From Heterotrichella gracilis (Eukaryota; Sar; Xanthophyceae; Tribonematales; Xanthonemataceae), in assembly GCA_032358255.1 (NCBI GenBank), contig JAULBX010026441.1, positions 1 to 48,258 of the forward strand: DNA of 48,258 bases. The letters run 5' to 3'. Shown here piece by piece: positions 1 to 48,258 of this stretch. Below the pieces are notes generated by a model. It had not been told where the DNA came from. It saw nothing but the letters and a program-made list of their open reading frames with translations, and did not search any database. A program made the position numbers and the translations under genes. The number at the start of each line of letters is the position of its first letter. Position 1 is the stretch's first letter.

Positions 1-3000
1 CCCCCCCACTGTCCACGAACTTCACAGAGCGCCGCCGCTTGGGCAACACACCCTCCCCTTGCCCCTGCGCCTGCGCCTGCGTTCCCCCCTGCGGCGCCAC
101 CTGTAGCGTCACCCCCTTGGTGCCGGTCAGGGCCTGGAGGGCATCCGAGTCATGCAGCAGGGTGGATACCACTGTCATGATGTCGGAGCGTAGCGCGGTA
201 GCCTGCAGACAAAAGATTCCATTAACGCCTCAGATCAGGGGTTGAGGCAAGGGGTATATAGAAAGAGAAGGTTGGGTTTTAGGGTTTTAGGGTTTCAGGG
301 TTTTTAGGGTTTTAGGGTTTCTATATACCCCTTGGTTGAGGGGTGCACGGGAGTGATACGGGTGGCATCAGCGGTTTGAGGGAAAATGCAGTGCGGATGG
401 GCACCCCGTGACCCCACGGAGGGCTGGTTAGGGTTTAGGGTTTTGCATGGGTCAGAGTCGTGCAGCAGAGTGGGTACCACAGCCATGATGCACACGGTGC
501 ATGTGTGCCGGCAGCATCAGCGCACTGAAACATGCACAAATCCATATTATCAGTCTCTCACTTTGAGTGCGGAAAGTTGATATACCGCACCACTGCAATG
601 CATATATGCGCAAACAGCCAAACTTGTGGGTTGGGGGGCAGGCGCTCAACCCTGGCAGCCCCCCGACTGCACAAAAAAATGCATGCTTTTTGCAGCCTTT
701 CTGCATTAATTTCTAAAATTTGCACATTTTATTATTTTGCATTTATTTTATTCTACGTTCACTTACGTGCGCAAACAGCCACACATGCGTGTGTGGAGGG
801 AGCACCAGCTCAACCCTGGCCGCCCCCGACTGCACCGCCTGCGTGCGCTGCTCGGGGGTGGGGGGCGGGAGCGGTGGGGGGTGGGTTGGCCCGGCGGTGC
901 TTGCGCTGAGAGTGAGGGTGGTATTGGTGTGGTGGAGGAGTGCGGAGCGGATGGCGTCGCCCGCCTCGGAGGAAATTAGGACTGAGGGGATGCCGGGGTC
1001 GGCTGCGGTGGGGGAATGGAAACTTGAGACTTCACATTACAGTCTGGAACGGGTAGTGCATGTGGGTGTGTAGAGGTAGGGGTGGGCCCTGTGTGTAGGG
1101 TGGGGTGGTGCATGTGTGAGGTGTTGGTGTGGTTGAGGAGGGCTGAGCGGGTGGCGCCCCCCGCCTCAGAGGGAATTAGGACGATGGGGATGCCGATCGG
1201 CTACGGTGGGAGAATGGGGATTAAGTGGGGTGAGGTGGCTAAGAAACGGGGGTGGCTGGGTGCGAGCGTGTGTTGAGAAGATGGTGGTGTGTGTGGTATG
1301 TATGCATGTGTGTGCGAGTGCAACAAGGGGTGTTTTATTAGAACCCGGAATTACTGGCCGCTATTAACGAGTGTGCAAGCCAGGTGGATTGACAGGATAT
1401 CAGCACAAGGTGTTGGCACCTACAAGGTAGGCGCAATGCCCCATTGCATATGTGCGTGCAGCAAATACCCTAGGTAGACCCTTAGGGTGGCCCAAATGAT
1501 GTGTGCATCGCCTACCTTGTCCGTCCCCTCCCATGGCCATCAGCTCTCCTCCCTTGGCATTGATGATCAATAGGGCTGCAGCACCCGCAGCCTCAGCGTG
1601 GCGCACCTGGGGGGCCAGGGGGTGGGAATGGTAAGGAACAAGGTTCAGGGTGGTACGTGTAAATACCCCAGCAAAATCTGCACCACTCGCAGCCTCAGCA
1701 TGACACACCTGGGGGGGTGGGGGTAGAAATGGTAAGGAATTAGGGTTTAGGGTATTGGGTGGTGCGTATATACCCCACCAGGGCTGCAGCGCCTGCCACC
1801 TCAGCATGGCGCACCTGGAGGGTGGATCGGGAGTATAATATGGGATCCTAACCAGGGCGGCTCCACAGGATTGGGGTGCGCATGTCACCACACTACATCA
1901 TACATATGTTGCCCCACATGAATCATAGCAGTTGCCTTGTTGACGTGCATCAAGGGTGATAAGATAATAATAGTCCTATCATTATCTTATTACCCTTGGG
2001 TGCATGCGTGCATGGCTTCAAACTCTACTGCCAGCACATCGAGTTGGCGCCTGGTATCCACGACCGCTAAACCCTAATGACGACCCCAATCCCCTCATGC
2101 ATGCTGTCTCACCGCTCCTATAAAGGCGCCACCACTACCTGGTGTCCATGGACCCCACACCCTACTGATGACCCCAAACCCTTGGGTTGGATGCATGCCT
2201 GCTCTCACCTTTTCTATGAATGAGCACCCCCCCCTGTCTGCCACCACCACCTGCCCCCTGGCGGAGGTGGTGAGGGGACGGCAGGCACGCAGGGGGAGCG
2301 CAAGGCTGGCGGGGCCTGGAGGGGAGGAAAGGGGAGGGGGTGGTCAGCTGGAGGGGCACGGTCGTGCGACTCTAAGCGGTGGAAAAGAAACCAGAATGTT
2401 AACGGTGTGCTGCAGAATCCTGTCGCCAGATTGTATGGCATCATGTACAACAGCGCCCTTGAAAGTGTTGCAAGCTTCCCTACCGGTGCAAAACCCTACA
2501 CCCTACACCCTACTCCCTACCTGACACGTGGCATGTCTCCTTGGAATCCTCCCCGTCATCATCGTACTCATAATCCCCCTCGCTGGCGGTTCCAGGGGGG
2601 GAGCAGCCCGCCGCCACGGTCACAGAGGGGCCAAATTCTGCAAGCAAGGGGTGGGGAGACATGTGGGTCAAAATTGGCGGGGGGCAGCTGCACTATGGAG
2701 GTGCATGAGGACGACAGTACCCTAGAGTTTTGCAAAACCCAGGCTAGGGTGCTTGCACGTCTACGCCAGGGCAAGGTTGAATTTAGACATAAGTGTCCTA
2801 TGTACATCTTACTACCCTTGGTCAGGGTTCAGCAGGGCCCAGTATTAGGGTTTGGAAGGGCACACAGGAGGAACACAACAGGACACAATGGGCCAAATAA
2901 CACCGTCCGAAATCCCCTCCCCTCTCAACGACACACACATTCCCCCCCTCACCTGCCGCTGCCCCTTGCAAGTTCTCCTGCAGGGGGGGCATATCAGCAC

Positions 3001-6000
3001 GCAGGGAGATGTCCACACCAACAAGGGGATCGGGACCTGGACAAAGGGAGGAAACACACATAGTCAGTGTCAATGGGAGAGCAACACACACGCCATCAGT
3101 GCCAAAGGAGGGAGCACAAGTAAGCACCCAGGGCAACATATCGACAGCTACGCGGCTTGGTGGCACAAGCCTCTCCAGCCCCTTTCCAACACCCGCTTCC
3201 CAGAAAAGCCCTGTCCTGTCCGCTTTCCTTCAAACAGCCCTTCCACCCCCCCCCCCCCCCCTCCCTCTTGCATGACCAGCTGCATCAGCACCCTGCATCA
3301 GCAAGGCATTGATTGCATCCCCTTGCAATTACCCAGGAAGGGCAATGCATGGGGAGAAGGGTAACCACAATCGCCCCCCCTCCAACCCCTTCCACACCAG
3401 CCACATCCCACAGAAACCCTGCGCCTACCCCCCACCCACATCCACAATCCACTCACCCTGTGTGACCAGCTGTAGCAGCACCGCATCACTGGGGAGGGCA
3501 TTGATTGCATCCCCTTGTAGCTGACCAGGGGGGATGACCTCAACATACCAGCACTTGAGGCGACCATCATCCTCAACCTGCGGCAACATTAGATGGTTTG
3601 AGATGCAGTGAATCAGAAACGTTGTTGTGTGCAGTCAGGGATTGGTTACGCGTGGGAATCACGGCCCTGAAAAATTACGGGTAGGGTACTTTTGTGCAAA
3701 TTGGACCAGCGCGCGTCTGTGTAGTGGCAGCTCACCACGGTCAAGAGTCCTGGCACACCTAATTGGACCCTGCACACCTCGAGAGTATGCACGTTTGAGC
3801 GGGTGGGGAGTGGGGAGTGAATGCCAAACACATCCCCCTTCATCCAAGGGCGTCCAATCCACCGCTGGGGACCAAGAACCACGAATGCCACCACAAACGC
3901 ATACCATACCCACCACCCCCCACCACGCACCTGCACAGCACCTGGCGCACCACCAGCTTGCCCTTCGGGTGACCCTCCATCGTTGTCCTTGACTTAACAA
4001 CAAAACCACTACCAGAACCAACATGAAGCACTACCTCAACCCCCCAACACATGCATTTCACCTGGGCAGTGCCTATCCCCAACAACCACCACCCATCCAC
4101 CACCACCCCATACGCACCATGAACCTGCACAGAACCTGGCGCACCACCAGCTTGCCCTCCGGATGGCCCTCCAGACCAGCACCACCATCCAGCGGGCACA
4201 CATCCCCACCCCCCACCGGCAGCGGGCCGATCAGGCGCTCGAGGATGGTGACATCCCCACCCCCCACCCCCCCTGCGCCCCCCCTGGGCGCGTGGACCTG
4301 CTCCGCCAATGCCTGTTTCAGCTGGGCCATTGAAGCGGTGACCAGGGCACAGGCCATGCATCGACGGTACCTGCAAGCAGGAAAGAGGTGTACATTCCAT
4401 TAATGCCATGCAACTTCCCATTGTATACAACCAGTAGTGTGTAAAAGGGTGAGGGGGAAACCAGCAAGGGGTGAAGGCTTGTTCTGTCAATGCCTGTCTC
4501 AGCTGGGTCATGGATGCCGAGACCAGGGCACAGGTCATGCATCGACGGTACCTGCAAGTGAATTTGTGTGCATCCTTGGGAATGTGCATCAAATAGGGGG
4601 AGGGGTGTACGGTGAAGGGGCACTTGCAGATGCTCAGTTCAAAGCTTACTAATCACCCTGATAATTCTCCCCTTGATGTGCAGTAGCAACCAAGAACTGG
4701 CGCAGGTGAAGCAGCGCCTCCATACCCTATCGTGAAAACCCTTTAACTCCTTGCATGTGAGCATCAAACCCTAATCCCTCACCTCATCACCTCTGCCCTG
4801 TCCACCTCCAGTGCAAGCAGCGGGAACAGCGCCCCCAAATGCCGCCGCGCCCGCTCCAATTTGGGGCGCAATGTGCCCCCCAGCACGTCATCGCACAGGG
4901 GGGCGCATTCCTCCGGAATGTGGGTCAAATAGGGGGACCGCTCCGCGCCCCGCCCCGGCAGCGCGTGTGCAAAGGGGGGTATGAAATGGCCCTCGGTGGA
5001 AAGGACGAAGAAATCCACCAGGTCTGACGCATTTGAGAAGAGCAGGTGCAGGTACTTGGTGGTTTCTGACAGGAAGAAGCTCTCCATGGTATCCTCCAGG
5101 TCGCCTGCAGGGAGGGCAAGGGTTTGATATGGGTTTGAGGGTGTGGCATGGATTTGAACAGGGTATTTGATGGAATATGCACGCCCACGTTCCCGTACCC
5201 CAAACTACAAACTCTCCCAACACTGGCTAGACCCGTCACACTCATCACGAGGTGCTTAGATGAAAAAGTTTAAAGCCGCTAAGATACCCCTGGCATCTGC
5301 TGCGACGCTCGCATACTCTCGCGGTAAACTCATCACCCCACTCAGTCCCTCCAAGTCCATTGACCACCCCTCCCAAAACCCTTCCAGCACTCACCTGTGG
5401 ACACGTCCCCCACGCTTGCGTACCCGCACTTGACCTTGTTGCGCGTCTGCAGGGTGTGGGTCAGCTCCCGACCAAGCTCAAGCAGGGAGGCGTTGCCTGC
5501 AAGGAAGGGTTTTCAAAATGCCCTAAGATAGGGTTTCTAAATGCCTTAAGATAGGGTTTGGTGTGGGTCAGCTCCTGGGCCAGTTCCAGCAGGGAGGCGA
5601 TGCCTGCAAGGAATACGATGCATGCTCACGTTCCATGCACAGACAATACCCTAGCCTAGGGCAGATGCAGATTGCCGCACATTGATGCAAACCACACCCT
5701 AGGGTACACACACAAGCATAACCACCAGTAGGCATGGGCCGTCCCTAAATACGCTCAGGGCGCAGGGGTAGCCAGTCTCCACAGGGTGGCGCTCGAGCAC
5801 GCTAACCCTAGCTTAGGGTACATGTAGTAAAGTTTACTAAATAAACGTTTTTGTTAGATATCGATGTAGTCCCTAGCACCCCACCTGTTGCTGCGTGTAA
5901 CAAGTATGTGCTCTCCATCAACTCAGGGCGCAGGGGGTAGCCGGCCTCCACCGGATGTCGCTTGAGCACTCCAATGTCAAACTGCTCAGGTATCCACCCA

Positions 6001-9000
6001 AACTGGCGCCAGGCGGCGGTCCAGTTGCCGTGGGAGGCAATGGCGTCGGGGATCTGGCCTGTGGTATGGGTGCGGGCGTGGGGGAATGTGGGCGGAGGAA
6101 AGGGGGGAGGAGGTTACCCACAAGCATGAGAAATCTGGGGGCCCACATTACCGTATATCCACACGTAGCAGGAATCACACCTGGCAGGAATTCGCAGGGT
6201 TCCGCAAAATCCTACACCCACCCAACACGCATCCTCGCCAGCACCACCACCACCACCACCACCATGACCTGCATCCCGGGCCAGAAGGCGCCCATCGACG
6301 ACACCCAGGGCTTGGCATCCTGTCAATATCTATGAGCTGTCTACCAGCCAGGAACAACCCATGACCTTTGTGCAAACACTCCACAGCCCCCTCCCCTCCT
6401 CCCCTCCACCTCATGGATTTGTGTTTTTTATTTAAGGTTTAGGGTTCACAGTTCACACGCACCGGCCATGACCTGCATCCCGGGCCAGAAGGCGCCCAGC
6501 GACGACACCCAGGGCTTGGCGATCCTGCCTGTGTCCATGTGCACATCAACCAGCCAGGAGTACCCCCGGAAGGTGGAGCGCATGCCCAGGTGCAGGCTGG
6601 CGCTGAGGTACACTTCCGTGAACATGACCAGGTAGTCCACATCGCCCAGAAGCAGGTATGCCTGTGATTGGGAGGGGAGAAGTTTGGACATGCCAAGGTG
6701 GTCGATGGGTAGCTGTGCTCCAAATGCATGCCCTTATCGATTTACACGTGAACATAGCTTCCCATACCCCACCCTCTTGCTCACCACATGTCCCCACCGC
6801 CCATCCCCTCCCACTCGCTCACCATATGTCCCCACCCCCAACCCCCGCCAATTGACCCGCAACCCCCCCCCCACCACCCACCTTCAGCAAATACTCATAG
6901 AACGAGTCTATCCCCGCGCCAATCCCCGAGTCCCTCCGCTCCCACACCAGCCGATCCACATCCAGCGTGTTCCCCAACAACCCCAGCTTGGACCGCATCT
7001 GGAACAGCATCACCACGGCATGGCGCGCAGCAGCCTCCCACGTGGCATTGCCTGTCAGCTGGCTCAGGGCGCCAAATTCAAGGAGGAGGGTCCCCGCGCA
7101 TGCGGTGCAGGTGGAGCGGGTGTCTTTGGGGATGGCGCCCTGCAGTGGCGAGGATTGGGAAATGGCTTGACTGCGCGTATAGTTTTGCAGAAGGAACACC
7201 TGGTGCATGCAGTGCATGGGAAATGGGCATAGGTGGGGATGGCGCCCTGATGGCAGGAATGATGAAAAATACATTGCCACCCCCTTTTCCTTCAGATCGA
7301 AAGTGTACATTGTCCCATGCACCACCATCCCAGCCACCACCTTCGCCGCCACCACCTCTGCCGCCACCACCACCGCCACCGCCACCAACCCCACCGTCAT
7401 CACCACCACTACCCACCGCACCTTCTTTGGGTTGATCCACGACAGCGGTATGCGGTGCGGGGTGTCAAAAGCGGGCAGCAGCCTTTCCGCAAGGTCCACC
7501 GCCAGCCTCAGCAGGCCACCGTCATAGGTCGACATGACATCGGGGCGGGAGGTGAGGAGCATGTGGGTGGAGAGGAATGAGCCTGGGGAGGGGACACAGG
7601 GATTTGATAGGTTTTGGGGGGTGGGGTGGCTGATAGTGGGGGATGTGGAAGAGTGAGGGGGTGGGGAAAGGGCCTGGTGTGGGGGTGGGAGTAGGTGCAG
7701 TATGCAGTGTCGCCAAGGGGGAAGAGTGCAGTCAAATCATCCAGTGAAAGCATGGCGAGTCCATACACAAGGTGAGGAGCATGTGGGTGGAGAGGAATGA
7801 GCCTTGGGAGGGGAAGCGGGCAGATGTTAGGGTTGGAGGTGTGGGTGGTTCCACTTGGGCGTGTGAAGAAGTGGGGGAATAGGAAAGGGCCTGGTGTGGG
7901 GGTAAAAAAGCAGGTGCAATATGCAATGTCGCCAAGGGGGAGGGAACACAGTCAATCCACCCCTCATGGGCAGGGCAGGTTCAATCACATATGCCCACAC
8001 ACGCATGTCAGATGACCGCAAGGGCTAGGGTTTTGAAGGGCAACCTAGCAGATTCGGCTCACCTAGCGCACGAATGGTGAGCTCAAACACGTGCGCCCGC
8101 ACCGACTTGTCAAATGACAGGTGGCGGGTGATGTGGGTCACCGCGTCCTGCAGCTGCTTGCGTGCATTCATAAGCTGCAAGGGGGAAATAAAGTAGTAAG
8201 GGAGGGGTGAAGGGAGGGGTGGAGCGTGAGGGAGCTCTTGGGGGGCCTGAGATGGCGTACGATCATGGCCATGAATCATACCGAGGTCACCACGGATAAG
8301 TCATAAATGTACCCGAGATGACCGCATGCAGCATAAGACAATTCATGACCCCTACCGTACGTGCACGTAGAGGAACCCGCCACAACCCCACATGGACCAC
8401 AATTGTGATTACCCCTGTACAGCACCACCACCAAATGCGCCATGCAACCCAGCATGATCACCACATGCATCATCAAAGGTGAGGCCCAGGCGTGCCATAC
8501 GCTACTGGTGGGTGGGAACCCTAGGTAGGGTTTTCTTGGGCCAAGGGCTTGTGGCACAGTGTGTCGATGCGGGTGATGACAACCCGCTAGGCTTAACTTT
8601 AGAGTTTAGGGTTTTCCACCCCACCAGTAGGGTATCCAGCGAGTCGATGAGGGTGATCGAGAACCCGCCCTGCGAGTCCTTTCCCCGGCAGCTGATTGGC
8701 CGCAGGTCATCCTACAAGGGGGGGAAGATACACGTGTGGGTAGCGAATGTGTAAAGGTACTATAGTATAATTACTCCCTGTCTGCATGTAGATAGCTGTA
8801 GGCCAACCCTACGATCGCAACCCTAAAACCCTAGCACGTCTGCTCCTCTCACCACAGAGCACCAAACACAGAACTGCATGCAGGCGTTACTACAAGGAAC
8901 ATGTCCGGCAGGATCCTTCCCTCGTCACTTCAGCTGATAACCTGTGCGCGTCATGCTGTAGCCGAATCGAACACTTGCAAACCTAAACTTCCCCGATCAC

Positions 9001-9868
9001 AACCCTACAACCGTACAGCCCTACAACCCTAGCAGATCACAGCCCTACAACCCTAGCAGATCACAGCCCTACAACCCTACAACTCTAGCAGATTACCCAC
9101 CATCGGGAAGGCATACTTCATGTAGTTGCTGTAGGCAAACAGGAACATGTCCCGCGTCTCGTTCCTGCACACAAGATGCATTTAGCACGCTGTTAGGGCG
9201 CATGATGTGTATCCATCGGCAATAATATGCGCCCTGCCTGTTCCCGTTGTGCAGGATGCCAATGAGCATTCTGTTCATGCGTAGGGGTGTCCACATGCAT
9301 GGGGGTGTTCCATACCTTATACCGTTATATAACTTCTTACAAAGGTATGTATAATCTCATGTAACCCTGTTGAACATCCCTCGTCAGGCAACATGCGTGA
9401 CATCGGCTTGGTCACCTTTCATGCAAAATGCTCCTGGAAATGGTAATTGCAATGCAGCTGTTTCACACGTGTTTTCCTGTGTTCCCCTCACCTCAGTTGC
9501 TCCATCTCCTGGGGTGTGACTGGCCCCTGGGGTAATGGTGGCGCCTGCGCATGCAAGGCGTGCTGTCAGGAACAAACATACATGTACCACTTGACCGCAA
9601 GCCATGGGAGTGGGTCCCTCCAAACCGATGTAGCGGTCAGGAACACCATGTGACTGCGAGTGAGCCAAGGTCCATCGAAACCGATGTACACCTGCCGTAC
9701 CTTGGTTGGGTTGGGGGGGGGTCGCGCGTGTGAGCCACTGGCCAACAGCACCAGCACCAGCCATGCCTGCAGTGATAGGGGTTTGTTGTTGTTGGTGAGT
9801 GACTGGTGTGTGTGGGGGGTGCGAAGAGTACGTGCAAGCCCGTACAATGCCCGACACACCAAACCCAT
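1..9868 (-). CDS. EDEM-like GH47 alpha-mannosidase-like protein with PA domain (3' end beyond window)
   Basis: Nineteen exons read in frame on the minus strand: 9868-9701 (start tentative), 9562-9492, 9164-9101, 8711-8625, 8174-8063, 7582-7422, 7139-6882, 6661-6463, 6058-5885, 5496-5395, 5104-4783, 4370-4118 (donor could be at 4136), 3577-3457, 3036-2953, 2637-2521, 2315-2209, 1606-1516, 1002-767, 202-1. At least 976 residues are visible. A hydrophobic segment (AWLVLVLLASGSHA, about residues 35-48) suggests ER entry. GH47/EDEM motifs run in order from about 80 to 510: AFPMDDLRPISC, SLDTLL, VFELTIRALG, STYDGGLLRLA, ACAGTLLLEFG, DSFYEYLLK, FWPGMQ, YPLRPELMEST, ESFFLSETTKYL and STEGH. About 720-870 is a PA domain (VVVADRGGCSFIEK, RHAEAAGAAALLI, MAMGGDG, SVLISSEAGDAI), which makes the protein EDEM3-like. 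In known EDEMs such proteins act in ER-associated degradation by trimming mannose on misfolded glycoproteins; activity here is inferred. A Gly/Pro-rich insert of about 150 residues (573-725) separates the two domains. Confidence 0.9.
266..322 (+). repeat. Interstitial telomere-like tract (TTTTAGGG/TTTAGGG)
   Basis: Five to six near-perfect TTTTAGGG or TTTAGGG units lie in the EDEM-like intron between exons 18 and 19. The longer TTTTAGGG form is the Chlamydomonas-type unit and TTTAGGG the Arabidopsis-type unit; both occur here. The tract lies between the last exon and its ghost copy at 447-492. Confidence 0.85.
447..492 (-). repeat. Ghost copy of EDEM exon 19 segment
   Basis: About 46 bp resemble positions 133-183 of the last visible exon (the stretch encoding TVVSTLLHDSDA) but with substitutions. 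It lies upstream of the exon in transcription order and is fused on one side to a TTTAGGG-type motif (429-441). Confidence 0.7.
606..672 (-). repeat. Ghost copy of the 3' edge of EDEM exon 18
   Basis: About 67 bp resemble 770-838, the 3' end of exon 18, with indels. It lies downstream of the real donor. The AT-rich stretch 703-762 separates the two copies. Confidence 0.7.
1114..1219 (-). repeat. Ghost copy of the 5' half of EDEM exon 18 with its acceptor
   Basis: About 105 bp parallel 909-1020. It still reads GIPIVLIPSEAGGATRSALL against GIPSVLISSEAGDAIRSALL in the real exon, but lacks the exon's 3' half. It lies upstream of the real acceptor. The surviving reading frame means a gene finder could take it for an exon. 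Confidence 0.8.
1581..1824 (-). repeat. Three-unit array of the EDEM exon 17 acceptor edge, period about 103-107 bp
   Basis: The real acceptor edge (1581-1645) is followed upstream, at higher coordinates, by copies at 1680-1752 and 1782-1824. All retain versions of VRHAEAAGA and a CAG acceptor. Between units lie 'ggttcaggg' or 'agggtttagggta' telomere-like words. Confidence 0.8.
1951..1998. repeat. Short imperfect inverted repeat
   Basis: Two 23-nt arms (1951-1973 and 1976-1998) pair with two mismatches around a 2-nt loop. It is AT-rich and lies in the EDEM-like intron between exons 16 and 17. No coding or splice role is evident. Confidence 0.75.
3271..3338 (-). repeat. Ghost copy of the 3' edge of EDEM exon 13
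   Basis: A decayed copy of 3461-3530 (the part encoding GDAINALPSDAVLLQLV) placed downstream of the real donor, next to a poly-C run (3246-3262). Confidence 0.75.
3921..3978 (-). repeat. Ghost copy of the 3' edge of EDEM exon 12
   Basis: A copy of about 4118-4180, still reading GHPKGKLVVRQVLCR against GHPEGKLVVRQVLCR. It has a canonical-looking donor (GTGCGT) and lies downstream of the real exon. Confidence 0.8.
4482..4612 (-). repeat. Ghost copies of EDEM exon 12 acceptor edge and an exon 11 fragment
   Basis: 4482-4558 copies the exon 12 5' edge with its acceptor (original 4303-4377; reads YRRCMTCALVSASM against YRRCMACALVTASM). 4568-4612 resembles a piece of exon 11 around 4907-4945 (weaker). 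Both lie in the intron between exons 11 and 12, each on the side expected for tandem duplication. Confidence 0.7.
5561..5614 (-). repeat. Ghost copy of EDEM exon 10 acceptor edge
   Basis: A 54-bp copy of 5454-5504 including the TTGCAG acceptor, reading ASLLELAQELTHT against ASLLELGRELTHT. It ends in degenerate CCCTATCTTAAGG repeats at 5517-5560. Confidence 0.8.
5754..5802 (-). repeat. Ghost copy of EDEM exon 9 3' portion
   Basis: A copy of 5922-5973 (encoding VLKRHPVEAGYPL) with several substitutions. It lies downstream of the real exon and ends against 'ctaaccctagcttaggg'. Confidence 0.75.
6262..6358 (-). repeat. Ghost copy of EDEM exon 8 3' part
   Basis: About 97 bp match 6467-6566 closely (one mismatch over the first 50 or so bases) before decaying. 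The copy is bounded by a (CAC)n run at 6243-6264 in place of the real donor. It lies downstream of the real exon. Confidence 0.85.
7312..7421 (+). repeat. ACC/GCC trinucleotide-rich tract
   Basis: A run of imperfect CCACCN triplets in the intron directly after EDEM exon 6. It produces long His/Pro/Thr-rich open frames that look spurious. Confidence 0.8.
7551..7962 (-). repeat. Tandem duplication (period 220 bp) carrying EDEM exon 6 acceptor edge
   Basis: Unit 7551-7740 includes the first 32 bases of exon 6, its acceptor and intron. Unit 7771-7962 repeats all of this with substitutions. The copied edge still reads SFLSTHMLLT. A smaller ghost of the exon 7 acceptor edge is at 7232-7256. Confidence 0.85.
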
Positions 9869-10010
9869 AGATCGCTCAAAATCCGAACCCTAAACCCAGT
9901 GGCAGGGTTTTTGGTTGTTGCAGTAGGTACTAGTTGCGTGTTGGGTGCAATGGGTACATGCAAGCCTGTAGCATGCCCATACCACTAAACCCCTAGATCG
10001 CTCAAAACCC
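9835..10010 (+). repeat. Two-copy tandem repeat 5' of the EDEM-like gene
   Basis: 9835-9895 and 9955-10012 share a block containing 'agatcgctcaaaa' followed by telomere-like AACCCTA. The repeat overlaps the proposed start codon region, so the first EDEM exon start is uncertain. Confidence 0.65.
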
Positions 10011-10012
10011 TA

Positions 10013-11202
10013 ACCCTACACCAGCTGACAGGGCGTGCACTGCAGCTCTGACACAGGCTTGCGCTGCTGGTGCATCGCAGGCGTGAGCATATGTCTGGCG
10101 CACGTTTGGCAATGAAGCAGTTATGCAGGTGTGCGGGGCCGTGTGTGGCCAAGAAGATGCATAAAGGTACACGGGAAACGATGGGCGGAGGGTGCTGTTG
10201 GGTGCCTTGCTCCAAGCTCCCATAATACAGGGGGCCTGGCAGCCATCAATAGACTAAGAAACCCTGGCATATTTTAGAGAATGTAGTGAAGAAGGGCACT
10301 GCTGCTATCTTGGTGAGGACTCCCTGTGTGTTTTGCCTGTGCCCTACCAAGTTGGCATGGTTAGGTGATACACTTCAACCCTGAGAAATACAAAGGTGTT
10401 GACAGATGTACTGGAACTACTCATATTATCTGACACCCCTATTCCCTCTGCCAGTGCACGCCAGCCTTCAGGTTTGCTGCCATGGCACGACGCATTTATG
10501 ACTATATGCATGCATTGGCCACCTCACATGGCATCAAACCACTCACCAGCGACTGCCGAGCAACCCGCCGCCAGCCCTTTCTCCGTCTCCAAAATCCCTG
10601 CGCCATCCTTCTCGATCAGCGCACCCCTTGAGGTTCCCTCGCTGTCTCCATGACAACGCCTTTCTATCTAGCGTTGGCTATTGGCTATCTACATCTCTTT
10701 TGGCAATAGTTGATTTTAGCCACCCCAGAAAAATGCCCCACCACCTCTGCAATAGCAACGAGGGCAGAAGCTGGCAACAAATTGGGGCAGCCAGGGAACG
10801 GTGGTCAACTTTTCAAACCAGCTTATTTAGGCCACAGGAGTGTCCGTTTCCGGGGTGAATGCAGGTGAGTAACTCGGCTTGGTACCACCGTTTAGACAGC
10901 ACGAAGCCCACCCCGTATTTTTCAACACCACAAGACCCACAGCCCTGTGTGTTTAATTGACAATTCATCAGTGACATCCATGCCAGAAAAGTCTGCCAAC
11001 GCGTTGCAACGTTGATCGTTGATCAGGGGCCTGATCAGCTTTGATCATCCACCTTCGCATACATAAACGTGTTATACCCACCTGGGCAGCTGCCCACCAC
11101 TGAAGCGGCGTTTAAAAAAATGATTTTCGAAATCCGAGTTTGTTCACAAGCGGGGTTTGCATAAACTTGCGCAACACCCAAGCCGCGTTAAACCGAGAAG
11201 AA
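10013..11202. other. Intergenic region between the divergent EDEM-like and START-like genes
   Basis: The two flanking genes are transcribed away from each other, so promoters for both probably lie here. No convincing exon, RNA gene or TATA arrangement was recognised. Open frames here are short and have no recognisable motifs. Confidence 0.5.
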
Positions 11203-14200
11203 ATGGCTTCCAATGTAGTGCGCTTCGCTTCCAGGCATCTCGACACCCACCCACACCATGTAGCATTTGCCTTGTGCGCTGTTGCGGCGTGGGTGCTGCT
11301 GAGGGCCATTCTTCCCGCCATTTGTAACTGCGGGAAACTCAGACTGCGCCTGCTGGGGACCAGAATAGCAGCCCTAGGACCCACAAAACAGCGAAAGGTG
11401 TGTCGAGTGGGGTGGTGAAGTGCTGCATTGGGTGGGATCGCCACATGTGCACGGTGTGAGATGCCCCGTCAGACCACAGGGTAAATACACAGGGTGCACC
11501 TCACGATACGCCAGCGGTGCCCGCAAGTGTGCTCCAGTTTCCAACCAAGTCGTAAAATTGCTTTTGCAACGGTCACATGGCGCTTCTTAACCCGCCTTGC
11601 CCACCAAATTGGCGGGGCGGACCTCCTAGGTCAAGATCTGCATAGCTTTCCATGTGGGCAAGAGATAAGTCAGTTGTCTTTGAATTCTTCTCGTTTACCT
11701 CGCTCTGTTGTGGTCTGAGTTGTGGTTTGGAACCCACAGTGTATTCCATCTCAACTTGTTACTTTTTTAGATCATGTCCCTCCGGGTCACACCGTTAGGG
11801 TTTAGGGTCCAGGGTGTGTGGGGTGGAGGGTGGCCCATCGGTATGGTGACTGTAAGTATGTATTGAGTCATTGTATGGGCTAAGCCAGGCTAGCAGTCAG
11901 CCATGCGGGGTTGTCGGTTGCCGAGGCGAAAACCCTACACCCTGAACCCTACACCCTGAACCCCGCACCTCTCTTCCCCCAACCCAGGCGCAAGCCCACA
12001 TACCCCCACCATCCAACACCGGCACATACCCCAATGATGCACCCTCCACACCGCGCCAGCAGCGGCAACAACGGCAAGGTCTGAATGTTGAGCCACACAC
12101 TGAAAATCCCGGGGATGGCGCCTGTCCAGAAGCGTCCCAGGGTCGGCCTCCACCCGCTGGCGCTGACGTGGACCCCAACCCCCCACCAGCCCTCAAAGGG
12201 TTTGTGGGGGTGCAGCAGGAGGGTTACAGCATCAGGTGAGAGGGGGGGAGTCAGGGGGGTTGTGCACGCACGGGTAAGAGGTGCATCCACAAGTGGTACT
12301 CACTAGGTGGTGGGCGGATCGATAGGGCAGTGCACAGAATCACAGCCAGAACCCCTAAGGAGGGTTGCGGTGCATTTCTGCCAGACCTGGCACCCCACCC
12401 TGCGCCCCACCCCGGTATCTGCTTTAGGGCACAAACCCTAAACCCTAAACCCTGCTTAGAACACCAACCGCTGGACAAGGCACAGTCATGCCTGTCCACC
12501 TGTAAGGCCAGCATCACCCCCCACCACTCCCTACCAATGAGGTCAAGATTCAGCCCCCCATATCCCCCCTTGCACAGCGTGTCCAATGCCAGCGGGTACC
12601 TGTGCCACATCACCATGAGCTGCCACTTCCCGGTGCCGCCACATGTCATCTACACAATCTTCACAAACCCAGGTAAATTTTCGCAAAATCTACATAGGAA
12701 GCAAATGCATTGTATCCAAGTACCTATGTCACATCACCATAAGCTGCTGCATTTTGGTGCCAACACATGGCACTGTTACACACAGGCTTCACAACCCAGC
12801 GTGGCGCAGCACTCAGCACAATACCCTTGCTAAGGGTTCCTCTCAACCACTCGCATGATCTCCCTGACCCTTGTCGCATACAACTCGCGCGTATTCCGCG
12901 ACACCACGTGGGTGCTGCAACAAGGGTCTAGGTTTTAGGGTTTAGAGTTTAGGGTTTGGGTTGTTTTGCCCTAATGGGTGATTTTGCCCTAATTGTGCCC
13001 TTTGTATGCAGATAATTCGCGCGTGTTTTGCGACATCAAGCAGGTGGTGCACCACTCACCACAACACCCTTGCTATGGGTTCTCTACAATTACTTGCATG
13101 ATTCAATGTCCCTTGTGTGCAGACAATTCGCGCGTGTTTCGCGACATCAAGCGTGTGGTGCGGCGGGTGGTGTTGGTCCAGGCCAAGGGGAGGGGCATAG
13201 TGGAGGTGCAGCAGACAGGTAGGGAGTGCGGTGGGTGGGTGGGTGGGTGAGGGGGGATGGGTGGGGCTGTGTCAGGCCAGGGAAAGGGGTAAGCAGAGGT
13301 GCAGCAGGCGGGTGAGTGGGGGGGACCATGCGCTGGTTGCATCATGCATTGCGGCAGGCTATTACCCCAATGGACTAAATTTCCTGCCCAAACGCAAGGG
13401 ACTCCATGGTGTGGTCGGGCGGAAGGGAAGCACTGGCAAGGGATCTGGAATTGCTTGTATGGCCTGTAGCGCGAGTTCCACAAATGCTTCAACAGCATGC
13501 AATCAGAGCACTGGCAGAATCATGTCAGGGCACACACGTTGTACGTTTCCAATTCCAGAGTGGAAAATTGCACATGTATATGTAGTCACAATACACGAAT
13601 AAAGACCCTGCCCGGTGAGGTTGGTGTTGTGCCCCTGCCCGGACTGGAACTGCTACACAGCATGGCTGTTTTAGTCCGAAGTGAATTATAAATGCTGCTG
13701 TGGCCCTGCCCGCAACCGAGGTGCGTCTGCTGTGGCTGTGCAAGGAGTTTACTAAAATATGAATTAAATTAAATGCCTGTACAAAGTATAGTAGAATACA
13801 GATGTAGACCCTGCTGAAGCTATTGCGGTGCCCCTCCCCGCAGCCTCACATGCTCGTTTCATTTCCCACACGCAAGTTGTGCACATGTGGTGTACTTATC
13901 TAGACTCTGCCGAGGTGCGCCTGCTGTGGCTCATATTAGTACAATAGTTCCTATTGCAGGTGAATATATAATAACTTATATTTCTGCCCGCAGCCGAGGT
14001 GCGCCTGCTGTGGCTGTGCAAGGAGTTCACCACCCTGCTCAAGGTGTTCAGTGACACCTCGGACCCCAACCACTTGCGCCTCAGGTTCAAAATGGTCACT
14101 TCGGTGAGTGGCCTCCCCTGTGGAATGCACCTCCCCGTCTGGCGGGGGTGTGTGGTGTGTATGCGTGTGTCGTAATTGTCTGTGGCCGGTGGCGTTGCTG

Positions 14201-16391
14201 GAGTTTGCATGGAAATGCTTACCTTACTCAACGGTGGTTAATGCAATGGGTGTGGGTTCACCACCCTGTAAGGTGCCCAGCGACATGTCTGACCACCACC
14301 ATGCTCCCAGCTGCATACAATTGTGACAATCAATTCAAATACTGCAAACATATATAATATGGTTTTATAGAAAAGGAAATGCCAGTTGACTTGCACCTGA
14401 GGTGTAAGATGGTCAGTTTGGTGATTGGCCACCTGCTCCTTTGACATGTTTGACAGCCACTGGTGCTTGCGGCTTGAGAGTGGACTAAATTCTAAACCCA
14501 AAACCCTGAAATTGTAACTCACACTGCGCCTGTGCAGGACATACTGTCTAAGTTTGATGGGCGCTGGTCCCTGCGGGCTGAGTACGATGAGCGGGGGCAG
14601 TGCTGTGGGACGCATGCGGTGTTGGAACAGACGGTGCTGCCCAGAGGTGAGCCAGGGTCTCGGTAGGGTCATGCTAGAGCGGGCTAGGGTGCTGCAGCAG
14701 ACAGTACTGGCCAGAGCCAAGTAATGGTAAGCTAGGGTTCCGATAGTTTATGATGTCACTTTCAAGGGTATGCCAAGCAGGACTGGTGCTGCGGGACACA
14801 TGCGGTGTTGGAACAGACAGTGCTGCCCAGAGGTGAGAGAGGGTCTTGCTAGGGTTTGCAAGGGTCTTTCTAGGGTTTACTAAGGTGCTGCAGCAGCTGT
14901 TGTGGCCAGATGTGATTTGAGGCCAAGTGGGGTAGGGCTAATGCTAGGATGTCAACTTCGAGAGTGCACCGGGCAGGGCCAGTGCTGTGGCACACATGCG
15001 ATGCTTGAACAGTCGGTGCTGTCCAGAGATGAGCTAGGGTCAGTGGGTAGGGAGCTAGGGTAAATGCCAGTAAGCTAGGGGTACGCTCGCAGATGCGAAA
15101 CCATCTGTCTGCGATATAGCTGACAACCTAACTTTCAAAACCCAAACCCTAATCAGCATGGCCTAATGAGCATGGCCTGCATGCCGCCACCCCACGTTGA
15201 ACTAAACCTCAAATCCCAAACCCTAATAAGCGTGAGCTTGCGTGCGTGCCTGGACCCCTTCCATAGCGCATCTTGTCAGCTTACAATGAACCCTGAACAT
15301 AACCCCAAACCCTAAGCAGTATGGGTTCTTTGTGTAATGTCTGCCTGCGTGAGGGGCACCTAGCTGCCCCTGTATCCTGCTGGTGATATACCACATCGAA
15401 CCCTAAATTATGAGCCCTGAAGTGCCTGCGTTCATCAGCTGCACCGAAAAACTGCATGCTGCCACCCTGCACTGAAATTTACCCTAAACCCTGACAGTGT
15501 GACCTCGTGTGCAGGTGTGCCTGCCTGGGTCCACTGAAAAATCTGCATGGCGCCACCCTAATTTAACATTGACTGCGTGTGCAGGTGTACCTGCGTGGGT
15601 GCACCAACTGCCCCTGGTGGGTGACTGGCTGCGGGGCATGAGCGTGAATGCAAGCAAGAGGATGGTGGAGGACATACGCGCGGTCCTTCGGCAGGTGAGC
15701 ACAAACCCTACAAACCTTTAATGAGGGTGAGCGACAGCCTAGCACGAGGATGGTGGAGGACACAAGTGCAGTCCTTTAGCAGGTGAGAAGAAACCCTACA
15801 AAATTGTCAAGTAGGGGGTTCTGGATGTGGGACATGAGCATGAAAGCAAGCAGCACAATGGCGGAATACATACAGGCGCGGTCATGCAGCGGGTGAGCAA
15901 AACCTTATTAACCCTTAGCGAGGGTGAGCGGCACCCTCGCAGGAGGATGCTGCGGATGTTCAAGCCTTCATTGCACACCTGCGGTGTGCCTATTGTATTT
16001 GAGTACAAGCCATGCGCTGGACCATAAATTCAGTGCATACGGGTGTGGCGCAGGCCACGCAGGCAAATCATTTCACGAGACCTTGTTTGGCCACGTGGCT
16101 GCAAAGCCAAAGCCTGAATGGGAATCAAAGGTGTCATCACAGTGGGAGCTGCATGTGGAACGCGTGTTACATTCCTGAACCATAACGCGTAAAGCAAAAC
16201 ATGGTTAGTAAATGGACTTGTCATTTAAACGCATCGTCCTCAAGTTGTGTGATCCTGTGCCACAGGTCCAAGCAGGCAAATCGCTGGATGAGGCCTTGTA
16301 TCGCCCCAATGGCTGGCAAGCCGACACGGTGCACCCCATTGCCTCGCACCCGCTCCAGGACCTCCTGACCTCGGATTTGGAGGATGACTAG
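11203..16391 (+). CDS. START/SRPBCC-like lipid-binding protein, copy A, N-terminal membrane anchor
   Basis: Eight exons: 11203-11397, 11988-12235, 12578-12672, 13123-13218, 13994-14103, 14538-14646, 15585-15694, 16266-16391 (TAG). This gives 1089 nt, 362 residues, in frame throughout. Residues about 20-41 are hydrophobic (AFALCAVAAWVLL) and probably anchor the protein. A Pro/Gln-rich linker follows (66-147). From about 148 comes a START-like fold: CHITMSCHFPVPPHVIYTI, DNSRVFRDIKRVV, KEFTTLLKVFSD, LSKFDGRWSL, THAVLEQTVLP, GDWLRGMSVNASKRM. Proteins with this pattern are annotated as polyketide cyclase/COQ10-type or DUF220-like lipid transport proteins; ligand and organelle cannot be read from sequence. 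Copy B lies 5.3 kb downstream in the same orientation. The start is the first ATG of an open frame that extends upstream. Confidence 0.85.
12426..12452 (-). repeat. Telomere-like CCCTAAA triplet in START-A intron 2
   Basis: Three consecutive CCCTAAA-type units. Similar words are scattered through nearly every intron of the window in both orientations. Confidence 0.8.
12712..12800 (+). repeat. Ghost copy of START-A exon 3
   Basis: A decayed copy of nearly the whole 95-bp exon 3 (12578-12672), still recognisable around 'gtcacatcaccat'. It lies just downstream of the exon. Indels destroy the frame. Confidence 0.75.
12817..13060 (+). repeat. Two ghost copies of START-A exon 4 acceptor edge with telomere-like tract
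   Basis: Copies of the edge encoding NSRVFRDIK occur at 12866-12911 and 13010-13055, upstream of the real exon at 13123. The second keeps a GCAG acceptor and reads NSRVFCDIKQVV. Between them, at 12928-12962, is a TTTAGGG-type tract. A 3'-edge ghost of the same exon is at 13286-13316. Confidence 0.8.
13705..13937 (+). repeat. Three ghost copies of START-A exon 5 acceptor edge
   Basis: Copies at 13705-13756 (about 46 bp nearly identical to 13984-14030), 13830-13856 and 13905-13937. The first has lost the acceptor AG (CAACC instead of CAGCC). All lie upstream of the real exon. Confidence 0.8.
14587..15032 (+). repeat. Array of START-A exon 6 donor edge: long and short units alternating
   Basis: Donor-edge ends fall at 14646 (real), about 14716, 14832, 14912 and 15028. 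Spacings are about 70, 116, 80 and 116 bp: a long unit (THAVLEQTVLP edge) alternates with a short unit, giving a dimer of about 186-196 bp. The copy ending at 14832 keeps a perfect GAG|GTGAGA donor. Units are joined by 'ctagggt' words. Confidence 0.85.
15120..15540 (+). repeat. Degenerate array upstream of START-A exon 7
   Basis: Several degenerate units share 'cctgc..gccacc' and AACCCTAA words. The clearest, 15498-15538, copies the exon 7 acceptor and first codons (original 15570-15610). Confidence 0.6.
15746..15940 (+). repeat. Ghost copies of START-A exon 7 donor edge
   Basis: 15746-15790 and 15823-15910 copy the edge encoding RMVEDIRAVLRQ plus its GTGAGC donor. A third trace is near 15915-15950. 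All lie downstream of the real donor at 15694. Confidence 0.8.
16048..16110 (+). repeat. Ghost copy of START-A exon 8 acceptor edge
   Basis: Matches 16260-16308 with substitutions (AGKSFHETLF against AGKSLDEALY). It lies upstream of the final exon. Confidence 0.7.
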
Positions 16392-18239
16392 CGCTGGGCC
16401 ACTGCCAGGTCATGGTCAGGCACATGCATGGGACAAATCAGGTCGGATCATGCCAGGTTATTGTCAGGGATATGGGACAACCAGGTTGGATCAGATCAGA
16501 CATGGAGCAGGACTAGGACTGGGTTGCCAAGTTGCGATCACGATTTATATTACAGTTAGACCCACAGGGATTGCGTAGAGATGGAATGGACTTGAATGAG
16601 ATAATTTGCGAGAGCGTGGGAGAATTTCTGATCCTGTTGTGGTTCCTAGGGAGGCATGGCTTATGTTCATTCATGGTTGGTAGACCAAATAGCTTGGGTT
16701 GGATGTGGATGTAGGATTCAGCAATGGATGGTTTCAAGACTAATTTCGCGCAGGGGAGGTACAACCTCCGTGTTTTTAGGCAGTCTGATATTCCAGGTAT
16801 GTACATGGTTACCTCTTAGGACAAGATGTATTCAATATAAGTTGGATATAAGTTGGATCTGTACAATAATATTATACAATCTGCGTGCAACAGGCCACTG
16901 TGGCCTGTGTGACACTGCTGGAAGGCTTTTAAATTGCCGCAGCCTGTTAGAGTGACGAGTAGTGTACCGTCGATGTCTACAATTTTAAAGGCATCATCTC
17001 TTTTTGCGAGGTTCTTCTTTTGCTGAAATGTAGGTGCCCAAGTATCAACTGTGATTGATTGGTGTGCACCAGCTAAGATATTGCGCAATATTTGCCAGCG
17101 CATGTTTCGTTTTTGCAAACCTGAGCAACAACATTGAGTACCATGTTCCCCTTTGCCTCAATGCTGTTGCTCAGTGATGATTAGGGTCCTGGACCATTGG
17201 CACGATTGGTGACACCACCACCTCATCATCACGGACACGTTCTCTGACAGAGTGTGTCTGTTCCATATCTCAACTAACAGTGCTAGCCATTGATGCACCG
17301 GTGGGCCCATTGGAGCTCTATGGACCAGCGATGGCATCGCCTGCAGTGTCTCATTGAGCGTGCATGCATGCCGTTTGCCATCAGCCCAGTCAGATATGCT
17401 CATGTCATGTCTCAATAAGCCACTGCAGGCGGTGCCACAGTCTCATTTTGCACAATACTGTGTGCATCAAAGCATGTTATTTTACAGGGCACCCCATTTT
17501 GCTAGTATGACAGCGGATACGATGCTTGACGCTGCCACCACCGAGTTCAGTCGGGCGTCTCTTACCAAACAGCTTGGGTCGTGGTTAGCAGTGCATATGA
17601 AGCTGTTTGGTAAGAGCCAATGCCCCGATTGCACTTGATGGTGAAATTCAATACATGGGTGCTAACCTTGTCTGCCATGGCGAGCGGGGTTTGCATGCAC
17701 GCATAACAATGTCAGCATGCCATGGAGCCTGGCACTGCACTCAAGAGCTATTCAATCTGTCAAATAGCCATGATCAAGTCAGGCGTGCAGTGTTTCACTA
17801 TGGACATTGTTCCAAAGTAATCTACAAATGCCTAGCATGCCATAAGAACCCATGATGATGCAGTGTTCTACACTAAAGCTACAATGCACTACAAATACCT
17901 GTGGAGCCAAGTGTGCCACCCACTGGTCTGTGGCGACAGCAGCAGCAGCAGCGCTACTGCACGCACGCGCATCACCCACTTCATCGTCCCCAACTTGCTC
18001 CCCCTCCTCATTGGTAGGCGATGGTGTGCTGCATGCCCACGCCACCCATACCCACATGCACACTCCTCCTTGCCAGGCCGCGTCACTGATGGCCATCAGC
18101 TGCCAACATCATCCGCCCCGCCCCGTCCCACCACCCACCACTCCTGCCCTCCTCCTGGCCTTTGGCTGGCCACCACCTCCTCATAGCTCTTGCTCCGGCA
18201 GGTGGAGGGGGGAGGGTGCAACTGACATCCAAACCCACG
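16392..18239. other. No recognised gene
   Basis: This stretch follows the START-A stop codon. Minus-strand open frames at 16816-17118 and 17158-17415 have no recognisable domain. A CAG run lies at 17938-17955. The segment 17462-17600 is one copy of a dispersed repeat. Confidence 0.5.
17462..17600 (+). repeat. Dispersed repeat, copy 1
   Basis: Shares an ordered series of words (for example 'tacagggcacc', 'gctgccacca', 'agtcgggc', 'tctcttacca') with 20046-20180 in the same orientation. Similarity weakens beyond the copy ends. Confidence 0.65.
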
Positions 18240-18890
18240 CACTAACCGCCCACAGGTTGACCTCTATGCGATGTGTGCTGCGCATCAGGTTGCCTGTGAA
18301 GAGCTTCCTGCTGACATTCCTCAAGTCGCATGTTCCTGATTCTGTGTGCACCAAGGTGCTCTTGAGGCCTCTCTCGAGCTGTGAGAGGAAGTCCCGGAGA
18401 GCATTTTGGTGCACACGGAAGCAGGAACCTCTGACCTCAGGGATGTCACCGGCGGGCCCTTCACAAGCAACCAGCACGCAGGAGCCTAGGCTCAGTACGC
18501 AGAGTGTGAGCCGTGTTCCATTGCTGCTGGTGTCCTTTGTGAACCATGTGAACCATGCCCCAGACACAAGTTCGTGCGCAAGCAAAGCTCCTCCTTGGCG
18601 CACCTCCACCTGCAACCAAGACAAGGCAATTGCCATACACAGAGCTTGTGTGTGCACACAGAAAACACTTCACACCATGCAAAAACGGACTACGTTTGTA
18701 GGGTTTAGGCCCACTCAGTCACAGTGCACCGGGCAAGTGCGTGTGTAGGGTTTAGGGTCACCACAGCTCACCAAAGTAACCAGTGCTTGCGGTCAGCCTT
18801 CTGCTGCTCAGCCACGCTTCCTCCTCACCTGCTGCCTTGGCCTACACTGCCTCCAGTTTCTCTGCTTGGCTAGCCGCTGGTGGGGGCCTG
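18240..18890 (-). pseudogene. Decayed tandem copy of the 19.1-19.5 kb minus-strand gene
   Basis: At 18795-18880 a segment parallels the donor-side exon of the neighbouring gene (SQAEKLEAV, then an in-frame TAG, against TAKKAEKLKAS). An exon beginning at 18609 starts VEVRQGG against VELRKGK and has the same preceding intron sequence (GCCTTG..TTGCAG). Its frame stays open to 18181 and ends near THRIEVNL against SRIEVML. The stop and poor mid-region match suggest a broken paralogue; a diverged functional gene is less likely. Confidence 0.5.
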
Positions 18891-19063
18891 GACCAGCTCC
18901 TACAACACACGCAAGCAGAGGTAAACAGAGGCTTTGTGCACAGCAACATTCACCACGCCGAATCCCTGGTCTGTAGGTTGAAGGCTACCGTTTTTCCACT
19001 GCCATGTTTTTTTCATGGTTGCTCGTCAAAAGTCCCTAAAGGAGGGGATGTCAGAGGACAGGC

Positions 19064-19534
19064 TTACCCCTTTGAGTGCAGCATGACCTCGATGCGGCTA
19101 GCGCTGGCAAGGAAGGAGTCGCTGTAGGGCTCGTTTGTATTCTGCAGCTCGCCGCTGAACCCGCTGTTCCAGTGCACGATGACGCTGGCAATGTCATTTG
19201 CATCCAAACCGGGGAAGAGGCTGACGATAAAGGGAAACAGCTTCTTCAGGTCGTTATCTGACCCCTCCCTCAGGATCCAGAGGTTGACAATATCGCTTGC
19301 GTACACAGTCTTCCCTTTGCGCAGCTCCACCTGCAACAAGATCAAGGCTGTTGCCATCCACAACGCACTGTGTGCCAACACAAAACCACTTCACACTGAG
19401 ATGTGCCCAATGCTCACCTTGATCAGCTTCTCGCGGGAAGCCTTCAGCTTCTCAGCCTTCTTGGCCGTCACTATTTCCTCCCACTCAACTGCCCTGGCCC
19501 TCTCCTCCTCCACGAATTTCGCATAGTCCACCAT
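19064..19534 (-). CDS. Small unrecognised protein, two exons (N-terminus uncertain)
   Basis: Exons 19534-19418 and 19330-19064 (TAA) join in phase 0, with GTGAGC donor and TTGCAG acceptor, to give 127 residues from the first ATG. The frame stays open upstream to about 19609 and includes a hydrophobic stretch (YNSIASLLICSGALAVDF), so an upstream exon or an N-terminal membrane segment is possible. The protein begins with a charged, probably helical segment (FVEEERARAVEWEEI, KKAEKLKASREKLIK) and continues with a compact region (YASDIVNLWIL, LFPGLDANDIASVIVHW). I do not recognise the family. A decayed copy lies immediately downstream. Confidence 0.55.
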
Positions 19535-19619
19535 GAAGTCCACAGCCAAGGCTCCAGAACATATGAGCAGACTGGCTATGCTGTTGTAGACCACGCACCT
19601 GCTTGTTGCCAAGGGATGC

Positions 19620-21709
19620 GCACACCGTTGGACCTGCCAGCATACGCCCAGCCCTGAGGGTTAGGGTTTTCCCAGGCCGCTGCGCTGGGGCACGCGCAAC
19701 TGGTCCAGGTACTGCGATGCATGCACTGCATGCATTGTACCCCACCATGGTTCCCAGCCACACAACGCAATCACGCCGCAGCCCGTCAACCGCAGGACAA
19801 GCACAGAGTTGTGGACAGAAAAATGCAGATAAACCCTTCAGGCAAAACGATAACCGGTCAACTGCTCGTAGATGACTTTGTCGTGTGAAAGGCAAAAGGT
19901 TGCAGTTACAATCAAACACTACCCCTTGTACCCTTGCTTAGGGCTTTGGATGCATCCCTTACTGATGTCAGTAAGCGATGGGCACTACAAGCCGTTTGCC
20001 TAGTCAGATCTGCTTAATGAGTTAAGCCATCGGCCTCAAAGTACTGTGGGCAATAAAGCATGTATTTGTACAGGGCACCCAGTTTTTCTAGCGTGGGCAT
20101 GCTTGCTGCCACCAACGTGTTTAGTCGGGCATCTCTTACCAAGAGCTCCAAACTGCTGCTCACTAGTCAATAGTGCATTATATCTATGGCTGGCAACCCT
20201 GGCTTACGACTACAGGCCTGCACTGGTAACAGTGTCATATGCATGCATGCATGCCATTGGAGCCCAGCTGTTGCTTGCAAGTTGCAAGACCTCAGTTTCA
20301 AGAGTGTGGCAAACCAACACAACCCAGAATCCAACTTCGTTGGACGAACGAGTGCTTGACACCCCTATTGCTACGCCACCCTCTAGTTGGGGTTCCAGAC
20401 GGCTTCAGCTCACGTTCGTACAAATATGGAAACCCCACCAAAGGATTGCACACAATGCACTCACCTGCTAGGTACCTATATCCTGCAGTAGGGCTTTTGC
20501 AGCAAACGTCAACGTCTCGAGAGCACCACCAGCCTCTGACTTTCCTACCTCCGTTCACTACCTCATTGTCGCTGTTTCACACTCCCTGCTGGTCGTCTCA
20601 GAGCGCTGGAGACAGCTTGCCACAGCGATCTTCCTCCACCCAAACCTTGTTACACGACATAAAACTACAGCTGCGTAGGTATGCAGTAGATTAACCGCTG
20701 TGAACGCAGCTTTGCAGCTTGATAGGCCCACGCATATGGTATCTATTGTGTACACATGGCCCACACCCGTGGTCATGCCGTGTGTCGACACCCACATGTC
20801 CAGGAGTGGCTCTCTATTGGTAGTCCAATTGATACCCAAGTTTCGCATACTTGGTCTGATACCCACGGCGTTTAAGGATGTGTTCTCTGCACAGTGCTGA
20901 GTGACCAGTAGTAGTTTTGCTGGTTGGGGTTTTGGAGACACTGCCCACTCCCATTTCCAAGTAAGAAGCCGCCTCATGCCCTTTGGCTGTAACCCACTGT
21001 CCTTGTGACTGTTGCACTACCAGTGAAGTTGGTCCTTTTGCGTTTAAGAGGGTTGGAGGTGCTCAATACCCAACACACATCTAGCTTGTAGTTGTGAGCC
21101 CAGCAACCAGTAGGCCCCACATAGTGGTCGTCAGACTGCAACTGTACGGTTCACAGGTGTAAAACGTCAGTCAATTGATCTGAACTCACCTTTGCAAGCC
21201 TGTACACAGTGGCGTTTCATATACTTTACTTCAGTAGCAATGTACCGATCTAGGTAATTATAATGGTAACTCTGCACTCAGATTGCAGCTGTACGGCCAT
21301 TATACAAGGCCTTTTATGTCTGCAAGGTGCGTACCTGCTAGTGGTGTGCGGTACGTGCTGCCGGCTGTGCTAGAAGGTTTTCTTGCAGACAAGTACCTGC
21401 CCCCTGCTGCACTCTTCTGCTCCTGCAAGGTGCAGCCGGGTCAGGCCCTTGACCTGGGAAATTCACTGAAGAGCAATCCGCAGCAAGTGTGATGCGATGC
21501 TAGCAGCAAAGCAGCATGCAGACACACAGGTGGCTATGCATTTGTCCCCTGTTGTGCGCAAGTGGTCACCCTTACCTGCAGCGCTAAAGCATAATACGTA
21601 TACAGGAACAGGGAATTCCCACAGCCACACCAGTGCACAGCAGGTCAACTACTGAAGAATCAAGCCTACTTCCTGTGCTGCTGCTAAGCTCTTACTTCCT
21701 ATCCTGCAG
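19620..21709. other. No recognised gene; dispersed repeat copy 2
   Basis: 20046-20180 repeats the segment at 17462-17600. A (GCAT)n run lies at 20240-20256. An upstream anchor exon for START copy B would be expected here by analogy with copy A, but I could not find one with confidence. Confidence 0.5.
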
Positions 21710-24700
21710 TCGCCCCACTCCAGGGCAGCCATGCCTTCGCCAGCAGCCCCCATGTCAGACAGCGCCACCGATGTGGCCAGGCTGGACAACAGCAAGCTTG
21801 GGCTGCAGCAACCTCCTCAAGCAGGAGGCTCCTCCGAGGTTGGAGGGGGCATGTTGCGTGAAGGCCAAGGCGGGGAGGAACTCACCACAGCTGCACCCGA
21901 GGAGGATGGACATGTGCAGCCTTTGCCGACGCTGCCACCGGGGTTTGCAGGGTCTTCAGAAGAGCAGAAGGATGGGTATACCATCAGGTGAGCAGCCAGG
22001 CATGTGGGCAGCCAAGCGGCTGCGCAGCATTGCGGTTGTTGCACACCTGCTTGGGTCACATCAATACGGAATAGGTGAAATGTCAAGGTTCCGCCTATTC
22101 CTGGTGGCGCAATTCAGTAATTCTTATTCTGTCAATCTTGCATGGTAAAAAGGTACTCAAGTTACCTTGGGGTCTCAGAAAATCCCTCAATTCTCTGGAA
22201 AAAAGCGTGACCAATGCCTGCGCCTACCCATGCCTCACCAACATGCTGCCCTTCTCCAGTGCCGCAATGTACCGCCCCATTCTCCAGACAGAATGGCATG
22301 CCCATTAACCCAGGTTATTGAGGGTTAACCTGAGGATATCCTGTCGCTTTCCTCCCCTGCAGCGTGTCCAATGCCCGCGCCTACCTGTGCCACATCACCA
22401 TGACCTGCCTCTTCCCGGTCCCGCCGAATATCATATTCGCAATATTCACAAACCCAGGTGAGACAATTGACAACCACAATCATGCTTACGATTATTGTGC
22501 CTCATAGCAGCATGTTGGCAGAGACGGGGGTGCATGCCATTGGCGTCTTGCACTATGGATGAATGCATGCCACCTGGGCACACATGGTAATTCAACGGAT
22601 TGCATGAAAAGCTGCCAGCACTATGGAGCTGCGCGTTAGTCCCATTTGATGGGTTCGTTGTGATTGGTCCGAGTCCAAGGTAATATAGGGTGTCAATTTG
22701 CATCTTACCGCATGCCATGCTGATGTGATTTATCCCCTTCCGTGGATGCTGACAGTGTGAGCTCCCAGCACACTTTTAATTCGCACGATCTCCCCCTCTC
22801 CACGTGCAGACAACTCCCACCTGTTCCGCGACATCAAAGCAGTGGTCAACCGCAAGGTGCTGTACGAGGATGCGCACAAAAAGGTGGTGGAGGTGGAGCA
22901 ACAAGGTGGGGTGGGGACACAGAAGGCTGTAGTATGTGTGTATTAGACTTAAACAAGCCTGCACCCAAGGGTCATGCAAAGGGTTTGCCTGATGCATTCC
23001 CTGCGTGGCCATAGCCGTGGTAGAAGGTCCCAATCAGAGAGGGGTGGAGGTGGACCAAATTGGTGGGGAAGGCAGGTAGGTGGAGCAAGGGGAGGAAGTG
23101 TAATCCTGCCCCTAGGGCGGGGAGGGGGTTTAGGTCCCAAATTATAGGGTTTAGGGTTTTAAGTGCACATACACACGCCCAGTTACCCATCATACACATG
23201 CCTACTGATAAGCACACACAGCCACAAATACATGCACCGATAGGCCCCGCACGCATCACCACACACCCGGTATTCACACACCCGCATGCTATGGCCTGCC
23301 CTCCCCCCGATGCCTGTGTGTGCGCAAGGCGCAGGCGAGTTCAAGGGTCCTTCAAGTGACTAGCCTGCACTTTCAACAGGATTCACTAGAGTCTAATGCG
23401 CACCATTGACACATTAAATCACCCGTGCATTCGCGGCACACAGAGTGCACATGCAGTACATGTACTTGCACAGAAACCCGCACCCGTGCACCCACCCGCA
23501 CCCGCATGCCTTGGCCTGCTCGACTCCTGATGCCTGTGTGTGCGCATGGCGCAGGCGAGTTCAAGGTGCTGTGGATGCACAACGACTTTACCACCTTCCT
23601 CAAGTGCACAGAGGAGTCGGGCGATCCCAACAACCTGCGGATGCACTTCCAGATGGTCAAGTCGGTGAGCAAACCCCACAACGATTCTGTTTGCCCTCTT
23701 AGATGAAATCACATGTATAGAAATTGCCCATTTGGGGGGAAATCAGCGCAGCCAATGCATGGCCCCTTGCTAGTAACCAAGTCCATCCTCTGGATCATGC
23801 AGCTCGTACCACTTTTTGCGACCAGTTGTCGCCATCCTGCAATATTTTGGCACGAGGATGTGCATACTGCAGTGTGAGGTGCATTTGGACTCAAAAACGT
23901 GGCACTGGGCTGTGTGGCGCGGAGGATGATTAGGTTCTTGAGCAGGGGCCTCTCATTACTTGCATATTAGCAGGGGCAGACGTGTGCATGCATATGTGGG
24001 AACTAGTCGTCCTGTTGCATGGGGAACACATGTTCAAGCAGGGGGGATTAAGGGTTTTTGAATCCCCTGTATATGCCTCCTTAATAGTTCTTGAGCAGGG
24101 GTCTTGACTGGATGCGTCCACATTCAATCCCTACCATTGTTCTGATAAACCCTCTCCCCACCCCCGTGTTTCAAATTCTGCTATGGCTACAAAGCTCACT
24201 GCCATTGCCTGGTAACCCTATAAAATGGTCCCATTACAATATACTGTTGCTGTTGGTCAACCTCTGGCTTGAATCCTAAAGACCATGGCGCAAGCCCTGT
24301 GCATGTGCCTGCATGGTGTGCACCACTGGGGGTACAAAAGAGCTCTAAACCCTAAATCAGGGGTGTTAATATATAAACCAGGAAGTTCCTGGTTTATATA
24401 TTAACACCCCTGCCTTAATCGATAATTACAAGCACCAGGATCCTCCACTTTAAGTAAACAATCTGCACCAGGACCCTCCACCAGCTTGAGCACTGACCCA
24501 CTGACAAAGTAATTACTATTAATTGTGAGGCAGTGCCGTTTCACGACTGTGCAGAAATAGCCCTTAAGAACATGACATTTATGACCTTGGCACAATTGCA
24601 GGACTTGCTGTCCAAGTTTGAGGGCAGCTGGACTTTGACGCCAGAGCTGGATGCAAACGGGGCATGTATTGGGACGCATGCGGTGCTGGAGCAAGACGTC

Positions 24701-26075
24701 CTGCCCAAAGGCAAGCATCTAGATTTTTGGGGGTGTTAGCATCCATGGGTTTTAGGGCTGTAGGGTCATTTGACGCCAGGGGTGGGCACATATGCATGCC
24801 ATTATGGAGCACGATGTGCTGCTGAAAGGCAGGCATCAAGTTTTTTGGTTCAGCATCTACGATTTTGGAAGCGGTAAGGTCATTTGGAGCAAGGGTGGGC
24901 ACACATGCATGCATATTTGGAGCAAGATGTGCTGCTCAAAGAAAAGCATATAGGTTTCCAGGGTTTCCAATGCTTCTTGTGATTCAGGGCAGGACAGGGA
25001 GGGGTGCATGGGCACACACGCTGTCGTGGGACAGGATTGGCTGCTTAAAGGCTGCACGTGGTAACGTAGTTGGGTTTAGGGCGTGTATTTGGGTCTGCCA
25101 ACAGGGTTTGATCGGTGGTTTATGCGTGGAATGGGCTGTATCTTCACCCAAGGGCGTCGCAATGCGCCATGCTGTTTTTGGCCGCTTTCACGCTTGCAAG
25201 CATTATACCAGCAGTAACGCTGGTAAAAATGCTTGCAAGCGTTTGAATGGCCAAAAACAGCACGGCGCATTGCTTCGGCGCCCCTGGTAGAAAATGCGCC
25301 CCAGTTGTGGCGATTGTGACATAAATGGGCGCTTTGCTGGTGCCAGCAGTTCCGTGTCACAAGGGCCTCTCAACGGCACATATTTGACACATCATGTATT
25401 CTCATGCGCACCCCCTATGTGGCCAGGCGTGCCGCCCTTCTTCCAGCACCTTCCGCTGCTGGGCGGCCTGCTGCGGGGCATCAGCGTACGCGCCAGCAAG
25501 CGGATGGTGGAGGACATTCAGGGCATCATCAAACAGGTGAGCAGAACCCTTGAAACCTCTAGCTAGTAAGGTGACAGTGAATGGCTGTGGGTATATACAT
25601 ATATGAGGGTGCAAGCAAGCAAATAGGCAATACCTTCCCGTGGAGGACATACAGGGCCGTTGCACAGATAAGCTGACCCCTCCATATCCTTCATTTAGCC
25701 GAGGTTATAACCGTGCGGCGAGTTTGTTTATTGCGACCCTATCATAAATGAAGGCGAGTTGGTTTCCAAATTCAAATGTTGCAGGGTATCTCATTAGGGT
25801 GGGTACAACCAGGGGGTATACCACGTGCTGGAATGCATTTAACCAGGAGGGACCTATCGACATGATCTTAACCCTGCAAGTGTGAAGATGTTGATCATCA
25901 AGGGGCGTATACCACTTTTCAGGTGCAGAAGGGCAAGTTGTTGGAGGAGGTGCTGGGAGTGGGGCCTGGTGCTGCCTCCATGCATGCCCCTCGCCTGACC
26001 GCGCACGCCTTGGTGCTGGATACTGCTGACATGGACTCGGCATCTGATGAAGAGGTGGAGCAAGCTAACAAATAA
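21710..26075 (+). CDS. START/SRPBCC-like lipid-binding protein, copy B
   Basis: Exons: 21710-21987, 22363-22457, 22810-22905, 23555-23664, 24602-24710, 25427-25536, 25923-26075 (TAA). From the ATG at 21731 the protein is 309 residues. The frame is also open back to a CTGCAG acceptor ending at 21709, in the same phase as the exon 1/2 junction of copy A, so an upstream anchor exon may be missing from this model. Internal exon sizes 95, 96, 110, 109 and 110 match copy A exactly. Motifs: CHITMTCLFPVPPNIIFAI, DNSHLFRDIKAVV, LSKFEGSWTL, THAVLEQDVLP, LLGGLLRGISVRASKRM. The intron after 24710 starts with GC (GCAAGC), a rare donor class. The two genes are tandem paralogues; functions may have diverged because the C-terminal tails differ. 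Confidence 0.85.
22202..22296 (+). repeat. Ghost copy of START-B exon with CHITMTC motif
   Basis: Parallels the exon 22363-22457 over nearly its full length with many substitutions. It lies upstream of the real exon. Confidence 0.7.
23038..23071 (+). repeat. Ghost copy of START-B exon donor edge
   Basis: Copies the edge around 22875-22911 (VVEVEQQ plus donor GGTGGGG), downstream of the real donor. A TTTAGGG motif follows at 23146-23160. Confidence 0.6.
23306..23356 (+). repeat. Ghost copy of START-B exon 4 acceptor edge
   Basis: About 45 bp match 23531-23575 almost exactly ('gatgcctgtgtgtgcgca' and the GCAG acceptor), upstream of the real exon. Confidence 0.8.
24358..24412. repeat. Perfect 27-bp inverted repeat with 1-nt centre
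   Basis: Arms 24358-24384 and 24386-24412 are exact reverse complements around a single G. It sits in the START-B intron between 23664 and 24602, just after AACCCTAAA. Such a perfect cruciform-capable palindrome stands out among decayed intron sequence. Confidence 0.9.
24782..25060 (+). repeat. Three ghost copies of START-B exon 5 donor edge
   Basis: Copies at 24782-24840, 24895-24948 and 25005-25060 of the edge ending at 24710 (HAVLEQDVLPK plus GC donor). At least the first keeps a GC rather than GT at the donor position, so the GC donor probably predates the duplication. Confidence 0.75.
25152..25283. repeat. Fold-back element of about 132 bp (MITE-like)
   Basis: Two arms of about 60 nt (from 25152 and ending 25283) are imperfect reverse complements around a short loop near 25213-25219, with gcttgcaagc-type inner palindromes. 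It lies in the START-B intron before 25427. Clear target-site duplications are not obvious. Confidence 0.75.
25606..25668 (+). repeat. Ghost copy of START-B exon 6 donor edge
   Basis: Copies about 25490-25536 (edge encoding VEDIQG), downstream of the real donor. Confidence 0.65.
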
Positions 26076-26908
26076 ATGAAGGACTGGGCTGCCTGTCCCA
26101 GAAGGGCATTAGGGGGAAGCAGTAATTGCTGCTGCCGATATATCTGATCTTTTTTTTTTTTTTTTTGCATGCATTATCCGTGGAACTTTTAGCAGGACAG
26201 GTTCGCAGTCAAGCCCTTGCGCAGGCTGTGGCACCCAGCTCTGGCACTTAAGCTTTGTACCATTCTGATTTAGGAACGTACTATTGGAGTACGTAACAAT
26301 GCAAACTGATCGATTTGATTGTCATCCTAGCCTTACATTTACGTCAGCCACTAGGGTAGCCATTAGGGTTTGCCTAGATTGAACTTGCGCAACCATCCTG
26401 GACCAGGGATTTAATCTCTGAATGCTGATTTGAAATGAGGAATGATTCTCATACTGTGACACTGACAGCCTAGGCACCAATAGCATGAATGGGAATTAAG
26501 TTGGTACAATTAGAATAGTAGTACTGCTTGCTAGCGGGGCCGCATCATGGACCGGAAGCTGTGCTAATGGCATTCTTCCATCTGCCTAGGGCATTGCAAC
26601 AATTGTATCATATCAATCAATCTGCTTTGCACTGTACTACAAAGCCCGGTAAGCAATTGTCCCCACACCCTGGCCATAATTTGGAACCGCCAGTGGCCGC
26701 GCCGCGGTGAGCCCGGGGCCCCCCCTCCCCAAAGGCTTCATGGGAATGCCCATACCACTGACCAGTCTCATAAGGCACAAAGTAATTCATTGAACTTGAC
26801 AAGCGTAGCTCATCACATTGTGCCCATCAACCAGATTAATCTATTGAAGTAACCCCTCCAAGCCAACCAAGTTGTACATACCCAGGCACTGACAGTTAAA
26901 CTGACAGA
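26076..26908. other. No recognised gene
   Basis: Between the START-B stop codon and the next minus-strand coding block. It contains a poly-T run at 26150-26166 and otherwise nothing I can assign. Confidence 0.5.
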
Positions 26909-27547
26909 TCAGCGCCGCACTGTCATCCCCAGGTGCGCTGCCAGCCGGTCAGCGTTACCTCTTGCAGGGTCAATTTTGCGGCCATTGGTATCCTCCTCAC
27001 CCCAAGGGTCCACCTGTAGGCCATACCGTTCCAGAAGGTCATTGATGGTTGCTGCCAGGTGGGAAGCCAAGGTACTGTTGTAGTTGGATAAAACCACTTG
27101 GGGGAAGCCAGTAGGTATGTTCCCAACTGTGTCCACAACAGGCCGCGCCACTCCTGTCCCTTGTGCATTGTGTTCTCGTGCCTTGCAGTTGAATCGCTGC
27201 ATGGCCATCACGTTGGCATTCTGTGCCAGTTTCACCAGCTGGGACAGCAGCTCGGTCTGCTTGTCCTAGGCTGTTGTCACTCCATCCACAGACTTTGCCA
27301 GTGCATCCAAACGAGTGACCACACCATCCAGACGCTTGGCCACTTGCTTGGTCTCAGCAAGAACCTGCCCGTGGATCTCACTGATGCTGCTGGCCTTGTC
27401 CATTGCATCAGCTGCTGCCCTAGCCTCAGAAGCCAGCTGTGTTAGCCGCTGGGTTACTGTTTGGACAGCATTGGCAGCGGTCCCTTCGTGGTCCAACCAG
27501 CTGAGCGGATGAAGCCATGTTTGAATGAACTGGTCTGAGTTGTGCGC
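26909..27547 (-). pseudogene. Unrecognised coiled-coil protein fragment with one in-frame TAG
   Basis: A frame runs from a TACAG acceptor-like site at 27548 to a TGA at 26909, interrupted once by TAG at 27268-27266. Before it is a heptad-like, Ala/Leu/Val-rich segment (TVTQRLTQLASEARAAADAM, KQVAKRLDGVVTRLDALAKS). After it come KQTELLSQLVKLAQNANVMA, QRFNCKAREHN and LLERYGL. Codon use looks coding on both sides of the TAG. It may be a pseudogene, a read-through product, or hold a base error. No ATG was found for the 5' part, so an upstream exon is likely. Family not recognised. Confidence 0.5.
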
Positions 27548-28379
27548 CTGTATGCAGAAAGGGTGGGTTCAGAAGCCATGTGTGCCGGAGGGCGCCCAAG
27601 ACAAAGGCGCTGGTCATGGGTTACTGGCTGACAGGATGGATGTGCTCAGTGCTTCTATTATGAAAGGAAGCTTCCGTAAGGCAAGGTCAACATCTTCCCA
27701 GGACCAGTGAAATTCACAGTGACAATGAGGGGGAAGCATGGCGTATGGCAGGCGGAATCGGATTTGGGACACGCAAATGGGTCCTGCGGTCTGTACAGCT
27801 GTGGAGGGGGTCTCCTCTGGTGTGGACTGGGCTTCAATGAAGGCAGATTCTCAGGCAATAACCAGCTTATTGAAAGACAGGTTCACATTGAAAATTTTCT
27901 TGAGAGGTTTGCAAGGTCATGCGGCATGAATGTTTTGTTGCACTTGGAATTACTCCTTTTGTTGAAGGGGCGCATGCGCATTTGACTCCCACGCCTGGCA
28001 CAATGATATGGAAATGGATATGTGGTTGTCACAACCACAGTGGGCTGATTGGTGTGGTGCCACACTATTCACGAAATGCCACGGTGTGTGTCACAGCAAG
28101 GCACCACCGTCACAAATATTTGCCGTACATTTGTCAAATGAATCAAACGGCATCACCAAACTTCATGAAGTGCACTCGGTGTATACAAACAGTAACTTTT
28201 CTTGTAACATCTGATAATGGATGGTCGTAATGTAACATTCTTCGCATGTCACAAATCTGCGGCTGCTTCTGTTCTTGCTGTATCTGGTGCATTTCCAACC
28301 CTAACCAAGTGTAACAAACCCCAAGAAAGGGTTCCCGCAGCTGCGCAGAGGCATACCGCGCTGAAAGCTGGCCCAGGGC
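27548..28379. other. No confidently assigned gene
   Basis: A minus-strand frame at about 27850-27603 (containing QIRFRLPYAMLPPH and FHWSWEDVDLALRKL) ends at a TGA and could be an exon of the block at 26.9-27.5 kb, but no phase-compatible junction was found. The rest shows nothing recognisable. Confidence 0.4.
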
Positions 28380-28618
28380 CTATCTCTCGCCTAAACCAGG
28401 GTCTTGTGGATGAAAGTCCTAGGGTTGCCTCAAAACACATGCTAAGGTTTTGTGAGCGGCCACAGCCTAGGGTGCCTTGAGGTACACGCTGCTGAAGCTG
28501 GTGCTGAAACCCTTGGCCAGGGTTTTGTGGATGACAGCCCTAGGCTTGCCCTGGATATCCTCGTGTGGAACATGCGGCCAAAAGCTGGTGCTCCAACCCT
28601 AGAATGTGGTTCTGTGGG
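28380..28618 (-). repeat. Three ghost copies of the last FAX exon end, beyond the stop codon
   Basis: In transcription order the real end (YLKAILGL then TAG, 28650-28600) is followed by copies around 28560-28500, 28490-28455 and 28440-28380. Shared words are CTCAAGGCA, CCTAGG and CCACAAAACC. The copies are in the 3' flank, not in an intron. Confidence 0.75.
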
Positions 28619-30317
28619 CTACAGCCCCAGGATTGCCTTGAGGTACACCAGGCTGTAGGCTGCGGCCACGCCACACAGGGCGCCTGCCGGCATCACCTTC
28701 TTTGAGCTCGCGTACCGTTTCCCCATGACGCCTGCCAGCGCCACGCTGGTCCCTGCACGCCAGACAGTTACAGGGAGTTTAGAGTTGAGCACTGGATGTG
28801 ATTTTCAGGGTTTACTGGTTGGAAAACCCTAGGGATGCCTGCCAGGGCAAAGCTCGTCCCTGCATGCAGCACAAGGGTACAGGGTATTAGGGTTGGGCGA
28901 GGGTCCCTTGATGAGGTCCCTTGATGAGCAGCTTTGCCAGCAGCATGCTCCAAACCCTCAAGGGGTTTTGCCAAGGCATCATGCATGGAGCAAAATGCAA
29001 CTACAGGTTTCTCCCCAGCCCACTCACCCAATGCCAGAGGCACCCCAAGCGGTCCCTCCAAGAGCAATACCGCAAGCCACAGTATGGAGGCAACAGCACC
29101 GTTGATAACCAGGCACACATGCAGCTTGTGGCCACACATTACATGCGAGTGCCACTATCCCAGAGCACATGTTCCAAGCTCAAAGTTCTCTTCCCCAGCC
29201 CAGCAAGGAGCAGCATGCTCCAATCCCTAAAGGGTTTTGCCAAGGCGTCATGCATGCAGTGAAATGAGACTTCATGGTTTTGTCAAGGCGCTATCGCACA
29301 CTCACCAAATGCCAGCGGCACCCCGAGCGGTCCCTTCATCAGCAGCATTGCCAGGACCAGCATGCTCCAAACCCTAAAGGGTTTTGCTATGGCGTCGTGC
29401 ATGGAGTATAGATACTCTACAGCTTTATGGCACACTCACCGAACGCCAGGGGCACCCCGAGCGGTCCCTTCATGAGCAAAACCGCAAGGAGCAGCATGGA
29501 AGCAACAGCGCTGCTTGCAATCAGCGACTTCTGGCTCCCCCGCTTGTAGTATGCATAGCCACCCCCCCCTGCCACAGCCAGCGCAAAAAGGCCTGTCCAA
29601 GTCTGCATGAGTGGCATAACTTTAATAAGTTACCGGTGCTTTTGTAACAATTTGATTCACAAACAGATCCTTTTTTTGATACAAAATACAAAATACAGCC
29701 CACACATTGTGAGTCTGTAATCCACACATTGTGAGTCTATTGCTGACTAGCCACATGGGTGTGGACTGTGATGCACTAAAAATAAGTAATGAAAAAATGC
29801 ACAAAGGCGGAGTTAGGGGCCACAATCAGGGCACCACACCAGCCAGAACGGCTGGTCAAGCAGTGACCTTAGCCAATGCCAGCATGCAGGGCATGGGAGC
29901 CGGTAATAATAAGATGCTGCAAGACATGGATCAGTTTGAGAATACCAGAGGTCGTGTAAATATGATGTTTAAGCCCTGGAAGCGCTGTTGCATATGAAAA
30001 AAAGCTATTGGAGCAGCCAAATCACATAAATAATACAGATGCGCTCTGCTGAACAATCTTACATGGAATCGAGTAATTATTCATGACTATAAATACTCAG
30101 TTGAAAGGGTGTAGCTCACCTGAAGGGCACTGTAGCCCCCATCGCCCCCGCCACCACCGCCACTCCCTCCACTGCCACCGCCGCCACCACCACTGCCGCC
30201 GCCACCACCACCACCTGCACAAGCAGCAGTGTCGGGTAGATTGTCGCATGCAAGGACAGTAAAACCCTTCATCTTAAAGCTTTGCCGGTGCACAAGCAGC
30301 ATAGGCGGCCAACTCAT
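28619..30317 (-). CDS. FAX/TMEM14-family membrane protein with plastid-type Gly-rich N-terminus
   Basis: Three exons: 30317-30120, 29602-29440, 28752-28619 (TAG). They join in phase to give 164 residues. Residues 1-34 look like a targeting sequence. Residues 35-60 are a Gly/Ser-rich run. From 67 the TMEM14 fold starts (TWTGLFALAVAGGGGYAYYK), followed by LIASSAVASMLLLAVLL, GVPLAFGTSVALAGVMG, KRYASSKKVMPAG and CGVAAAYSLVYLKAIL, giving four short hydrophobic helices. Plastid members of this family (FAX) export fatty acids across the inner envelope; mitochondrial TMEM14 proteins support heme synthesis. The N-terminal extension and Gly-rich spacer favour a plastid FAX-type role here (inference). 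The start is the first in-frame ATG. Confidence 0.85.
28795..28866 (-). repeat. Ghost copy of FAX exon 3 acceptor edge
   Basis: Copies 28700-28755 (TSVALAG edge and GCAG acceptor) and runs into AAAACCCTAGGGATG. It lies upstream of the real exon 3. Confidence 0.7.
28930..29505 (-). repeat. Three-unit array of FAX exon 2 donor edge
   Basis: Units end at donors near 29440 (real), 29305 and 29033, all with an intact GTGAGTG donor. Each carries the edge GPLGVPLA and breaks after 'agcatg', fused to CCAAACCCTAAAGGG-like sequence (28945-28965, 29218-29235, 29365-29385). The copies keep an open frame over their exon-derived part. Confidence 0.85.
30141..30215 (-). repeat. GGC-rich coding tract (poly-Gly of FAX protein)
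   Basis: Tandem GGN codons with interspersed Ser encode the Gly-rich spacer of the FAX-like protein. Confidence 0.85.
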
Positions 30318-30356
30318 CACCCTAAAAGCAGCAATGCAGCCCTTGAACAAGCATAC

Positions 30357-30412
30357 CCCTGAACCCTGAACCCTGAACCCTGAATCCTAAACCCTAAACG
30401 TAACCCCAAACC
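30357..30412 (-). repeat. Telomere-like array upstream of the FAX gene
   Basis: About seven CCCTGAA/CCCTAAA units lie immediately 5' of the proposed first exon, in the presumed promoter or 5' UTR. Confidence 0.85.
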
Positions 30413-33400
30413 CTTGCCAGTCAAATATCACAGCTAGTAAGCACGTGCACTGCAGTTGCGCCAGCCATACCCTTGCTGAAACCCTAGCACGAGCCCACAC
30501 TTTCTCGGTCCATAGCTAGTTACACGCATTCCAGCAACACAACAAGATTGAGCGTTCAACCTTCCACATTCGGCGCCAAACAGTCCAGTCCTGCCAACGG
30601 TTACACAATTTTTAAAATTAAGTTGTTATTGTACCATATGCGGGCCCCACACCATTACCTGCACCACATTCCAGGCTACGCCGTGTGGCGTAAGGGCTCG
30701 GGGAGGCAAACTTGGAAGGAGACCTGTAAACCCTGCACACATGTATTCTATGGTTAACCACTTTGGAAATTGCTTTACCCTGAATATCTAGCCCTTACCA
30801 ATGCCCGTTGTGTAAAAATCACATGCAGGTTGAGGTTGTTGCCTAGGGTTTCAGGCAAAGGGTTTCTGACTTGCACAGCCAATGCATGCGAGCCGCCCAC
30901 CATGGGGTTCACGAGCAGGGTTCGATAACGTTTTTGTGTTTGACGGGACAACGATGCACAAACAACGTTGGGGAGGGAACGATTTTCCAAAGGGTTTCAG
31001 GAGCACACAACGGCTTCTGTGGGTGACGCTTGGCGCTCTCTGGTGCGCCCATTGGCTTCCTCCCCAAGGAGAAGTTTGATGGGTTTGGGGTGGAGTAGGC
31101 AGCTGAGGAGCTATAGTTGGGGACTTTGCAGGTGACGGGGAGGGGGAGGGCAGTGGGGCGGCCGGCTGCCATGTGCACTGAGCGTGCACTGACCTGCATG
31201 GGCGATGCGGTATGTAAACCCTAAGCTCAAACCCTACATATAAGCATGCATGCATATGGCTCGCAAACGCTCCTCACACCCTCGCCCTGGGGATGATGCA
31301 CTGTGCACCGGCACTTGGAAAGACAGAAAAGTGTGTTCCCGTCTAACCACCTTCCAAACTGGACCGAAGACTTCGCGCGACAGCGTTTATGATGCCACAA
31401 TATTTCGCGACATACGCAATTTGGCATGAATGCACAACGTATAGCAGAGCTAAATTTTGCTAGCTAGCAATGGGTCCGTCCGCAGGGGGCCTGGTTTGTT
31501 GCGAGACGCACCCAGTTTTCAAACCTTGACATGCCGTAAGATATTTCGAGACGTACCATCACCTTCGCCCCCTGAAGCTTAGCGGAAGACAGCATCGTAG
31601 CACAGCTTTAGCGAAGGGTGGTATCAGTTAGATATGTAACGTCTTAGGAGGTAGGTGATGGTACCAGGACTAGCAGCAGCTGTGCGTTCTCATGCTTCCG
31701 ATGCATGCATGCATATGGGCGTTCCGAGGCACCCTAAATGTTGTCGACAGCACTGCTACCAACGACAAATGACACAGACATTCAACCTGTTTGCCTGATA
31801 TGGATATCGATATGCAACCCGCTTGGTTCTCTGTTCCCAGGGTTAAAGATACGTCGTCTCGACCGCCCTCTGTGGTTCGCTACAGGTTTTAAAACGTTGC
31901 AGGTTTTAAAGCAACCCGTCTATCGAAGAAATAGAGGTGCTACTCTGTCAGTTGTACCACGGGAATTGACATGTCGTGCCAGCAGCGGGAGGGTCGCGGT
32001 GCATGCATGTGCATGCATGTGTGCTGCCTTGGCCATGGCTACAACTGCTGTTGCCAAAGCTCCCTACTTGCAATCGAGACTTGAGAAGCACCGTTCGTTA
32101 CCTGCCTCCCAAAACCTTGTCACTCCCTCGCTGTGTACGAAACCGCTATCACGGAACATCAAAGCAAGTTCATGCAGCACATAGCCCAGTGTCCTGGTCC
32201 ACAACGTGCCCACAGGCGCTCAGGGCCGTCACCTCTTTCTGCTGCACATCCTGCTTTTCAACGTGCTGAGAAGCCATTTTATCCATTTGAAGGCAGCCAT
32301 CGGTATGGTGGTGGCCTTGTGACCATCATCATACCATTGGCTGCCTATACCTGGGTTACATGGCTTCTCAGTCACTCGTATGAGCAGAATATGCAGGTCG
32401 AGCTAACGGCCTGAGCGTCAATTCGCCACGTGGTGAACCAGGACACTGGGTGCTGTGCCCCATGAGCCCAGGGGCCATGCCCCACTTGGCAGGTGAGCAA
32501 GGTACTGCTTGGCTTGGAGCAAGCGGCGTTGCAGCGGTGTGTCACATCCAACTTCTGGCCAAGGATAAGCCGCTGCCATGGTCACCAACATGCAGATGCA
32601 TCAAGCGACTTGGTGGCGGCACATGCTTGCGGCTTCCTGGTAACCCAGCCACCGCCACCCATCTCCCTCCCAGGCTTTTGTCAACCCTCCCAGGCTTTTG
32701 TCAACCCTCCCAGGCTTTTGTCAACCCTCCCAGGCTTGGTTTTAACGCAAGCAGGCTGGCTTGGCATTACTTTCATCAAGACTGACAGCATATGCACTGG
32801 CCTCAACGACTCCACCACTTTGAGTCACATGTGTAGCCGACCTTGAACAAAGGTGCGATTTCCACATTGAAACTGATTGCCCATTGATTCCCGCATGCAT
32901 GACCAGCACTGTCCAACCATGTGCTTGCCAACGCTTGGATTGTCCACACTCACGCAGTCGTCGTTGGTGCCACAGGCATCACCCCTGCAGGGTCACTGGG
33001 ATCTCTTCCTGCCCTGCAGCTACCATTGCACCAAGCCCTTCCCTCATCGCGCACCTTCAACTTGCTGCTGCTGGCAGCTAGATTGCTGCCTGCCAAACCC
33101 AACGCGACCTCCTAGCCACCTCCTCGTCGACCCCACCTTCGCAACCCTCTTCTGAAGGGTCAGCCCATGCAGCCTCCAGCAATTAGTCTCTGCCATTTAC
33201 CCCCAATATTGCCTTCCCGGCCTCATAGGTCGCCACACACCGCCATGGTAGTACCAGCCCCATGTATACACTATTTTGCTACCATTTCTGGCCAGACTCT
33301 GTGCCCACCTGTTACCAGCCGCTCGCGCCGCAGACTTGATCATTCCTTTTTCCACCACGGGAGGCATATTCTGACTATTTTTTTGACGAGGCTATGCTTC

Positions 33401-34455
33401 AGGCCAGGTGATCTGCGCTTTTTTGGTGTGTGACGAGGCAGAACATGCCCTGTGTGTTGTGCCTGGCCGCCATGACAGTGTCATCTGTGGGCGTTTCTTT
33501 CTTCTGTATGTTTTGTGCCTTGCTGCCACATTGTGGGCGTTTCCTCGAAGTTCGTTTCTTTTCAAGTGGCTCAATGACATGCCCATGCCATCCAGCCTAA
33601 GGTCGCCTCCTGCACATGCCGCATTATACTGCATACCAACCATTTGCTGATGCCACCTGCTAGTAGCCCAAATGTTGAGAACCAGCTTAAGTAAATGAGA
33701 CGCACCAGTTTAGGGCGTACTACCGGGCAGGCCAACGTTGTTCTCTTAGCCCAATCTGGAAAAGCAGGGCGCATTGCAACTTCTGTAGTAGTTATTACAA
33801 GAGCGGAAAGCTGCGGCGGCCCACACCAGGTGCATACAAACATTGCGCTTGGTACCTCGGGTCAGGCTGGGTATCACGAGCCGACCTTCATGGTACAATA
33901 ACGTGTTAATTTGTATGATGCTGCCATGATGGGCTTGATGATCAAAGGTTGGTGGGGCTTGGTCGCCAGTGCTTACGAAAAGCCAGTGCTGGTTATTAGC
34001 AAGCAAAACAACAGGAGCTGCCTCTAAGGGTCTAGTAAGAAACACCATTATTGGGCAGGGGCTGACCAAAAGTCAAGAGTCTGTGGTGAACAGGGACACA
34101 GAAAAAAGCAAAAGCGATGAACATAGGGTAGCGGCAACCATGCAGCGCAAGGGTGAATATATTATGAACACGTGGTAACCATCGTTGCTTACTATGGCAG
34201 TATGGTCGTGGAGGTGGTGAGTAGAGGTGGGTGCTGGTCGAAATCGATTTAAGCTGTGGTAGTTTGCAGTTCAACAAGGGAAAAATATGAAATGGACTGC
34301 TCTACGCTAACCCCCCACTGGCAGCCAAGCGGTTCCTGCTGCTGCCAACCCATAGTACAGCTGATTTCCTCCCACGTCCAACCCCAACCCTAAGGAGGGT
34401 CTGGGCTGGATCCATCGCTTGATGTCTGGGGATTCGTCACTTTGTCCGTGGGGAT
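30413..34455. other. 4 kb without a supportable gene
   Basis: Open frames here are short, with no recognised domains and no in-phase exon chain. Noted contents: (GCAT)n runs near 31243, 31700 and 32000, and a 20-bp tandem repeat at 32668-32738. No RNA gene recognised. Confidence 0.5.
32668..32738 (+). repeat. 20-bp tandem repeat, about 3.5 units
   Basis: Exact units of 'caggcttttgtcaaccctcc' repeat head to tail. The near-perfect identity indicates recent expansion. Confidence 0.9.
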
Positions 34456-37400
34456 TCATCGCTTGATAAATGGGGATGTGGCGCGTGCAAACGGTGACAC
34501 CTTCTTGGGCCCAGCTGGCTTCTTTGGCTGCTGCTGGTCAGTGGGTGCGGGGTCTGCCAGGCTGACTTCAGTCATGGGCGCCTGGGAAAAGGGGGAAGAA
34601 ATTATTGTCAGGAAAACTGCGAGCATGTTCTTGAAGATTGCGGAACGGGTAGGCACTGCCTGCTGGCATGCATGCGCATGTGGGAGTTAATGGGTGGGGA
34701 AAGGCGAGGCACTGTAAGGGGCGCACATGCACACTCACATGCATGCCGTTCAACCTTTATAATATTACAATAAATTGCACCTCCACCACAATTTCCGCAT
34801 GCCCCCACGCCACCATTCGAACAACCCATGTGTCCCACCCATCATAATAATACAACGCTCACCTTGGCGGGTGGTGGCGCCACTGGCCCTGCGCTGCTGG
34901 AAGCCCCCCCGCTCCTCCGCGCCCCGCTGGCGCTCTGCGCCCTAGGGTCCAGGTTTAGGGTCGAGCCCATGTCCCGCGATGCCTTCCTCTCCATGCCCAT
35001 GGAGCTTACATCCCTGGACTGGCGCCGCTCAAGCTCTACATACTCGCGCCCATAGTTGCCCCACGGGGAGGTGGCGCGGTTTTCTTGCACGGAGGGCATG
35101 GCGGGGGCCGCGGCGCCCATGCCGTGAGTGAGGGAGGGCGCACGCGTGGTGCTGGTGGAGGTGTCGCGGTGCTCCGAGGCCATGGTGAGGTCCTTGGGGA
35201 CCTGGGGGGGATGGGAGGGGGGATGTTTAGTGCGGGGTGGGGTTGAGTGTCGTGCGTACTGATGAGCATGACTGGCAGCAGCACCAGCAGCAGCCCATGT
35301 GCCAAAGTTACTTGGGGTATGGGGTGTGCGGCTCCTATATGGCTGGACCCAGGCATGACAATGGAAGCATGTGGCATTGCAAAATTACATAGCGTATCCC
35401 ACCTGGCTGCCTCCAAAGCGCTTGTGAAAGGGCGACTCAAGCACCGCCGCACTGCTACTGGCCATCAGCTCAGGTGGTGAACCGGGAGCAACAAGCGCCC
35501 CGCCACCACCGGACCCAGACGCCCCACTGCCCTGCACCGACCTCGCCAGGTCATCCAGTGATCCCCGGGCAGGGCCTGGGGCTATGCTCTCGATCGAGGG
35601 TCGAGGGGGTGCGTCCACCCTGCGTTTGGAGTCCTTGCGCTGCATGGTGCGCTTGGGGGGGACCACGTTTGAGGAGGCGGAGGCGGTGGCCATTTGGGCG
35701 AAGCGCAGGAAGTCTGACCCTGCGCGCTGCATGAGGGGCACCCCCACCTGCTGGGGGTTGGGGGCGATGGCCCGGCGGGCTGCGGCAGGGGGAGGGGGGT
35801 ATGGTTAGAGGCTGCTGGGTGGTGGCGGTTGTGGGACATGTGATGTGGGTGTGGAGGGGGGTATTTAAATGCACCACCATCTGGCGATGGTGGTGGTGTG
35901 GGACATATGGCAATCCATGATGGGAAGGGGGGAGTAAGCATGGGCAGCCATATTTGCATGTCACTACCGTGAACCATAAACAGCACCCTTGCATGTCATT
36001 TGTTACCCTAGCCCATGAACCCTAAACCCTGAAAGTCACCCACCTTGCATGTCGGTGGGCGTGTGGCGGGTGGTGAAAGCGGCCAGGGCACTCTTTGACC
36101 TGGACATCATGGGGGGCGCAGCGGGGACTATGGGCAGGGGCAGGTCCCCAATGTCGCTGCTGGTGTCCTTGCGGCCCAGGGATACCTGAGGGACAAGGAC
36201 CGGGATCAGAAAAAACAGTGGGTCCAATTACACAGTTATGCCACAAAGTCCGTCAGGAGGAGCAATTGCTTGTGTGCCATTGGTGGAAAGAATTGTGCAA
36301 GTATATAATCCCTGAGCTGCACCCAGATATGGCATGCGTTTGAAATATGCACGTGCGCCTACCTCTACATACTCAGTAGATTGTAAAACGTTCATACAAC
36401 ACCCAGGATTGAAAACCAGATGCCGCAATGAATTACCTCTGAGTACTCCGACTCGTTGCTCTGGTGGCGCTGCATGCCCCAGAAGTTGGTACCCCGGCTC
36501 ATGGCGGAGAGGGTGCGGTCCATGGTGAGCTCAAGGTGGTCGGAACCAGCTGAGGCGCGAGACACCATCTGGTCGAGGTCGGAGTGGGTGGGGCGGGGGG
36601 AGTCGGGCTCAGCGGTGGCCTGCAGGGGGTGGGAGGCGGGTGGGTGGGTGGGTGAGGCGTGCATGGGCATGTGGGTGGGTTGGGGGAGTGGTCCACTGGT
36701 GTGTCATGAGGTGGCGCAATTTCCCCACCTTTACAAAGAAAGCACATCGACCATTGCACATCCTACCAGAACTCAAAAGAGAGCCGTTAGCTGCGCAATG
36801 GTGCCCAAAGGCCATGAGGGTTTATCGGCTACACCCTAGAGAAAAGCCAAGCGTCAGACCAGGAGAAACCCTTACCTGCAGCGGAGACGCCACGGCGGCG
36901 TTGGCGGCCGCGGCGGCGCGCGCGTACACGTTGGGCGCAGCGCTCTTGGCCGCCCTCAGCCCCATAGCAATGAATTTATTTGCATCCTGGGCCTGACGCT
37001 GGTCCCCAGACACAGTGGCCTTCAGCTCGCTGCTGCGGGTGCGCCCCATATCCTGACTGTGCTCGGGACTCAGGGACTGCTCGATTGGGGATAGGTTTCC
37101 AAGCTGGGATTTGGGCGCGTGGGTGGGCTGCTCCATGAAAGTGGGGGCTTGCTTGGCGAAGGGCGACTTGGGGTTGGGGCGCGAGAAGGGGGAGGGCTTG
37201 GCGGGGGCGGGGGCTGGTGCGGGTGGGGCGGCGGCGGCGGCGGCGGGTGGGGATTTGGGGGCGAAGGGGGACTTGATGCTGGTGGAGGTGGCGGGGGCAG
37301 TGGGAGGGGCGGCGGCGGGGGCGAAGGGCGAGGGGCGCGCGAAGGGCGAGGGGCGTTTGGGTGCCGTGTCTGTACGGCAGGAGGGGGAACATAAGGGCAA

Positions 37401-40400
37401 TGATACATGGGGTTGGGGAGTTCTGTGTGCACACCCCAGCTGTACATGGCTTATTATCATGATGCTTCTCCAATATAAAGCGCAGGCAAATAAGTCCCGC
37501 CACATTCATCGCACATATGGTTTAGGGTTTAGGGTCTGCTTGTGCCTACCTGATGGCTCGCTGGGGGAGGGCTTCGCGGGTGGGGCCCGGGGCGGGGGCT
37601 GGTGCTGGGGTGGGGAGGTGGCATCGGGGGTAGACCCCCTGGTGGAAGGCTCACGGGAGAGCGCAGGGGAGGAACCATCTGGGTTGGCCAGGGTAGTCCC
37701 CCTTGCGGTGGTGCCCCGCCCGATGGTTGCCAGGCGGTTGTTCACCTGGCGCAGCAGGTTCTCGTACATGCGGAAGGCCTCGGCGGAGATGTCGTGCTGC
37801 TGGGCGGCCTGCAAGGAGGGAAAGGTTTTTAGGGTTAAGGGTTTTAGGGTTTTAGGTTTAGGGTTTTGTACATGCGGAAGGCCTCGGCGGAGATGTCGTG
37901 CTGCTGGGCGGCATGCTGGTAGGTGTTTCATTTCAATAATTTATTGTAATAATTTATGGAAAATTGAAACATTTATTTGGAGACATACTTGTTTACTACC
38001 TTTTAATTTTTTCAATAATTTTATATTACCTTGGGCAAGGTTGCGGAATCATGAGCTGGCCAGGCAAATGCAAACATATAATTGGGGAGCAGATGTGGGG
38101 AGAGAGGAGGGCAAGGGGGGCACACGTACCGAGTTGGACCTTGCCAGGGAGGCAGCACTCGCCAGGGGGAGGGAACCACTCCCCTTGGCCTGCAGCGCCG
38201 CAGCGGCCGCGCGCATGATGTCGGAAGTCTGCGGGCTGATGGTGACGCTGGATCCCCGGGAGATGCTGGTCCCCCCGCTGGATCCCCGAGACACGTTCCC
38301 GCTGGACCCCCGGGATATGTGGGCGAAGAACTCGCGGGGATTGAAGCGGGAAACGTAGTCCACGGCGGCCGGGGCCTGGGATCCCTGGGCGGGCTGGGGC
38401 TGCGCCTGCGCGCCCCCCTTCTCGAGGTACATGTGCTCAAAGGGGGAGAGCTTGCGGGGGCCCTGCGGGGAGGGAAAAGGGGTTAGGTCAGTGAGCGACG
38501 AGGATTCTGGTTGCTGTCCTGAGATCCTCATTTATCTTTCTTTTCCTGTTGCCATGCATGTGTGGCAGGGAGGGACACTCTTGCATGCCTCACTGCGATC
38601 GGGCACCATTACAACTTGCAATTCCAGCAAAAAGAGCCAGATCAGGCCGGGAACCCGCCCTACACCCTAAACCTTAAACCCTAGGCGCACCTCCTCGGCA
38701 AAGTGCACCGACTTGCGGGCGCGGTTGAGCGCCGAATCCCCAAACTGGATCCCACCGGGACCGGCTGGGTCATCGCCCTCCGCCAGGGGAGTGATTCGGA
38801 AGGAGGGCTGGTGGAGGGACATGCGGCGCTCCACCTTGCCCTGAGGGGCCATGCTCATGATCTGGATGGGAGGGGAGGGAGAGGGCATTAGCGTGCAGTC
38901 TTGGGGCGGAATGGGGGTACAAAGTGGGGGTGGGTTGGGGGTACAACATCACAGTGAAATGTGCACCCTCAAGGACAGTAAAAATCCACAGTACCATGCA
39001 CAAGCTACTGCACTCTAAAGTATAATAACATCCCCAATACAATGCACATGTTCCGGCACCCACTCACCCCGGCCTCAATGTCCTTGGTGTTGTTGTATGT
39101 GTCTGAGCCATATCTCTGCCAGGTGTGCTTGCGGTTGTAGGCCTTATAGGCAACCACCAGGAACCACACCAGACCGATCAGCAGCAGCAGCAGCCCCCCT
39201 GCCAGCAGACCGATGTAGAGCATCTCCTTTTGCTTCTGGGATGCGGCGGCGACGGTATCCTCCCCGGTGCGCAGCTGCAGGGGGGTAAAATGGCGGGGTC
39301 AAGGTACTGTGACACACTGTAGGTTTTGAGGATTGGGTCCAGTAGAGAAAGACGGCCTCCCCCAGTCAGTAGACATTTTCATAGGGACCCCTAAACCCTA
39401 GCAAGGAGAGGGCTATCCAACCCCAACACATCAAGGCACCTTTCAAAACCCTACAAAACACCCTAGCAAGGGTATTTCCCCCCACTCACCAGGTCCTGGA
39501 GGGCATCGGCACACGACTCATAGGGCGCACAGCTGGCGGGGTTGACGTCATCAACAGGGTAGCTGCTGTTCCAAAAGCAGGTAGCCACAGCCCCCGCCCC
39601 CGCCACCGTGGGAAAGTCGATGGGCCCAATGGAGGCCTGGGTGGGGAGGCTGTGGGCGCCCCCGCGGGGGGTGATCACTCCGCTGATGAAGTAGACAATG
39701 CTGCCGCATGCGGTGGCCATGCCCGTGATCACTGCTTTCTCCTCCTTGCTGCTGAAAACCACCACCTGGAGGCGGGGGATGGGGGGGTGAGGGGCGGGGG
39801 GCGAATGAGGGGGACGTGGAGGGGGTGAGGGGTGAGTAGATGACAGCGTGTGTGGGTTACTGTGGAGTATTAGAGGTCCCGGGTCCCAGCGGCACGGTAT
39901 ATTGAGCAAATGGGGGAGGGGGTGTTGTCCCCAGCGACCAAGTACTAGGGCAAGGGTTGTAGGGTTTTGAAATTGCGCGCACCTGGCCATGGTCGTTCTC
40001 CTCAAAGCTGAGCTTGTAGCCAGACCCTAGTAGGGTTCCCACGCTGCCGTGCTGCAGCAGCTCGTTGAGGCAGTATGGCCTGGGCAGCAGGTGCAGCAGG
40101 GCAGCCCCTGCCTGTCGCTCCTGGTGCTGGGTGAGGTACACGAGGTGGGAGATGCCTGCGGGGAGGAGAATGGCAGGATATAGGGTTTAAGGTGCTAGAT
40201 TTAGGTTGCAGGGTTTGGAGTGCAAGGCTTGGAGCCTAGAGCAAGGACAGGAAAGAGACATACCCAGTGACACACAGGAACTGTGTGCAGGAACTGGCGC
40301 AAAACCCCACCCAACACCCTGACCGGCCCACCGCGCACATGGATCCAAACCGGCAAGCTGGAAACCCTAGCTCAAACCCTAGGCCAAACCCTACCCACCT

Positions 40401-41999
40401 GAGTCTGTCTCCGCATACTTGAACATGGCGTGGTCCGACCACACAAACGCGGTCACTGCCAGCGCCCCACTTTCCACGGGTGTTATCCCCCCCTTCTGCC
40501 ACCAGGTGGTCATGAGGGAGGTGCCGGGGTGCGCTCCCACCACGCTGGCTATCGTCTCCCCCTTGCATTGCTGCGCGAGAAGGTGCGGCGGGTGAGTATG
40601 GCGCACATGCAGGCTACCAACCCATTACCCCCCGCACTATTTAGAAGGGTCATTATAGATCACGACACCTAGGGTAATTGTATGTCATCACATCTAGGGT
40701 TGTTGTACGTCATCGCACCAAGCGGCATCAAAGCGGCATGCGCAGAGCAAAACTATCAGGGTTTTAAGGTATTCAAGTGTGTGTGTGATTTGCCGTACCG
40801 GGATGGCGGGGAGAGCTGCTGGCAGAACAAAGTCTGTAACCTGTGTGGTGTTGGATGAGGGGCTGAGCACGTTGCCAAGCACATGAATGGCGCTGCGGTT
40901 GCACACGTCGAAGGACTCCACTATCTTGGCTGTGTGTTTCTCGGCTGGGCCCTTGCCAACCACCACCACCTGACAAGGGAAGGGGGAGGGTGTCAGGGGA
41001 GGGAATGGGGTGGGGGAAGGGCGGGGGCGCAGTGGATGCACGGGTGAGTGAGTGAGGTATCGAGGTGGGGATGCACGGCGATGTCAAGTCGGGTAGCATG
41101 TGCGGAGTGCGTGGTGCGCAGGTAGGGTGTAGGTTTAGTGTGTTGTGGTGTGCAGCAAGGGATTAGGGTTTAGGGTTTTGTGGCCTACCTGGCTGGTGGC
41201 GCTGTCGATGTCAAAGCTGAGTGTGACATGCTCCTTGGTGGCGACCCCTAGCTGGGTGTTCACCTCTTTTGCTGCCAGCAGGGCCTCAGGGGTAGGGTAA
41301 AACCCCGGGACCACGCCGTACAACCCTAGGGATTCGCTCACCACGCCCACGCTCTCAAAGGGGTCCATATGGCTGAGGAACCGGGGGAGCCCCAGGTTGT
41401 CGAATGCAAGGATGGTGACTTGGGTGTCGGGGTTGGAGAGCTGTGCAACTAGGGTTTGGTCTTTTGCTAGGGTCCCCACAAATTCTGAGAGCTCCCGCCG
41501 CTGGGAGAGGGTGGTCCATACGTTGTCTGTGCAGGCGGCCTGGAGGAGGAGGTGGGGTGAGGGGTGAGGAATGGTGCGTGGTGGTAAGTGTGGAACGGTG
41601 CGCAGGCGGTGTGGATAATTGTGTGTGTCTTGCATAACTCCCAGCCAGCCTCACCCTGCCCCCAGGGCTTGTGCAAGGATGCTTGCTCATCTGACAGTGG
41701 TACTGGCATGCTTGTAGCCTTTTTCACCTAGCTACCTTCACCCCTGCTCCAGGTGCCTCCCACCCCACCCCCTGCCATCACCACCCACCCCTGCTCAAGC
41801 CACCACTCCACACCCTACCATTCATTCCCAACCCACCCCTGCGCTCCCTGCCACCCACCCCACCCCACTCCTGCACCAACTGCAGCCCACCCCTATCCCT
41901 GCCACCCACCCCGCTCCCGCATACCTGTGCACCAGCCACCGCCAGGGCGGCAAACACGAACAGGTGAAATAGTCGTGGACCCATGGCGCGGGTTGCCAT
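34456..41999 (-). CDS. Type I membrane protein with two fasciclin (FAS1) domains and long cytoplasmic tail
   Basis: Sixteen exons: 41999-41925, 41539-41189, 40969-40799, 40570-40399, 40155-39983, 39765-39490, 39274-39068, 38861-38691, 38462-38130, 37808-37550, 37369-36876, 36619-36437, 36185-36044, 35779-35403, 35201-34863, 34581-34456 (TGA). The chain is 3849 nt, 1282 residues, in frame throughout. Signal peptide 1-25 (LFVFAALAVAGAQ). FAS1-1 about 26-200 (LSEFVGTLAKD, VTILAFDNLGL, IHVLGNVLSP). FAS1-2 about 200-350 (IASVVGAHPGTS, VTAFVWSDHAMF, YFISGVITP). A Cys-containing stem (CFWNSSYPVDDV) leads to a transmembrane segment about 424-446 (GGLLLLLIGLVWFLVVAY). The tail (450-1282) is Ser/Pro/Ala-rich and probably disordered, with nine SPF motifs and repeated RGSS. 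FAS1 proteins mediate adhesion or matrix contact; a signalling or scaffold role of the tail is inference. Confidence 0.9.
37826..37912 (-). repeat. Telomere-like tract fused to a near-identical ghost of FAS1-gene exon 10
   Basis: 37867-37912 repeats 37764-37810 with about one mismatch in 46 (exon 10 5' edge, QQHDISAEAFRMY). The two are separated by a tract of TTTAGGG/TTTTAGGG units at 37826-37866. This is one of the youngest-looking duplications in the window. Confidence 0.9.
37922..38036. other. AT-rich island inside a GC-rich intron
   Basis: About 115 bp, mostly A and T (repeated 'aataattta' words), with partial inverted symmetry, between FAS1-gene exons 9 and 10. Composition differs sharply from neighbours. 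It could be an inserted element or a regulatory segment. Confidence 0.6.
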
Positions 42000-43860
42000 C
42001 GTGTCCCGCTGTTTATGGGGCTGTGTGTGGTGCTGCGTCAGTGGCGGGGGGTGCCATCGCTGCCACGTGGAACCATATTCTGATACCTGTGGTAGAAGTG
42101 GCGGGTGTTATGAGCTGTGCAGGGGTGGTGGGCGTAGTGGGGTGGGGGTGTGGGTCGAGGGAAGACGAAACGAAGCCCCACGCTGAGTTGAACGACTTTC
42201 AAGAACTGCGGAACAAGTGGGTGGACCAGGGAGAGGAAAGAACTATGGGCGATAGGCTATTTGGCAGGCGGGGGCCCTAACACTTTGCTGTTGGGACTTC
42301 AGTCCGGTCGCAGCGAATGGGAAATCAGCCCGGGCGGGCCATGCCAGTCCGCATGTATGCTAAGTGCAAGCTCGAAGGTATGCTACGCAAAGGCCATCCA
42401 CGAGGACCATGCTGGTTAATTCGAGAGGTTGCCGCCCATTTGGGCTGCAGGGAGTCGAACCGGGACGGGAGAACTGCTGGCACGGCGTTGGGTTGGGCGA
42501 CTGCGTTGCTGACCGCACCTGTGCTGAGTTGAGGGAAAGGGGCTGCTGTGTGGCAGCGCTGTCAAGGAAACGATGCTCTGAGTTCAAATCTCAGGTGAAC
42601 TGTGCCGCTGTATTTGCGCGGGTTTGTGAGTAGGCTGGGCTGAAGTGATAAGTGTTCTGTCGAGGTGAACGAGCGTGCGGTACTAGAGTGTAGGTATCAC
42701 GGATGGAAAGTAGTGGAGCAAAGTAACACGCGGGGCATGCTTTTAAGGAGGGATAGATAGAGCGACGTATGGCGTGCGTACCTGTTATTGCCTGCTTTCG
42801 CTTGGTGCTCACGCCCATCGCCCAGCACTGCAAAAGTTGGTGAACTCCCCGCGAGCTGCACCCGAACCGGTCGATGACGTGAGACACCCGCGCTGGAGCT
42901 CGAACCGGCGCGCGGAGTCAGCCGGGCCGAGCCGGGCCTGCGATCAGTCGAGATTGGAGTAAAACACGATCATAAATAATCATTCGGGCAATATGTTATC
43001 ATTATTCAAGTCCAATCAGCATATGCCATCAGTGATCAGTCATTTGCGTCAATTTGATTGCGCGGCTGCGCATAATGGGAGACACGAGCCGGTCTGTCCC
43101 GGACCAGTGCACCGCGGGCCAAGAAAGACAGTGTTTATTTGGAAGTTCAAATCAAATGAACCATAAGGGTAGCAGCAGGCAGTGTGCAGTGTGTACAAGT
43201 CAACTGGCAAAATGAACTATCAAGGATGGGGAGTGGGGAAACCCAGGATGGCATATGAAGGAGCAACCTCCATCCGCCAGCACTCCATACGCCTAGCACA
43301 TTGACAGCGATGGGCAAAAAAGAATAACGAGCAAGGCCTCCATCGGCATGATGATACACACAGCTGCAGGGGAGGGAGAAGGGGTGGGTGTCCACCTGCA
43401 ACCAGCTGCTGCCGCTCCTCCAGCACCTCCAACCACAGCCCCCACCGCCACAGCACCACCACCAGCTCCCCAGGGCAGCAGCCACACCCCACACCCCACC
43501 TCAGCGCTCAGCTCCACCCACACCCCACTGCCCCTGGTGAATGGCACACCCACCACACCTCCACTGCAGCAGCGCCAACATTTTCAAGCACCTCGGGCAC
43601 CACCCCAGTGACCCCACTGCTGTCCACTCCGCCCGGGTCAATGCGCACCCAGGGGTCAACCACTGTCTGAACCCACTGAGAACCCACAACTGCACTGCTC
43701 TCGTCGCGCCAACGAGTTGCATTCACGATATGGAATGAGAAAAAATAAGAAGTATCCGCCGTGGCTCCAAAACCCGCTGGGACACGCTGGTACAGGGGCA
43801 GATATTATCTCGTCCCCAGGCCCAATAAAGGCACCCCCCACCCCCCATGCCCCCACCAGA
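42000..43860. other. Region between VPS51 3' end and FAS1 gene 5' end
   Basis: Should contain the VPS51 3' UTR and the FAS1-gene promoter, both read leftward. Box-B-like tRNA words occur at about 42450-42465 (minus), 42581-42597 (plus) and 42889-42902 (minus), but no complete tRNA cloverleaf could be drawn. Pro/His-rich open frames near 43350-43740 appear to be compositional. Confidence 0.45.
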
Positions 43861-46800
43861 TCATACAGGGGGCCTGGCTGCTGCCACCAGCACCCTATCC
43901 ATCACAGCTGTGTCCAGTAGCTGCGGCTGGTAGCTGCGCTCACAGGCTGCGCCAACCACCTCCCCGAGTAGGGCAAGCGCGTCCCCCCCACCGCCACCGC
44001 TGTACCTGCGCACGCACACACACGCAGCGGTGGAAAGGGGGTTGTTTGAGTTTTGATTTCATGTTTTTCGCCTGCGCCAACTGGCATCTTATAACCCACG
44101 TGTCAAGCACAGAAGGAGTACAGAGTACACAGCCTTGTACACCAAGTGGAGATCGTTTAGCAGCTCACTGCCCCAAAAGTGGACATAGACAAGCGGTGGG
44201 ACACGCGTGCATACATCTACCCTCTTCCAAGCAAGCAAGAACAGCTGCGGCATGCCAACACCACCGTTATCATCTCAGTCCCACCCACCTCCTCATGAGC
44301 GGCCTTAGGTAGTGCACATCCAGCTGCAGCTGCTGCAGCCCCGCGCGGTTGAGTGTGGCCAGGCGCACGCACTCCACCAGGGACTTGACGGCCAGGCGGG
44401 ATACGGCTGCGGGGTGTGGATTAGGGTTTAGGGTAAGTGGTTTGGGTGTAGGGTTTTGTGTGGTCAGGCGCACGCACTCCACACGGGACTTGGCGGCCAG
44501 GCGGGAAACGGCTGCGACGTGTGGGTTAGGGTTTAGGGTTCAGGGTCGAGGGTATGGGGGTGTGATCCAGACGCGACACAGCTGCGGGGTTTGGGTGGCG
44601 GTATGGATAGAGTTGCAGTGTGCGGGGAAGGAGGGTCGCAGTCAGGGTCAGCCCAGGGGACATCGTCAAAAAGGACTAAGGTTGGTTACATGCGTTCGCC
44701 ATATAGCAATATGACCAGTCAGCCTGTACACACGTCACCAGGCAAGCCTCTCCTGAAACTGCTGGGGAGGGCGGTATATTGTACAATAATAGTAACCCAT
44801 ACGCCGTTGCCCTGCACAAGCTCGCACCTGCCAGCACCTCCCCTGTGTTGAGCCCCGGAGCCTCACCCCCCTTCTCTTTGGCCCTGAACAGCCGAGCCAC
44901 CGATGCCTCCCAGGGACTCACCCCTCCTTCCAGCCCACCAACCCCACCACCCTCCCACCCCTCAGGCATGCTGCTGCCGCTGGGGTGGGGGCGGTGGGTG
45001 CCGGTGGTGGTGGTGGTGGTGGTTTCGGAGGGGCCGATGGAGGGTGATGGGGATGCAATTGGTCCCAGCATGAGGCTTGCCTCTGTTTCCACCTCAGCGA
45101 GGCGGTCTATGAGGAGAGTGCACACGGGGCGGGGGCCGCGGGGTTCCTGGGGAGGGGGAGGGGTAAATGGATGAGACCAAGGAGGAAAAGGGGGTGATAG
45201 TGGGAGGTGACATTGGGCGAGGAGTGCTGATGGATGCGGCGGGCTTTTCATCATTATTCTGGTATTGTGATATCAGGAAAGCAGCGGGGTGAGCGCATGG
45301 GGGAAGTGAGGTGAGAATTGGAAGTAACAAAAGGCCGGAAATGAGGTCCACCCACATCCACACCCACAGCCACAGCCACACCCACCTTGTGGTGCAGCCA
45401 GTTTGCCGACTCCATCCCCCTGCGTAACGCCACGCTTGCCCTCCTTGCGTGGAGGTCCACATAGGCAGCCACCAGAGCGGAAACGCTCCCGCCCGCCTGC
45501 CTGCATCACCACGTGGCACAACCACAGGGATCAAACATAGACCTAGGGTTAAGGGTTTACGGTTTAGGGTCAGCTCAGTCCTAGGATGCAGGGTGAACAG
45601 AAAGCAGCCATAGCAAAATCAGGCGATGGGGGACTGGCGCACACATGCACTCCCCTGGCCACTGACCTCTGCAGTTCCGCATGAATCTTTTAATGCATTT
45701 GTCCCACCTTGCCTGCCGCCAACCCCAGGCAGCTAGCGCGCTTGACCCACCCCATCACCATAACCACCATCCACCCCACCCCCCTCTCACCCCTCACCAC
45801 CCCTACCACCCACCTCTGCAACTCCGCCACGTCCAACCCCCCCTGCCTGCTGGCACGAGGCGGCATGCCCGCCAGTGCCACCCCCAGCGCCCCCGCCGCC
45901 GCCTGTACCCCCGCCCCCTGCATGTAGTGCGCCAGCTGGGCTAGCAGCAGCAGGAATGGGGGTGGGGGGGGCTGGGAGGAGGGCCATGCCGTGCTGCAGA
46001 CAAGGCGAGGGGAGGGAATCAGGCACAGTCAGGGGAGGGAATCAGGGGAGGGATCAGGGGAGGAATCAGGGGAGGGAATCAGGCACAGTCAAGGGAGGGA
46101 ATCAGGCACAGTGAATGATGCATTGGATTGACCTGCATTGCGGTACTAGGCAAGCCAACAAGAACCTACAATAATAAACGGAAAGCGAAAAAAGTTTCGG
46201 TTTTTCCAACAAGTTTCCTTTTTTCAGCAACCATTCATTTTGGTTAAGGAAGTCACACTAGCAGCATGATAGAGCAATGCACAGGCCCCTCTTTCGATCC
46301 CCCAACCCCACACCACCACCCAATGAGCCACCCGCTCACCTGCCTCCTGACGCGCCCACAGCAGCAGTACCTCCCACCGCCACCCCACCAGCTGCCCTGC
46401 AGGTGTCCAGCATGTGCGCCATTGCAGCCGCCACCTGTCCCTCAACCAGGTCAGCATACACCTCCCCCCACCCCGCCAGCAGCCAAGGCTTCGATCGGTA
46501 CACCTGGAGAGTGGTTGCGGGGAGGACAGTGTATGAAAACCACACCATGCTAATTTTGTCACTTTCTGTTTCTGAATGGAATGGAAGGGACAACCAACTT
46601 TAATATTACGGTGGATAGGATACACAAACTAAGCTGCGTGCAGGCAAGTGCAGAGCGCTTGAAAGGGGGAGGTTGGCGACTACTGATGATGAAGGCAGAA
46701 CATGACGAACCCCCCAATACTTCCAATTCATGTTCTCCCTCCCCAACCCACCTTGAAATCCGCCAGCAACCCCGCCAAGCCCCCCGACACCAGCCCCTGC

Positions 46801-48089
46801 AGCGCCCCCAGCGCTGCCCCCGCCATGTCGCACTGCGCCGCCCCCCGCTGGGCAGGGTCCCCCCCCACCTCCTCCATGGCACCCCTCACACCAGCCAGGG
46901 AGGCAGCCAGGCGGCTGCCCACGGCTGCGCATGCGCAGGTCACGTGCTGGCGCACGGTGCTCTCGATGACCTCGGTCCCCCTACATGCAAAATAGGTACG
47001 GTTTGTATTGGTAATTACTGACTTCACGGTGCACAGGTGCATGGCTGCTGCACGCAAGGTAGATGGGAGGTGAGGGTGGTGTGTGTGTGTGGGGGGGGTG
47101 ATGTCAATCATAGTGCATGTATGCCAAAGAAGAAGACACGAGGTAATTGATCACCTCCATGATACTTGTCAGAAAGAAACCCAACCTTGGCAAACTTGGG
47201 GATTGGTAGGACAAGAAAAAACCCTTGTAATCCCCCCCTCACCTTTACTATGCACTAGTCTGTATCCCCCCACCATACACCCCAAACTCTACCTGTCCTT
47301 GGGCTGAAGCTCCGGCAGCACCCCCTGCACTCTATTCAGATCCGTGGCAGCCACATACAGCGCCTCAGCCACCAACCCCGCCCCCCAGGCGGGCGAGGGG
47401 GGGTCACATGGGGCGGTGCCGGGTGCCAGCTCACCGCCAGGTGTCAGCCCAGCAGCGCGCGCCACCTGGACTGCTGCAGCATCCGCCACCGCTCTCCGCA
47501 GGATCTTGACATAGCGCGAAAACACCTCACGCATGGCCTGTGGGTGTGGGTATGGGGGTTTCAGGAGCAGGTAGCAGGGGTTGGGGATGCGTTGGCTAGC
47601 CAGGTGGCAAAGTGGGCGGGTTGACGCAGGGTGCGAGCCCAGCAATGAACACCGCCGTGCATCACCCAAACCCATCAACCACTTCCTGCCCCTCCCCCCT
47701 CCACACAATTTGATCAGCTTCTGCCTCCCTTGCGCCGAAAACACAGCTCCGCCAATAGCGCCACTGCATTGGCTAGCTTACTGAGGAACCTGCTGCTACG
47801 TAATACCCCCACCTTGATTGATACACCCACCCACCCACCATCGGCGTCACATCACCCAATCCCACACACAGTCTCTTGCTCACCCTGCATTTCTTAGCTG
47901 TGAACCCACCTACCTTGATCAGTTTCTGCCTCCCCTGTGCGCCAAAAAGCTCCGCCCACAGCGCCGCAGCCTTGGCCAGTTCACTGAGGAACCTGCCGTT
48001 GAGTGCGGCCAGGAGGGGTGCTAGGGGCAGGGGGGAGCCCTCGGGGGTGAGGCCCCAGGAGGGGAGGCTGGAGGGGTCGGAGATGTCGT
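43861..48089 (-). CDS. VPS51: VPS51 subunit of GARP/EARP tethering complex, C-terminal part (5' end beyond window)
   Basis: Nine exons: 48089-47914, 47537-47293, 46980-46752, 46503-46340, 45993-45814, 45500-45386, 45146-44828, 44406-44289, 44005-43861 (TGA). They are in frame throughout and give 562 residues of C-terminal VPS51. Diagnostic features: QPPPPPFLLLLAQL, then VSALVAAYVDLHARRASVAL and NWLHHK followed by EPRGPRPV (matching the conserved 'W...EPR.VR' region), LNRAGLQQLQLDVHYLRPLM (the conserved QQ.Q.D..YLR signature) and the terminal LLGEVVGAACERS. Family role: tethers endosome-derived vesicles at the trans-Golgi network with VPS52-54. A Thr/Gly-rich insert (TTTTTTT) in exon 45146-44828 looks lineage-specific. 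The exon before 48089 must lie to the right of the window or in its last 170 bp, where no in-phase exon was found. Confidence 0.85.
44455..44600 (-). repeat. Two ghost copies of VPS51 penultimate exon acceptor edge
   Basis: 44455-44530 copies 44345-44425, still reading VSRLAAKSRVECVRLTT against VSRLAVKSLVECVRLAT and keeping a CAG acceptor. A shorter trace is at 44566-44600. TTTAGGG motifs lie at 44425-44436 and 44528-44538, between the units. Confidence 0.85.
45541..45572 (+). repeat. Telomere-like tract in VPS51 intron
   Basis: Degenerate TTAGGGTTAAGGGTTTAC units directly upstream (in transcription order) of exon 45500-45386. Confidence 0.7.
46008..46115 (+). repeat. Minisatellite, GGGAGGGAATCAGG-type units
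   Basis: Six to seven imperfect units (14-25 bp, some with 'cacagtca' extension) in the VPS51 intron immediately upstream of the exon starting at 45993. Confidence 0.85.
47707..47793 (-). repeat. Ghost copy of VPS51 first visible exon, donor side
   Basis: Copies 47914-48000 (GRQKLIK edge) with substitutions, downstream of the real donor. Confidence 0.8.
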
Positions 48090-48183
48090 CTGCGGGTGGG
48101 GGGTGAGGGGCTAAATTGTGAGTGGCATTGCCTGCCAGAATGATATGTTGGCATTTCACCATGACAATGTATGATCGAACAAT

Positions 48184-48206
48184 ATAGTTAGTTAGTTAGT
48201 TAGTTA
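48184..48206 (+). repeat. (TTAG)n microsatellite
   Basis: About five TTAG units, followed by 'attccagcaaaa.agccaga', a word also seen at 38618-38642 and in partial form near 30535. Confidence 0.8.
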
Positions 48207-48258
48207 CATGCATTCCAGCAAAATAGCCAGATTAGCAGTCAGTCTTGCACATGCGGCG

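What the first reader, a model, noticed from the sequence alone, without database searches (positions are those of the whole stretch)
1..48258. Introns are built from decayed tandem copies of their own exon edges
In at least five unrelated genes (EDEM-like, START A and B, FAX-like, VPS51) and once in the FAS1 gene, introns contain same-strand partial copies of the adjacent exon. The geometry is consistent: copies of an acceptor-side edge lie upstream of the real acceptor, and copies of a donor-side edge lie downstream of the real donor. That is what head-to-tail duplication of a segment spanning an exon-intron junction gives. About 30 such ghosts are listed. Tandem duplication of a segment with splice-like sites is a known hypothesis for intron birth; here it seems to act repeatedly as an intron-growth process that also creates many decoy splice sites. 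I know of no description on this scale.
Basis: partly seen in the sequence, partly recalled or inferred. Interest (0 to 1): 0.92.

Follow-up and report, generated by a model that had tools for sequence, protein, structure and literature searches.

The report
Telomere-linked exon-edge copies fill introns
In this green alga, short stretches of chromosome-end (telomere) DNA appear to have been inserted inside genes, many of them doubling the neighbouring bit of sequence, so that introns grow and fill with decaying copies of the edges of their own exons.

Summary
Same-strand local copies abound in the window and inverted ones do not. In the EDEM gene 11 of 11 non-redundant copy pairs join an exon part to the adjacent intron, on the side facing the copy; 9 of 16 introns carry one. 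The ghosts drift like unconstrained DNA. A sample of the same genome shows the same: 91 pairs in 268 kb.

DNA between the copies is enriched in the alga's own telomere repeat, TTTAGGG: motif only between the copies in 35 pairs, only outside in 1. TTTAGGGTTTAGGG occurs 5,629 times genome-wide, its reversed control 5 times. Starting from telomere tracts instead, 18 of 57 are bracketed by direct duplications, against 2 of 400 mismatched flank pairs.

Best reading: staggered breaks, telomere repeats added to a 3' end (probably by telomerase), rejoining with a local duplication; survivors sit in introns. Nearly half of the pairs show no telomere motif, so plain duplication or decay must explain part. 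Intron birth is not shown. Telomeric insertion at breaks is known in mammals; this density, duplication rate and intron role look new.

The parts
1..9164 (-). EDEM-type (GH47) gene, 17 exons mapped, 5' end not defined, 3' end runs off the window
   Evidence: Pfam, tblastn, splice landmarks, open frame of 896 codons
7550..7941 (-). exon 4 acceptor-side copy: exon copy 7550-7722, ghost 7770-7941, offset 220, 79%
   Evidence: no telomere heptamer in the spacer
6262..6559 (-). exon 6 donor-side copy: exon copy 6466-6559, ghost 6262-6353, telomere motif in spacer
5754..5969 (-). exon 7 donor-side copy: exon copy 5922-5969, ghost 5754-5800, telomere motif in spacer
5453..5613 (-). exon 8 acceptor-side copy: exon copy 5453-5506, ghost 5560-5613, spacer 5507-5559 made largely of telomere-like units
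4299..4558 (-). exon 10 acceptor-side copy: exon copy 4299-4377, ghost 4480-4558
   Evidence: no telomere heptamer in the spacer
3910..4173 (-). exon 10 donor-side copy: exon copy 4100-4173, ghost 3910-3979
   Evidence: no telomere heptamer in the spacer
3273..3517 (-). exon 11 donor-side copy: exon copy 3463-3517, ghost 3273-3325, telomere motif in spacer
1572..1822 (-). exon 15 acceptor-side copies: exon copy 1572-1614, ghosts 1674-1716 and 1780-1822, telomere motif between
920..1217 (-). exon 16 acceptor-side copy: exon copy 920-1019, ghost 1120-1217
   Evidence: frame-breaking net indel
607..835 (-). exon 16 donor-side copy: exon copy 768-835, ghost 607-672, AT-rich spacer
144..490 (-). 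exon 17 acceptor-side copy: exon copy 144-182, ghost 452-490, telomere motif in spacer
37756..37916 (-). pair 37756-37812 and 37860-37916, 93% alike, spacer 37813-37859 made largely of telomere-like units
   Evidence: gene strand judged by eye from ORFs
44347..44539 (-). pair 44347-44434 and 44452-44539, 89% alike, acceptor-side copy in the VPS51-like gene; both copies end in telomere units
47710..47996 (-). pair 47710-47793 and 47915-47996, 81% alike, donor-side copy in the VPS51-like gene

Best explanation
Introns of this alga grow by break repair that duplicates a short local segment X and often leaves telomere repeats at the new joint: X-(TTTAGGG)n-X, sometimes X-tel-X-tel-X. SHOWN: same-strand local copies; telomere repeats concentrated between the copies and not at their outer ends; telomere tracts bracketed by direct duplications; ghosts that drift as unconstrained DNA. 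INFERRED: a staggered break or pair of nicks leaves two 3' ends that both contain X; telomerase extends one or both; the ends are filled in and rejoined, in some cases at a telomere-like microhomology. Events inside exons are lost; events across an exon-intron junction leave one working splice site and push the spare copy into the intron, which makes the exon-edge ghosts and their decoy sites.
For: Telomere motif inside only 35, outside only 1, both 8, of 91 pairs. 48 of 91 spacers hold the motif, random placement mean 19, maximum 30 in 500 runs. TTTAGGGTTTAGGG 5,629 against 5; it is the chromosome-end repeat and a telomerase RNA-binding domain is encoded. Of 57 internal tracts, 18 have a direct duplication reaching within 6 bp on both sides, against 2 of 400 mismatched flank pairs; read by eye (L027 19 bp, L032 64 bp at 95%). 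L042 has a G-strand tract meeting a C-strand tract between the copies. Tracts begin in several registers (by eye). Of 19 duplicated tracts, 11 share at least one base in register at the extended end, and 9 share three or more at the rejoining end, though in most of those nine the flank is itself telomeric. Codon-position pattern of ghosts.
Against: 43 of 91 pairs have no telomere heptamer in the spacer; 9 of those have AT-rich filler. 39 of 57 telomere tracts show no bracketing duplication at the threshold, so insertion without detectable duplication is as common or commoner. An unanchored flank test also fires at 121 of 1,000 random points of the sampled loci, against 11 of 37 tracts. No polarity of G- and C-strand motifs within spacers. 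X beside young tracts is roughly 15-88 bp, shorter than most units in the old exon-edge pairs (offsets 67-243 in 81 of 91). The in-register counts have no control of their own. No empty allele or relative was available, so insertion itself was not observed.
Confidence: 0.65

Rival explanations
1. Plain short tandem duplication by fill-in of staggered breaks or slippage, with no role for telomere DNA; the telomere-like motifs were in the introns by other routes.
For: 43 of 91 pairs lack the motif and 4 have spacers of 10 bp or less. 3'-overhang fill-in by CST-Pol alpha makes such duplications in mouse and human cells (PMC8355091, passages).
Against: Motif inside the joint and seldom outside (35 to 1); tracts abutted on both sides by X.
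Confidence: 0.15
2. Break repair by end joining that captures ready-made telomeric fragments (or telomere circles) as filler, without telomerase acting at the break.
For: Other fillers also occur (9 AT-rich spacers of 91), so filler capture is plausible; each tract is short.
Against: In-register bases at the extended end in 11 of 19 (no control of its own) and the head-to-head tract in L042 fit extension of 3' ends better. The two AT-rich fillers tested had no second copy in the assembly.
Confidence: 0.12
3. A mobile element (introner-like, or a telomerase-related Penelope-type element) that carries telomere-like sequence and makes long target duplications.
For: Duplication of the target on both sides; presence in many genes.
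Against: In the tracts read, nothing but telomere units lies between the copies; X length varies; tracts start in several registers. The two longer fillers tested are single-copy.
Confidence: 0.05
4. The ghosts are alternative exons or regulatory decoy splice sites kept by selection.
For: By eye, acceptor-side ghosts in EDEM keep a pyrimidine tract and AG.
Against: Differences by codon position (20 of 217, 13 of 215, 44 of 213; intronic part 37 of 235) match one constrained and one free copy; 5 of 12 compared ghosts have a frame-breaking net indel.
Confidence: 0.02

Closest known systems
Short interstitial telomeric sequences (ITS) inserted at double-strand breaks in primates, rodents and horse (PMC2246262, PMC7215372; passages read)
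   Same: Short tracts of the chromosome-end repeat, read as inserted during break repair with telomerase involved; target duplications occur in some; in-register bases at the break.
   Different: There duplication accompanies 6 of 130 rodent, 4 of 25 primate and 3 of 66 horse loci (tables), with only a few hundred or fewer loci per genome mentioned for mouse, rat, human and chimpanzee; here 18 of 57 tracts, thousands of tracts in 68 Mb, arrays, and exon edges in introns.
Telo boxes of Arabidopsis and rice (PMC3022908; passages read)
   Same: Telomere motifs scattered in genes; the authors proposed that telomerase adds a motif to free 3' ends at breaks linked to transcription.
   Different: Mostly single units enriched in 5' UTRs and promoters, not enriched in introns; the passages seen do not describe duplicated flanks.
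Small tandem duplications by CST-Pol alpha-primase at 3' overhangs (PMC8355091; passages read)
   Same: Local head-to-tail duplication of overhang size, made by a telomere-linked complex.
   Different: Laboratory breaks in mouse and human cells; the word telomerase does not occur in the main text and no telomeric insert is described in the passages seen.
[quoted passage not shown] abstract)
   Same: Duplication across an intron-exon boundary supplies spare splice signals.
   Different: One case that makes a new intron; here existing introns lengthen repeatedly and no new intron is demonstrated.
Introners (PMC9860276; listing only)
   Same: Change gene structure at many sites in one genome.
   Different: Dispersed copies of one element; here the copied DNA is the local exon edge.

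Membership tests
Short interstitial telomeric sequence (ITS) inserted at breaks | Tract made of the organism's own chromosome-end repeat, at internal sites | tested here: met
   Arrays within 8 bases of the start of C70, C140, C526, C609, C717, C770, C824 and of the end of C173, C660; internal tracts genome-wide
Short interstitial telomeric sequence (ITS) inserted at breaks | Absent from an orthologous empty allele (one-step insertion) | not testable with these tools
   The assembly has no relatives in the tool
Short interstitial telomeric sequence (ITS) inserted at breaks | Host bases at the break in register with the repeats | tested here: inconclusive
   At least 1 base in 11 of 19 duplicated tracts, 3 or more in 4; no control of its own
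Short interstitial telomeric sequence (ITS) inserted at breaks | Target duplication in a part of the loci | tested here: met
   18 of 57 against 2 of 400
[quoted passage not shown]
   EDEM: 5 of 11 pairs span an annotated exon edge and 6 lie inside the exon within 37 bp of it
[quoted passage not shown]
   No ancestral intron positions were compared
Introner-type or other mobile element with target duplication | Shared dispersed sequence between the duplicated flanks | tested here: not met
   Only telomere units seen in the read tracts; two longer fillers single-copy
Introner-type or other mobile element with target duplication | Target duplication of near-constant length | tested here: not met
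   Roughly 15-88 bp over 19 sites
CST-Pol alpha type small tandem duplication | Local same-strand duplication of overhang size | tested here: met
   113 same-strand against 0 inverted raw hits at 50-250 bp
CST-Pol alpha type small tandem duplication | Dependence on CST-Pol alpha | not testable with these tools
   Needs mutants

The most novel reading that the evidence does not exclude
Telomerase acts in this alga as a standing genome-wide mutator: it extends 3' ends at breaks or nicks that cluster just inside 5' splice sites, and the resulting X-telomere-X insertions are the main source of intron length. When X carries AG|GT, such an insertion inside an exon could be spliced out at once as a new intron, the C-rich strand of the tract supplying a branch-point-like CTAA(A/C) and a pyrimidine-rich stretch.
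Probability: 0.25. Interest if true: 0.95.

Novelty: new variant of a known kind. Interest (0 to 1): 0.82.

Why it matters
How introns lengthen, and where new ones come from, is an old question with few mechanisms caught in the act. Here a repair route seems to leave a readable label (telomere repeats) at the joint and a copy of the host sequence on both sides, so events can be found, dated and counted from sequence alone. It also suggests that telomere maintenance can reshape gene structure, and it gives an organism in which this can be tested by comparing strains and by removing telomerase.

Tried and rejected
Unequal exchange between telomere motifs flanking X: rejected as the general cause because the motif lies in the joint and seldom at the outer ends (35 inner only, 1 outer only, 8 both, of 91). 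It may still enlarge arrays later.

Fork stalling at an existing tract followed by a backward template switch: predicts a tract also after the second copy; disfavoured by the same count, although L039 and L041 do have a one-unit motif at one outer end.

Polarity test (G-strand motif nearer copy 1, C-strand nearer copy 2): no clear polarity in 91 pairs. L042 is the only direct sign.

Organelle or dispersed origin of AT-rich fillers: two of nine tested, each matched only itself.

Donor hot spot: in EDEM, 10 of 28 motif clusters fall in the first 40 nt of an intron (10 of 16 introns; 2.4 clusters expected; 0 of 5,000 runs reach it; last 40 nt: 3). Over all sampled tracts a donor-like motif is raised 0-30 bp upstream of C-sense tracts (9 hits, about 3.9 per kb, against 0-1.6 per kb further out) and less clearly for G-sense tracts (5 hits, about 2.1 per kb, against 0-1.9); acceptor-like motifs gave no clear pattern. 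Kept as a lead.

Alternative exons: rejected. Misassembly: not supported, copies are diverged. TTTTAGGG (three units): 9 hits; CTTAGGG (three units): 1 hit; neither is the main repeat.
Full report
WHAT WAS CHECKED. The window is contig C393 of an assembly of 68,512,230 bases in 903 contigs. It carries an EDEM-type GH47 gene on the minus strand (Pfam; best database hit Chlorella variabilis, 55% identity). That hit and the only hit (Trebouxia sp.) point to a trebouxiophyte green alga; the species was not identified.

THE COPIES ARE REAL. Self-BLAST of the window gives 34 same-strand hits within 5 kb, 32 at 500 bp or less, and no inverted hit other than overlapping palindromes. Over 268,258 bases (window plus the 22 of 25 sampled 10-kb loci with GC of at least 0.45) raw hits at offsets 50-250 bp are 113 same-strand and 0 inverted; 10 inverted hits lie within 50 bp. 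Some raw hits are redundant or belong to long arrays, such as two 126-bp arrays in L017. After removing redundant and overlapping hits 91 pairs remain, in 15 of 23 loci; 29 overlapping array hits were set aside. Offsets are 67-243 bp in 81 of 91 pairs.

EXON EDGES. Homologues place exons 1-9 of EDEM; splice-like ends and frame place exons 10-17. The spliced product is open for 896 codons. All 11 non-redundant pairs in the gene couple an exon part to the neighbouring intron on the side facing the nearer exon edge (one search read); 9 of 16 introns are involved. For 12 comparisons (the 11 plus the second ghost of exon 15, so one exon copy is used twice) mismatches by codon position are 20 of 217, 13 of 215 and 44 of 213, and 37 of 235 in the intronic part. 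A ghost that drifts freely beside an exon copy constrained at positions 1 and 2 gives this pattern. Five of 12 have a frame-breaking net indel. The ghosts look like dead copies. That every detected pair touches an exon is partly a detection effect (one copy is conserved) and partly survival, so I do not claim that exon edges are targeted.

THE TELOMERE LINK. Spacers between copies are rich in TTTAGGG-type heptamers: 8.3% of spacer bases against 1.4% elsewhere (first 20 loci less the low-GC ones, plus the window; copies themselves 4-5%) and 0.39% in Markov shuffles of the window. Comparing up to 40 bp inside each joint with the same length outside: inner only 35, outer only 1, both 8, of 91 pairs. 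48 of 91 spacers touch a motif; random placement in the same loci gives a mean of 19 and at most 30 in 500 runs. In the window itself it is 12 of 25 pairs, in EDEM 6 of 11. In EDEM introns the motif covers 126 of 1,255 spacer bases and 179 of 5,219 other intron bases; no heptamer occurs in 2,690 exon bases, and both orientations occur in the introns (28 G-sense, 62 C-sense). TTTAGGGTTTAGGG occurs 2,845 + 2,784 times in the assembly against 2 + 3 for the reversed string. Five-unit arrays lie within 8 bases of the start of seven contigs and of the end of two (C173, C660); that on C46 lies about 140 bases from its end. So this is the chromosome-end repeat. A telomerase RNA-binding domain is encoded on C626 (PF12009).

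STARTING FROM TELOMERE TRACTS. To avoid choosing by duplication I fetched internal tracts: 17 of five or more units, 20 of two, 20 of four. A direct duplication that reaches within 6 bp of the tract on both sides scores 18 or more in 18 of 57 (6 of 17, 4 of 20, 8 of 20 respectively) and in 2 of 400 mismatched flank pairs; at 24 or more, 16 of 57 against 0 of 400. The other 39 show none at that threshold. A looser unanchored test put 11 of 37 tracts above the 99% point of mismatched pairs, but also 121 of 1,000 random points in the sampled loci, which shows how full of local copies this genome is and is why I rely on the anchored test. Read by eye: L027 has a 19-bp identical X on both sides; L032 64 bp at 95%; L081 about 83 bp; L083, L077, L076 and L068 carry a donor-like exon edge repeated downstream with CCCTAAA linkers. 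The L077 exon matches the RSE1/DDB1 second beta-propeller (E 3.1e-06; 27.1 bits, below the cut-off of 30); of ten such ORFs given to Pfam only this one and a weak match in L037 returned anything. That L083 resembles a kinase glycine loop is recalled and not supported by Pfam.

MECHANISM. Two 3' ends that both contain X, one or both extended with telomere repeats, then filled in and joined, can give the structures seen. Telomerase is the simplest source: tracts are short, begin in several registers (by eye), and 11 of 19 duplicated tracts share at least one in-register base at the extended end (chance about a quarter; no control of its own). L042 has a G-strand tract meeting a C-strand tract between its copies, as if both ends had been extended. 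At the rejoining end 9 of 19 share three or more bases with the repeat, but in most of these the flank is itself telomeric; L032 (AGGGT) is the cleanest. Capture of telomeric fragments is not excluded. No G/C-strand polarity was seen within spacers. Of 91 spacers 45 contain a whole motif beyond 10 bp, 4 are 10 bp or less, 9 are AT-rich and 33 are none of these, so plain duplication or decay must account for part. X beside young tracts is roughly 15-88 bp, shorter than most old exon-edge units; the BLAST search for old pairs could not see short ones, but this mismatch is unexplained.

WHERE INSERTIONS LIE. In EDEM, motif clusters fall in the first 40 nt of 10 of 16 introns (10 of 28 clusters, 2.4 expected, not reached in 5,000 runs). 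By eye, young tracts in L067, L068, L074, L076, L077, L078 and L083 begin 6-15 nt after an apparent donor. Over all sampled tracts the donor signal is modest. It may be a hot spot or survival.

WHAT IS KNOWN. Telomeric insertion at breaks, sometimes with target duplication, is established in mammals (PMC2246262, PMC7215372; passages). Telomerase acting on free 3' ends to spread telo boxes was proposed for plants (PMC3022908; passages). Small tandem duplications at 3' overhangs need CST-Pol alpha in mouse and human cells (PMC8355091; passages). Tandem duplication can make an intron (PMC4974935; abstract), and short direct repeats at intron borders have been reported (PMC11782384; abstract). My searches of the held open-access library (listings) showed no paper on telomere-linked duplications that fill introns; most subscription papers and bioRxiv preprints are outside that library.

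VERDICT. Observation confirmed in its core; the names START, FAX and FAS1 not verified. Interpretation partly supported: duplication yes, and in about half of the pairs tied to telomere repeats at the joint; intron growth likely; intron birth open.

Noticed in passing
L001, L006, L010 (contigs C1, C100, C180 of the same assembly): GC of 33-38% against 50-60% in the other 22 sampled loci (and for the last five), and no TTTAGGGTTTAGGG listed on C1: the assembly probably mixes the alga with another organism.
   Followed up: partly
1-9164 (EDEM introns); L067, L068, L074, L076, L077, L078, L083: Telomere motifs cluster just inside 5' splice sites: first 40 nt of 10 of 16 EDEM introns, and 6-15 nt after apparent donors in seven young tracts (by eye).
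   Followed up: partly
673-767; L016 6107-6189; L019 537-596: Nine of 91 spacers are AT-rich without telomere motif; the first two tested have no second copy in the assembly. Origin unexplained; the third was not tested.
   Followed up: partly
L017 3204-4628 and 7414-8323: Two arrays of about 126-bp units, 70-75% alike, without telomere motif; the unit is a multiple of three, so perhaps a repeated protein. Not examined.
   Followed up: no
32665-32737: Perfect 20-bp tandem repeat, 3.7 copies, 100% identical, younger-looking than the exon-edge copies.
   Followed up: no
   Followed up: no
17456-17568 and 20042-20142: Same-strand copies 2,586 bp apart, 75% alike, far outside the usual offset range.
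   Followed up: no
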